A stretch of 64,000 bases of DNA. It comes from Boothiomyces macroporosus (Eukaryota > Chytridiomycota > Chytridiomycetes > Rhizophydiales > Terramycetaceae). This document shows, one piece after another, positions 1-64,000 of this stretch (the stretch's first letter is position 1; every line of letters begins with the position of its first letter). Under the pieces are notes generated by a model that saw only the letters and a program-made list of their open reading frames with translations, did no database searches and was not told where the DNA came from. A program made the translations under genes and the position numbers. The DNA lies in contig JADGKB010000015.1 of the NCBI GenBank assembly GCA_027604185.1, forward strand, positions 1 to 64,000, given 5' to 3'.

Positions 1-555
1 GAAAGCACAGATTCGCTTGCTATCAAAAAATATTTAAGTGAAATACACAGTAATAGCCGATAGTATAATTTGGTGTAATATATTGGGGATTCTCAGTGGG
101 ACTACCAGGTAGTATCCCTCAAGATCATTCTGAAGATGTTCAACTAGTTTCCCCCACAGGACGATTAATTTAGAATAAATTGCAATTTAATCAACTATTT
201 CAATAATAAAATTGGCCATTATCAACAAGAGAGTTTGCTTTTAGACACGGAAATCAATCTCATAAACCATTGTTTAAACCTTCATTTTCTATGGTTAATG
301 GAAGTATTTGATTTCACTGAAATACTCTGCCCGTTCGTCATAGCTAATCCTGCTTCTTATTCACACTAAAGGTAGCATTGTAATCCACTTTGTGTAAGGG
401 AAAGTTAAAAAGCCTGTTTACCAACTGAGCAACAAAGCCATTACTTCCCCACCAATTTACAAGGCCACAGTTGTATTTTTAGTATTATCATGTCAGATTA
501 ATCTCACCTCAGTATTTTGAAATATCCGGACAGTTGGACTTCTTTAACTTTTAAA
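1..555. other. Intergenic region upstream of PDS5, no supported gene
   Basis: No reading frame here can be tied to a gene. Short open stretches exist on both strands. On the minus strand about 110 codons between roughly 260 and 10 are open apart from one stop, and look faintly protein-like, but there is no start codon, splice signal or family match. An AATAAA at 174-179 on the plus strand could serve a gene lying to the left. Treated as intergenic or promoter sequence for PDS5. Confidence 0.4.
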
Positions 556-3500
556 ATGAAATCTAACGATCTGGATTTTCATGAGTCGTTGCAGAACACA
601 ACCACAACAATCTTGTGCAACAGACTGAAAACACTTCGGGGGAAATTAAGAGAAATGAACCAGCATGATTTGAACAAGGATTCGTTCAAAAAGGTCATTC
701 CTCAATTGCACAATCTAGTTGGACATCGGGACAAGTACGTAAAGATACTTGCCAGTTGCTGCATTGCAGATTTACTTGGATTATTTGCGCCTGATGCCCC
801 GTTCACCAATTCACAGCTTAAGCAGATTTTTCAATTGTACTATAGGCAATTAAAAATTCTCGGTGATCCAAATCATGACCATTTTTCATTAGCATTTGAA
901 TTACTGGAAACCATTAGTAACACTGATCAAATTGTTTTGTTTTGTCACCTTGACCAAGATGATTTGATAACATCTTTGGCTTCGGATTTTATTGAATTAA
1001 AAGCATCATCAACCGTTCAAGTACACCTTCGCACTATTCTGCAACTCATTATTGAATCACTAAACACCATTCCGGACTCGTTTATTGATCTCTTATTGAA
1101 CAACATGAACAAAATGACAATAGAACTGTGTGACTTGTGTTCGGACAAATTGCAGCGCTATGTAGTTTTATACTTTAGCAATCGCTTAGTCAGTAATATT
1201 GACGAGTTGAATGAATTGAAAAAGCTTCATGAGTTGATTTTAAAGATTTTTGAAAATTGTCCGAAATTGCTATTGAATGTAGTTCCACTGTTAGAAGAAG
1301 AACTAAAGGTAATTGGAATTAACAATAGGTTGAAAATCAAACTATCCGTCAAATTGCTTGCACTTGCCTAGGTGTAATGTTTTCGCAAAAAGGCAACAGA
1401 TGGATTGAGTTCTACCCGCATGTGTGGAAGTCTTGGTGTGAAAGGTCGGATTATCTAATCAAAGGCGCCACGATAAAATAGCTGTTATTAGATTAGAATG
1501 GGTAGAATATTTAGGGACAATTATCAAGTTAGACCCATCTACTGTTGGAATTGCAGAACGTAATTGATTTTAAATTAGAATATCTTGTTGAAAAACTCGC
1601 AGATCCTGATCATAAAGTCCGGTCCTGTGCTATTAAAGTGTGCGGTGAAATTAGCATTATGCATTTGGATCTACTATCAAATAGTATAATCAAAGAAATG
1701 GGCACTAGATGCAGAGACAAGAATCAACTATGTAGACAGGAAGCAATTGTTGCATTAGCAAAACTCTTTAATTTACATTCAAGTAGATATCCTGAAGTTC
1801 CTACAACATTGCTGAATCTCCTATACCTTGGTGACGAGGAGGTAAATATAGTTGTAGAGAAATGCTTGGTAGATTATATTTTCCCAAAAGATGAAGTGCC
1901 TGCAAAAACGAAAAGGCTCGTGGAAGTCTATTCAAAGTTGGATGACAGGGCAAAAAATGCGTTCCACTCTGTTCTTTCGAAAATGAATGGCACAAGTAAA
2001 AACTTTGGAACACTCCTGGAAAAATGCCTGGATAAGCAAAGAGATGAAGAAATATTGGAAAAGATTATTGGTACGAAATGCTTACTGTAGATTTTTTATG
2101 TCAACGACTTCCAGATCCAAAGAAAGCAAACGAAGCCTTCAAGAAATTTTTGAATCTTAAAGACCGGAGATTGTATCAAATTATGCAAAAATCAATGAGT
2201 CCGAAAAGCGATTACCAAGATATTTTGAAATACAAGAAAGATGTCAAATTAACGTTGGAAAAGCATCCCGCAGTAAATGATGTGTTGTCAATTTACGTTA
2301 ATAGAACATTTCTAGTGATTATCAACAAGAACATTATTGAAGGGCTTCTGCAAATCATCCAATCAAAGAGTGAACTGTCTGATTCTGCCGAATTATTAAT
2401 TAGAAACATTTCAAAGTTCTATCCTGATTTGTACAAGACTCAAATATCAAACTTTTGTACAATGATTCAGGACGGAATAAACCTGGATGAGACTATTCAA
2501 GCATTGGCACATGGAGTCAAAGTGTTTCCGGATGAATTTCCAAAGTCTCCTGAAATAGTCCAGGTTTTATTGCATCTTGCCTTGTCAGGAGATTTGCTTT
2601 GCAGTCAAAATGCAACCGTTATTCTTTCCAAATGCGGATATGACAATGAATGTAAACAAATTCTTCAAGTAAGTATTTATTAATGAAGCTTGCCGATAGT
2701 TTGACGACAGACTATGAAGATCTAGTTCCTAAGCTTGGATCATTGCTTGCACTTTCGCTACACAATACTGCTCTTTATAACCAAAAGAATCAAGAGATTA
2801 TGAGATTTATTATCACCCAAGTACTCATGAAGAATCACACTCGCGATTCAGAACAAGATTGGGTCGAGTTTAACGAACTCAACAATGAATCAAAATCAAA
2901 AGTCTTGGGAATCAAGATTCTAGTGAAACCTCTTTTGGTGGAAAAGAATGAACAAATAGCTCAAAGTGTTGTAAAACTTTTGAAAACAATAATTTTGAAT
3001 GATGGAGAATTGCTAAAGGATGAATCCACTAGCCCAGCTACCAAGAGTCATCTACGTTTAGTTGCAGGAAAAAGTTTACTGAAACTTGCACAGCAGTACA
3101 GCATTGACGTTCTTGATATCCACTTATTAGGATATTTAGTTCAGGATTCAATCTACAATGTGCGCAACTTGTTTGTTGCAAAATTGTGCAAATACATTGC
3201 ATGCAAGAAACTTCCTTCAAAGTATGTCAATTTGCTGTTGCTCTCCGCAGTAGAACCAGATGCAGAACTCCTCGACAAAGTCCGATCATTTATAATTAGA
3301 AGCTCAAAAGAGTTCCAAAAAGGTATTTACACACTAACTAGTCTCTCCTGTAGAACAACATTTTGCACACTTTGTTCATTTACTTGCCCACCACCCAGAT
3401 TTTAGTCTTGAACATAAAGACTTGCAACAATTCGAATCTTATATCAAATTCTATCTTGAAGCGGTTTGCAACCAGGAAAATATTTCACTATTGTACTATA

Positions 3501-3910
3501 TATCGCTGCAACTAAAGACAATTCAAGACAGACATGGTAAATCTTCTAATCTATACATTGTCTCTGAATTGTGTCAATTGATTATCCGCGAAGATGCTGC
3601 TGAACACAATTGGTTGCTCACAACATATCCAGACAAGATCGGAATATCCAGAGAGCTATTTGAAAAGCTTGATCACAACGAAGCGACGGAAAACAGCAAA
3701 AAGATCTATTTGGAAGAGATTGGGTACAGCAGTACCAGAGGAAAGAAACCAAAGCAAGTAGTCCGAAAGCGGGAAAAGGATGATGAAGACAAGGAAAACA
3801 AAAAGAAGCGCAAGGAAAAAGAAATGCAAACCCCAACAAGAAAAAGCACCCGTCAACGCAAAGTAATCTCGCCAATGGTTGAGGTAGATTCAGACGAAGA
3901 TTTCCAATAA
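556..3910 (+). CDS. PDS5: Sister-chromatid cohesion protein PDS5
   Basis: PDS5 is a HEAT-repeat regulator that binds cohesin on chromosomes and controls its release and maintenance. The N-terminus carries the family signature around HRDKYVKILASCCIADLL, followed by an APDAP motif. Downstream lie a WVE helix (IRLEWVEYLG), a KLADPDHKVR HEAT repeat and a Lys-rich acidic tail typical of the family. Exons are 556-1308, 1329-1444, 1465-1559, 1579-2070, 2091-2668, 2689-3322 and 3342-3910, giving 1078 residues. The six introns are 19-20 nt and each junction rejoins conserved HEAT sequence. I chose the ATG at 556; the frame is open a little further upstream but has no earlier ATG. The stop sits inside an AATAAA. 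It is convergent with centrin, with 10 nt between the stops. Confidence 0.9.
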
Positions 3911-3911
3911 A
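3906..3911 (+). terminator. AATAAA poly(A) signal overlapping the PDS5 stop
   Basis: The hexamer contains the TAA stop at 3908-3910, so the 3' UTR must be very short. The facing centrin stop begins 10 nt further on. Confidence 0.5.
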
Positions 3912-3920
3912 ATTGCTTTT

Positions 3921-4448
3921 TTAATATAAATTAGTCTTTTTCATAATACGGAGAAACTCTTCCTGATCAATAACGCCATCCCCATTCCTATCGGCTTCAT
4001 CAATCATCTCTTGCAATTCTTCATCAGTCAATCCTTCGCCAAGCTCTTTTGCAACTCTCTTTAGATTCTTGAAACTGATAGCGCCAGTATCATCATCATC
4101 AAACAGCTTGAAAGCCTTCAAAATCTCTTCCTTTGAATCCTTTTCAGCCATTTTTTGAGTCATTAGTTCCAAGAATTCGTTGAAATCAATCTTTCCAGTT
4201 CCGGATTTATCTACATCAACCATCATCTTTTTGATTTCTTCCTTTTTAGGTTCGAACCCTAAAGCTCGCATGGCTACCTTGAGTTCTTTTACATCGATTG
4301 TTCCAGAACCGTCGGTATCGAATAAATCAAACGCTTCTCGAATTTCTTGCTTTTGGTCTGGTGTCAGCTCATTTTGCTTGTGTTGAAATTTTGGTTTGGA
4401 TGGTTTCTTTTCAGGTTTTTTCTAAGTTACAAATGTGTTTACCAACAT
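3921..4448 (-). CDS. CETN: Centrin
   Basis: Centrin is an EF-hand protein of centrioles, basal bodies and spindle poles. The product has four EF-hands; canonical loops are visible as [38 protein letters not shown] and [14 protein letters not shown]. Exon 2 (4421-3921) encodes almost everything. An in-frame stop just upstream of the basic N-terminal tail ([11 protein letters not shown]) forces a 21-nt intron at 4442-4422, so exon 1 is only the six bases ATGTTG (4448-4443). The result is 168 residues, the normal family length. A centrin is consistent with a flagellated or centriole-bearing organism. The six-base first exon is an inference from frame and splice signals. Confidence 0.88.
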
Positions 4449-4496
4449 TTTGTGATTTTGATTTTACGCGTAAAAGAAATCAATGGAGGAATCTTT

Positions 4497-6477
4497 TTAT
4501 TTTTGGGCGTCCTTATAATCGAATGTATCCATGTAATCTTCACATTCAGCGAGTACAGTCGAAAGTAGATTGATACCGTCCGCTTTACTTGGTTTTCTTC
4601 CTTCATTTGGTCTTGATCGATCTTCGCTAGGCCTTGATCTGTCATCTTCTCTACGATATTGCAACTCATCGTTGCTTGGTCGTCTTTGGCCCGGAGTAGG
4701 AGTTTTCGCCCTCACTTCAGGTCTGGATGTAATGTTTGGGGTTTTTGATCTTGGAATTGCTTCTTGGCTCGGCCTTCTTGATTCTGGCAACCTGGTTAGT
4801 TCTTCTAAAGAGGGTCTTCTTTGATGACCTCTATTAAAATTTGGAGCTCCGGCAAATTGCGGTCTGCCAGGAGAAGGTGCAAATATTGGTTGCTGGGTGT
4901 CATCACTTGGTCTTCTTTGATTTCGGGGAGGCTGGTTAAACGTTGGAGCCCCAGCAAATGGTGATCTAAGTGGTGAAGGTGCTTGGCCGTCAAAATTAAC
5001 GTTTGGTTTAGGCAATTGCATAGGGCCAGGTCTATTAGGAAATTCGTTCCTCATCATTTGATAATTAGGATTTGGAGGCTCATATGGTCGGACTATTGGT
5101 CTGAATCCCTCGCTCGGACGTCTACCGTCTCCATATCTAGGATCAAAGCTTTCACTAGGTCTTCTTCCGTCGTCTTCATAGCGTTTTCTAGCGACAGGTC
5201 TAACTTGAGCCTGATATGGGTTGGGCAGCTTTGGAGATTTTGACCGCAATGGTACCTGCTGTGGTGGGTAAGGATACTGTGGTGGTGGTTGATTGAATCC
5301 TCGTTGTGCTGGTAGTAAGGACTGCTGCCTTGAGCCAAAAACTGGTCTAGGCTCCATAACTCTAGGATCATAAAACGGATGATCGTTTGGAGGTCTTTGT
5401 TGGGGGGACATTGGTCTAGAATAATCTAGCGGTCCGTTATATCTGTAGTCAGTGCCTGGAGTTTCGGGTAATGAATCTTTCCTTGGTCGAGCTCTTCCAT
5501 CTGGGAAATTTGGATCATATTCAGGACCAGTGTTTGTATAGTATACATCTGGGGCGCGAGAATTTCTCCTTGGTCTGTCGAAATCACTAGGGTTTCCTCT
5601 AGCATCATATCTTGGGTCGTAATCCTGACTGCGCATTACATACTGATCATACTCTGCATACTCGTAACCAGGCTTTGGTAAAGGATTGCCCTGTCTTGCC
5701 ACACCACGATAAGATTCTGAAGGCCGGTTTCTCTGTGCATTTCCGGCAGAGTCTTGTCTCAGTCGCTGAGCCAATCTTGGATCCTGCTGATTCACGTCCT
5801 CTGAAGTTTCCAATGAACCCTTTCTTCTTCTATTTACAGGAGCATTTTGATATCCAGAATCATCGTAATAAGATGCAGGTCCTGGAACCTTTTGCATCTT
5901 TTCTTTTGGGTATCCTTTCTGCTTTTCTTTTGGTATCTTTGAAAAATCCAGCCCTTCTTCCTCAACCATGCTTGGGACTCGCAACTCTGTCTTTCTCTTT
6001 TTCATTCTCTTTTTAGCAGACTAGAAGTTAGATGATCATTACGCTAGCTACCCGAGGCGAAGCTGCTCTCGCTAAAAATTCATCTGCAACAATTCCGACT
6101 GCTTTTTCTCTAACCGCTCCACCCTGTTCCCTCGCCATCGGTTCTACAGCATCGATAATTATTCCCGCCAACAATCGTGCCAATATTGAATCAACTTTAG
6201 TGGTTAACTCTGAAGGCTCCTTGTTGATCTTGCTCAAATACGCCAACCCTCCAACACATGCTGCTTCAAAGCACAATGCTGGTGCCCTTCCTCTATATGT
6301 CCATCGTCCCCATCGAGATAATTGTTCAGCAAAATAAGCTGAAATGTGAGGCTCTTGCTTTAATTCTTCCGGCGATAACAGTGTAAGAAAATCCTTTAAA
6401 GTCTCTGCAAAGTGAGGATCATCGATTGCATTAAATACCATTCCTGACACATCTGAAGGTCTCCGTTCTTTGGGCAT
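4497..6477 (-). CDS. Unrecognised protein with repeated RRPS motifs and Pro/Arg-rich tail
   Basis: I do not recognise a family. The first ~145 residues are folded-looking and helical, with an AREQGGAVREKAVGIVADEF stretch. The remaining ~500 residues are rich in Pro, Arg, Gln, Asn and Ser and look disordered. The tail repeats a basic-kinase-type site, R-R-P-S followed by an acidic or polar residue: at least six exact RRPS plus RSRPS and RKPS variants, and a further RRPS near the N-terminus (ERRPSDVSG). Two longer blocks share FAGAP-x-FN followed by QRRPS. Exons are 6477-6043 and 6020-4497, split by a 22-nt intron, giving 652 residues. It is transcribed divergently from the GH125 gene across only 31 nt. 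A scaffold or signalling substrate is possible but unproven. Confidence 0.75.
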
Positions 6478-6508
6478 GTAGATTGATTTTCAATTTTCAA
6501 ACTTGAAA
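6478..6508. promoter_or_regulatory. 31-nt divergent gap between two start codons
   Basis: The ATG of the RRPS protein (minus, 6477) and the ATG of the GH125 gene (plus, 6509) are separated by 31 nt of AT-rich sequence. Any promoter elements must lie here or inside one of the coding sequences. Confidence 0.55.
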
Positions 6509-7837
6509 ATGCGCCAGTTTCAAAGTCACAGGCCAGACAAACCAAAATTCAAATCTGCAGCGGTAGAAGAATATCTGCTTGAAATCAAACCAAAACTAGA
6601 TCCAAGTATTTACACTGTGTTTTACAACTGCCTCCCGAATACTTTGGATACAACGGTAGAGCACCAAGGACAAACCACATTTATTATTACCGGGGGTATG
6701 TCCTTCTAAACTAGATATTCCAGCCATGTGGTTGCGGGACTCGACAAACCAAATGCTACCCTATCTTGGATTTCTCAAATCAGATCCAGATCTGAGACAG
6801 CTATTCAAAGGCGTTATATTGCAGCAGTCTGATTTTATTCTTGAATATCGTACGTCTATCTTATTTTAGCCTACGGAAATGCTTTTCGGTACCATGAAGA
6901 TGGCCCTCCAAATGAATGGGGGGAAACTGACAAAGTCCTCCCTACACCAACAAAACGAGTGTTTGAGGCAAAATGGGAACTGGACTCGCTGTGCTCATAT
7001 TTACAGCTGATGAACAGTTACTTTGGACTGTTTCCGCAAGATGAAATATTTACGGATGGCCGATTGTTGGGAGCTGTGGAAACAGTTTTGAATATTTTCA
7101 AAGAGCAGCAGCACATGGGTAGTTATGAGTTCACCAGATGCACCACTAGATCTAGTGAGACTCTGTTGCTTGATGGCAAAGGAACACCTTCTAAATATAC
7201 AGGAATGATTCGTTCGGCGTTCAGGCCATCAGATGATTCAACGGTATTTCCATTTCATATTCCATCTAATGCGATGGCAACCATTGAACTTGGAAGGGTA
7301 ATTCCGTACCTACAAAATTTTGGTAATTCACAACTAGTACAAAAGGCAGAAATGCTGGCAAGTCAAATTGATGGTGGGATAAGAAATTTTGGAATTGTAA
7401 ACCACAAAGAGTTTGGTCAGATATTTGCCTATGAGGTGGATGGTTTTGGAAGTGCTCTATTGATGGATGATGCGAATATGCCATCGCTACTGTCATTGCC
7501 CCTCCTTGGTTATATTGACAAAAGCGATATTCTCTACCAACAAACAAGAGCATTGTTGTTATCTGAAAACAATCCCTACTACTTTTCAGGTGTTTACAAA
7601 GGAATTGGAAGTCCTCACCAAGGGTTGAATTATATTTGGCCAATGTCTTTAATAGTTCAATTCCTCACAAGCACTAGTCAACAAGAAAAAGATTATCTAA
7701 TGAAGGTGCTGCTTGATAGTAGTGATGGGCTAATACATGAATCATTCCACAAGAATAATGCTGGAGACTTTACCCGGCCTTGGTTCGCCTGGGCTAACAG
7801 CCTGTTTGCCCAATTAGTGATGGAAGAATATTTATGA
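6509..7837 (+). CDS. MUG157: GH125 exo-alpha-1,6-mannosidase family protein (Mug157-like)
   Basis: Glycoside hydrolase family 125 enzymes remove terminal alpha-1,6-mannose; fungal members are known as Mug157. Signature segments are in order: IPAMWLRDSTNQM, YEVDGFGSALLMDDANMPSL, the GIGSPHQGLNYIWPMS loop, and the C-terminal TRPWFAWANSLFAQL. Exons are 6509-6695, 6715-6849 and 6870-7837, giving 429 residues, near the usual length. The first intron sits between TG and DIPAMW and the second inside EYPYGNAF. The first ATG in frame is at 6509. No signal peptide is visible, unlike many secreted fungal members, so location is uncertain. It ends with TGA. Confidence 0.9.
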
Positions 7838-8053
7838 GACGTAAACCGAGAAATCCTAAACGAAATCTAATAAAGTTCAAGACCTTCATTTCGTCTTGAT
7901 CAATCACGTTGTTCTTGGTCCGAATTTCTTTGGCAGCAATGAAAAAATCTTGTTGGGCGCAGGAAGGCATGACAGGTTGAGGCTCATCCAATTCCCGAAC
8001 GGATATGGAAACCTTTTGTGACACTCTTGAACTTAACAATAAAAATCACAAGG

Positions 8054-9940
8054 ATGCCAACTCAAACTATGATCCTAAATGTAATAAAACAGTTGGTGTT
8101 TGGTTTGGCCCTTACCATTGGCCTGATTCCATTCAAGAACTCGTTCAAGGATATTTTATTTATCGCATTCGAAAACTGCTTGGTAATAGGAGGAATTTTC
8201 GACAGTCTGCTGGTAAACCGCAACCCGATTCCAACGTTGCTTGGATATTTACTTATTTACATGCATATAAGCTTGGTGTTTATAGACATGAATATTTTAC
8301 TTTGGATGGGTACAACTCTTAACAATAACATGATGCAGAACATTTTCGAATCGCAGCAAGTTGGAAAGTCGCTGACAGATGAAAATTGGACGATGGTTTA
8401 TATTTTGATCATACTTGCCTTCTTGCCACAAGCATTTGTGTACTACATCAAGTACCAACAAACAGGTCCTCGAAAATCGCAATATTCCAGAATTCCCGAG
8501 TCAGAGAGCACAAGCGAACAAAAAGGCGAAATTTCGAAAGTTGGGCTTTGTCTGATTTACCTGTTGTTTTTATGTGGGAATGCATACTCTCCTATTTCCA
8601 ATGCCTTGGTTGCCACACTAATGTATTCAAAGGAAGGAAGTATCCAATTTGATAGTAGTGCAAATGCTACATTTGGCGACTTGTTGGAAACGCCCTCAAC
8701 TAACGATACGAATCTGGTTTATATTATGAACGAGTCAATGGGCAACTACTACTTGATGGATCCACATGGGAACTATAACAATGTCACCTTCTTTAAAAAT
8801 AACATTTCTGACAGCCCTGGAACAGTTTACAACTTTAGGAATACAAGGTCGATATCCGGGAATACCGAAACTGCGATGGTTACACTCTCAACAGGGCTAT
8901 TTATTGCCTCTAATACCCATTCAGAGGAGACTAGAAATTTCTTCAAAGTACCCTCATTAATGTCGGAAGCAAAAAAGAGAGGATACCAAACGGCACTCTA
9001 CTGTGCGTTCGAAACTCATTTTGATGTAGGATGGAAACAACTAAACGCAGTTTATGAACAATTTGAACATGTAGTTTCTAGAACTACACTCGGACTTGAT
9101 GCTGTCAATGATCATGGCATTGACGATAGAATTATCACAGAAAAGGCCCTGAACTACCTCAAAGAAAAGTCAAACTCTACCCAACCATTCTTTCTGGTAA
9201 TTATATGGAACAACTTGCATTTTCCATTCTTGGTGGATGAAAGTTTCAAAAAACCGGTTGGTGTATCACCAGACGAGCTGGAAATCAAACGAGCAAACTA
9301 TTCCCTGGGTATTACTGACAGCATGCTGGAATCAGTTGTAAGCACTATCAAGCAAAGTCATTTTGGAAACAAAACAGTTATCGCATTTGCGGCAGATCAC
9401 GGAGAACAGCCTGGGATGGTTCATGATCGAATCTCTAATGCCGCATCTTCAGTGCTGTCTGTACCTCTTTGGTTTGATATTCCAGATTATTTGCTGTCCA
9501 AAAGTGAAAAGGATAATCTGTCGGTGAATGCACAACATAGACTCACTTCTACTATGGATATTGTTCCTACTTTGATGGATATCATGAAATGGCAAGACCC
9601 ATTAACGGTATTCAAAGACTCCAAGTCAACCGTCCATGGGCAATCTTTGTTGAAAAGTGTAGAGGCAAACCGGTATACCTATGGCTGGGCAGGAAAGCCA
9701 TTTGTAACAACCTGTGATTGGACGATTGGGTTCTTTTTCAACTCCACCCACAATTTGATGGTTTACTCAAAGAATAATATTCAGCTTGAAAGAGTCGAAT
9801 ATCCAAACTATGCATACAAAAAGGACCGCATTCCATTCCTTGAGTTGCCTCCAGCTGATCAAGCAATTTGGAAAAGAGAAATCAAAAAGCATTCGCATGT
9901 CTACGAGCAAATGAAGCTGTGCGGTTTAACCATTGTATGA
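8054..9940 (+). CDS. Membrane sulfatase/phosphoethanolamine-transferase-like enzyme, copy 1
   Basis: This is an alkaline-phosphatase-superfamily protein with about five N-terminal membrane segments (residues ~10-210) and a large extracytoplasmic catalytic domain, the layout of LtaS and EptA type enzymes. The domain has SGNTETAMVTLSTG, where a Thr could be the nucleophile, and a metal-binding ADHGEQPG motif. NDHGIDDRII and WNNLHFPFLVD are also conserved with its paralogue. It has no introns, 628 residues, and the first ATG in frame at 8054. An inverted, clearly homologous intronless copy lies at 22926-24848. The substrate is unknown; sulfatase, phosphatase and phosphoglycerol or phosphoethanolamine transfer are all possible. 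The 216-nt gap before it holds no supported gene. AATAAA follows 9 nt after the stop. Confidence 0.8.
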   Translation: MPTQTMILNVIKQLVFGLALTIGLIPFKNSFKDILFIAFENCLVIGGIFDSLLVNRNPIPTLLGYLLIYMHISLVFIDMNILLWMGTTLNNNMMQNIFESQQVGKSLTDENWTMVYILIILAFLPQAFVYYIKYQQTGPRKSQYSRIPESESTSEQKGEISKVGLCLIYLLFLCGNAYSPISNALVATLMYSKEGSIQFDSSANATFGDLLETPSTNDTNLVYIMNESMGNYYLMDPHGNYNNVTFFKNNISDSPGTVYNFRNTRSISGNTETAMVTLSTGLFIASNTHSEETRNFFKVPSLMSEAKKRGYQTALYCAFETHFDVGWKQLNAVYEQFEHVVSRTTLGLDAVNDHGIDDRIITEKALNYLKEKSNSTQPFFLVIIWNNLHFPFLVDESFKKPVGVSPDELEIKRANYSLGITDSMLESVVSTIKQSHFGNKTVIAFAADHGEQPGMVHDRISNAASSVLSVPLWFDIPDYLLSKSEKDNLSVNAQHRLTSTMDIVPTLMDIMKWQDPLTVFKDSKSTVHGQSLLKSVEANRYTYGWAGKPFVTTCDWTIGFFFNSTHNLMVYSKNNIQLERVEYPNYAYKKDRIPFLELPPADQAIWKREIKKHSHVYEQMKLCGLTIV

Positions 9941-10082
9941 TATCTTGAAATAAATATCTGACTATTACCACCGTATTTCACCCTTTTAAATCATCTAAAT
10001 CTTCCTCACATGGTAATCAAGATCTCCAATTTATCTCGTAATCAAATATCCCCAACTTTTTTTTGATCTTTGAAAATCAGAA

Positions 10083-11096
10083 ATGCAGGAGTATGAACAA
10101 AAATACAAAGAGTTTGAAGAGCTGCTGAAGAAAATCCAGCCAAAGGAAGTGAATGCGAGCAAGAAATCAAACCCAAAACTCCTGGAAAACCACATCTCAA
10201 AGTACGGTTTAATACCCCCATACAAACCCCAAAAGAGCTACTTGGACCTAAGAAATCAGCAGAACAAGAACTGGGCATATCAGCAAACTATTGAGGGAAT
10301 CGCTCTATTTAAAAATAATGAAATCAACAGTGCGAAAAAGAAATACAATGCTGCCATTGAATTGGACAGTGAATGTGTGGAAGCAATCGTCGCTAGAGGC
10401 TGCTGTTATGCAAGCGAAAAGAAGTACAAGGATGCACTGCAAGATTTTGAAAAAGCAGTGACAATCAATCCAAATCACAAGAACGCAAAACAATACCGGG
10501 ATCAGATACAATCAACCATTGATACAATTGCCAGAGAGAAAAAGAATGCAGAAAGAAGCCTAAGAAATGGCGAGTTCATTCTGGTGATTAGCGTTTTTTA
10601 ACAGTAGCCCGAAAATTATGGCAGAGGGAAAAAGAAGGAAGTTTATGTTGCCAAAGACAAACTTCCATTACCATACGAAAAGAAATACGAGTTGGTGGAT
10701 GAAGATTATGGATATAAAAAAAAGAAAAAGAAAAAGTCGAAAAGAGATTATTCACCCGATGACTCTGAACGAGATGCTGATCGCAGTTCTAGAAAAAGCT
10801 CCGACAAGTATTCCAGGGAAGGTACCGATAGATATTCTCGCCAGAGCAGTGATAGAGACCAGTATTCGAGAGATCGTTCGGTTGAAAGAAAGCGTGACAG
10901 AGAGGACTCTTCAGACTCTAGATACAGGAATGAAAAAGGCAGAGAGCATTCAAGAGATGGCTCCGACAGGCATTCTAGAGATCAATCAAGTGAAAGATAT
11001 TCAAGAGACAGGGTGAAAGATGGAGAGTATTCAAATTCAAGAAATCGATCCAAGGAAAGGCAATCAAAGAAATCTCGCTTAGATAAATCCCCTTGA
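10083..11096 (+). CDS. TTC14: TTC14-like TPR protein with RS-rich tail
   Basis: The central region holds two or three TPR units (AYQQTIEGIALFKNNEINSA, then ARGCCYASEKKYKDALQDFE and PNHKNAKQYRDQI), matching the TPR block of TTC14. The C-terminal third is dominated by SR/RS/RD repeats, suggesting a nuclear RNA-processing role. The S1 domain found in animal TTC14 is absent, so the N-terminus is short. Exons are taken as 10083-10583 and 10608-11096 (329 residues). The intron is 24 nt if it starts at GTGATT. A 15-nt alternative starting at 10593 keeps the same frame and adds three residues. An upstream in-frame stop requires one of them. Confidence 0.7.
10584..10607 (+). other. Ambiguous intron, 24 or 15 nt
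   Basis: The frame upstream runs into TAA and resumes at 10608 after TTAACAGTAG. A GT at 10584 gives 24 nt, which would be the longest intron in the window; a GT at 10593 gives 15 nt, which would be the shortest. Both keep the frame, so sequence alone cannot decide. Confidence 0.6.
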
Positions 11097-11153
11097 GTAA
11101 AGCACTTGAACTGGTATTTGCTTGAAGAGTGTTGTTAATCAAACAATATATTA

Positions 11154-12014
11154 TCATGTTGAATATTTTACAATTAATTCATACAACTTTCTGTACCTCT
11201 CTTTATATACTGACCGCGAATCTACAAGTGTTTTTGCTATATCCATTACTAGAATAAGAAATAGTTACCGATATAAAGAAAATCCTGAATTGCATCGCAA
11301 TTTATCCATTTCGGCTTGACGATATCTAACGTTACCCCATCCTGGACGCAAATCTGAAGCAAATACGATTTCAAAATAGTATCTTTTTGCAGGAATATCG
11401 TAACGAGAGAGTTTTGGTGTGGAATAAACTCCATAGAATCTTCCAATTTAAGGCAAATCGTTCCTTGGGCTTCAGTAGAAAAATTGAGCTTGTATTGTTC
11501 GAGCTGAATGGATTTTGATTGAAAAAGCGTTAGTTCTGAATTGCTTTTTTGTAGAGCTGGTTTATCTTTCTCCAAATTATCCAAATCGTTGAAATAATCG
11601 GAAATATCTTGTTAACAATGTTTTACTTGAAGCGCTTCCACACACTAATATATCAGCATCAATGATAATACTCTCTTCCAATTCGAGAACACTTTTGTAA
11701 ATATTATTATTCAGCACAAATTTCCCAGTTATCGCCAGTCCCACTCTACGGAGTATCTGCTCCAGGCTATAGTTCCCAAATAATTCAACCATATAGTAAT
11801 CCTGATTACTAGGTGAATGAACCAACAAGTGATAAATGTAACCATGTTTCTTTAATTGTATAATTATCGGACCAAGAGACGATTCCAGACAAGTGAATAT
11901 CGGATGATCTAGCGTTTATAACGTATTACTAGTATTGAATATCTCGAGATTTGGCGATTTTTTTATCCTTTTTGTTGATGATGAGGGTAGGAAGGTGTAT
12001 TTTGATTTGGACAT
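11154..12014 (-). CDS. Unrecognised 266-residue protein
   Basis: No family was recognised. Four exons (12014-11930, 11908-11627, 11607-11269, 11248-11154) separated by introns of 21, 19 and 20 nt give a 266-residue product. The start is a basic, serine-rich leader (MSKSKYTFLPSSS). Visible stretches include FTCLESSLGPIIIQLKKHG, a hydrophobic IIIDADILVCG segment and a helical C-terminus (VMDIAKTLVDSR). No clear signal peptide or membrane span is seen. Exon calls rest on frame restoration and the branch/AG pattern; each intron contains or follows a stop. It is convergent with the TTC14-like gene (57 nt between stops). The upstream side shares a 290-nt divergent region with the MYND gene. Confidence 0.7.
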
Positions 12015-12053
12015 TTTTTATACTTTTAATACGCGTTAAGCTGTTTAAAAAGT

Positions 12054-12096
12054 ACTCTATGGCTATGGTTGCAACATACCGCTCATACCATAGAGT
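12054..12096. repeat. Imperfect inverted repeat, 13-bp stem
   Basis: The left arm at 12054-12067 (ACTCTATGGCTATG) pairs with the right arm at 12084-12096 (CATACCATAGAGT) with one bulged C and a 16-nt loop. It lies 40-82 nt upstream of the minus-strand start at 12014, in the divergent promoter region. It may be a regulatory element or structured leader; no known RNA family was recognised. Confidence 0.5.
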
Positions 12097-12247
12097 GGTT
12101 AAGGTGTTTATAAATCGCGGTTAGTTTAAACACAAAATTCTGATGAGGATTTATAAAGTTTTCTCAAATATGTACACCAGCTGGCTGACTATAAATATAT
12201 AGTAGCTCTTGAACGAATATCCAAAGCAATGATTTCTGAATGCTAAA

Positions 12248-12255
12248 TCACGTGA
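12248..12255. promoter_or_regulatory. TCACGTGA palindrome (bHLH-type site)
   Basis: A perfect palindrome with a CACGTG core lies 50 nt upstream of the MYND gene start. The same octamer occurs in the other long intergenic region, at 46242-46249. Binding by a Cbf1/USF-type factor is an inference. Confidence 0.4.
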
Positions 12256-12304
12256 CTGACAAGTGAAAAAGGCAGAATTGCTTTTTTGAATTTCACTAAT
12301 CAGA

Positions 12305-14219
12305 ATGGAGGACGCTGCTAATTCGACACTAGCTTCCAATTCAACATTTATTGATAATGTATATGAATTTTCAACAAATTTGATCAGCAATCCAGTTCAA
12401 ACTCTGATCGATAGCCCAGCATTCGTCTTGTTTGTAATTTCATTAATCGTGATTCCAATTATCCTTCAAAAGCTTTTCCCAGCAATGGCAACAGTATGAT
12501 TTTCGTTAATAGTAGAAAGAAGAGACTCTTGTTGGAGAGCTATTGACTGATTTTACTCGTGCGAGCGTAGTAGAATCTACGGATTTGTTGTGGGAAGTTG
12601 GTGTGTCTGCAAAAGCTTGTTCAGTTTCTGAAAACGGAGTATTAAAGGCTATTGAATTCAGCGAAGGAAAACCAAATGTGAAGCATGTCGTTGGAACTAT
12701 AATGAAAGCAATTCTTGATCCAATTGGTAATAAGAATTAATATAGACGGAGCGGTGCGAAAGCCTAAAGTTTTGATGTTCTTGGATACTTGCTTGTTAAA
12801 GGATAACGAAAAGAACCAGATTACAAAAGAACTGAAAGATTATGAAATGGCAATTGTTAGTTTGAAGCAGCTGGAGGCAGATTATCCTGCATTATTCGCC
12901 GAAAGAGCCAAAGAAGTGGAGATATTTGCTCCACAGCAGCCTGCAGTTCAACAACCAATGAAAATGAACCCTCCTCCACCAAGAGGATGTTTTGCTTGCA
13001 GAAAAGATATTCCTGGAAAAGCTTCACAATGTTCAGCATGTAAAGCCGTTATTTACTGTTCTGCAGAGTGCGCTGTATGCCTTTTTTAATAGTAGAAACA
13101 AAACTGGCCAGTTCACAAACTAAATTGCAAAGAATTCAAAGCAGCTGTCGATCACCTTCAAGAGTGGGATTTGCACAATCTTCCTTTTGAATACTATAAT
13201 AAGGGCTCTCAGCTTCAAAATTACAATGTCGTACCATATCTTACCACTGTCAATAAGCACAATGTCGGTTTATTCCAAAGATTGTGTGGATGTTTCAATG
13301 AAGCGCCTTGGGGTGTATTAGCTGCTAGACTGATTGCTCACTATCAGCAAACTAAGCCGACTCCAGATCAAATGTTTGCTACATTAGGTTTACCTCAAGA
13401 GATGTTCCCATTGTCAAAGCCTTTTGATGAAGGTATATTTTATTAATGATCAGGGTTTGATAGTTCGTCAATTGATTCATGGGAAAGTTATTTTAAATCA
13501 AGAGGATATTCATTTGATAATCCATCTGCTTTGATTTTGGAAGTTCCTCTTACCATCCACCATATGATTAACCAATTCCATATGAAAACGGCTGCACCTG
13601 TCCCTGAAGGAGGTAATTCGTTGTTAAAGCAGAACGTCGACGTATCACGATTCATCTTGTTGGAGTTGAAAAGGAAGCTGATCTTTTACCTCTGTTTGAA
13701 TGCTTGTTGCCATTTTATCCAAAGACTGATATCGCTATTCATATGATTGGAAATAAGATTTGCGCTGATATTCCACCTCAACAAAGAGCTATGATGATCA
13801 AATCACAAAGCAATGATTCTTCTATCTTTATTTCTCTCAATCCTACCTTCTACGCCCCTCAACATCTTGATGCTAGCGCTTTCCAACTACCTCCTGAAGT
13901 ACCGAAAGAAGTACTTTTGCAACAAAACTTTGGTACAGATAAACCAGATTTGGTCATCTGTCTGAACGCCGGTTTAATCACACAGCAGGAATGGGGTCCT
14001 TTCCTCCAAATGGTATGCAAGAGCGATCGCAAACTTCTGGTCACTGAAAGAGTTGAAACGCTTTGCAATGCTGCCCTATTTAACATTCCAAAAATTGGTG
14101 GAAAGCCTGGAGTTCAAACTCATCCTAATCCATTCAGACAGCCGCTTTATGATTTCAAGAAAGATGTCAACTTACCTGGATGGTCAAATGGATTTATTTG
14201 CGGAATTGGGGAATTTTAA
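12305..14219 (+). CDS. Membrane-anchored MYND zinc-finger protein with Mss51-like C-terminus
   Basis: Exons are 12305-12493, 12516-12726, 12746-13074, 13096-13432, 13454-13612 and 13633-14219, encoding 603 residues. Residues ~38-60 form one hydrophobic span (PAFVLFVISLIVIPIILQKL). The MYND finger (CFACRKDIPGKASQCSACKA followed by YCSAECAKQNWPVHKLNC) is complete only after the 21-nt intron at 13075-13095 is removed. The C-terminal ~270 residues (RRITIHLVGVEKEADLLP, NAGLITQQEWGPFLQM, GWSNGFICGIGEF) resemble the C-terminal domain of Mss51-like MYND proteins. Exon 1 alone looks like a 64-residue tail-anchored protein, but its TGA lies inside the first intron. The precise role is unknown. AATAAA overlaps the stop. 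Confidence 0.75.
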
Positions 14220-14267
14220 TAAAGACTAGATCATCTTTGACTTTATAACAAAAATAACGTGTATTGC

Positions 14268-17200
14268 TTATTCAGAAGCTTCAGGAGGAGCTTCATCTGG
14301 AACTGTATCGCCAACAATAACAATTTCTTTAATTTCGTTTCCTTGCTCATTTAGTACCTCAGCGTCAACATCTATCGGCTCTGCCTCACCACCTTCATCA
14401 TTTTCATTCTCCATTTCTTCGTTATCCGTTTCCACATCACTTTGTGCGGATTCAGCAGTTCTAGCCCTTTCAAAGATATCAGGACGGGCCTTTCTGGCTG
14501 CAAGAGCGATATCACGCAGTGCCATTGACGAAATAAGCCAATCGCAGATCAGCTGCGCAGGTAATGATCCCTTTTGTTTTGTGTCACTCCATGAAAGCAC
14601 TAGGGTCAAATTATCGCCTACATTTGAGAATTTTCTTTGCTCTTTTGATCCTAATTTTCTTGTGGACTGAAGTAGGGTCAAATTCCAAAATCATTTCCAA
14701 CAAGGACATGTTAACATGCTTCACAGTATCTACCCACAGTTTCACTATATTAGGATTTCTTACAGTCTTTTGGTTGATGGCCAAACAAGTACAAAGCTCC
14801 TTTAATAATTCTATGCACTGACTGGGGTGGTTTTCTGTAACTTCTCATTTCTGCAATTGATTTGGAATCCAGTTGTGCGATCCCTTCTCTTGCCTGAAGC
14901 AACATCACTTTGCCAAACAAGACCTTGCGTTTAGATACTTCATCTATTATTTCACAATCTGAATTAACGATGCTTACCCAAATCTTCTTTATGGAATTCG
15001 TATCCAAAGGATTCATTTGCTATTTCCTTCATCGCCTTTCCTAGTGCAGCAGAGTATCTAGCAATGTCTTCCTGTTTATCAATTGAATCTGTTGCTATTT
15101 GTAGTACCGCAACGCATTTGCCATTTGACGGAGTAAACACAGGTACTAGAGTGCTATGCGATTCAGAGCTTATACTTTTTACTCCTGTTCCGAACGTATT
15201 CAGAATCTGATCATACCTAATTTAGAGCTGGTTTACAAAGAGTGCCCCTCTTCCAATTTCAACAACTGTGCTGTTATTCCTGCGAAAAGTGGAGACCCAA
15301 ATACCTCTTGTTGTATATTATCAGTAGCTGTGACAATATTCCCTTCAGTCAAAGTATACAGCTCAGCGTCACTTTCAGCCAAGAAAACGTTGACTTCACA
15401 CTCCAGTCTCGCTTGGATAAACTCTTTGGCTGAGAGAGCTAAGGCAATTGCCTTTTGCCTTGCATCTACAATTTCCAAGAGTGAAGATACAATTTGACCA
15501 GATTTCTAGATTAACTGTAAATTACTTCTAGGAACATGGCATCTGGAGCGTCAAAGGATTCACCGCTGAGAAGGAAATCCAGTGTACCAAACCTTTGGTC
15601 ATGCGAAGAGGTAAATGGAACCCCAATAAAACTCATTTCGCTTTTGGCTGATGTTAAAGCTTCAACTGTAAAGAACACATCTTCGTTCAAGTTAACATCT
15701 GTTCCGACTCTAGGCATTTTAATTACATTTCCAGTAAAGAACATTTGATAATCAATCCCTTTTCCTTCAGGAATCTTCAATCCACACAATTTGTCTTTCA
15801 AATCTGGGCTAGTTGCAATCACGCGAAGATAAGTGTCAATAACAGAGTTTCCTACAACAGTTTCATTCTCCTTCAACTTTTCTTTTCCTTCAATCAATTT
15901 TGTGGATGATTCTTTGAGGGCCAATCTTGAGTACACTGAACTTTCTGGATAAATCTTTGTGAAACACAGAGAATAGATATCTACTACTTTACTACACGCA
16001 TTCGCAATATTCAAATTGATGTCTTTGGCAAGCATATGGAGACTCTTGATTGCCTCACTCTCTGCCGAATCCCTAGTTTGCCGTTTTGCTTCAGAGAACT
16101 GTATTTGCTCCTCCTCTAATTTATCATTTTGTTGTTTTTCTTTGATTAATGCTTCCAAGCAGTTTGCAAGTGTTTGCGCATCCTTTTCATTATAATCCGT
16201 GGAATGTTCTAAAATCTGCACAACTTGTTCCAATTTAACCTTGTCTTTTGACGCAAGATGAGATTTGAAAACTGTCAGCAATCGCCCTTCATCTGATGCA
16301 CTATCAAAAGACTGTAACCCAATGTTGATAATTTGCAAGAGGTACGGGAGCTCCAAAAACCCATTTTTCTCTGGTACTTTCTTTAGGATACCCATGATGA
16401 TGAAATGAAGAGCTTCACCTATTGCAGGAGTTGCTTCTTCACCTTCAACAGGAGTCTGTAAATCTTTTGATTTAGAGCCGGGCTCTCCTAAGAACGATTG
16501 ATCCAATTTATCCATAATTTCTGCTATTTTTGACGCTTCAGATTTTATATGCTCCATCACCTGTCTGTAATTTTCCAATCCAAACTCTCCCAACAAGCAC
16601 TTCATGAAACGAACGTACGCGGTTTCTGCGAATGCAATTGCAGGGTTGTTATTTTCAATTATTTCATCCTCCATGTTGGCAGTTTTCACAAAGGTAAATC
16701 TTGGATCCTCTCGCCCAACACAAAAACCTAGACACGCTTTCTTGATTGCATCTCGCAGTAACGGATTTGGAATGTTCATTATTTGAATAATTGGCTGGAG
16801 TTGCTGTAACCAATCTCTAACTACTACAATTTTTGGGAATTTGGGAATATATAGTGCTTCTTCGAAAAGAGTCGCCATTTCTGTGCCTTTACCGGATAGG
16901 ACAGACGACAAAACTCGTAAGAATGTAGTAAGCTCGTTAATGTTCCAGTTGATCATTAGCCTTAGGAATATTTTAACGTAATATTCATTATCCCATCTTT
17001 CAATAGTAGCGCAGTCCAAAGAGTAGAGTGGTTCATTTTCGTCATAGTACTTGTTGTACTTGTTCGCTTCTGGGAAGGGTGTATTCGGAGTAGTCAAAGC
17101 CTCGATTAGACCCAGCACCTTTTGATAAATCTGTGTGTCTGCTTGAATATCCACCGATTTGCTAACGTTTGTAAGTTCTTCTACCTGTAATTAATCAAGG

Positions 17201-17847
17201 TATACAATTTCATGTCGGAATAATTCACCCGGGCTTTTTCTCCATAATGAATTGATCCATAATTTAAATGAGAGTGATAAAAAGTCTGTGTACTGTGCTT
17301 TTGTTTCTGCAATTCGCGCTAGCCTTTCCTTTTCTTCTTGTTCTCTTCGCAGCCGTCGTGCTTCAATCTCTGCAAGCCTTTTTGCCTCCTTTTCTGCTTT
17401 AAGATCTATTATCCGTTGATTGAGTGTTGAGGAGATTTCTTCCAGCCGTGTAAAGTAATGTCCGGGATTCCTGTAGCTATATATCGGGTTATTGCGGAAT
17501 AGATATTGTGCTTGATTAATTTTAATTGTACCTAACCAATTTAAACAGTCAAATTTCTCTGCAGGCTTGTCAGTTTCCAAAGCATCTTTTTTAACCAAGA
17601 GATATTTGGTAGATTCATAAGACAAGTTCCTCTTTTGCATTTCCTTTAATAATTGTTCTAGTGCGTAAATAACAGTTGGTAAAGTAGTGGTTAGTAGATA
17701 AGCGCGAGTTTCAAGTCCATCCTCTGTGACATTTTCCAAGAATTTGTCTGCTAGTTGATTAATCGCCATATATCTGATTTCATAATCATTCATGTGCCTA
17801 TCCTTTCTGGAACTGGCTATCAGGCTCTCAACAAACTCTGTATCCAT
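14268..17847 (-). CDS. EFCAB5: EFCAB5-like flagellar protein with GAF domain
   Basis: This large protein (1152 residues) matches EFCAB5-type proteins linked to cilia and flagella. The central part has a GAF-like domain (ALALSAKEFIQARLECEVNV onward, including STLVPVF and VLQIATDS). After it come a segment with SIAEMRSYRKPPQSVHRIIK and one ending in EFDPTSVHKKI, both typical of the family, then an acidic tail. Exons run 17847-17206, 17184-15526, 15505-15237, 15216-14978, 14958-14764, 14744-14622 and 14599-14268; introns are 19-22 nt. Start choice: the ATG at 17847 leaves 59 nt after the upstream gene. An in-frame ATG at 17913 would overlap that gene's stop. No intact EF-hand loop was identified, so the name is by overall similarity. 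Confidence 0.7.
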
Positions 17848-17906
17848 TGAATTTTCGCGCAAAGAGAAAGTGATGTAATTTTTCAAAGAAACTTTATTCA
17901 ATATCT

Positions 17907-19339
17907 TCACCATGGCTTTACCAAATTCGCTTGTGTAGGTTTTGGAGCGTAAACATTCTTTAGCTTTTCATTTTGATACCTCGCGACTGTTGGGTGTAGA
18001 TTGTCATTCTATTTTAAGTAGGACGTACCATTTCTAGATCTAAACTCTCTTTTCTTGTGTATTCATATTTGTTGCATAAAGTAAACCCAGATCGAGTGAT
18101 GGAATTAGCATTTAAAACCGGTTTTCCTGGTGTTGTGTAAACAAATCTAATTAATAATCTTATTACTTTTCCGAGGTTTCTGACGTGTACAGATTCGGGT
18201 CCGAGTTGATAGTCTCAGTATACGCACGATTATTTCTGATACTGCCTGTTTCTTCCTTGGCCCCAATCTTGATATTTTGAGTTCGCAGCGCCAATGTTTT
18301 CGCCATAGGAGAGAGATCGCAATGGAAGCGGCTGGTGTTAGATATCCCATACCTTGAAGTACTCTTCTTGTTAGCATGGATTCTCATCCATTTTGTAGGA
18401 TCGTTTCTCAACATATGTTCCAATTGATCTTCTGTGTACACCCCTTCTGGTCCGTCGTCACTCTCAACTACCCCAAATCTTACCGAGTTGGTGTAACCGT
18501 TAGACTTCATGAGGTTTGGATACTTGATATCACTGACTTTGCTCTCAAGAACTTTTACTTCAAGTTTCTAAGGTTACAATAAAGTACTTCAAACGGTGAT
18601 TCTGTATCGTCACCAAATTCTTTGAAATGCTCCACATCACTAGTATATGCACTGCTAGATGGTTTGATCTTTGATTTGTCAAATTTGGCAGGCTTTGTAT
18701 GAATTGCTGGGACAAACTTATCCTTCATCTCAGAAGTAGGCTGTTCGTAATTCTATTTGTTAATGATGCATACCTTTCCTTGGGAAGTAACGTTATATTT
18801 GGGAATGGTGGTGAATCCAGAATCCCTTATTTCTTGAGTAACAAATTCTGTCTTTCCGAATTTATCTTCCTGAACCGCTCTTGGTTTGTAAACTGCTGCA
18901 TGGCAGGTGATAAATGCTTCCTCTGAATATCTATGTTAGCATCTACAAACTTTTGTTCCTTCTCATCGATTTCCTTATCATATGCCACATATGGCACACA
19001 ATTCTTGCTGTATCCCGTTTGCTGCTTCCTAATTCGATCATGCGAGACTCTATTATGAGTTTCCTTTGGCTTTGAATTTAAATGCAACGTAAATTTCGAT
19101 TGCAAGTGCGGCAAGCTGTCCAAGTAAGTGGTGCTGTTAACAGTGGAATAAAAATTCAATATATCATTAGATGCTCCAGCTGAATTCTGGACGATAATAT
19201 CCGCTTTGCATTCAAAAGAACTCTTTGGCATGTAAAAAGGAAAAGCTTGTTTGAGGTGAATGACATCACCTGTCAAACAACAGCAGCTAGTCTGTAAAGA
19301 AAATTCACTAGTATTATCATAATTTATTTCTTTGAGCAT
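17907..19339 (-). CDS. Unrecognised protein, possibly axoneme-associated
   Basis: Six exons (19339-18951, 18930-18774, 18752-18588, 18567-18167, 18146-18029, 18008-17907) encode 443 residues. The product is rich in short Ser/Thr/Tyr/Lys/Asn segments (KPSSSAYTSDVEHFKEFGDD, SGFTLCNKYEYTRK, HPTVARYQNEKLKNVYAPKP), a style seen in microtubule-inner and axonemal proteins. No specific family could be assigned. It lies between the DHX34-like and EFCAB5-like genes on the same strand. Its ATG at 19339 overlaps the DHX34 coding end by 16 nt in another frame; a later in-frame ATG (MPKSSFEC) would avoid this. Its TGA at 17909-17907 overlaps an upstream ATG of the EFCAB5-like frame. Confidence 0.65.
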
Positions 19340-22300
19340 CTATTTTGGTGTCGACTAATTTCAGGCTTTGTTAACAGGAGTGTTTTTTGGCAGGTTTGAC
19401 ATTCATATGAATGCCTAGTAGCATCTACTTCTGCGGGGTTACTTTTTGAGGCATTAGCTGCATCTTCTGCATGATGTTCAGCATTGACTTTGTTAGAAGA
19501 CACCTCGCTTATTTCCATCGGCTTTGGTAATTTGAATGACTCCAATTCAGTGTCAGTAACTTCTCTTGGACTGATATAGTACCTGAAATTCGGAGTAGCT
19601 TGAATCATTAGATTCTCTTGTACTTCCGAACTGTAAGGTTCATAACCGAATATAGAGCTAATGTTAGTTAAGCGTAATTTTCTAACAACATATTCCACCT
19701 CTGTCTCGACCAAATCGACCAACTTATCAGTAACATCAATATCTGATAAAGATTCAATTATATCAGTACTTGTTAATTCAATCCATGAGTTACGCATTTG
19801 CTTGATGAATAGCGGTACATAAGAAACGGAGTCGAGATTATTATTTTCAAGGACCCTTTTCTTGATATTCCCAGTTTCAGGCTGAAAGACAATACCTCCT
19901 AGCACCTGAGGAATGCTTTGAGAACCAGTTTTTTCAATATTTGATAGTTTCTTGTTTACAACAGTAATCCAAGCATATCGCAACCAGGCGCCAAGTTCCA
20001 ACATCTGAATACTATCTTCTTTGCTCTTTAATTCTATTTCTAACCATTCATCTACCACTAAATGCTTAAAGTTTGGTGATATATCAACAGTTTTAGCAAA
20101 AAGTAATGCTGCAGGTAAAGCGCCAAGTCGAGTTACATTCATCAAATATGGTTTTGATGTCTCTAATATTTCCGTATAGCATAATATATCTATTTTAATG
20201 AGGGACTACCTCTATACGCTCTTTTGGAGTGTAGCGATTCAAGATCATTGCTATTTGGGTCTGGGGGAACAGTTTCCTCCCCTTGCAGCAGCTCTGGCTG
20301 ATAGGCAAACACGCTTGTTGGAAGTATACTTAAAAATCTATTCATAAGCTACAAAGTACCGTTTGTTTTTCGTATGGAATACTTGGTCAGACGGTCCCCG
20401 AGCAAAGTTATTCTCATCTGGAATTGCAATATTAGGGTATAATCCAGAGCACAGAATCAGCTTTAGGATAGATATTTCTCTTTTTGAAAGAAGGGTAACG
20501 TCCGACTGTATTAATAAATCTTGAGCATCATGTGAAATTTTGAATTCCAGTTCCTGAACTGTATCGTCTGCATTCTCATCATCGTTGTCAGAATTACTTG
20601 CGATTTCAGTGTAGCCTTCCTCTAATTTCAGAAATTTCCTTGTCGTTGCCCGACTTTCCCGCTTTCGTTTTTCTAAAAGTCTTTTTTGAACTCGTTTCTG
20701 ATATTTGGGCATATCTTCTAATCTTTCTAGCATTTGCTCTTCAGTCTCGACTTCGCCATCATTTCGAACATATGATTTCAAGATACTTTCAAATTGGGAT
20801 TTTAGTTTTACTATTTCATACATTCTTTGTTCTTCAACTCCTCTACTTTTAGCCCATTTCTTTGTTTTTTGTCCACTCGACTTTTCTTTTAGCCATTCAG
20901 CAAAGATGTTCATCAATGTAAATGGGTCGCCGTGGACCGAATGCATCTCCCTTCGTTTCTGACGTTAAATATAACCCAACCTGCGCAATTCTGCTTTCTG
21001 ATTCCTGAACTCTGGTGTAGGGAGACTGTATGCTTAACACAGCTGCGATTGCCAATACTGGAGTTACTAATTCGCTAACAGACCCGAGAATTAACATTTT
21101 TCCGAATATAGTCTCCACAGGCATGGATGATAATACTCTACCAAGATTTGTAATTTCAAATTTTTCATCCAAACAACCAATATTCACCAGTTTGATTATA
21201 GAGTTGGATATATTTTCCTCACTTGGCTGCTCAATGAAATCAAACGAGAGAGGATCACCAATTCCTAGTGATTTGATTGATAGCACAGTAGAGTCTAACG
21301 GCATTCTTAAAATTTCTGGAACAGGAAAATCGTTAAATCCCTCATATTCTGCTTTCGAGTAAAATCTGTAGCATTCGCCTGGTCCTGTTCTTCCAGCTCT
21401 GCCCGCCCTAAAATGAACATATTCGGTACCTTTGCTTTGCGCTAGACTTACTTATCCAGTATTCCGATAGTTTGGAAGAATTCACTAAAGAATCATGCCC
21501 AATTTCTTTAACTTTTCCAGAATCTATAATGAATCTAATTCCATCAATTGTCACACTAGTTTCCGCTATATTTGTAGAAATAATGCACTTTCTAACTCCC
21601 TCAGGTGCGATATCAAATACTTTTTCTTGCTCCTCAACAGATAAACTACTGTGTAACTCCAAGACAATCCACTTTCTAGTAAAGGCTGCATACTGTCTTA
21701 ACTCTTCCGATAAAATTCCTATTTCATTCATTCCACTAACAAATATCAATAGATCGCCCCGCTCATTTGAAGGAATTTTTTGATCGATTCGTTCCAATAT
21801 CTTTAAATATGGACCTGCATTAGACTATTTTACCTGGCTTGATTTTAATGCTTCTAGATGGGATAGAGTGCCTAATTTTCGATCCCAGTCTTTCTTGAAC
21901 GGCTTTGGGGTCTGTTAAATTTGAATCAGGTTCATCCACTTGCATATATTCAATTGTCACAGGATACATTCTACCAGGTATTTCTATAATCGGAGCATCA
22001 AAATATTTACTGAATAGCTCTGCATTAATTGTAGCCGACATCAGCACTAGGTGTATATCTGGTCGGTATTCCATCATTTTTTTCAATATTCCAAGCAAAA
22101 AGTCTCCTGTAATATGTCTTTCGTGCACCTCATCTATGATGATGACATTGTAGTCTTTTAGGTATGGGTCAAGAGCAAACTGACGCAATAAAACACCTTC
22201 TGTCAAAAACAACACTCTAGTCTGATTAGTTTTTGATCCATCAAATCGGACTTGATAGGCAATTTCAGAGCCATACTGGTTTAAACTTTCATACCTAAAT

Positions 22301-22751
22301 CAGAATGATATTACGATACTCTCTTGGCAAGAGAGTAGCATGCGATCCTTCTTGGTTGAGTGCATGCAATTTTGTTGAATCCGGCTTCCATTAAATATTG
22401 CGGTATCTGTGTACTCTTTCCAGCACCAGTGTCTGCAGCTATTAAGACTACTCTATTATCCCGCACAGTATCAACGATTACTTGTTGGTACTTTTTCACG
22501 GGCAATCCATCTCGTTCGTTTTTAATTTTAATCGACAGTTTCTCCTTCTTCTTTTCAAGGAAGTCGTTAAACAGTTCCAATGCTCTTTTCGCATAATCAA
22601 ATTGGTTGTGGACCTCTGGTTTGGCTTGCTTGTATTTTTTATAGAATACAACAAAATCATCGTATTCGTGCGAGTATCTTTTGAATTGGGCGATTCCTTC
22701 TTTTCCAAATAGAAAATCAGCGGTGGTTTTGTTCCATGGTTCTCGTTCCAT
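19324..22751 (-). CDS. DHX34: DHX34-like DEVH-box RNA helicase
   Basis: DHX34 acts in nonsense-mediated mRNA decay in animals. The 1100-residue product has motif I DTGAGKS (residues ~107-113), motif Ib RVSYE, the variant motif II DEVHER (~200) typical of DHX34, motif III SATINAE, and motif [15 protein letters not shown]. The winged-helix/OB region carries [11 protein letters not shown]. The C-terminus has a CxxC-H-C zinc-finger-like [20 protein letters not shown], as in DHX34. Exons are 22751-22315, 22294-21834, 21814-21430, 21407-20981, 20958-20360, 20337-20210 and 20189-19324, with six introns of 19-22 nt. Introns cut RVS|YE and QR|AGRAGR. The ATG at 22751 gives MEREPW, matching the family N-terminus; the frame opens further upstream without an ATG. 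AATAAA overlaps the stop. Confidence 0.87.
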
Positions 22752-22925
22752 CCTCTGATCTAGAAATTTAAACTTTGATAAAAATTTAGACAATTAAAAT
22801 TGGCTGGGATCATCTTTGAATGGTTCCCAGGTATTCGGTTCACTGCTGCTCAGATAGATTATTAAATTGCAGGCAGCCCGTATTCAAAGAAATCCCGCAA
22901 TCGAGTATCAAAAATAATAAACACA

Positions 22926-24848
22926 TTATATTGATAATCCACAAAATTTCAACTGCTTTTGGACAAACGAGTGCTTCTTGATTTGGTTGGACCAAATTTC
23001 CTTGTCAATAGGACTTAGATCATTGAACGCGATTCTTTCGGTCTTGTATGCATGGTTAATAGACCCAACTCGCTCTAGTTGAATATTGTTCTTTTCGTAA
23101 ACCATTAAATTATGGGTGGCATTGAAAAAAAATCCAATTGTCCATCCACAATTGCTTACAAACGGCTTACCTGCCCACCCATATGCATACCTGTCAGGTT
23201 CAACGGTTCTTAAAAGGGATTGTCCGTAAACAGTTGATTTAGATTGGCTAAACATTGTCATTGGGTCTCGCCATTTCATTATATCCATCAAAGTAGGAAC
23301 TATATCCAAAGTTGAAGCTAATCTTTCTCTAGAGTTGATTGTCAAATTGGATTTTTCTTGTTGATTCAGCAAATAATCCGGCACATCAAACCACATTGGA
23401 ACTGATAGCACTGAAGACCCTGCGTTGGCGATTCTATCATGTGCTAATCCAGGTTGTTCGCCATGGTCGGCTGAAAAAGCAATTACCGTGTTATTACTAA
23501 ATGTACTGTTTTTGACAGTCGTCAGTACTGATTCGAGCATGTTATCTGTAATCCCCAAAGAGTAATTTGCCCGCATAACTTCAAGCTCATTAGGGGAAAC
23601 ACCCTCTGGTTTAACAAACCCTCCATCTACCAAGAACGGCGTATGTAAATTATTCCAAATGATTACCAGGAAAAATGGTCGAGTAGAATTTGATTTTTCT
23701 TGGAGATAATGAATGACTTTCTCTGTTATTATCCTATCATCAATCCCGTGATCGTTTGCTGGCTTGAGTTTCAACGTAGTTCTAGACACTACATGTTCAA
23801 ATTCGCCATATACAGAGTTCAATTGTGTCCAACCTACATTAAAATGAGTTTCGAATGAGCAATATAGTGCAGTCTGGTATCCTCTTTTGTTTGCTTCAGC
23901 TGCTAATGAAGGGACTCTGAAAAACCTTGAAGTGTCTGTAGATCTTGGAAGTGAAGCTATAAAGAGACCTGTTGAAAGAGCCACCATTGCAGTTTCAGTG
24001 TTTCCCGATACAGACCTGGTATTATTGAAGTTATAGATTGTGCCTGGACTCTCTGAGATGTTATTCTTGAAGAATGTTGCATTATTGTAGTTTCCATATT
24101 GATCCATCAAGTAAAAGTTGCCCAACGATTCATTCATGATATAAATCAAGTTAGTGCCCATCGTCCTGTTGTCATATACCTCTATCTTTTCTTTCGGCTT
24201 TTTGGGTGGTTCGACAAATGAAATGGCGCCTTCATTGGTATACAGGAATGTTGCAATCATTGCGTTTGAAATAGGAGAGTACGATCGTTCGCATAGGAAT
24301 ATCACATAGATGAATACTAGACCAATCTTTCCAAGGACAAATTTCGCTCTTTCGTTGTCTATTTCCCTTTCATCTCTAATTGTAGTATATTCAGCTGTTT
24401 TTGGTATCGGCTCCAAATACTTTACAAAGTATACAAATATCTGAGGAAGGATAGCAAGGATAACAAGCACGTAAACCAATATCCAATTTTCGTCAGTAAG
24501 AGATTTTCCCACATGTTTCGATTCCAACATATTTTGAATCATGTTGTTGTTCAGTGTTGTTCCCATCCACAATAGAATATTCATATCGATAAATACCAAA
24601 GCAATGTGAATGTATATCAACAAGAATCCTATTAATGTCTGTAGCGGTTTGCGATAGATAAGCAAGTTGTAAAATATTCCACTAATGACCAAGTTGTTTT
24701 CATATACAGTAAACAGTACGTCTTTGACTGAATTCTTGAATGGAAATAAGCCAATGGTCAATGCGATGCCAAACAAAAGCTTTTTAAGTAAATACATCCA
24801 CAGGGAATCCTGTTCCATCGCTTGTTGTTTTGTGTTTTTGTAAGTCAT
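22926..24848 (-). CDS. Membrane sulfatase/phosphoethanolamine-transferase-like enzyme, copy 2
   Basis: This is a paralogue of the gene at 8054-9940, in inverted orientation about 13 kb away. It has 640 residues, no introns, five N-terminal membrane segments, and long blocks identical to copy 1: FIDMNILLWMGTTLNNNM, SGNTETAMVTLSTG-like (here SGNTETAMVALSTG), NDHGIDDRII and ADHGEQPG. The most divergent part is the linker after the membrane domain (residues ~150-230), where this copy is Glu/Lys/Pro-rich. The start ATG at 24848 is clear. The role is as for copy 1 and the substrate is unknown. It diverges from the amidase-like gene across 65 nt. Confidence 0.8.
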   Translation of the reverse strand: MTYKNTKQQAMEQDSLWMYLLKKLLFGIALTIGLFPFKNSVKDVLFTVYENNLVISGIFYNLLIYRKPLQTLIGFLLIYIHIALVFIDMNILLWMGTTLNNNMIQNMLESKHVGKSLTDENWILVYVLVILAILPQIFVYFVKYLEPIPKTAEYTTIRDEREIDNERAKFVLGKIGLVFIYVIFLCERSYSPISNAMIATFLYTNEGAISFVEPPKKPKEKIEVYDNRTMGTNLIYIMNESLGNFYLMDQYGNYNNATFFKNNISESPGTIYNFNNTRSVSGNTETAMVALSTGLFIASLPRSTDTSRFFRVPSLAAEANKRGYQTALYCSFETHFNVGWTQLNSVYGEFEHVVSRTTLKLKPANDHGIDDRIITEKVIHYLQEKSNSTRPFFLVIIWNNLHTPFLVDGGFVKPEGVSPNELEVMRANYSLGITDNMLESVLTTVKNSTFSNNTVIAFSADHGEQPGLAHDRIANAGSSVLSVPMWFDVPDYLLNQQEKSNLTINSRERLASTLDIVPTLMDIMKWRDPMTMFSQSKSTVYGQSLLRTVEPDRYAYGWAGKPFVSNCGWTIGFFFNATHNLMVYEKNNIQLERVGSINHAYKTERIAFNDLSPIDKEIWSNQIKKHSFVQKQLKFCGLSI

Positions 24849-24913
24849 ATGAAACCGTTTGTGACATGTACCTTGGAACTAAGCGTGGCACACTGCGTTT
24901 CTAAAGATTCTTG

Positions 24914-26734
24914 ATGCAGTCAAGTTATCCGTGTCCTTGTTTGTTTTTTTCCCACATGCTCTCCGTGATAAATTACTTGCTACCACGCGATAGTAATAGT
25001 AGATTAAATACAGCTACACAGGATATCCGAGCAGCAAAATTAAGCCAAAAGCAAAATAGACCCTTAGAAAACACGCAATTATCACGGAGCTTGGAGACAA
25101 GGATCCTTGAATTACAAAATTTAACGGATTTAGTGGACGGCTATAAAGGTAAAAAGTGGACTGCAGCCCAAGTTCTTGAGATCTACTCGATGAAATGTTT
25201 GCAGGTTGACAAGCATTTCAATCTGATTGGAGAATTTATGTTTGATGAAGCAAAGGAGAGGGCAAAATACTTGGACAATTATTTCACAGAGAATGGCAAG
25301 CTGTTTGGACCGCTGCATGGGGTGCCAATCGTGCTTTCAGATGAATGTATCGTTGCCGGCGTTGGTACTGCAGAATTAAACTAGATTCTACTTTGGGGTG
25401 TAAATGTAAAGCAATGACACCTTCACCAGTCGATTCGGATTTGGTGAGGCAGCTAAAGCAATTTGGGGCAATCATAGTTTGCAAAACTAACGTGCCATGG
25501 CACTTGTTGTTTTCAGACCCAACCAATCCAGTTTTCGGAGCTTCCCAGATCAATGCCAAACCAAATATAGCAGGAGGTGGTAGATGCGCTGCATTGACGT
25601 CCTTAATTTCAAATGTCGGCGGAATATTAATCGGATTCGGAACAGATCAGACAGGCGGAGTGAGAATTCCTTGTAGCAACTCTGGGTTGTATACGTTAAA
25701 GCCAACTAGTCCTAGAATAGCGGAATCAACGTCGCATAGTATTTGGGATACGATATCTTCTACTTCATGCCCCGTTAGTAAATATCTATCGAATATTGTA
25801 TATATTATGGAGCAGCTCTACTCAAAGGCGTATTACAAGTCTGATCCCACCATTCCACCTCTGGCATTTTCTTTAAAACTATATAAATCACCGCAATCAA
25901 AGAAATTGACATTTGGGTACTATATTGACGATCAAATTATTAAAGCCTCTCCGACATGTAAGAGAGCAGTATATACAGTAGTAGCACAATTACATCAAGC
26001 AGGACATACAGTAATACCATTCCAACCTCCTTTACCAAGAGATGCAATTCTTTTACTTTCCAAATTGTACGCTCTCAATCAAACTCCAAAATGTATATCG
26101 GATTCTACCATAGACTTGCCAACTTTAGATTTATTCAAACTTTCACCAAAGTTAAAGAGATTTATAGCAGTGTTTATCGGGTACCTGATGAAAGATCGCG
26201 TTCTGTCAATCTTGGGCTACAATTTTGGAGGAACGAGTACCAATGGCAAATCAAGACCATTATCGGAATATAAAGACCTTGAAAGGCTAAAGAATGAGTA
26301 CACAAAGCAGTTTTGTAATCATCTTACACAAACTGGGATAGATGCCATTATATGTCCAAGTAACCGGTTTCTAACTAGGCCATGCCTGCCCACCAATGCC
26401 TAAAAAATCGACACCATTTGTTTGGCCAGGTTCTTTTTATAGCTCACTGTACAACCTCCTAGATTTACCATCTGGAACGGTACCAGTAACTACTGTTTCT
26501 AGTGGTGACACCATTCCAAACTTGTTGCATTACACTCATCATGACAATTTCGATTTTGGAAAAACAATGGATTTCAATTTCTTGAGTGTTGTTGTTCTGG
26601 ATGAAGTCAGTAGTGCCGTAACAGGACCAAGTTTAGGTGAACGAGTTGGGGTTCAAGTGGTTTGCAACAAATACAAGGATGAGCAATGTTTGGGGATAAT
26701 GAGATTGATAGATGAGTGTTTAAGGAATGTTTAG
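24914..26734 (+). CDS. Amidase-signature-fold protein, catalytic serines apparently lost
   Basis: The fold of FAAH/GatA-type amidases is clear: GPLHGVPIVLSDEC, GVDSTLGC, the Lys segment VCKTNVPW, PVFGASQINAKPN, GFGTDQTGGVRIP and SGLYTLKPT. Active enzymes have a GGSSGG loop and a (D)xGGS(I/V)R Ser; here these read AGGGRCAA and TGGVR. Both catalytic serine positions therefore look substituted while the Lys remains. Exons are 24914-25364, 25385-26359 and 26379-26734 (593 residues). The N-terminus holds a short hydrophobic patch (CPCLFFSHMLSVINYLL) that may associate with membranes. It is probably a pseudoenzyme; function unknown. The stop is 11 nt from the facing MRH4-like stop. Confidence 0.75.
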
Positions 26735-26745
26735 TAAAATATATA

Positions 26746-28277
26746 TTATATTTTTGAAGGTAGTCTTGAACCGCCAGATTTCATTATTGCTTCTGCAAGA
26801 CGTAAATCTTTACGACCGAGGAAACTAGTAACTCTACCAGCCTTTCCAAATCTTGCCGTTCTGCCAGCACGGTGCATATAATCAATAAGGGTGTGGGGGA
26901 ATTCGTAGATTATTACATGACCTATGTCCAAGTCTATACCTCTGCTTGCAATATCAGTAGCCACCATGATTTTAACTCCAGGTTCTTGGAATTTCTTGAA
27001 TGATTCTTTGAGATTTTCCTGAGTGCTATCAATTTTAAATACAGGATAGCTTTTGGATGTAAGAAAATCATAAACTTTCTGCACAGACTCTAATCTGTTG
27101 CAAAATATAAGAATTTTCTCTGTATCTGTTACTGCCCTTTTCAAAGTTTCCAACAATAGATTGTTTTTGGTAGTTGATTGGCCAACACGTAAAAATGATT
27201 GCTTCAAGTTACTGGGTGTTTTGTGGAGAGATGGAGTTGTTAGTCTGATTAAATCAAACTGTTTGGTTTGGTTGTTCAAAGTCTGAGGAAAAGTAGCAGT
27301 AACCATCATCATTGGAATTTCAAGCTTTCGTACTTCTTCAATTTTCGATTTCAGTTCAATGATCTTCAACGTTTCCTTGTTGAAGCTTTCGTCAAAGAGT
27401 GTATCCGCTTCATCGAAAACGATCCGCTTAGTTTGCGACAATGCCATGTCATGCTCTTTTACCAGGGAAAGTAGACAGGTAGGGGTTGTAATTAATACGT
27501 CAACTAAAATATTAGAGTGGGTTTACTTGGGCTCGTTAATAATTCCTTCACTTTGGATGTTCTGGAAGTAATTCCAACCACTCGCATTCTACAATAATGT
27601 GAAAGGAGCTTTCCAACCTTTGTAACTTGCTCAACCAGTGATCTTGAAGGCAGCAATACTACTGCTCGAGGTCGTTTCAGTTTCCTGAATGACAAAGTAT
27701 TAGACTTTCCGTCGTTGAAATGCTCAATCAACTCTGATGGAGGAGCGTTTCTTTCCTGCTGTTTTAATTCATTCATTATTGGCAAAAGATACCCAAGGGT
27801 TTTGCCGCTCCCTACTGTTAGTTTCAAAGTACCAGTCTGTGATCCTACCAAAATATTTCTTTCCGGATTTTCTTGAATTGTATTTATACAGGCTTGTTGC
27901 ACTTGACTCGCATGATGGAAACCTAGCCCATTCTTGATTCCTTCCAATAAATCGGGATCCAAGTTGAATTCTGAGAACGCTTGTTTCTTTACTGGTTGTT
28001 GTTTCTGCCATTCCGGGTCCTTGTCGCTCACCAGTTCAAACTTTTGCGAATGCTCCGTCCTCTTGATTTCAGCCAGCCTTAACCTTGCTGGAATATGGCT
28101 CTCTTTCTTTGTTGGTTTCGACTTTGGTTTCTGTTTTGGCTTCTGTTGCCGCGGGTACTTTGTTGCGAACGTAAAATTAGAAGCGGAAGTCGTCGGTTTA
28201 ATTCCGCTATAGTCTCTTTTCAATTGTGCAAACAAAAAAGCACTTGGAAAGCCAAACTTTGAAATTCCAATTTTCAT
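26746..28277 (-). CDS. MRH4: Mitochondrial DEAD-box RNA helicase, MRH4-like
   Basis: The 495-residue product begins with a basic, hydrophobic leader (MKIGISKFGFPSAFLFAQLK) consistent with mitochondrial import. It contains Q-motif sequence ASQVQQACI, motif I SQTGSGKTLGY, motif II VFDEADTLFD, motif III with TAT in place of SAT, and motif VI HRAGRTARFG. MRH4 in yeast assembles the mitochondrial large ribosomal subunit. Exons are 28277-27833, 27811-27527 and 27503-26746. The first intron (21 nt, no stop in frame) interrupts the Walker A motif; retaining it would insert seven residues. The second is 23 nt. The start ATG lies only 26 nt from the NUP160 ATG on the other strand. Confidence 0.85.
27812..27832 (-). 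other. In-frame, stop-free 21-nt intron in Walker A of the MRH4-like gene
   Basis: The segment starts GTACTTTG and ends CTAACAGTAG. Removal gives SQTGSGKT; retention keeps the frame but splits the P-loop by seven residues. Confidence 0.85.
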
Positions 28278-28303
28278 TCAAAAAAAATAATTTGAAATCT
28301 AAA
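28278..28303. promoter_or_regulatory. 26-nt divergent gap between MRH4-like and NUP160 starts
   Basis: Only 26 A/T-rich nucleotides separate the two ATGs. Transcription of at least one gene must start at or inside the coding region of the other, unless mRNAs are nearly leaderless. Confidence 0.6.
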
Positions 28304-31300
28304 ATGTTCAAGGAGAGCATCATAAATTTCAATCCAGCACCGCTCAATATCATCTCAGTTACTGATGCTGTAATTGAAGGATCAGAGGAAAAGACAATCA
28401 TTCGAGATGGAATCAGGATTCATCTGGTGAACAATGATATTACAATCTCTGATTTTTCAAACAGTTTCTTGATCAGATTACCAGAGTTGGTTTTACTGGA
28501 TGCGAAATGCTTTGGAAGTACCGTCATGTTTTCAACCGAAACCACTGTGTACAAGTAATTTCGTTCTAATTAGATTCCATCTTGACACTGCGCATTTAGA
28601 TTTATTCGCAACTGGATACGATATCAAAAGATTTACTTGCCCTGACGAAAATACTTTTATCATTTACAGCGATGAATTTTACATGATCGAGTTTGACGGC
28701 ACCAACAGTATGTAATATTAACTCAGAAAAACTTACTGAATTACGAGACAATAGTTATATCGGAAAGATTGCTCAATATGTTAGTACCCCAGCGAAACTA
28801 TTCCGGAGGAAGCAAGATGTTCTTGCACTGGAAAGCAACGAGCATGAATTCTATTATTTGACCAGTGATTCGTTGAATATTTACAATTTAGCGAGCAGAG
28901 CTACTAGATCAGTAATGGTCCTGATTGAAGATGGGAAAATCTTTTTGTTTGACGACTACATAATGGTTTATACTGGATACGAATTTGTCTTGGTAAAAGA
29001 CCAAGTATTAAAGAGAATTGGAGCAAAGATTGATTTGTTGGATTTCATGGTGATCCCAAAGAGTATTTTCAGATTAATTTAGATGGTTCAAATAACTTAA
29101 CAGTAGATGGTAAGCCTGGATTAATTCTAGATGGTATTTCATTATCTAACTCTAGATGATTCGATTAAGGAGCAAGTGTGGCAGATTTATGCATTGTATG
29201 GCAATCAAATAGAGTACTTGGATTTCACTATGGATGATGATTCTGGTTGGAATGCGGTATACAAGTCCGAAAAAGATTATGATGTTCAAATTGAAAGGGA
29301 TGGAGAGTTAATCAGGGATCTTGATGAAAAGTATTTGGAGTTTATCTTTTCCAACAGGTACCTTTCGAATAACCAGATTTCATTTAAACAGCATAGCTCA
29401 GATTTCAGAATATACAGACACATTAGCAGTTGAACAAATGCGCTTACATGTGCTGAATTATGTTGCAAAAACTATATCCAAAGGAGATTACAATGTGTCA
29501 TTATCAGAATCCTGGCACAATTTTACTTCTCGGTTGATTGACCATGAGAGGTATTCTCTCAACTCTTGTACACTGTCCTATGATAGCAAAAGGAAAACAG
29601 TTATTGTTGCCAAGTTGGGTGACAGAGTTGGAATAATTACAAATGTGGATTATATCGATCTCCTGAAACCAGAAATGGAAAAACATTTGTTATTTGGCCC
29701 AATTGATGAAAAGTTGGACAAAATTAGGGACTCGCTAAAGCATTTAGCGGACCTGACGAGGCTAATTGAACTCAACCCGTTTATTGAGCATTCGTTATTC
29801 TATACCTCCATTGCTCAAATGAACACTCTCGAAGAATTTGCAGAACAAATGTATCCAGACGACCAAGAGTTCAAGCAAACTATTCTTGTTGGATATACGA
29901 AAATCAGCGACTTTGAAAACACATTATCTGCCTTAATATCAATTTTCCAAACTCCGGATTACAAAAGCACTAGTACCCCAAATTTGGATCTATTTGAAGC
30001 GAAAATTATTTCCGAATTAGCTCGCAATATGATAAACGACCGTTATACATTCATTAAAAAGGTGTATTTGATTCTTATGCCTTTAATTGCGTTGGGAAAG
30101 AAGTTGCCAAAGAATCTAGTGGCATTATGGCAGAGCTTGACAGTTTGCTATCATAGGTAATTTTTATTAATAAGATTGCAATGGCTATGTGAACAGCAGA
30201 TTACAAAGAACAAGCAGATATCTAGCATTTCGAATTTGGATTTGGAAGAGCAGTATGAAAGTTTATTGGAGTATTTTGTACACAAGCATGTAGAAGCTGA
30301 ATGGAACCACCAATCTTTCAGTATTCAATATATCAATGCCAGTTATGCAGTCCTGTCAACATTGGGGTGGAGCAGAGCATATCCTCTTGGGTCCTTAAAC
30401 GAAGCTCAATCTGTGGTAATTTGGGCAAACAAATTCTTGGATTACACAGCAAGCTACGCCCTATATGAATTAATGTTAACATTACCATCACCATCCCCTG
30501 CAACCTGCTTTACCAAGGCAAAGTTGTACCTTCAAATGCACGACTTTTACAACGCAAGAGTCAATTTTGAAAATGCTAGCTGTGGAAATAACGTTCAGCC
30601 AAACAAATACACAGATTTGGGATTAGTAGTTCCATCAAACATTTTGCAAGGAGGTGTTTCTCTGTATTACTTGCATGTTATGCAAATCTGCAATGAATAT
30701 CACCCAGATCTCTCGATACACTTTGGAAAACTAGCGCTAAGAACAGCAATGAATGGAGTGGTAATATAAATTAATGTAGAATGAAGTAGATTACTTGTTG
30801 AGACTGCAAAAATCAATCTTTTCATGCGCGATTCAAGCTGGCGATTTCAAATCTGCTTACGAAATTGTTATTTCCATACAAGACAAGGACATTCAACGTG
30901 ACATTCTGAGGGCATTAATCACTGAGCTGTGTGACGCGCAGGAGTTGGAATTGTTGGTTGGTGGATTTAGTTTCGCTGGGCTAAATACAGAAGTTGAAAA
31001 TACACTTTTGTTCAAAGCTCGAACTGAAGTAGCCTCTCCTCACCAAAAAACAACTTATTACAAGATTGCTTATGCGTACTTTGTATACCGAGGCGATTTT
31101 AGAAATGGTAAGTGAATCTAATTATAGCTGCATTAGTAATGTATCACCAAGCCCACAAGCTCACTAAAATTATGTGGAATGAAAGATTTGTTGGAGAAAT
31201 GGCTCATGTTTGTACAATAATGACTCAATGTTATTTGGTTGCCTACAATGCGTTATCCCTTCTGGAAGGCGAATATGCATACTTACTCTCAGAAGAAAAG

Positions 31301-32082
31301 TTTAATGCTGGATATTCTAATGATGTGCAAGATCCAACAGATATCAATCCAACGTTTACTCCAACGATTTTAAATGCATTAGAATTGAAGAAACTGTACC
31401 ACCTATCTTTGGCAAAGCTGGTTTTATTCCCTACTGTTCCACATTTCAGCCAAACATTCCAATTGCCATTGGCATTAGACGTTTACTCGGTGTATTGCTC
31501 CCAAAAGAATTATAAAGCAGCAAAACAAACTGCCGAATTATTCAATTTAGATTATGACAAGCTCATTGTGATGGCTGTTCAAGTGATTCTGACCATATAT
31601 TCTGGAAAGGCTTGTCCTGTCCAGGGTGAATTTGAACTGAACGCTAAAACTCCTCTTCAAAAGGCATGGCAGAGTCTGCAAAAACTATTGAGCGACTTTG
31701 ATTCTCCATCAAACAGCTTTAAATATCATCAAATTGCAATCAAAACATTCCTCTCCCACAAACCGGAACTGGCTCTACCAACATGGATATTTGACCCATT
31801 CAAAGTAATTTCTATTAACCCTAGTCTGACCTGTGTGATATCTTGATCCGTATTTATCTCCAACACAACCGTCTATCAGATGCAGCCAATCTCTCCATTT
31901 CACACCTGCAAGAAATCTCATTCCAGACTGGAAATGCACACTTTTCAAAATGGATCAGCATGGTCACTATTGAGCATTTGATCAAGTGTCTTGAAAAAGG
32001 AAACCGACCAGAGAAAATCAGGTTAGATAACGTGTTGAGGACTTATTTCAATGAGACGTTAGTTCAAAGTAATAAAATATAA
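28304..32082 (+). CDS. NUP160: Nucleoporin NUP160 / Nup120
   Basis: This is a Y-complex scaffold nucleoporin. The N-terminal beta-propeller region reads LPELVLLDAK followed by TTVYKFHLD and the C-terminal two-thirds is alpha-helical solenoid, including SLLEYFVHKHVEAEWNH and DYLLRLQKSIFSCAIQAGD. Ten exons (28304-28554, 28574-28707, 28727-29062, 29083-29133, 29156-29357, 29377-30156, 30175-30760, 30780-31107, 31128-31804, 31825-32082) give 1200 residues; introns are 18-22 nt. A second stop-free 21-nt intron-like segment sits at 29110-29130. The stop at 32080-32082 is provisional: a GT at the end and an AG 27 nt later would add a short tail. PDK follows 47 nt downstream. Confidence 0.82.
29110..29155 (+). 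other. Tandem intron signals flanking a 3-nt ATG
   Basis: A 21-nt segment (29110-29130, GTAAGC to ATTCTAG) and a 22-nt segment (29134-29155, GTATTT to CTCTAG) are separated by ATG. Removing only the second, both (3-nt exon), or all 46 nt each keeps the frame. Removing the second alone is used in the gene model. Confidence 0.55.
30157..30174 (+). other. 18-nt intron in NUP160
   Basis: The sequence GTAATTTTTATTAATAAG separates CAT AG from A TTG CAA. An in-frame TAA lies inside it. With one acceptor choice in the LAMTOR1-like gene it is the shortest intron placed in the window. Confidence 0.85.
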
Positions 32083-32129
32083 TTCCTGGTTGAAGATGCT
32101 TTGGCTCACATGAAATTTCTTGGTTTCAA

Positions 32130-33462
32130 ATGACCAAATCTCGGTTTTCAAAGGCAATACTGGATAGTGTCTCAAAGCTTGCAAAAGAGCCACAGACTTC
32201 TGTTTCGCTTAATCAGATGGTTCAGTATGGTAAGTCTTTATAATACAGGCCGAGCGCCATCTCCGTTCACTCTGTTCAGTGGAGCGCAATTCCTAAAACA
32301 TGAACTGCCTATACGGTTGGCGCACAGGGTAGTTGAATTGGAAAACCTGCCCCACGATTTTTCAAAGATGCCCAGTGTCAATATTGTGAAAGACTGTATT
32401 CTCGAATTTACATAGGGTACACCCAGTCATTTAAAGAACTGCAGGAATTCGACGATTCAAAGTTTGGAATATCAGAAAAGTATTACAAGAATCTGAATTA
32501 CTCTTATTACCATAATAATATTAAAATGGAAGGGTACGAGCAGGAGATGATCAATTACAATGAGAAATTTATCAGTTGTATCAATAATATAAAGAACCGA
32601 CATTCTCCAACTACCACAACTCTTGCGCAAGGTGTTATAGAGTTGAAGGATCACTGGAAAAGAACAAACTCGCCCTTGTATCCAGGATCTTACTCTGATA
32701 ATGGGTTGCCAGTTTTGCCACTACCTACAGCAAGTATTTTCACATCTAACTCAAGTTCAATCTTTTTTGGATAGATTTTACATGTCAAGAATGGGAATAC
32801 GTATGCTAATCGGCCAGCATGTAGCAGTTTCTAGGAAATCTCAACTCGAGAATTATGTTGGCATCATTTGTACCAATACTAGGTGCGATAAAATTAACAT
32901 AGTATTGAAGATGTAGTGCAAGATGCTATCTCCAATGCACAAAATATTTGTCAGGATTATTATGGATTATTTAGCCCTCCAGTCGTCAAAATAGTTGGGG
33001 TAGGAAACAAAATTAGAGGAAATTTCATGTATGTACCATCGCATTTGCACCATATGCTGTTTGAACTGTTAAAGAATTCTATGCGAGCAGTTGTGGAAAG
33101 ATTTGGGCAGGATGAGGACGACTACCCAGAAATCAAAGTTGTAATTGCTGAAGGAAAAGAGGACATCACTATAAAGGTTTCAGATGAAGGTAATTGACAT
33201 TAATCTAGGTGGCGGCATTCCGCGATCTGGTATGCCTCTTATTTGGACATATATGTATACCACGGCAGAAAAGCCTATTTTGGAAGATGGTGGTGGGGAT
33301 TTCAAAGCACCATTAGCTGGATATGGATACGGACTCCCGTTATCTAGACTATACGCTCGTTACTTTGGTGGTGATTTGAGATTGATATCAATGGAAGGTT
33401 ATGGAACTGATGCTTACCTCCATTTGTCGAGACTAAGCGATTCCAACGAGCCGCTGCCTTAA
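32130..33462 (+). CDS. PDK: Mitochondrial dehydrogenase kinase (PDK/BCKDK family)
   Basis: These kinases phosphorylate the E1 subunit of pyruvate or branched-chain ketoacid dehydrogenase in the mitochondrial matrix. The four-helix domain has [15 protein letters not shown]. The GHKL ATPase domain has the N-box ELLKNSMRA, the G1 box SDEGGGIPR and the G2 box [18 protein letters not shown]. Exons are 32130-32229, 32249-32395, 32416-32733, 32756-32882, 32903-33189 and 33209-33462 (410 residues, normal length). One intron splits the G1 box after DEG. The subfamily (PDK or BCKDK) cannot be settled by eye. The stop is fused to AATAAA. Confidence 0.9.
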
Positions 33463-33466
33463 TAAA
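33461..33466 (+). terminator. AATAAA overlapping the PDK stop
   Basis: The TAA at 33460-33462 is immediately followed by TAAA, producing a poly(A) hexamer that begins inside the stop codon. Confidence 0.45.
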
Positions 33467-33592
33467 AAATGCTACACTTGTGATATCAATTATTAGTCTG
33501 TACAAGTATCCGATATCCGTTGGTTTTAATGTCGCATTTCTTTGCCGCTATTTTGTTTATTGTGGAGCTGTCACATCTTTTACAAATATAAC

Positions 33593-35116
<1,524 letters not shown>

Positions 35117-35145
35117 TATTTCAATAAATGTACTTACATGTAAGT

Positions 35146-38006
35146 TTATTCTAAACTTATTCCCACAATATTCTCGGATGATTCTACTGTTTCTTTGGGC
35201 ATTACAATAAGTTTGGCCACCGAAAAATACACAGCTAGGCAGATTGCAAATAATAATAAATAAATGCTGTAAATAATAGAATGTACTACTATAGGGGTGG
35301 AATAAAGCGTAGTGATCAATAGCCCTACGAGATGCGCTATTAAAAAGGATGTTTGTATGATCATCCCGCCATTTTTCAGCTTTGACAGCTTTTTCTGGAA
35401 AGAAAACTTATAACCAGAAGATTTGATTGCACATAAATCAAGAACTATTTTGATACATGCAAAAATGAACATAAGGTACGTCAAGTATTCTCGAACAATT
35501 CCAAATAATGTAGCAAACAATGCCGAAAGTCCGCTAAATATTCCAAAAACTGACGAAAAGAAGAGTATCAGGTACAGCGAGCTAGAATAGCCAATCTTGT
35601 GGTATTTTCTAATGATTGCAACGGCTGGAAGGTAGAAAAATACTGGTATATAGAGGGCAGACAGAAATATGAATGTGAGACGCCAGATCCTATTAAACCC
35701 ATAAAACGTGACACTTGATGAATATAGTATCATTTCTGAAGGTATTGTGCTGGCAAGCACCATATAGATTTGGTCTGCATTTTGGAAATCGAAATTAATA
35801 CTTCCATATAAATTGGAATAGCCTGTATACTGCCACTCCAATGGCTGGATATTCCCATTGCAGTCCGCTGCTCCGTTGTAAGTTGTGTTGCTCAAACTGA
35901 TATAACAGGGCGATATGAGCACTTGAAGAGGAAGTGCACCATAACCAGTATCAACATTACCTGCCCATCCAGAAACGGACCATTGTCTCCATCGCATCAC
36001 CCCAGACCAATCGCTCTTTCGTGGAATGAATTTTAGCAATGTAGGAATAGTGGAAATATTCGCTAGCGTAATGCCAGGGTGTGGAAGTGTAAAAGTAGGA
36101 TCCATTTGTTCAGTAAACAACTTTACCCGCTGACAATTAAATTCTCTGGTATTAAAAACTTCAGTGGCATAAGATGTAAGAACATTTAAGGTTGAGTGTT
36201 TGGAGATTAATTGCAATATTAGTTCCAGCTGACTTGCAAACATATCTGTAGCATGACCCAAGGTGAGTGCTCGTAGCACAATCTCTCGATCAAAGGTGGT
36301 TTGATCCTGTTGTGTCAACCCAACGCTCAGAATTTGATTCCTTACTTTCCACAACGCACCACTAAATAACATTCCATCTAAGGTTAGTGCATGTTACCTG
36401 TGTGCACTTCTCCAACCGCATCCACACAAGTATAGTCATTGTTAAGATTTCTCTTTGGATGGCTGTTGTATGTTTTGGTAAAATCACTTTGTTGGCAATC
36501 AATTGCTGCAAAATAGTCAGCCCACGCTTCGTTCATGGCTCCTGGATCGCTTCGTAATCCAGTAGAGCCCCAAACGTAAGAAGGAAGCTCGGGAATGTAT
36601 TGACCAACTAGGGCATGAGTCAATTCATGGAACACGGTACAATCATTCAAGCCCCAGTCGTACTGTGAGTTTTGGCCAAACACAAAATAAGTATAGGGAT
36701 AATTATCTCTCAAGAGACAGCCTCCATCAGTGCAATTTTTGTTTGATGGATCAAAAAATGGAGCCCTACTATAAAATGCGTCTGAATATCCTTGGTTTTG
36801 ATCAAACATTACTGGATTGCTAAGATTCTTCCCTAAACCAGCTTTTAACTGAGCGTGAAAGTCTGGGTATTTTGAGTTAGAATTGTCGGTGTTGAGAATT
36901 TGATAATTACTAAGAAACCGTATCGGGGCTCCGTTTCCTGTTAATACTCCGGTAGAGTTTCCTTTTGGATCTGGTATAGTGCAGTTTGGTCCTGAGCCAG
37001 TGAAACAAAAGGTATCATTTCCTAGCAAGTTTCTCAGAAACTTCGCGTGTAATGTAAGAAAGTAATATATCTGAAGCTCAGAAAAGGAATCAGTAAATTC
37101 CTTCCCGGTATAGCTCTGAAAGTCAGTGTCAGACCCCCAGACACCATTACTGTTGTTTAAACGCGAGGCTACAACTGCAGCCCTATCCCATGCCATATAT
37201 ATCGTGTTATTTATATATCCATTTGCCTGCCAGTCAAAGTAATAGTCAATTTCTCTGCCATCGACAGTGAAAGGACTAGTTGGAGCATAATAGTCTACAT
37301 TTCGTTTCATAGTATCATTTGCGTCTACACAATAAGCTTGATCCAAATCGCAGCTATTAGTGCCGTCAAAGCACATGTATGCAAAGCAAGTGTTGGAGCT
37401 TTGAAAATCTTGGCCTTTAATGGATAAATTTGTCTTGATTGTACCTCCAATATCCACAACCGGAGGTGTCGTGCCAAGAGTTGGATTACTGTACGCAGGA
37501 TAAACCATGGCTTTGTCATGATATACTCTGGGATACGTTCCCACAAGTTCTTTTCCAATCGCGTCTATAATCCACACATGAGACATTGTTAAAGGACTAT
37601 TTCTATCATATATCCTCCATGACAAGTGTAAATTCTCTCCTACAGGGAAATACACCTGCTGACCTTCAACTGGTGCTGAAAACGTCCGGTGATAACATTG
37701 AATAACCTGGATTGCTTCTTCAAGCACAATCGCATTTTCACTTATCACCTCTTTGAATCCATAGTGTGTTTTGTGATACTCTACTCCATTCTTGCCAATT
37801 GAAATTAGTTGCTCCTGATTCAACACAGGAATTCCATGAATAATTGGACTAACTCTGATCGTTTTATACTCTCCAATATTAGTGAGTGAATGTGAATAGT
37901 TGTAAGGTATGCTGATATTGTGTTTTTCCAGAATGGCTTTGATTTGATTGCATAGAGCAAGTTGAATCAGTAGTAGTGTAACGAAAATAAACATGTAAAA
38001 ATACAT
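35146..38006 (-). CDS. Membrane-anchored zinc metallopeptidase (gluzincin type)
   Basis: A signal peptide (MYFYMFIFVTLLLIQLALC) leads into a ~750-residue luminal or extracellular part with many Asn-Xaa-Ser/Thr sites. The zinc site is FHELTHALVG (HELTH, residues ~460-464), and NEAWADYFAA (~498) supplies the third ligand Glu, an arrangement like M36/M4 gluzincins. About five membrane spans follow from residue ~770. Exons are 38006-36398 and 36377-35146, with a 20-nt intron, 946 residues. The first ATG gives the signal peptide directly. Fungalysins are normally secreted without a membrane region, so this architecture is unusual. The exact family is uncertain. AATAAA overlaps the stop. Confidence 0.72.
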
Positions 38007-38063
38007 GCCGCGAAAAGCCAAATATTTCCCTTCTCATAAGCACAAGTTAAAATGAGAATAGGT

Positions 38064-38069
38064 TTTATT
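38064..38069 (-). terminator. AATAAA overlapping the PRP22 stop
   Basis: On the minus strand the TAA stop (38070-38068) is followed directly by TAAAA, forming the hexamer. Confidence 0.45.
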
Positions 38070-41000
38070 AAAAAGCTTGGCTGTTGTAGATAGCAGCAGC
38101 TTGTCTGGAGAGACGCCATTCGTCTGTTTTCTGGTAACGATTGTACAAAGGCTCGAGGGTTTCGTTCTTCTTTCTTTTGGACAGTGCGTTTGCATCCACC
38201 TATGATTAATAAAACAACTTACTGCTTTGTAGTAGTTTGGAGCTACTTCCACGAGCCACTTGGATTCAATTGAGATTACTTCCCTCATGTATTCTTTAGT
38301 TGTCATCACCAATCCATGGTAAATTACCCATTCAGGCTGTTTGTTGAATAATGCAGATGACGGATGAATGTGTACTGGGGTACCTTCAACTAGGGTCTTG
38401 TAGCCTTCGGTTGCATCCTTTTTCGCTGCGTGTCTGAAAAATCCACCGCAAATAGCTTTGCGCACGTTATCATAGTTTCTTCCACAAGACACAATATCTT
38501 GCTTGTATCTTTCCATAATACCATGCATCTGTTTACGAATATCTTGTGCTCTTCTCATGGATCTATTCTGGATAAAGTTTTCATGGCACCACCCGCTTGA
38601 AAAGTTGCTGTTTCTCCATCCCTCATACACTGCAAGCAAAGTCAAATGGTCGCCCTCAGGCTGATGAAACTTTGCCTTTTTGGAATCTGCCTGTGATTGC
38701 TTTTCTTTTGGCCTGTAAAATACGTTTTCCGCAGTTAGCATTGCTACAATTGTCAACACTTCTTCTGAACATCCCAGTTCTACCGAAAACATTAAAGTTT
38801 TTGCAAGAGCAGGATCTAGAGGGAATTCTGCCATCTTTCGGCCAATTTTGGTCAACAGTCCTTCATTATCCAGAGCCCCAAGCTGGAAAAGCAATTCGAG
38901 AGCCGTAATTAACGTGTTTATCGGTGGAGGATCCATAAAATCAAAGTTGATCAAATCATTGATTCCCATGGCTTTCAGTGTAAGCACGATGATGGACAGA
39001 TTCATTCTCTGGATTTCGGGAACAGTGTTCATCATCATTTCGTTTCTATATGCGTTTTCAGTATATAGTCGGTATGCCCTATTATTAATGACAATTACTT
39101 TCCAGGCCCAGTTCTTCCAGCCCTACCACTTCTTTGACGTGCTTGCGCTTGTGAAATAGGAACAACAACCAGAGCATCCATTCCCAACTTGGGATCGTAG
39201 GTGTTTTGTTTGACAAATCCAGGATCAATAACATAGAAAATACCATCAATAGTGATGGAGGTTTCGGCAATGTTGGTGGCAATAACAATCTTTCTAGCAC
39301 CAGGAGGTGCAGGTTCAAAAATCTTGGACTGCATTTCGGACGGTTGGGCAGAATAAATTGGCAAAATAATAAGCTCTGGAACTGAAGAGCCAAGAGCTTT
39401 CATTCGTTCGTAAAGCACTTCACACGCAGTATCGATTTCTTCTTGACCAGTCAAGAAAAGTAGAATATCGCCAGGTGGTTCAGACAAGTGAATTTGCATT
39501 GCTGTAATTAATGCAGAGTCTAAATAATCTGGTTCGGGTTCTTTTGCATACAATACTTCAACTGGGAATGTTCTTCCAGGAATCGTTAGAATTGGACAAT
39601 TGAAAAAATAAGATGAGAATCTTTCAGCGTCAAGTGTGGCAGATGTGACAATCAATCTTAAATCAGGGCGTTCCTTGACAGCCTTCTTTAGCAAACCAAA
39701 CAACACATCTGTCGAAACAGTTCTCTCGTGCGCTTCGTCCAGTAACAGCACTGAATACTTTGATACTTTAGGATCAATCAAACATTCACGCAAAAGCATA
39801 CCGTCCGTCATGTACTTGATTCTTGTTTCTGGAGAAGTGCAATCTTCAAAACGGATTGTATATCCTACTTCCTGTCCTAATCGACATCCAACTTCCTCAG
39901 CTACACGCTTGGCTACCGACATGGCAGCCACTCTTCTTGGTTGGGTACATCCAACCATACCTTTGCTGGCAAATCCAGCCTCTGCTAGATATTGCGTGAG
40001 CTGTGTGGTCTATAGTTAATAAATAGCGAACCTTTCCTGAACCAGTATCTCCCACAACAATTAGAATCTTGTTATCCTCAACGGCTTGAATGATGGTATC
40101 ACGAAGTTTATAAATTGGAAGGGAAGCCCTCTGATCCTTGATGGACAAGCTAGTAATTTTTCCAAAAGTAGTATTAGTGTTGAAAACCTTCTTTTTCCAT
40201 TCAGGTTGTGCCTTTTGTGCGGTATCTTTCTTTGGAGCCATAGGATCATGATAGTTTTGGTTTGCTAATTTTTGATCTGCTTCATATTGCTCTATTTGCT
40301 GTTGTGCTCTCAGTTCTCTTCTTTCCTTTGCCAAAGTTGCACCAGTTAGCGCAGCCCTGTTCAAAGATCCGTCTGGATTCTTTACAATTTTGATTGGTGA
40401 TAAAGTTATACTCTGTTTTGTTTGACCAGCCAGGAATGAAGGTTCTAATTCTTGCACTTCTACATCCAATTCTTCTTCCTTATCTTCATAGTTTAACAAT
40501 CCATGTTCTTCATCAAATGTAGGATAATCTTTTGGATGTAGCACTCCAGATGCAATCAATTGCTTGATTTCATATCTTTCTGGGGAAGTGAATCGCTTTT
40601 GCTGCGGTTTGGCAAATTCGTCATCTTTGATCAACTCCTTATTTCTTTCTTTTCTAGTTAGAGATTCGGATAAATCTTTTCCAGTTTCTTGATCAACATC
40701 TTTCATTGACAGACCAATTCTTTTTCCAGCAATAGACATTACTTTTACTTTGATTCTATCGTTCCGTTCAACCACGTCGGAAGGATGGGCTACTCTTTTA
40801 TTCGCTAGCATTGCAGAAATATGCACCATACCTTCTGCTTTGGATTTGATTCCTTCCAATGCAACAAATACTCCAAAATCTTTAACAGACGTTACTCTTC
40901 CATTATAAATCTTGTAAAGAATAGGCTCATCATCCAATTTTGGTCTTGATCTTCCTCTTTCTTCAGATCTATCTCTTCTCCTTCTGTCATTATCTGGAGA

Positions 41001-41552
41001 GCGCCTTCTTCGTCTGTCATCCCTATCTCTTCTTTCATCTGGAGAATCTCTCAAAGAACGTCTTCTGTCTGAATCTCTAGGAGAACGTCTTCTTTGTTCA
41101 GGTGAAGAGTTTCTTTCCTTTTTTCTTGAAGCTTCCTGCAGCAGCTTCTCTTTCAGTTCTTCCTCTTCTCTTTTACGTTTTAATTCATGCTCTTCTCTTA
41201 ATTCTTCTTTCATCATTTGCTCAATTCTGGCATGGTCATCCTTTACTGCCAAACCTGGGAATAAAGCCTTCTTATCCACAGTGTCCTTTTCCCAGCTTTC
41301 TTCCTTCTTTTTCTTCTTCTTTTTGGGCATAATTGTGTGAATCAAACGGTCGATATTCTCTATAAATGAAACAGGAAATTCAGCTCCAATTCCTTCCAGT
41401 TTCTTTTTAAAGTCAGTCAGGTCCTTGGATTTCCTGTTGAGGTTGATTATGAATTCTGCAAGAACTTTGTCGTCCATTCCTGTATGGTTGAATAATTCCT
41501 TTGTGATTTTATCAACCAGTGAGAGATATTCCAATTTTTCTAGATCAGCCAT
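38068..41552 (-). CDS. PRP22: Splicing helicase PRP22 / DHX8
   Basis: PRP22 is the DEAH helicase that releases spliced mRNA from the spliceosome and helps proofread 3' splice sites. The product (1139 residues) has a Lys- and RS/RD-rich N-terminal region, an S1 domain ([20 protein letters not shown]), motif I GDTGSGKTTQ, motif II DEAHER, motif [11 protein letters not shown] and motif [14 protein letters not shown]. The C-terminus ([20 protein letters not shown]) is recovered only after a 23-nt intron is removed. Exons are 41552-40032, 40009-39099, 39078-38223 and 38199-38068; introns are 22, 20 and 23 nt. The first intron falls directly after the Walker A Lys. The start at [10 protein letters not shown] matches the family. 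Confidence 0.92.
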
Positions 41553-41795
41553 TCAACAAAAAAGTTAAAAATTTGTTTCAAACAATAATTATATACAAGA
41601 TTCTTTGAAATTGATCGATCTGATCAGCATTGATTTTGTGCTATTAAAAGATCTTTGCTTTCTACACCAAGTTAGTCACCTGACCTTACCATACCTGTAT
41701 GGATATGTAGTCATACTAATTACTAACAAATTATTGCTGTCCACATTCTCTTTTGCCAACAAAATAATTTTTTGCTTGATTTAGAGCATCTCAGA

Positions 41796-42241
41796 ATGGG
41801 AGGGTGTTGTTCAAAAAAAGAGGACGAAAATACAGTAACCAGATAATAATAGCAGGTAGATGAAACCACAAGGCTCATAGACACTATACCAGAGCAGCAT
41901 GAAATTGAGGAGCCAAACAAATTGACCAATATTGTATCTACCACTGCAGAGTACATATCCCATAACCTAGTTTACTCATTGATATATCAACAACAAAGAT
42001 GCTGGATAAAATGTTGCCGGAAGCCATGGAGCAGCGATCACTAAGATACCAGTACAAAGTAGCTAACCAAAGGCAAAGAATTGAACAGATAGTTCTACCA
42101 AAGATATCGGAAATCAATTTCACTCCGCATTCAACTGGGCCGCCTTTACTGACCCTTGAGCAAGTAGCGATGATGCAGGAAAAATTAGATAATTATCAAC
42201 CAGAACAATTAAAAGTAAATAAACTAGTACTATCATTGTAA
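41796..42241 (+). CDS. LAMTOR1: LAMTOR1-like Ragulator anchor
   Basis: The N-terminus MGGCCSKKE has a myristoylation Gly and palmitoylation cysteines, as in LAMTOR1/p18, which tethers the Ragulator to lysosomes or vacuoles for TORC1 signalling. ETTRLI, DLLIDISTTKML, the MEQRSLRYQ helix and LPKISEINF follow the family layout. Exons are 41796-41834, 41853-41950 and 41971-42241 (135 residues). The first intron can end at TAG (18 nt) or at the adjacent CAG (21 nt), adding or removing one Gln. It is divergent from PRP22 across 243 nt. Identification rests on the lipidation signature plus weak similarity. Confidence 0.62.
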
Positions 42242-42380
42242 TAATTAATCTGGAATACAGTAAATCTCTCTTTGGAATAAGCCCACACTATTGTTTGCGG
42301 TTGGTATGACTCTTCATCTCATCAACTCCGTGTGGCTGGATCACCATTTAAAAAGACTATCGTGTTTCGATATTTTTCAA

Positions 42381-43737
42381 ATGTCAAAAGGAAAAGTATT
42401 GCTCGCTTACTCTGGTGGTTTAGATACTTCATGTATCTTGGCTTGGTTAATTGATCAAGGATACGAAGTTATGGCTTACATGGCTAATATCGGCCAAGAA
42501 GAAGATTTCAAAGCTGCCGAACAGAAAGCTCTTAAAATTGGAGCCACCAAAGTATTTATTGAAGTATTATTGAGCTAATGTAGGATATTCGCCAAGAGTT
42601 TGTCAGCGATCTTGTCTGGCCAGCTGTGCAGTCCAATTTAATCTACGAAGTACTTGGTTTTAACCATAGGGAGTCTATTTGTTGGGTACCGCATTAGCCC
42701 GTCCAGTAATTTGCAAGAAACAGGTAGAAATAGTCTAATCAAGATTGAAATTGCAAAGCGCGAAGGTTGCCAATTCGTTTCACATGGTTGCACAGGAAAA
42801 GGAAACGACCAAGTCAGATTTGAATTAGGCTACTACTCTTTGCATCCTACCATTCAAGTAATTACTCCATGGAGAGATCCTGGTATACAGTTTTTAATGT
42901 AGCATTCTTTAATAAATTTCCAGGAAGACCAGCACTCCTTGAATATGCCAAATTAAAAGGAATTCCAGTTGTGCAAACTGCAAGCAAGCCATGGTCTACT
43001 GATGAAAACCTGTATCATATCTCATATGAAGCAGGTATCCTCGAAAACCCAGACCAAACTCCTCCAAAGGATATGTGGAAGCTTACTGTTGATCCTGAAG
43101 ATGCTCCAAACACTCCAGAACGTCTCTCTATCCACTTTAGCAATGGTATTCCTGTTAAAGTTGAAAATACTTCCAATGGCAAAATAGTAGAAAAGGATGA
43201 TTTGGCTCTGTTTTTGTATCTAAATGAAGTTGGGAGAAAACATGGTGTTGGCCGTCTGGATATTGTGGAAAACAGATTCATTGGTATCAAATCTAGAGGT
43301 TGTTATGAAACACCTGGCGGTACTATTCTTCGTGCAGCTCATGTTGATTTGGAAGGATTAACTCTTGATCGCGAAGGTAATTTTTACTGATCCAGTTCGT
43401 AGATTAAAGGATCAATACACTCAGAAACTAGCTGAAATCATTTATAATGGAATGTGGTTCTCTGCCGAAAGAGAATTCCTAATGGCAAGTATTGCTCATT
43501 CACAAACCGTCGTAAATGGAGTTGTTAAAGGTACTTTTAGTTAACTCAGTTAAATTGTTTAAGGGAGCGGTTTATATTGAAGGAAGATCATCACCAAACT
43601 CTCTTTACGATGAAAAGGTAGCTTCTATGGATGAAACTGATGGGTTCCATCCTGAATTCTCTGAAGGCTTTATTCGTATTACTTCAATTCGTTTGCGCGC
43701 ATATATGAACCAAAAGGAAAAGTTTCAAAAACAATAA
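42381..43737 (+). CDS. ASS1: Argininosuccinate synthase
   Basis: The enzyme joins citrulline and aspartate using ATP in arginine synthesis. The N-terminal pyrophosphatase loop [35 protein letters not shown] and [20 protein letters not shown] are all present. Seven exons (42381-42563, 42584-42649, 42670-42723, 42744-42882, 42903-43376, 43396-43530, 43550-43737) give 412 residues, the typical eukaryotic length. Six introns of 19-20 nt all contain TAA or TGA near the acceptor. The exact fit of this well-conserved enzyme makes it the clearest proof of the intron sizes. The ATG at 42381 gives MSKGKVLL; upstream frame has no better start. The stop lies within AATAAA. Confidence 0.96.
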
Positions 43738-43914
43738 ATTTCATCTCTAACGATTGGGAATGGCTTTTGAACAGTCTCAGTACCAGGTTTGTAAATTTAT
43801 ATTGGTGAGCATACTTGCGGCCACTGATGAGTTGAAACTAGGGATAGTCTTAGTAGTATTACCGTTCGGCATCCAGAGACAGTATGTAGTTGCAATGTTT
43901 AAAAAGTTTGACTT

Positions 43915-45111
43915 ATGAAATTCAATCTGCTTTTCGCAATTGCAAATTGTTTAAGCTACAGCAACATTACAAAAATAGTTTATTCGAATGAAAGCGAGAA
44001 GCAAATCGACGGATTCTTTTCAACCGGTGGCCATACGAATAACTGGGCGATTCTCGTAGATACATCAAGGTTCTGGTTTAATTACAGACATATTGCAAAT
44101 ACACTCTCCATTTACAGGACAGTCAAGCGGTTAGGGATTCCCGACTCAAATATTATACTGATGTTGGCAGATGATGTTGCTTGTAATTCTAGGAACCCTG
44201 TTCCTGCAACTGTTTATAATAGCTACTTGAGAAAGTTGGATCTGTATGGTGACAACATTGAAGTAGATTACAGAGGGTATGATGTCAATGTGGAGAATTT
44301 CATTCGATTGCTGACTGGTAATATTCTTTAATCAAAGGCAGACATGAAGAACATACCCCACGTTCTAAAAGGCTTTTGACTGATGATAGATCGAATGTAC
44401 TAGTGTATATGACTGGCCATGGTGGAGAAGACTGTAACTACCACTAACTGTAGTTTTGAAATTTCAAGATAATGAAGAGCTGGGATCGCAGGATTTGGCA
44501 GATGCTTTTGCGCAAATGTACGAAAAGAAAAGATACCACGAGCTATTGTTTATGATTGATACTTGCCAAGCTGCTTCCATGTACACCAAGATTTACTCTC
44601 CAAACATTCTATCTGCAGCATCAGCGAAATCTGGCGAGCCTAGTTACTCTCACCATGCAGATAATGACATTGGTGTTGCTGTTATTGATCGATTTACTTA
44701 TTACAATCTAGAGACTTTTGAAAAAATGGAGCGAGATGATCAGCAATCCCTAGCCAAACTAGTATTTATCCTTAATGATAGTTTTCTACTTATAATCCGC
44801 AATTAATGCACTCTCATCCAACTGTTAGAGGTGACCTATTCAAAAGACACCTGTCCAAAACTCCAGTTACTGATTTCTTTGGAGGGGTGCAGAGTGTGGA
44901 ATTAACAGCATCAAAGACCAAATTAGCAGAAAAGAAGACAATTATTCCTACTGAGAAAAAGGTCTTTAAAGAATTGCCCAAGGTGCATACTAGCAATTTA
45001 CTTTGTCCTACCACTTTTCTAGAAGCGATTCCGTTGAATTTTTGGATTGGATTAGCCCTGTTTATTACATTATCTGCTATATCTATTGCTGCAGAAACAA
45101 AGCCAATATAA
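43915..45111 (+). CDS. GPI8: GPI transamidase catalytic subunit GPI8/PIG-K
   Basis: GPI8 is the cysteine-protease-like subunit that transfers proteins to GPI anchors in the ER. A signal peptide ([15 protein letters not shown]) precedes [18 protein letters not shown]. The catalytic His is in [15 protein letters not shown] and the Cys in [11 protein letters not shown]. The C-terminus has [10 protein letters not shown] and a single membrane anchor ([16 protein letters not shown]). Exons are 43915-44317, 44338-44433, 44454-44761 and 44782-45111 (378 residues), with three 20-nt introns. The second intron falls just after the active-site GHGG. It is convergent with the next gene, 21 nt between stops. 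Confidence 0.94.
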
Positions 45112-45132
45112 CATTAAGATTTATTACAATTA

Positions 45133-46027
45133 TTACTTTTCAATTTCATCCCAATCTGGCCGTGTGAGGGCATCTTTAAAGGCATTTCCAATAGCTTTTG
45201 CATCATCGCTAGTCATGTTCTGAATTATACTACTATTAGGAGTAGCAGGTCGGTCCAAGTCTTTAAGACACTCTTTGATTGAATTTCCATCAATTTCACC
45301 GTCAATCAAAGCTTCTGAAGAGCCTCTCCTAAAATCAAAAGACCTGTCTAAATCTAGCGAATTCACGGATGGAATTCGTGGTAATTGTACTGGTTCTGAC
45401 AGATTGGATATCCTGGCTTCGTTGACGGGTGGTACGACTACTATAGTTTGAACATTGCTTTCTGGCTTTTCCAGTATAGCTAATTTATCTGTATTGCGTT
45501 TCATGTACCAGACCACTAAAGCACAAGCTATGATAAATAGTATACCAAAGACAATTAGTAACCAATAAAGCGTGGGTAGAGTAGTAGTAGGGTCTATCTG
45601 TGGTGTTGGGCTAGCAGTCGTATTGGTGGTTGCTATAATTAAAAGATCGCTTACACAACTTGATAGGAACTCGGGTAGAATTATAAATGGGGCCAACCAA
45701 GCAATCATTGTACAGTTGGTTGTGTAACTGAAAAAAGAATTCATTATTACTTTGGATTTGCTCGTTGCTAACCAAGTTGTTTGGAATCACAATGCTAGCG
45801 AACGCAAGTGAATTGCTTTGTTGGGGAATAATGCTGTACGTATGTATAGCCAGCGAATTCTGTATTTTACAAGGATTCTGATTCTCTGATTGGGGATTGC
45901 CTTGATATAGCGTCAAATCAAGCACATCTGAAGATGGGATGGAGACCAGTGTCCAAGAGATATTGAATGGCGTTCCCAGTGCAATTTCCAGCGGAGAACA
46001 AAAATCTGTGCAAGTGTAAAGTCCCAT
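45133..46027 (-). CDS. Single-pass surface protein with Kre9/Knh1-like ectodomain
   Basis: The ectodomain (EIALGTPFNISWTLV, then LTLYQGNP and an IVIPNNL segment) resembles the Ig-like Kre9/Knh1 domain of fungal wall proteins. A Thr/Pro-rich stalk, one membrane span (LYWLLIVFGILFIIACALVV) and a ~120-residue cytoplasmic tail with Ser-rich segments follow. Exons are 46027-45655 and 45632-45133, with a 22-nt intron, 290 residues. No signal peptide is visible at this ATG, so an upstream exon may be missing in the 440-nt gap. It is followed upstream by another single-pass receptor-like gene on the same strand. A wall-stress sensor role is an inference. Confidence 0.6.
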
Positions 46028-46467
46028 TTGGTTGAAAATTAAAAAGAAGTTTTAACTTCTGCCACGACTTTGTTTATTTTTTGAACGTGGACAGAATTCC
46101 ACCCTTAACTTGGGTATGGCCAGGATTCAAATATACTGCTGTACTACTAAACGAGATGCGATTAAATTCTACATCAGTTCAATTGTCCATGATTAAACAG
46201 GTAATAGCAACTCAATGTTCAGTTTGCCGCAGAATCAAAAATCACGTGATCGGGGCGTAGTGGCGCGGGCTGCTCCATTAGGGGACGAGAAAGAAAAAAT
46301 CTTTACATTCGCAATTTCCATCTTTTCTGCAGCTTCTATTCTACTTAAGACTAGAGACTTTCTAGGTGGAAAAAGAATAACGGGCTTTTAATTCTTCTGC
46401 AGTCGACTTATGATTGCCGAAGGGATGTTAGGTCCAACATTTTTTATATTACTTTATTAAACATAAC
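46028..46467. other. 440-nt intergenic region, mostly without recognisable content
   Basis: This separates two minus-strand surface-protein genes. It contains a TCACGTGA palindrome (46242-46249), a locally GC-rich stretch after it and several short frames, none with support. It may hold a missed leader exon for the downstream gene as well as its promoter. Confidence 0.4.
46242..46249. promoter_or_regulatory. TCACGTGA palindrome (bHLH-type site)
   Basis: This is the second copy of the octamer also seen at 12248-12255. It lies about 215 nt upstream of the Kre9-like gene start. Confidence 0.4.
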
Positions 46468-47574
46468 TTAAACTTCCTTTCTTTCTAGTGTGGTACATAC
46501 TAGAGGGAATGTGCCTTCAACCCCGGTTTCGATGTTTCTTCCGAAAGCCCAGCCGTCATCGTAAGATTCAATCATTACGATTTGATCGTTTGGATTTAGC
46601 TGGAGCTCATCCACCATTTTCGGCTCATAGCGCGAAGTAACTCTCATTACTGGCTGGTCTGACATGTCTGTTTTCACAAATGATTTTGGCCTGAACGACT
46701 CTCTTCTGCTGGAAATTGACTTTTTGTTCTTCATGTATCTGTATGTAAGCAATGCGATAGTAATGAGCACCACTATCAAAATGGTCATCATTAAACCAAA
46801 CACGATGTTTGGTATGCCCAATGATTTCCCGTCTACGCCGCAGGTATTTTGAAATATTCCAGTACCGCAACTGCTGGTGTTTTCTGTGGTAGAGTTTGTA
46901 GTCTGGTTTGTATTGGGCAGGTTTATCACCCTTGTGCAGCATGGATCTGGATTAGTTGTGCCAGTGCAAAAGCTTATCGCTTGGCTATTTGATGAAAATC
47001 CACAAGTAGTATTTTCTTGTGGTTGTAATGACCCATCCAAACAATTTCCATTTGTATTAGTATTTATCGTCAAAGTATTACAGAAATTGTTGTAGACAGA
47101 CAATGTCTGACTTCTTGCGGACGTAGCGTCACTATTTTGATTGCTTGTACAGATGCTACTGAATACATTGGACAGTGTGGTTGTCGCAGCTGTGCAGGTT
47201 GATTTACATAGTGGAATGGCCGGTGTTTGTGAAGAACATTGCGCTGTCGGCTGGGCCAATAATGAACAGTAAAAGGTCAAGTGGAATTGCTGTCCAGTTC
47301 CATTGTATTCTGGACAGAAATAACTCTCTTGGAACAGACCTATATATCCAGGAGCGCTGTCCAAGTGTGAATTAACAAAGGCATCAAATGAAGTGGTATC
47401 AGAAAATGCTGTTGTAATTGGTATTGACAATCCATTCTGTTCTGGACAAGCTTTTGAGTTGATTAATGTCATGCATTGTCCCCCTACTTTACGTTCTGGC
47501 AATGCTTGTAATTTGCTGCTAGGCTTCAACATAGGATTAGCCAGAACTAGTGGCAGTAAAATTATTGTCTTCAT
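46468..47574 (-). CDS. Cys-rich single-pass membrane protein with C-terminal SH3 domain
   Basis: A hydrophobic leader (MKTIILLPLVLANP) precedes a ~240-residue Cys- and Thr-rich ectodomain. One membrane span (GLMMTILIVVLITIALLTYR), a basic juxtamembrane stretch and a C-terminal SH3 domain (VTSRYEPKMVDELQLNPNDQ, DDGWAFGRN, EGTFPLVC) complete it. This extracellular-Cys/TM/SH3 layout is common in early-diverging fungi and recalls Sho1/Fus1-type sensors. It is intronless with 368 residues, one of only four intronless genes here. The ligand and pathway are unknown. Confidence 0.75.
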   Translation of the reverse strand: MKTIILLPLVLANPMLKPSSKLQALPERKVGGQCMTLINSKACPEQNGLSIPITTAFSDTTSFDAFVNSHLDSAPGYIGLFQESYFCPEYNGTGQQFHLTFYCSLLAQPTAQCSSQTPAIPLCKSTCTAATTTLSNVFSSICTSNQNSDATSARSQTLSVYNNFCNTLTINTNTNGNCLDGSLQPQENTTCGFSSNSQAISFCTGTTNPDPCCTRVINLPNTNQTTNSTTENTSSCGTGIFQNTCGVDGKSLGIPNIVFGLMMTILIVVLITIALLTYRYMKNKKSISSRRESFRPKSFVKTDMSDQPVMRVTSRYEPKMVDELQLNPNDQIVMIESYDDGWAFGRNIETGVEGTFPLVCTTLERKEV

Positions 47575-47859
47575 TGGTGTAGTGGAAATTTGTAAAGTTT
47601 TACATGGGGGTTCAAGTATCGCATCATGGCATCAGGCTCATCAGCGCCAAACTAAAACGGCGAATTGAAGGCAATTTGCGCTTATACGATAAAATATTGA
47701 AATTCTAAAAGGAATGCGCTATCATAGGAGATGTAGCCTTTTGGATATTCTACATTGTATTATTTGCACTGTGGATTGGTGAAACAAGATGAAACGACGG
47801 CTGGTTGAGGCTCTGTTTCAATTAAAAATGCAAATGAAAAAACTAGAATATATTAGAGA

Positions 47860-48735
47860 TTATTTCTTCCAATTTCCTCTGGCAAACATGATGTGCTTAC
47901 TGTCCACCTGCTGGTCGTCTGCCATATATTGATCTCGCATCCCATCTATAAACTTCCACAGATAGAAAATTGAACATAGATAGCCGCCTGTGATAGATAG
48001 CACCAGTGTACCACAATATTTGACTGATTTGTCAATAAACGAAACCAAATTCGGTTGTGTTGGATCGTATATTCGCACCATATTGGGGCAAGTTGCGTAG
48101 GTCAATAGTTGTGTAGCAGATGCGATCCAGAAACACATTAAGATTCCATCCAGCGTCACTTCCACTCGAGAAACCCTCATGTGTCTATGTGGTCTTACTC
48201 CTAAATATCCTGGAAATAAATATAGTATCATGTTGGACAGAGAAAGAAACTGGATTAGCAATTATTACGATCGAAGTAATGTCTACAAAGAAAAAGAAAT
48301 CGTATCCAGATGCGCTGATTACCTGTGGTGGGTAATTTGTATTGAAGCTTGTATACGCTATACCTAAAAATCCACCTGGGTGAATGTGAGATTACCTAGT
48401 GCCAGTATCAGCTGAAGCAAGCGTAATACAAATCTCCTCTCTTTTACTATGTGATTCCATTTTGGCCACGGCACGGCTTTCGTAAATATTAATAACCTAT
48501 CGATTTCATCCTCCTTTGAATTATTTTTGGTAGGCGACATTAAATCAATTTGAAATATATTTTTCTCATTTGGTTCTTTCTTTACGATATGAAGTGACTT
48601 TTCGCTCGTGTCTAGCAGATCCTTGTTTGATGAAGTGATTTGAAGTGTTAGATTTGGCTTTTTTGGTGCTTCCGTACTGGTTCCCTCCAGCGGAATATCC
48701 TCTATTTGTACTACCGAAGGAATTACTTCAAGCAT
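47860..48735 (-). CDS. Four-span MARVEL-like membrane protein
   Basis: A ~95-residue acidic, polar N-terminal tail (MLEVIPSVVQIEDIPLEG) is followed by four membrane spans: FVLRLLQLILALGGFLGI, a segment around FFFFVDITSIFLSLSNMI, LDGILMCFWIASATQLLTY and LVLSITGGYLCSIFYLW. The spacing, with charged EVTLD before span three, fits MARVEL-type proteins. Exons are 48735-48396, 48375-48269 and 48249-47860, with introns of 20 and 19 nt, 278 residues. Start ATG to the PFKFB start on the other strand is 44 nt. The substrate or partner is unknown. Confidence 0.68.
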
Positions 48736-48779
48736 CAGCGCGATTTTTGTCAGAAAAAGTTTGCACCTCAGTGGAAAAC
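48736..48779. promoter_or_regulatory. 44-nt divergent gap between MARVEL-like and PFKFB starts
   Basis: Two genes start back to back within 44 nt. The gap shows no obvious TATA box or other element by eye. Confidence 0.5.
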
Positions 48780-50289
48780 ATGGAAGGCTTGTTAGCAGAA
48801 GAATCCCCACTTGCCAGACTAGCATGTGTGATGGTCGGCTTGCCCGCAAGGTAATATATTTGTAATTCAAGAGGGAAAACATACACTGCAAGGAAAATTA
48901 CTCGCTACTTGACCTGGTTGGGACATCGTTCAAGAATTTTTAACGTTGGAAACTACAGAAGAGAAGCTGTGGGAGCAGAAAAGAAAGCAGACTTTTTTGA
49001 TCCTCAAAATATAGAATTTTCTACGCAAAGGGCTGCTGTCGCGGAAAACGCTCTAAATGATATGTTGGAATGGCTTTGCAAGGGATCGCCTCACCAAGTA
49101 ACTAGCGCGGCTTTGAATTCTCCCTCTCTGGGAACACCTTTAGGTGCAGGACTTGCTCCGTATCGTCAGATGAGCGTTGCTGGTGCCGGGGTATTTTTTG
49201 GTTAACAGCAGGTTGGTGGCCCATCTAGGATAGCGCTGTACGACGCAACAAATTCAACTAAAGAGAGAAGGCAGTTTATATATGATCGATGTTGCGAAGC
49301 CAACATTAAAGTATTTTTTGTAGAAAATATATGTGATGATGACAATCTGATTATGCACAACATCAAGGAAGTCAAATTAACTTCTCCGGATTATGTAGGA
49401 TGGGAAACCCAGGATGCGATAAACGACTTTATCAAAAGGATCGAACACTATGCGAAATCTTACGAGTCCATCTCTGCCGACGAATTTGGAGGGGCAATTT
49501 CGTTTGTTAAAATATTTAATATTGGAAAACAAGTAATTGCAATGTAACATAGGTAACAACAAACAATGTTCACGGTTATTTAGAGTCCCGCATTGTATAT
49601 TTTTTGATGAATCTCAATACTGTACCTAGATCGTTTTATATTTCAAGACACGGAGAATCAATGTATAATTTAGAAGGGAAGATTGGCGGAAATTCTAATC
49701 TTTCTCCGCAAGGAATATCTTTTGCTCAAAAGCTGCAAGGGGTTATCGAGTCAAATATACACAATCACGAGAAATTGATCATCTGGACATCAACATTGAT
49801 TAGGTACGCTGTTATTTATTGTAGAACAATCCAAACCGCTTCGTTTTTGAATTATCCAAAATTGCAATGGAAACAATTGGACGAGCTTTCCAGTGGATCT
49901 TGTGATGGCCTTACGTATGAGGAAATTGAGCAACGATATCCCGAAGATTTCATGGAAAGGGATCTGGATAAATGTATATTCATATTAAATTAGTTAATTA
50001 TCGTTATCGAGGCGGAGAATCTTATCGCGATTTGGTCCACAGACTGGAACCTGTCATTCTAGAGCTTGAAAGGCACAAAGAAGAAGATCCGATATACATC
50101 ATTGGCCACCAAGCTGTTGTTCGTGCCATTTATGCATATTTTCATGGGATCTCTCATGAGGAATTACCGTACATTAAGATTCCTCTACACACAATTATTA
50201 AATTAACGCCAAAGGCCTATCACTGTCTGGAAGAAAGGATCGTTGTTGATGTTCCTGCAGTGGATACATTCAGACCAAAGCATCATTGA
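48780..50289 (+). CDS. PFKFB: 6-phosphofructo-2-kinase / fructose-2,6-bisphosphatase
   Basis: This bifunctional enzyme sets the level of fructose 2,6-bisphosphate. The kinase half has Walker A GLPARGKTYTARK, GNYRREA, and IALYDATNSTKERR. The phosphatase half has the histidine motif SRHGES, RTIQTA, DELSSGSCDGLTYEEI and the second His in IIGHQAVVRAI. A ~35-residue Ser/Ala/Gly-rich insert sits between LEWLCKG and GGPSRIAL. Exons are 48780-48850, 48872-49190, 49212-49532, 49553-49803, 49825-49973 and 49994-50289 (468 residues). Introns are 20-21 nt: the first splits Walker A, the second has tandem CAG acceptors, and the fourth is in frame without a stop. Confidence 0.94.
49804..49824 (+). other. 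In-frame, stop-free 21-nt intron in the phosphatase domain
   Basis: The segment GTACGC to TTGTAG lies between STLIR and TIQTA. Family sequences join these directly, so it is called an intron although the frame stays open across it. Confidence 0.85.
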
Positions 50290-50542
50290 TCCATTCAATT
50301 AATAAACCAAAAGCCTCATTATTTGTTCTGTCAACGCACGGATGTTTTAATTTAGCCCCATTTCATAGATATCAATCGCTTTCAGGACCGCCCAAGAAAA
50401 AGAAAAGATCGGCATAGCAATGCGGCCATAGTTCCATTTGTTTACGGATCGGCGATTGCCTATTACTGTCCCTTTTGTTCCCGCAGTTATGTGGCGTAAT
50501 CATCCACCTCACACCAGAGTTCAACTTTTGCCAATTTAGCAG

Positions 50543-51846
50543 ATGGCTGAACCAATTTCCAAGTAACAATTCGTTCTAACGCAGGTTGCCGACCTCATCA
50601 CCACAAATTCCCACAGCAACGTTTTACAAAAACTGTGTAATTTTTCTGTTGTTGCTGTTGATTACTTCAACCACAATCGTTCTGGTGCAAGTTCTATCGC
50701 TAGCAATTTTGGCTGCAAAGTATCCATTAATGCTAATTCTTCCTCATCAAAAAGAACAAATTGACATTTGGTTTTACCAGCAATACAGGACTGTCATTCG
50801 AATTACAGAAAAGGCATTCGGGGCAATATTGGTGATTATCGGAGAAATATTAATACCAAATTCGGAATTAGTGTTGACTGGCGATCATGAGTGTCTTCGA
50901 GATATCAACAAAACTATCCTCATCGCCAATCACCAAATTTACCCGGACTGTAATTTCATGATTGACGATAGGGTATTATCTGTGGGTGCTCGCCAGACGC
51001 TATAACAGACATGCGGATATTAAAATTATGTTGATTGCAGCACTAGCCAGTATTCCAATCTTTGGACAAGGAATGACCTTCTTTGACTTTATCTTTATGA
51101 AACAAAAGCTACATTTGGATTTCCAAAATATTGTCAATGTAATGGAAAGGCAGAGAATTTACGGAAAGGATGTGCCGTTGTGGTTCTTTTTGTTCCCTGA
51201 AGGTACATTGAACACCCCAAACAACAGAGAAAGTTCACATGCATACGCAGAAAAGTCAGGAATCAAAGATAAGCCAAGTGTAATGCAATATTAACCATAG
51301 TATGTAATTCTTCCTAAAGCCACCGGATTATTTATGTGTGCGGATGCTCTTTCAGATCAAGTCGACTACATTGTTAATCTTACTGTTGGATATTCTGGAT
51401 TGGAAAGAGAAGATGTTCCGTATGATAACTATCTAATGGAAAATGTATTCTTAAAACAACACTATCCAAAGCAAGTTCACATTCACGTGGAAAAGGTACT
51501 TTTAAAATCAATTCCTGGGTTTATTCCTGATTCTACCACTGAAGTTACTGATTACGTGCCAGATCAAAAGTTCCTCAAAGCTGTTGCAGATCCAAACCTT
51601 GACAAGCGCAAATTCCAGTTCAACTCATGGATCCAGCAAGTATTTAGGGAAAAGGATGCCAAAATGAAAGAGTTTTATGATAACCAAAAGTTTTTGGGTG
51701 ACGCTGTGCATTGGAATATCAAATGTGAAGCACAAGATATTCTACTGATTGCCATATTATGGGGCTCTGCATTCTACACTGTCCCTATCTTTTGGCAAGT
51801 TATTACTACGTTATTCACTAGTTTGAGATGGGCTATCGGAATTTAA
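50543..51846 (+). CDS. Lysophospholipid acyltransferase (LCLAT1/AGPAT type)
   Basis: These ER-membrane enzymes transfer acyl chains to lysophosphatidic acid or lysophosphatidylinositol/cardiolipin. The product (412 residues) has an N-terminal membrane span, the HX4D-type motif NHQIYPDWYYLWVLA, a FFLFPEGTLNTP block (motif III), YVILPKATGLF and C-terminal membrane segments. The order matches LCLAT1/Cst26-like members more than soluble AGPATs. Exons are 50543-50562, 50585-50949, 50972-51279 and 51301-51846; introns are 22, 22 and 21 nt. The 20-nt first exon (MAEPIS plus two bases) is needed because the large exon has no ATG at its start. The upstream 253-nt gap has one suggestive but unsupported frame. 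Confidence 0.84.
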
Positions 51847-51878
51847 AAATAGTTTTATCGATTTATAAAATATTAAAA

Positions 51879-53373
51879 TTAATGCTCCCGTTTTCGTCTC
51901 ATGATCTGATCTCTAGAGAGTTGCAATCTTCTTTCAGATTGCAAATTTTCCATTGCAAACGAATGTCTTGATTTAGCGGAAACAAATGATTCTTCATCGG
52001 AATCAGAATCTTGTGAAAACACTTCTCTAGCTGTAGTTGGAACGGGCGACGCTGGGCTATCTTGATGATTATACCAATCTATCAGCCTATCGCATCCGTC
52101 TATTATTATTGTGTTCAAGTTTGGGCATTTTGATGCCAGTAGTACAATTGCTGGTGGTGTAATGTAGTAGCAGCCAGTCAGATTAATTTTTGATAGCGGT
52201 ATTGTGTGATATCTCTTTTGAGGTGGTGTATATTCTTGGAATGAGGTGTATCCAAAGCTTGTTGGCCTTCGGCGTTGTGTCTTTTCTCCTTGAACAGACA
52301 GATGAACTGCCAGAGCCTGAAGTCCTATATCCGTCACTTGAGTACAAAGTGAAATGTCCAATTCGATTATCGTTGGGCAATGCATAGCTATTGAGTTTAT
52401 GGCTGTATCCGTCAGTAAGTTGCATCCTTCCAGAATCAGATATTGTAAAGCATCACAGTGACGACACAGATAGCCAACCATTGCGTCCGTAAGCTCTGTA
52501 TATGACAAACTGACTTGCTTCAAAGTTGTATTTTTGTATTGCTTCAAGGTATCCCCAACCAAGTAATATTCAGAAGCCTCGTAATCAATCACCATTTCAG
52601 GAGGAGATGGCCGACAACCTGTCATGATTAGTGTTTCTAAATATCTGCATTCTCTAACAAGCACCGGAAGTGCTGACAATGTTACGTTGGAAAACGAAAC
52701 ATCAATATGTCGAAGGGTGGTAACTCCTCTAATAAGCTGGACCAGGAATGCATCAGATATCGTACACCCAGGTAATTCGATTCTAGATAAAAATGGTGCA
52801 TGTTCGGTCAAGAATTGTGCAAGCAAGTTGGACAAGTGCGAGCATCCTTCTATTCGAAAAGAAACCAGATTGGAACAAAGTCGCAGGCATTCTTTTAGAT
52901 CACCCATATATAGCTCATCCGCTGCCAGCCCTAGGAATTAATTGCTGTTTACCAGTAAAAATAAATTCTCTAATTAACAAGGGATATGGATGCATGACGT
53001 CTTTCCTTAACAGTGTCGCTGCTAGTTTTGAGAAAGAGTCCGCATACAGAATCGGCGGAGATTGATAGAGCGCTTCCGCTGCTGGTCCTGACCATACTTG
53101 GCATACTTGTAATAATTTGGCTGCATCTCCAGGACTGCACCATTTCATTATATTTTCAAATATTTCAGCGTCCAATGCATACGGCGGTACAATCTAAAAT
53201 TATCTACAAATTACCCAATCCTGTTTCCTCTTCCTTAGGGTTGTGGTGCTGGAAATGGTTGATAAAGCTCTGACTGATCTCCTCTCAAACGATACTTTTT
53301 TGGATTTAATCTTCTTGTTTGATGGTTCTGAGAAAGACCCTTTAATTATACTCAGCAATGCCCACACCAACAT
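51879..53373 (-). CDS. F-box / leucine-rich-repeat protein
   Basis: It is probably the substrate receptor of an SCF ubiquitin ligase. A basic Ser/Lys-rich N-terminal region precedes an F-box (PPYALDAEIFENIMKW, LLQVCQVWS) at residues ~60-100. About six to eight LRRs follow, with segments such as LRHIDVSFSNVT, LQYLILEGCNLLTD and IIELDISLCTQVTDIGL, as in yeast Grr1 and other FBXL proteins. A Ser/Asp-rich C-terminal tail ends the protein. Exons are 53373-53215, 53193-52953 and 52930-51879 (483 residues). The ATG at 53373 is the first in frame and overlaps an 81-codon ORF in another frame by 22 nt. Confidence 0.83.
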
Positions 53374-53597
53374 TTTTGTAAAGTGTTTTCACAAGGCCGG
53401 AATTTTTCAAGTTCTATTTTGAGCAAAGGGGAGCGTTTTAGTGGAGTTTCAATTCCCCCGAAATTATTGAGCAGACGACCACTTGCAAGGGATGATGATA
53501 ATGCGTTTGTTCTAGCTGTATTGTCATTTAATTCTATTATTACAAATGTCTGATTTAACCGGTTGCTCCTTTTAGAAAAACCCTTAAGCAGGGTCAT
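53352..53597 (-). CDS. Doubtful small ORF overlapping the F-box gene start
   Basis: An 81-codon frame from ATG to TGA, rich in Ser, Leu and Asn (TNALSSSLASGRLLNNF), ends 22 nt inside the F-box coding region. Its composition looks coding, but there is no family match. A 17-nt GT-AG segment could join it to the F-box frame, but this lacks the usual branch motif. It may be an upstream ORF, a small gene or chance. Confidence 0.28.
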   Translation of the reverse strand: MTLLKGFSKRSNRLNQTFVIIELNDNTARTNALSSSLASGRLLNNFGGIETPLKRSPLLKIELEKFRPCENTLQKCWCGHC

Positions 53598-53707
53598 AAA
53601 TGCCAACCTTGAGTGATTCTGGCATCTAATTTGGGGCGAGTTGGCGATTAGCTGGTCAGAGGGGTTCTAGAATTGCGAGTAATATCAATAGATTAATAAC
53701 TCTTTAT

Positions 53708-54334
53708 TTAATCAGTCTTCTTGCTGGAAATCTTCTTCTTTTCTTCCTTTCTTTCCTTTGCCTTGATTTCTTTTTCAGTTGCCGGTTCACCACCACTACG
53801 ATTAATAATAATTACCCTAATGGGTTAGCTGCCTTCCATGGACGAGCCAAGTCGCCAGTAGCTTCCTTTCCGAATACCCAGACTTGAACTAAAGGAGCTG
53901 AGGATAAAGTACGTAATCCTAATACAGATTGTAACAAAAGCGGTCTAAGATAACCCCATTTAAAGTGCATAAATCCAATAATAGCGATACCAGTAAAGGT
54001 TTGGAATAGCAAGGTCTTGATTTGTCCAATATCGTACTCTTCAAAAGTGGTTCTAATCAATGCTGGTTCCTCAGTCGAAAATGGCGCTTTTGGTTCGCTA
54101 TAAACGAGCTTGGTTTGGTCTATATTAGTATCAAATACCCTTCTTGCTCTTGATACGTGTGTAAATGTAAAAGATGGTGGCTAACCCTATTAACTGAACT
54201 GAAGCATATGCAATTCTCAAAATATTTGTGTTTTCAGGAGCATCCAATTGGAATTTGTTGGCCTGTGATTAGCGATTATCTACGAGTTGAACAAGCCCAA
54301 ATACTAGGGCCATATTGATTAACGGAGACGACAT
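53708..54334 (-). CDS. PHO88: PHO88 / SND3 ER targeting protein
   Basis: PHO88 is an ER membrane component of the SRP-independent (SND) targeting route, found mainly in fungi. Recognisable features are ALVFGLVQLANKFQL, the membrane segment VQLIGLATIFYIYTRI, EEYDIGQIKTLLFQT, GFMHFKWGYLRPLLLQSVL and GKEATGDLARPWKA, with a Lys-rich C-terminus. Exons are 54334-54284, 54262-54139, 54119-53816 and 53795-53708; introns are 21, 19 and 20 nt. The length of 188 residues equals the usual fungal size. Its presence supports a fungal affiliation. Confidence 0.88.
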
Positions 54335-54545
54335 TGTATTGGAAAGTAGAAAAAATCTGTTGAAAAAGCACTGTTAAAGCCACACTCTGCTTACGTGTCG
54401 AAAAAAACTAGAAACACAGACCAAGATATTTGGATCGAGTCGATTCAATATTCTCATTCGCATCTACGTAATACACACGAATATCTGAACACAACATTCC
54501 TAGTAATTTTATTGCGAAATTAGCGATCAGTATCTACAATTTACT

Positions 54546-55174
54546 TTATACTGGCAGGGATAATGTCCTTGAAGTAATCCATTTCATTCCACTAGTTCCT
54601 CCAGGCAAGTAAGAAGCCAGATACCAGAGTAAAGCGATGACCTGCAATACCGTAAAGAATATAACTGGAATGTAAGATGGGTGGATCATACTAAAATACA
54701 AAGTGCCCATCATTGAGACCAAGTAACTGGTTGTGAACGGAGCCCTTTCCCAGCAAAACAAATGCTTCAAATGAGCTCTCCATCCATTTAATATTGAGAA
54801 TGATAACAAAAACATTAACGATCCCATAGTATAAGTGAGTGCGAATTTAGCTGGTGCTACTAGTAATAGCGGAAGTGAAAATAGTGAAATAAACAGAAAC
54901 AATCCTGAAGTTCCCAGTAGAATCATGAATCCAACATAGCGCTGAAACGTAGACAATCCAAAGCATTCCTTATCAGGATTTGAATTATTCAAACCCATCG
55001 AAGACAGCGCACCTGAGGTTAAAATCAAATACTTGAAGCTCTTGATTGAAAGGAATCCAAAAGCGACTCTGACGATTCAGCATCATTCTGCTGAAAGAGA
55101 GAAGGAAGTTTGAATCCTTTTTGTTGCTGACTCTTGTTGAATTGTGCAAAAGAGTCTCTGAAATTGTCTGCCAT
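54546..55174 (-). CDS. SFT2: SFT2-domain Golgi membrane protein
   Basis: SFT2 proteins act in retrograde endosome-Golgi traffic. After a polar N-terminal segment with LPSLFQQND, the four-span domain has ECFGLSTFQRYVGFMILL, PAKFALTYTMGSLMFLLS, ERAPFTTSYLVSMMGTLY and a final YLPGGTSGMK. Exons are 55174-55033 and 55012-54546, with a 20-nt intron, 202 residues. A possible 18-nt GT-AG segment across the stop was not used because the present end (TLSLPV) is family-like. Confidence 0.85.
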
Positions 55175-55361
55175 CAAAAGAAAGTTTGAAACTTGCAAAC
55201 CCCAAACGTGGCATTTTGTGTTTTGGTCCACAAGAGATTTTGATGATCCAATACATGGAATCATTTCCAATATTGATTCGCATCCGACCATGGATAACGC
55301 TGGGATCAACTTCAACAAACGCATGGATATTTTCTATTCAAAATCAATAATGTAAGATAGT

Positions 55362-55640
55362 TTATTGAGATGCAATATTAAAGCTCCTGAAATCAGTCAA
55401 TTTAAACCTTTGCGATTCCGAATATGCCATTCCGGCACCAAATCCAGTAGTCAGAGCGATCGGCCAGGTTCGTCCTGAAATCAACTAAAATTTACTCTTG
55501 AATAACACAAAAGACATTCCGATTCCGATAGTCAGTCCAAGTGAAGTCTTTACTAGAAAGTTGGCAATCGTCTTATCCCACTATCATTAGAACTCTCTTG
55601 CCTTTTGTGCTAAAATTTCCTCTGATGCAGAAATTGCCAT
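55362..55640 (-). CDS. MIC10: MICOS subunit MIC10
   Basis: MIC10 shapes cristae junctions in the mitochondrial inner membrane. Three small exons (55640-55602, 55580-55496, 55474-55362) join to give 78 residues: EEILAQKWDKTIANF, then VKTSLGLTIGIGMSFVLFKR and RTWPIALTTGFGAGMAYSES, the two hairpin spans with their glycine motifs. The length matches the family. The first intron is a 21-nt GC-AG intron (55601-55581) and the second 21 nt GT-AG. A third stop-free 21-nt GT-AG-like segment near the end could be spliced without changing frame. No single ORF over about 40 codons covers the gene. AATAAA overlaps the stop. Confidence 0.88.
55581..55601 (-). other. GC-AG intron, 21 nt, in MIC10
   Basis: The donor is GCAAGAG and the end CTAATGATAG. 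Removal joins ILAQK to WDKTI, exactly as in MIC10 proteins; no GT donor gives that junction. Confidence 0.85.
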
Positions 55641-55801
55641 TATTTTTTGAAATGGAAAATTATTTACTCGCTTGCAAGAGTGGGGAAGGTATGGAGGGAA
55701 TAGAGACTGGGTAGTTCTACTATTGATGATGCGCTCACTTTACATTCATTAGTTTGACATTTGAACCACAAATACACTTTATAATAATTCAATTTAAATA
55801 C

Positions 55802-56540
55802 CTAGTGCTTCACAGCCAATGCCTTTGGCTTTGGTGGTTGCTTTTGTTTCGCGCTGGCAATGATATCATCCTGCGAAGGGTTCATGTACTGTTGCACAAC
55901 CTACGTTAAGATGTGCTTGCCTTGCTAGGAGGTAAACACTGGCCGAAAGCTTCCATCAACAGCCCTTCCTTTGCAATTGCTCCAGCCCAGTCTGCTTCTG
56001 AAACTCGGCCATCACGATCTTCGTCCAGTTTCTTTAGAACCAGATCGACCAAATCTTTCACGCCATCCTCGTCTTCTTCTACTGCCTCCTTGACTAGGCA
56101 ATTCTTTAGCATTTGAAACATCTCTTCTTTGGAAATATATCGATCACCGTTCAGATCGTACACTCTAAAGCAAACTGGATTAGAAGGAATTACACTTTAG
56201 CTTCTCTTCATATCTTCCTTTTAAGAACACCGACATTCCTGAATTAGGATTACAAACCTTTGATATATTCATCATACGAAATGTAGTTGTCTGCATCCAA
56301 ATCAAAGCAGCGAAAGACTTTTTAGTAATGAATTACCTCTGTCCATTATTAGTGAATCATCGACTCCAAATATGTCTGCCAACATGTCTCTAAAACGCGA
56401 CCTGTCAATCTTGTCATTAACGCCAGCGAGCGATGAAAAATGCCTGTTCAAAGTTTCCACTTCTGGCCTTGTAACTATAATTAGATTAGATTACAATTAG
56501 TTATTTTAATTATATCTTCAACAGGTAATCGTCCAGCCAT
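55802..56540 (-). CDS. CLXN: Calaxin (EFCAB1) outer-dynein-arm calcium sensor
   Basis: Calaxin binds outer dynein arms and links calcium to flagellar waveform. The EF-hand segments are [30 protein letters not shown] and [14 protein letters not shown], with [20 protein letters not shown] and [11 protein letters not shown] between and after them, in family order. Six exons (56540-56495, 56474-56337, 56317-56258, 56238-56194, 56174-55921, 55900-55802) give 213 residues, the usual size. Introns are 19-20 nt; the last is GC-AG. This gene is good evidence for motile flagella with outer arms. Confidence 0.9.
55901..55920 (-). other. GC-AG intron, 20 nt, in the calaxin gene
   Basis: The donor is GCAAGC and the end CTTAACGTAG. 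An in-frame TAA inside it would otherwise truncate the protein at SKASTS. Confidence 0.7.
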
Positions 56541-56601
56541 TTGAAGAAAAAAGAATGACGTGTATTGTCTTTGAGCAATAAACAAATAAAAAATAAGATT
56601 G

Positions 56602-57766
56602 TTATTCTTGATCTGGAATTTCCTTGTATCCAACATGTATGGTTGCCCCCAGGACAAATTCACCGTACAAGAATGCACAGAGTGCAATTCCTAGAACAGC
56701 ACCGCAAATCAAATTTACAAAGCCAGGTACACTAGAATCGCTGTAGTACAAATTAATACCCAAGAATACGTTGAATACACTCAAAACAAGTAGAGTTCTT
56801 CCCAACCACCAATGAGTTTGGTCCCACCTATCATTAATAGCTTTTACCACGGAACGGATTGTCTGTCCTTATCAAACAAATGATTGCTAACAATTCCTAG
56901 CAGGATCTGCACAAAGACAAGTATTAGCACAGTCAAACCAATTTTTACATGGATATTACCCACTAATGTACTGTTTGAAAAATGCGGTTGGCTGTAATAC
57001 ATTGCGACTAAAGTTACACTGACAACAGTAATAATACCGACTAGCCCCATAATGAGCTTGTGTGCGATATACCAACTATGGCCAAGTTGTGCTTTCAAGT
57101 ATCGTGCTATAAAAATGCCTGCAAATGGTGCAATTAACCAAGCGAAAACCATTGACAGACCATGCATCATCAATATCTGGTCATACGGTATACTGGCAGT
57201 AGGATCTGGATTGCCACGAGGAGGAGAATCTCGGACACCATGAACGATATAGGCAGTAGGAATAGTTGCATCTAAATCAAATATAAACCTTTTGTCATGA
57301 TATCCAAAAGACGAAGACGAAGAATCTACATTTACTGGCAGAGTGTTTGATACAGCCAAAATGTACTTTGAGTTTGCAGTGACAGGGTTGAGCGAATCTT
57401 TTTCGACCAAAGTGGGTCTACAGAATGAGAAAGACTGGGCGGACCATTCTGGTTTTGGATCAAACAATGGAACCAAGTATGCTACTTGATGAGCATTGAT
57501 TTGCGGTCTGAAATGGCCTTTGCCTGCCAAATTAACAAGGGTAGTTCCAAAAGTGCTATTTTGCCAGCCTATTACCTACAATTAATGAAATTTACTATAT
57601 CCGAGCCAGACATTCGATCAGACCCAACCCCAATGGCATTCCACCCTTCATATGCGCTGTGGATAGTAAAGCAAGTTTGAGATTTGACGGGAGTGGCTAT
57701 TACACATACTTGATCATAGCAAACTTTTGCAGCAAGTAGAGACTGGATGAAGAGAAATTGTAGCAT
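56602..57766 (-). CDS. DOMON and cytochrome b561 domain protein
   Basis: It is a predicted secretory-pathway transmembrane electron carrier with two haem-binding modules. A signal peptide (MLQFLFIQSLLAAK) leads to a DOMON domain (residues ~25-190, including YEGWNAIGVGSDRMSGSDIV). The b561 core follows, with His-bearing spans (ILMMHGLSMVFAWLIAPF, GHSWYIAHKLIMGLVGII, HVKIGLTVLILVFVQILLG, WDQTHWWLGRTLLVLSVF). Exons are 57766-57596, 57575-56848 and 56827-56602 (374 residues). The second intron is taken as 20 nt; a 23-nt choice starting three bases earlier also keeps the frame. The physiological donor is unknown. Confidence 0.82.
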
Positions 57767-57897
57767 TAAGGTGCAGGAATTTCCCGCCTTTTTATACTGA
57801 ATTTTGCGCAATAATTGCCAATGCGCAGGTTATCTTTTTTTCCACACCATTGCGAAAAAGACAGCTCAATTGTAATTGCATTTGCTCATACTAAAAG

Positions 57898-58419
57898 ATG
57901 ATTTTCAAGAGGTTTATTTCAATCAGTCAGCTATCCAAATCAAATGCGGTGTTGTTTGAACACAAGGACAAATTCACAATTTACGCTGCATATTTCGCAA
58001 TATTTGGACAAGCAATGTTCCTTCATTCCATAGTAGAGTTGGTAAATACTCAGGAAGACACCGAAGCAACATTGTTTGGATCAAAAACGCTGAGAAGGCA
58101 CTTACCTTCAATTGGCTGTGGGATGTTGGCCAGTATTTTCCCAATCGCTGTCTATTTTGGAGCGAGAAAAAGAGTTAAATCGATACAGATCATTGATAAT
58201 GGTAGAAATATCAAAGTCACAAACTTGCTACCTTTTGGAAAGGACAAGATAAATGTATACCGTTTGTCTGACGCTTACACTACCGAATCCATAGGAAGCC
58301 AAACGCTAAACAATAACTGGATAAAGTTTCACGCAAGAGGTCGTGAATTTCTAGTTGACAAAAGCGGATCATTCTATCCAGACCAGAATTCATTCAACAT
58401 GCTCTTTCACAGGCGATAA
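57898..58419 (+). CDS. TMEM223: TMEM223-like mitochondrial membrane protein
   Basis: The product has 173 residues and no introns. A basic leader (MIFKRFISISQLSKS) suggests mitochondrial import. NAVLFEHKDKFTIYAAYFAI and two membrane spans separated by a polar loop resemble TMEM223, a cytochrome c oxidase assembly factor. The C-terminal domain is beta-rich (VKSIQIIDNGRNIKVTNLLP, GREFLVDKSGSFY). Similarity is modest. AATAAA begins inside the stop codon. Confidence 0.55.
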   Translation: MIFKRFISISQLSKSNAVLFEHKDKFTIYAAYFAIFGQAMFLHSIVELVNTQEDTEATLFGSKTLRRHLPSIGCGMLASIFPIAVYFGARKRVKSIQIIDNGRNIKVTNLLPFGKDKINVYRLSDAYTTESIGSQTLNNNWIKFHARGREFLVDKSGSFYPDQNSFNMLFHRR

Positions 58420-58557
58420 TAAATATCTGCATTACAAATCCTATTATTGTTTGGCTTACTGTGTAGCTGTTGTGTTTCCCTTCACGTTTTTCTTCTCCAA
58501 GCCACACAGCTGTTCTTAGCTGAAAACTTTTTTTTTAATTTTGGATTTGAAGCAATA

Positions 58558-60884
58558 ATGCCAGACAAAGTTCAAGGTACATGTCAGTTGATGGTAGTCA
58601 AAGAGCAATCTCAACCTGAAAATATTTGGAGCTTGCGAATGAAATCCAAAGAATCTCTCAAACCTGCAGACAAGGAAGTTAAACCAGTCCCAGCAAAGGT
58701 AACTCTTAAATTGATACAGATTGTTGAAACTGCTGCCAGAAGCGAGAAAAAGGAAGTTAAATCAGACCAGGCGCCAATTGTCTTTGAAAGCTGGCCTTCT
58801 CTGCATGATGCTCCAAAACAAGAGGAACCAGCGATGGAATTGAAAATCAAAAAACAACAGGGATGGAAGAAACTAAATATAAATATTAGACATCCGCCTC
58901 CAAATACCGGAAAGAAGAAGAAGGGAAGAAATGATGACAGGTACTTTTCTTTAACATAGTCAAAAGAGCCGAAAATCAAATAAAAATAGAAAGCAAAAAG
59001 CCGGGCCTACTCCTCAAGACGAATTAGCAATCATTAAGCAATGGGTTATTTATCAATTGTAATTTTCATTGACCGTAGTGAATATTATTTTTCAGTAGAA
59101 AACTTGTGCAAAGATATTTATTTCAGATCATTGATGAATGAATCTGGATTTGTTCACTTTGAAAAGTTTTTCGGATTCAACCGAATGAAGCAGCTGCTAC
59201 AAGCCGCGCAAATTAGAATGAAGCCTTCGGACAAGAAACCAGAAACCCTCGAAGAACTGCCAGAATTGGATCTTGAATGGGCTACTGAATATACTAGAAG
59301 CGTGTTGGAATCTAACGAGTATTTGGAATTGGATGAAACAAAGAATTTCGTTAGGCTTAGAGAAGGCTGGAATAGTTGGTTACAAGCCACCATCAAGCCT
59401 CCAAATGCTGTAACTGAAACCGCTGCTGCGGCGCCAGAAACATCTCAAACAATCCCTACTCCACCAACTTCTCCATTTGTAAATTTGGATATGCCAAAAA
59501 CCACAAAGGATGATGATGGCTGGGAAACCATAACCTCAAAGAAGCGAAACAAGTCGGTCAATTCTGAAACCACCGCAACCAACACTCCTGCACCAACTAT
59601 TATGGTTGAAAAGGATGACGACGACCACCTTTTCCAATTCGACGAATCGGAAACCTGGGCTAAAAATCCTGCTGTAGAAGTTGAGGAAGCTGAACCGTAC
59701 TTTGAATTGGATTCCGATTTCGAAGACGAAGACATGGAATCAATTTTAATTGTTACACAGCGTAATCATGAAGCAGCCCACTCACAACCTCAATATCAAA
59801 ATTTGCCACCAAGAAAGCACTCGACTACTCCTTACAACCGTTCAAAGCAAGGCACTGATATTGCGGATATGATCAATGAAGGGCTATTCCTCTATGAAAA
59901 ATCTATTGGGAAACCAAAGAAGGAGTCAAATATCGAAAAGGTTGTGGTTGTAAAGAGAGAAGAACATACTACCCCTACCAAGCCTAAATCTAATATCCCA
60001 GAAGCCGTTACAACCACTCCAGTCACTATGAGTCCAAAGCGCTTTGTCACTGGTGGTTTAACTGCCGCTTCCCCTCCAGTTGGTTGGTTGGTAAACAACG
60101 CAGTTCAATTCTCAAAATCCTATGAAACCTCAAAATTAGGAAATTCTTATGGTCAATCCCATGGAACCAGCTTTGGCGGCCGCTCCCATGGACATTCCTT
60201 TGGAGGAAGATCATTTGGTCAATCGCACGGCAAGTCATTTGGTAAAAGTGTTGAAGGCGGGTTACCATCAGGCTCGTACAAGGAATTCGCTCCTTTCCAA
60301 CACCCAAGTTATGAGCTTTTGAAAGAAGGTGGATTTATTCAGCATAAATATACCAAGTATCATGCAAAGGCGATTAAAGGTAACTATTATGTAACAAAGA
60401 ACGTAAAGTTAAAGGCATCGGCCAATCCCAAGAAATGAATACACTATTCCGTTTCTGGTCCCACTTTTTGAGAGATCATTTCAATAGAACAATGTACAAT
60501 GAATTCAAAAAGTTGGCTCTCGAGGATGCTGCCGCTGGTTATCGTTATGGTTTGGAATGTATCTTTAGATTCTTCTCCTACGGCTTGGAAAACAAATTCA
60601 AGCAAAATCTGTTTGTCGACTTTGAAACTTTATGTTTAGACGACTACAAAAAAACCAACTTTACTTACGGGCTTGAAAAGTTGTGGGCTTACATGCACTA
60701 TCGTAAAGATAAAGAAGTTAGACCTGAGCTTGACTTGCTTCCTGAACTGAAGGAATTGTTTTCCACCACATTCACCAGCATGGATGATTTTAGAAAAACA
60801 AGGCCTCCAGCTCCTTACCGTCATCCAAATAACAACCGCAAACAGTCAGTTGATGCTGGTATGGCTTCTCTTTCTTTGCATTAA
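58558..60884 (+). CDS. LARP1: La-related protein LARP1
   Basis: LARP1 binds 5'TOP mRNAs and couples TORC1 to translation. The La motif is [35 protein letters not shown]. After a long disordered linker, including a repeated SHG/SFGGRS stretch, come the DM15 repeats: [34 protein letters not shown] and [15 protein letters not shown]. Exons are 58558-58576, 58598-58940, 58960-59058, 59079-60379 and 60400-60884 (748 residues). The last intron must be removed to join ERK to GIGQSQEMN, as in other LARP1 proteins. The first 21-nt intron is in frame without a stop, so it might be retained. The stop overlaps AATAAA. Confidence 0.92.
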
Positions 60885-60888
60885 TAAA
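60883..60888 (+). terminator. AATAAA overlapping the LARP1 stop
   Basis: The TAA stop at 60882-60884 is followed directly by TAAA, so the hexamer starts inside the stop codon. Confidence 0.45.
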
Positions 60889-60960
60889 AAGTACTATAAA
60901 AACTTTGGGGTGCAGCACAAATTTTTTCATTAAAAAGGAATAACAGGTTTATTTAATAAT

Positions 60961-61951
60961 CTAATTTTGAGCTACTACCGAGGATACTGAAGAAATCGCG
61001 AGCAAATCTTCCTCCATTTCGTTTTCGTCCAAGCCACAGCAGCCCTCTGGTGTCCATAGCTATGTTAGCTGGTTGCTACCTTTTTGAACCCCTCAGATTT
61101 CCTTTTATTCAACAGCTGCGTGGTCCATTCTGGCAGATTAATATTTCTATTCCCATTAATATAGGCCTGTCTGTACATTTGCCTTTTTTTAAATAATTTA
61201 AATGGGTTCATTTTAGGACCAATATCTGAATTAATTGATCATTACCAAGCGCATTAATCTTTTTGTCTGGTCTATAAAAAAGTCGTGTGGTGTGTTTTAG
61301 TCTTTCCAGTTTGATTTCGCGCTTGGCATTCTAACTCAGTTGTGGATTACCATCATAGTGTCGTAGGCAAGCTTTACGTTTGCGTCGTACTGCATGGTTA
61401 TCGACTCTCGGATGCGCTCGTATTGATCTTTACACCTGGCCATTCTTAAATCTCGAGCTTTTTCAATTTGAGACAGCCTAGAATGGTACTCTGGATGCTT
61501 TCCATTTTTTAGCAATTCTTGTTCAACATTCAATTCTTGTAATTTGAGGTTGTATAATCTAAGATTAATTTTGGGAATACTTTTCAAAGGACGAATCAAT
61601 CATGTCTTTTCCTCGCCTTACCCGTTCCTTTACATTTGATATTAGCTTATTCTGCGAAACTTCCTTTTGCGTATCTTCATTTTGCTCCATATCAATGTCG
61701 TTTTCAACTGCTGTATCTGGATGGTCTGGCGAGTTGGTCTCTTGATCTGTTGTTTCAATATTATCGTAGTTTTTATTAGTTGGTGTTTTTGATGCTGTGG
61801 TTGGGGAATTGCTGTCTTGTGAATTGGATGTATCTTGGAATAATTTGTCATTGGGAAACAGGGGCGATTCCGGTCCATTTTCATAAACGTTGTTCAATGT
61901 GCGCTCAAGTTCGTTTACTTGCTGTTGTTGCTGGATAAACACTGAGGACAT
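60961..61951 (-). CDS. SDS3: SDS3-like Sin3/histone-deacetylase complex subunit
   Basis: The N-terminal ~120 residues are Gln-, Asp/Glu- and Ser-rich. The core (YNLKLQELNVEQELLKNGKH, HSRLSQIEKARDLRMARCKD) and the following helices (MNAKREIKLERLKHTTRLF) resemble the Sds3/BRMS1 family coiled region. Five exons (61951-61581, 61558-61351, 61330-61246, 61225-61080, 61059-60961) give 302 residues. The last three exons, ending in LWTPEGCCGLDENEMEEDLL, are invisible to simple ORF calling; they are supported by four consistent 20-22 nt introns. Family assignment is by pattern only. Confidence 0.62.
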
Positions 61952-62101
61952 TTTTATTTGGGAAAGTTATCGCTGGCTTCTCCCGTTTCAAAGCCACACT
62001 CAAGTGAAAAGATGGTGAGACTGGACGACTGATCACGTTTGTAGAACAATGACCAGCAAATTTTTAATCTAGAGATTTATCTGCTTGTTTTATTACAGGC
62101 G

Positions 62102-63758
62102 CTACTTGTGTATGGGCCGCGCTTTAAAATTCACTCTGATTGACTTTGCCTTGTCCTGCCGATACTCTTCAGACCAATCTGTAACTAGCTTGTTCTTTAC
62201 CAATTTTAATCTATCAAGCTCCAGTTTTTTGGTTTCCCTTATGAGCTGCAATGTTTCCTGGATAAGTAATTATTACCTCGCGTTCAGATTTTTTGATAAG
62301 CTCCTCCTCATGGCGGAGTTTCTCTATTTCTTCCTTTACCATTTCAATTTGCTGCTCCAGGATAAAAGTCTTTTTGTCTGTTTCTTGCTGCCGCCTTTCC
62401 ATTAATTGTCTTTTGAGTTCATTTTCTTCTTTGCGATATTCTATTATCGTTTTCCTCTGCTGCTCCATATATCTATTCACCAACCCATTGGTAAGTTGCT
62501 CTTCTTTCAGTTCTTGAGCCCTCTGAAGCCTCTTGTTGCTATCTACAATACTCTTCTGGCGATACTGTAGTCTTTTCACTCGGCGATATTGGTTGTCTAG
62601 TGCTGATTTGGCGTTTTTCAAAGAAAGGATTTCTTGTCGTTTTTGTTTGGCTTTATATTCTTGGTCGATTTGCTTTAATAGGAAATCTAGTGGTGCAGTA
62701 TCTTTTATGCTTTCCAGTTCCTTTTGTAAATCTACCTTGTGTTGCCACAACCTATTGTCCAAAGCTTTTCGCGTTAGAGATATTTGGGCTTTTGTAGCCA
62801 TCTCATAATCTCTATCAGTAACTCGACGAAGTATAGGGATATGGGATTTAATTTGTTGGAAAAACTCTTCAAGATTCTTTTCTGGAAGGTTATCTGGAGC
62901 TTTTCCCTGGAAATCTGGTTCATACCCAAGCTCTTGATCCAACGAATCGTTTGAAAAATCTTTTTCAATGGTTGGCGAGGCACTAATCGGTCTATGCACG
63001 GGCTCTTCTTTTCTTATCGCTAATTTTGGTGGATCTATTTTGGTTACTTTTTCATGCCTTTTCAAAATGTCAACCAGTTTGGTGCACACGCTATTTTTCT
63101 TTGGTTTGTTTTTCAATAGTGAAATATACTTTAGTTTAAGTGCCGCAATGTGGGGATTATCGTCAACAGTAATCTCTAGCGGGTCATTCACAGTATCTTT
63201 CTCAAAACGCAACTTCTTTTCTTTCTTTGTGATCTTTGTCGCGTGTCTGTTAGCAAACCTTTCAACGTCATCTTGAACGGTATTTAGCCAAACTTGCAAG
63301 TGCTTGTCCCCGAGTACTTTTGTCTTTGGTTTCCCTATCGCGTTATGATTGAATTCTGAATCCAACCCAGAAAAATCTCCCAGATTTTCCAACAGAGAAG
63401 TGTCATTAATTATATCGCTAGTTTGCTCTGTTGTACTTGAATTGTCATCCATTATATTATCTAGTGGCTCCGCTTTCTTCTTGGCAATGAACAGCTCCCA
63501 AAGCAAGTCTACAAAGCGCTCGATGTTTTTCGGTTCTTTCTCTAGTATTTTTGAAACGTCCAAATGAGATAAATCGACTCGTGAAATGTACTCCATGTGG
63601 GTAATGATTTCAGATACACTGTTAACTTTTACTTCAGTCAAATACTCGTATATCCAAATCCAAAGTTCAACTGAGCATTCGTTTAGACTCTTCAATTGGA
63701 TTCCGAGGGATTGGACTATTTGACAGAGTTTTTCGTAAGTTTGTTTGTCCAGATTCAT
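62102..63758 (-). CDS. CEP95: CEP95-like coiled-coil protein
   Basis: The first ~100 residues form a helical CH-like domain (QTYEKLCQIVQSLGIQLK, SVELWIWIYEYLTEV). A charged linker follows and then a long coiled coil from about residue 350 onward, rich in Lys, Glu, Gln and Arg (NKRLQRAQELKEEQ). This layout and the short ARPIHK end resemble the centrosomal/basal-body protein CEP95. Exons are 63758-62277 and 62257-62102, with a 19-nt intron that restores REETLQLIRETKKLELDRLK; 545 residues. The first ATG in frame is at 63758. Assignment is tentative. Confidence 0.5.
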
Positions 63759-63833
63759 TTCGCGAAATTCTTGAATTCTCAATCATTCAAGAGCTCTGAA
63801 TAGCCAGAGTTACGAAAGAGTAATTAAATTGTT

Positions 63834-64000
63834 TTATTCTTCATCGATTGATTGAATATCCACATCTTCCTCCTCTAAATCGTCGCCTTCCTCGTTCCCA
63901 TTTATTGTCTTTTCAATATCTGCCAAGCCTCGTTTTGCAGCAGCGCAACTTGGGAAAATGCTATGTTACTTAAAGATTACTTTAACGCGGTATGGAAATT
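63834..64000 (-). CDS. C-terminal end of a TPR-like protein (partial)
   Basis: Only the end is present: 64000-63981, a 20-nt intron (63980-63961) and 63960-63834. The tail NFHTALNIFPSCAAAKRGLA looks like the last TPR helix pair, followed by an acidic end (EEGDDLEEEDVDIQSIDEE). The gene continues off the right edge of the window. The stop overlaps AATAAA. Confidence 0.55.

What the first reader, a model, noticed from the sequence alone, without database searches (positions are those of the whole stretch)
1..64000. A genome built on 18-24 nt introns, 112 in 64 kb
Thirty-four of 38 genes are split by introns of 18-24 nt, with a sharp mode at 20 (my tally 2/24/52/17/14/2/1). Each restores frame in conserved proteins such as argininosuccinate synthase, GPI8, calaxin and PFKFB. 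Typical eukaryotic introns have a practical minimum near 30 nt or more. Comparable lengths are reported for chlorarachniophyte nucleomorphs and heterotrich ciliates. A free-living-style, gene-rich opisthokont genome with this as its only intron class would be remarkable.
Basis: partly seen in the sequence, partly recalled or inferred. Interest (0 to 1): 0.93.

Follow-up and report, generated by a model that had tools for sequence, protein, structure and literature searches.

The report
A chytrid fungus with 20-base introns
A chytrid fungus, Boothiomyces, appears to carry only introns of about 20 bases, far shorter than spliceosome studies in human extracts consider workable, which makes it a promising organism for learning how small a splicing substrate can be.

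Summary
A motif count without gene models (GTA...TAAY...AG) shows one sharp peak at 19-22 nt in the window, in 200 kb more of the assembly and in 50 kb held out, and no clear second class up to 149 nt. Junctions lie cleanly inside conserved proteins. The window is Boothiomyces macroporosus (Chytridiomycota): two deposited proteins map letter for letter. The 15.2 Mb assembly holds U1, U2 and U6 with canonical boxes, SF1, U2AF65, Slu7 and Prp18, so these are most likely ordinary U2-type introns. The branch A usually lies 14-16 nt from the 5' splice site; about 52 nt was estimated necessary in the human B complex. Sizes match nucleomorph introns, but this is no relict nucleus. In two deposited models 7 of 17 introns are longer, and four of those remove conserved residues. 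Ten capped searches of open-licence papers showed no such genome in Fungi. Splicing was not tested at RNA level.

The parts
42381..43737 (+). argininosuccinate synthase gene, 6 introns of 19-20 nt (42564-42583, 42650-42669, 42724-42743, 42883-42902, 43377-43395, 43531-43549)
   Evidence: spliced protein aligns to the solved synthase 2nz2 at 540 bits with no gap at any junction; no indel of 3 aa or more in the aligned part of 31 of 34 orthologs compared
48780..50289 (+). PFKFB gene, 5 introns of 20-21 nt (48851-48871, 49191-49211, 49533-49552, 49804-49824, 49974-49993)
   Evidence: deposited model of the species has 86 and 75 nt introns in place of two of them and loses 22 + 18 residues that 27 of 28 proteins compared keep
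32130..33462 (+). pyruvate dehydrogenase kinase gene, 5 introns of 19-22 nt (32230-32248, 32396-32415, 32734-32755, 32883-32902, 33190-33208)
43915..45111 (+). GPI8 (GPI-anchor transamidase) gene, 3 introns of 20 nt (44318-44337, 44434-44453, 44762-44781)
   Evidence: aligned stretch 39-311 has no gap
33593..35116 (+). SNF1/AMPK-like kinase gene, 8 introns of 20-21 nt (33617-33636, 33734-33754, 33805-33824, 33876-33895, 34123-34142, 34274-34293, 34348-34367, 34485-34505); 34460-34480 was called by the parser but is coding
28304..32082 (+). large protein (nucleoporin-160-like, name from recall) with 11 predicted introns of 18-22 nt
   Evidence: deposited protein HK103_001690 maps letter for letter and shares six of these introns
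29063..29155 (+). tandem array of four tiny introns (20, 21, 21, 22 nt) separated by 3-nt exons; alternatively one 93-nt intron
   Evidence: JEL0866 protein P0122 fits the same array with one intron retained; deposited macroporosus model uses 93 nt
556..3910 (+). PDS5-like gene (name from recall), 7 introns: six of 19-21 nt; the seventh, called as 1430-1464 (35 nt), is probably 1445-1464 (20 nt)
12305..14219 (+). MSS51-like MYND-finger gene, 5 introns of 19-22 nt
   Evidence: Pfam MSS51_C and zf-MYND in the spliced protein
14268..17847 (-). gene with 7 introns of 19-22 nt
19361..22751 (-). helicase-like gene (name from recall) with 7 predicted introns (six 19-22 nt, one 35 nt)
24956..26734 (+). 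gene with 7 introns of 19-21 nt
38068..41552 (-). DHX8/Prp22-like spliceosomal helicase gene (name from recall), 3 introns of 20-23 nt

Best explanation
The segments are U2-type spliceosomal introns in the nuclear genome of the chytrid Boothiomyces macroporosus, where one size class of 18-24 nt (mode 20) replaces the usual fungal introns. Shown by sequence: GT...AG ends, A after GT at 87% of donors, a YTRAY-like branch motif usually 14-16 nt from the 5' end and 4-7 nt from the 3' end, usually no competing AG after it, and canonical pairing boxes in U1, U2 and U6. Inferred: each intron is recognised as one unit (intron definition). U1/U6 take the first 4-8 nt and U2 the next 6-8 almost touching them; branching makes a lariat loop of about 15 nt with a 4-7 nt tail, and the first AG is used as the 3' splice site. 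Since about 52 nt was estimated to be needed to span 5' splice site and branch site in the human B complex, this spliceosome must assemble with altered geometry or in a different order. The introns probably arose by shrinkage of older, longer ones at old positions.
For: Length peak without gene models and in held-out DNA. Decoy dinucleotides give no peak. Branch adenosine at position 14-16 in 406 of 455 introns and 4-7 nt before the end in 417 of 455; an earlier AG after the branch in 25 of 455. Junctions in conserved proteins: ASS 6 of 6, GPI8 3 of 3, PDK 5 of 5 (one four residues from a gap), PFKFB 4 of 5 lie in aligned stretches without a gap at the junction. Retention would shift the frame in 340 of 455 and bring a stop in 79 of the 115 that are a multiple of three. 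U6 (ACAGAGA read by eye), U2 x2 with GTAGTA, U1 with ACTTACC, just under Rfam's cut-off. Slu7, Prp18 and SF1 over their cut-offs. U2AF65: unspliced, the best stretch scored 230.7 bits with stops inside, under the cut-off of 310.3; with five introns of 19-21 nt taken out it scores 342.8, over it. Old positions: Quaeritorhiza ASS carries a 19-residue insertion starting with V exactly at junction 101/102, as an unspliced 57-nt intron would give.
Against: No RNA evidence was available. U5, U12 and RED_N were not found, without a positive control; U5 must exist if splicing is normal, so that miss suggests an insensitive search. Slu7 and Prp18, which from recall of yeast work are dispensable when branch and 3' splice site are close, are retained. 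Deposited models of the same species use longer introns at some of these places: 7 of 17 in the two genes mapped. 36 of 455 parsed introns are a multiple of three without an in-frame stop, and some of these, like 34460-34480, may be coding. G at +5 is only 18%, weak for U1 pairing. The mechanism (order of assembly, geometry) is inference.
Confidence: 0.94

Rival explanations
1. Tiny introns are one class, but a minority of true introns of 25-150 nt exists as well, so the genome is not built on one class only.
For: 21 of 476 parsed introns in 264 kb lie outside 18-24 nt, 5 of 101 in the held-out 50 kb. Deposited models include introns of 34, 75, 79, 86, 93, 180 and 369 nt; for the 34 nt one the JEL0866 protein agrees. 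With lengths up to 150 allowed, the parser called 99 of 534 at 25-150 nt. The motif count is slightly high at 101-149 nt (+53 +- 39), partly from one unexplained length, 136 nt.
Against: The motif count shows no clear excess at 24-149 nt. The 25-150 nt calls are spread over lengths without a mode. The deposited 86 and 75 nt introns remove residues that 27 of 28 proteins compared keep; the 180 nt one bridges two genes. The 35 nt call in the PDS5-like gene has an in-frame 20 nt alternative.
Confidence: 0.15
2. The segments are sequencing or assembly insertions, or a gene-finder artefact.
For: Codon usage alone is a weak guide here, and my parser makes some false calls.
Confidence: 0.01
3. They are DNA segments eliminated during development, like ciliate IESs, or excised by a non-spliceosomal route.
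For: Short, precise, frame-restoring removal is what IESs do; Paramecium IESs are also very short (recall).
Against: GT..AG ends with no peak for other ends, branch motif at fixed distance, U1/U2/U6 snRNAs with matching boxes, fungal host. Paramecium IESs are bounded by TA (recall); these are not.
Confidence: 0.01

Closest known systems
Pygmy introns of chlorarachniophyte nucleomorphs (Bigelowiella natans, Lotharella oceanica)
   Same: Mostly 18-23 nt, GT-AG with few exceptions, A+T-rich, many per genome with a sharp mode (19 nt there, 20 here) (passages of PMC4035089).
   Different: Nucleomorphs are relict endosymbiont nuclei of under 1 Mb with about 1,000 introns; here a 15.2 Mb nuclear genome with roughly 26,000 by linear extrapolation.
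Tiny introns of Stentor coeruleus
   Same: Branch A at a fixed place (position 10 or 11), 5 nt tail, U1, U2 and U6 boxes conserved, no minor-spliceosome snRNAs found (PMC9505925: section 2 part 1 of 3 and section 2.5).
   Different: 15-16 nt, weak branch consensus, 18% of genes with introns; here 18-24 nt, YTRAY-like motif, about 85% of parsed genes split.
Short introns of Paramecium and of dicyemid animals
   Same: Uniform, very short class in a nuclear genome (Paramecium 20-35 nt; Dicyema 26.2 +- 1.9 nt, n=16; passages of PMC2222250).
   Different: About 5 nt longer; Dicyema is a parasite with few introns sampled in that paper.
Short introns of Cryptococcus neoformans
   Same: Fungal and rich in short introns (passages of PMC11913375).
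   Different: There 'ultra-short' means under 60 nt and the mean is 56 nt; a bin of 20-40 nt is analysed there too, so some fungal introns near this size are already counted, but not as the only class.

Membership tests
U2-type spliceosomal introns | GT-AG ends with donor consensus | tested here: met
   GT-AG was imposed in the parse, but 12 other pairs gave no length peak; A at +3 in 87%; +5 G only 18%, weaker than usual
U2-type spliceosomal introns | branch-site motif upstream of AG | tested here: met
   near-perfect YTRAY in 434 of 455 by a permissive best-site score; fixed distance by length class
U2-type spliceosomal introns | U1, U2 and U6 snRNAs with pairing boxes in the genome | tested here: met
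   U1 at 68.8 bits, just below the 69.5 cut-off
U2-type spliceosomal introns | U5 snRNA | tested here: inconclusive
   not found, no positive control
U2-type spliceosomal introns | U4 snRNA | not tested
U2-type spliceosomal introns | removal from RNA as a lariat | not testable with these tools
   no RNA data
U12-type introns | ATATCC-type donor consensus | tested here: not met
   commonest donors are GTAATT, GTAATA, GTATTT; AT-AC pairs gave no length peak
U12-type introns | U12 snRNA in the genome | tested here: inconclusive
   not found, no positive control
Ultra-short-intron genomes (nucleomorph, heterotrich kind) | single narrow length class below 30 nt | tested here: met
Ultra-short-intron genomes (nucleomorph, heterotrich kind) | branch site at fixed position from 5' splice site | tested here: met
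   position 14-16 in 406 of 455; this feature is documented for Stentor
Nucleomorph genomes | relict endosymbiont nucleus with strongly reduced genome | tested here: not met
   15.2 Mb in 216 contigs, Boothiomyces by protein identity

The most novel reading that the evidence does not exclude
In one lineage of Rhizophydiales the spliceosome has lost the usual minimum distance between 5' splice site and branch site and gained a ceiling: it accepts only introns of about 18-24 nt, including chains with 3-nt exons, so that tens of thousands of ancestral fungal introns shrank to one size. That would be a culturable fungus whose pre-catalytic spliceosome is built differently from the human and yeast ones.
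Probability: 0.45. Interest if true: 0.87.

Novelty: new variant of a known kind. Interest (0 to 1): 0.75.

Why it matters
Work on human extracts puts the minimum between 5' splice site and branch site near 50 nt, and about 52 was estimated as needed in the human B complex unless its structure changes (passages of PMC6692369). Here hundreds of introns in the sampled 264 kb leave 14-16 nt. The known cases with such sizes that I met are a relict nucleus and ciliates; this one is a fungus whose core snRNAs and splicing factors, as far as found, look normal. How a large spliceosome handles a 20 nt intron becomes testable by structure and RNA work in a fungus. It also matters for gene catalogues: in two deposited models of this species, tiny introns were in part replaced by longer ones that take conserved residues with them.

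Tried and rejected
A codon-only gene finder with flat intron lengths up to 150 nt preferred long introns that swallow exons; it needed a learned intron model. With the 150 nt limit the model still joined neighbouring genes, so the limit was set to 40 nt for the final count; whether longer introns exist was therefore judged by the motif count, not by the parse.

The idea that Slu7 and Prp18 might be lost, because from recall of yeast work they are dispensable when branch and 3' splice site are close, was tested and rejected: both are present. The idea that U2AF65 might be lost for want of a polypyrimidine tract was also rejected; the exon-by-exon search alone was not enough, since it stayed under the cut-off and also rang in two bacteria. 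RED, which human cells need for short introns, was not found, but no control rang, so absence is not claimed.

18S rRNA was sought to place the organism; five requests failed. The organism was identified by protein identity instead. First guesses from recall (aphelid, dicyemid, sanchytrid) were dropped. An earlier identification as strain JEL0838 was given up because its synthase differs by one residue and one terminal residue; deposited B. macroporosus proteins match exactly.

Genomes of other chytrids were not within reach, so sharing of tiny introns with Globomyces rests only on the shape of one deposited protein; Kappamyces and others gave no information. An unnamed PFKFB (P0130) has a 17-residue insertion two residues from junction 320, perhaps another unspliced intron; not pursued. 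A single excess at 136 nt in the motif count, and one at 207 nt in the held-out part alone, were not pursued.
Full report
What was checked. The finding says that almost every gene in this 64 kb window is split by introns of 18-24 nt. The first test used no gene models. On both strands I counted, by length, every GTA...AG segment in which TAAY is followed by 1 to 7 bases up to and including the final AG. In 264 kb (window plus 20 stretches of 10 kb from the same assembly) the count is about 26 at most lengths from 15 to 60 nt and 104, 127, 74 and 44 at 19, 20, 21 and 22 nt. Three decoys with a wrong donor stay flat; one with a shifted branch motif and one with a shifted acceptor show a weaker echo at 19-22 nt, as expected from overlap with real introns. 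In 50 kb not used before, the same peak appears (23, 27, 17 and 7 against a mean of 5). Over 314 kb, one length between 30 and 300 nt stands out, 136 nt (53 against 31), and in the held-out part alone 207 nt; I cannot explain either. For the window alone, 100 hits at 18-23 nt compare with 27.9 +- 6.1 in 50 approximate dinucleotide shuffles, none above 45.

The second test used coding potential. A gene finder with a codon-pair model and any GT..AG segment of 12-150 nt, no length or motif preference, chose 101 introns of 19-21 nt in 264 kb where a flat distribution predicts 8; twelve other dinucleotide pairs, GC-AG and AT-AC among them, gave 4 to 15. After training on its own output, and with lengths limited to 40 nt, the parser gives 36 genes and 124 introns in the window, 121 of them 18-24 nt, and 476 introns in 264 kb, 455 of them 18-24 nt. 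Before that limit, 99 of 534 introns were 25-150 nt, without a mode; several of these joined neighbouring genes. The held-out 50 kb gave 101 introns, 96 of them 18-24 nt. The parser errs: a 21 nt call in the kinase gene is coding, two calls in the calaxin gene probably are, and a 35 nt call in the PDS5-like gene contains an in-frame 20 nt alternative. Genes that score under 8 were dropped before these counts.

The third test used homologs. Spliced argininosuccinate synthase aligns to the solved synthase 2nz2 at 540 bits with no gap at any of six junctions. GPI8 aligns without any gap over 273 residues and three junctions. PDK has all five junctions, one of them four residues from a gap, and PFKFB four of five, in aligned stretches without a gap at the junction; the fifth lies in an unaligned linker. 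The AMPK-like kinase has seven of eight junctions in the aligned stretch, one of them two residues from a 4-residue gap. Of 34 synthase orthologs that I compared (of 120 listed, 7,872 found), 31 have no indel of three residues or more in the aligned part. Of the three others, Globomyces JEL0801 lacks residues 62-83, exactly the exon between tiny introns 1 and 2; Quaeritorhiza has 19 extra residues exactly at junction 101/102, as an unspliced 57 nt intron at the same place would give; one Batrachochytrium salamandrivorans protein lacks 165-211, unrelated to the junctions. A fourth check came from the splicing machinery itself: read through without splicing, the U2AF65 gene scores 230.7 bits with stops inside; with five introns of 19-21 nt removed it scores 342.8, over the family's cut-off of 310.3.

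What organism it is. The best named hit for the synthase is Boothiomyces sp. JEL0838, one residue different and one shorter. Two deposited proteins of Boothiomyces macroporosus, HK103_001690 and its PFKFB, can be laid on the window letter for letter. Both come from a contig of 186,708 bases; the contigs that I saw are numbered by falling length, which puts the window's contig C15 between 181,885 and 207,664. The window is therefore B. macroporosus. Its taxonomy is Fungi, Chytridiomycota, Rhizophydiales, Terramycetaceae. That it is a free-living soil saprotroph is recalled.

What the deposited annotation does. The two mapped models contain 17 introns: 10 are 18-21 nt and identical to mine, 7 are longer (34, 75, 79, 86, 93, 180, 369 nt). 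The 86 nt intron overlaps a tiny one and the 75 nt intron shares the acceptor of another; together they remove 22 and 18 residues that the other 27 of 28 PFKFB proteins compared keep. The 369 and 79 nt introns share one splice site each with tiny introns and remove parts of the PDK that align to its solved relatives, and the 180 nt intron joins two genes. The 93 and 34 nt introns are undecided. So tiny introns are present in public models but not consistently recognised. I mapped only these two models.

Anatomy. Among the 455 introns, A follows GT in 87%; the most common starts are GTAATT, GTAATA and GTATTT; G at +5 is only 18% and G at the last exon base 45%. A YTRAY-like motif places the branch A at position 14, 15 or 16 in 406 and 4 to 7 nt before the end in 417; 25 have an earlier AG after it. 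The scoring took the best site in each intron, so the fraction with a motif (434 of 455) is generous; the parser had also learned the last ten positions, so the motif is independent evidence only in the first, untrained tests. A+T is 70%. In 143 genes of 264 kb there are 3.1 introns per gene and 15% have none; intergenic gaps in the window have a median of 107 nt. Extrapolated linearly, the genome would hold about 26,000 such introns.

Machinery. In the 15.2 Mb assembly I found U6 with ACAGAGA, two U2 genes with GTAGTA, U1 with ACTTACC, just under its cut-off, Slu7, Prp18 and SF1 over their cut-offs and U2AF65. Slu7, Prp18 and U2AF65 are themselves split by introns of 19-23 nt in my parse. U5, U12 and RED were not found, but none of those searches had a positive control. 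U4 and SMU1 were not searched.

How it most likely works. Shown: size, ends, branch position, snRNA boxes. Inferred: intron definition on about 20 nt. A human-like arrangement can hardly be kept: the passages I read of PMC6692369 estimate that about 52 intron nucleotides are needed to span 5' splice site and branch site without altering the spliceosome's structure, and report that shortening the distance to 35 nt abolished assembly on one substrate. With 14-16 nt, either the helices are shorter and touch, or U1 leaves before U2 settles, or the pre-catalytic complex is shaped differently. [quoted passage not shown] Weak G at +5 suggests that U1 pairing is less decisive here; this is inference.

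A curiosity. At 29063-29155 four tiny introns follow each other with only three bases between them. The deposited macroporosus model treats the whole as one 93 nt intron. The JEL0866 protein reads NGSLKLIIDDDS there, which fits the same four-intron array with the second intron, then 21 nt long, left in; its DNA was not seen. Both readings keep the frame; RNA would decide.

Known or new. Sizes like these are known from chlorarachniophyte nucleomorphs (mostly 18-23 nt, 1,011 introns in L. oceanica; passages of PMC4035089), Stentor (15-16 nt; PMC9505925, introduction, part 1 of 3 of the results, and section 2.5), Paramecium (20-35 nt) and Dicyema (26.2 +- 1.9 nt; both from passages of PMC2222250). 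For Cryptococcus, described as very rich in short introns, 'ultra-short' means below 60 nt, though a bin of 20-40 nt is analysed (passages of PMC11913375). In four chytrid genome papers the passages with the word intron (none in one of them) say nothing on such sizes. Ten searches of the open-licence library, several with listings capped at 20-30 of many more papers, showed no report for Boothiomyces or of any fungus with only such introns. The paper that I recall as describing these genomes (Diploid-dominant life cycles, PNAS 2022) was not read, so prior mention cannot be excluded. I file the finding as a new variant of a known kind: the nucleomorph and heterotrich intron regime, in an ordinary fungal nucleus.

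Noticed in passing
window 29063-29155: Four consecutive tiny introns separated by 3-nt exons; the protein of Boothiomyces JEL0866 fits the same array with one intron retained, so it may be conserved between two species.
   Followed up: partly
window 32069-32248, 32534-32902, 33190-33268, 49544-49629, 49750-49824: Deposited gene models of B. macroporosus use long introns here that bridge genes or remove conserved residues, each sharing a splice site with, or overlapping, a tiny intron.
   Followed up: partly
window 41796-42241 and 42381-43737: The deposited JEL0866 protein P0002 fuses a counterpart of the small upstream gene with argininosuccinate synthase; in my parse of the window they are two genes.
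   Followed up: no
G000:C80:60682-60874 (L027) and G000:C178:9607-9797 (L028): Two U2 snRNA genes that differ slightly on both sides of the branch-recognition box.
   Followed up: no
whole assembly G000: RED (PF07808), which human cells need for introns with a short 5' splice site to branch distance, gave no candidate, while SF1, U2AF65, Slu7 and Prp18 are present; no positive control.
   Followed up: partly
L001 1-500 and 900-1420: Next to the U6 gene lie two nearly identical coding stretches in inverted orientation (read by eye).
   Followed up: no
window and 314 kb sample: In the motif count, length 136 nt is in excess (53 against a mean of 31), unexplained.
   Followed up: no
window 29358-29391: Either a 19-nt intron with standard branch geometry or a 34-nt one as in the deposited model; the JEL0866 protein agrees with the longer.
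   Followed up: partly
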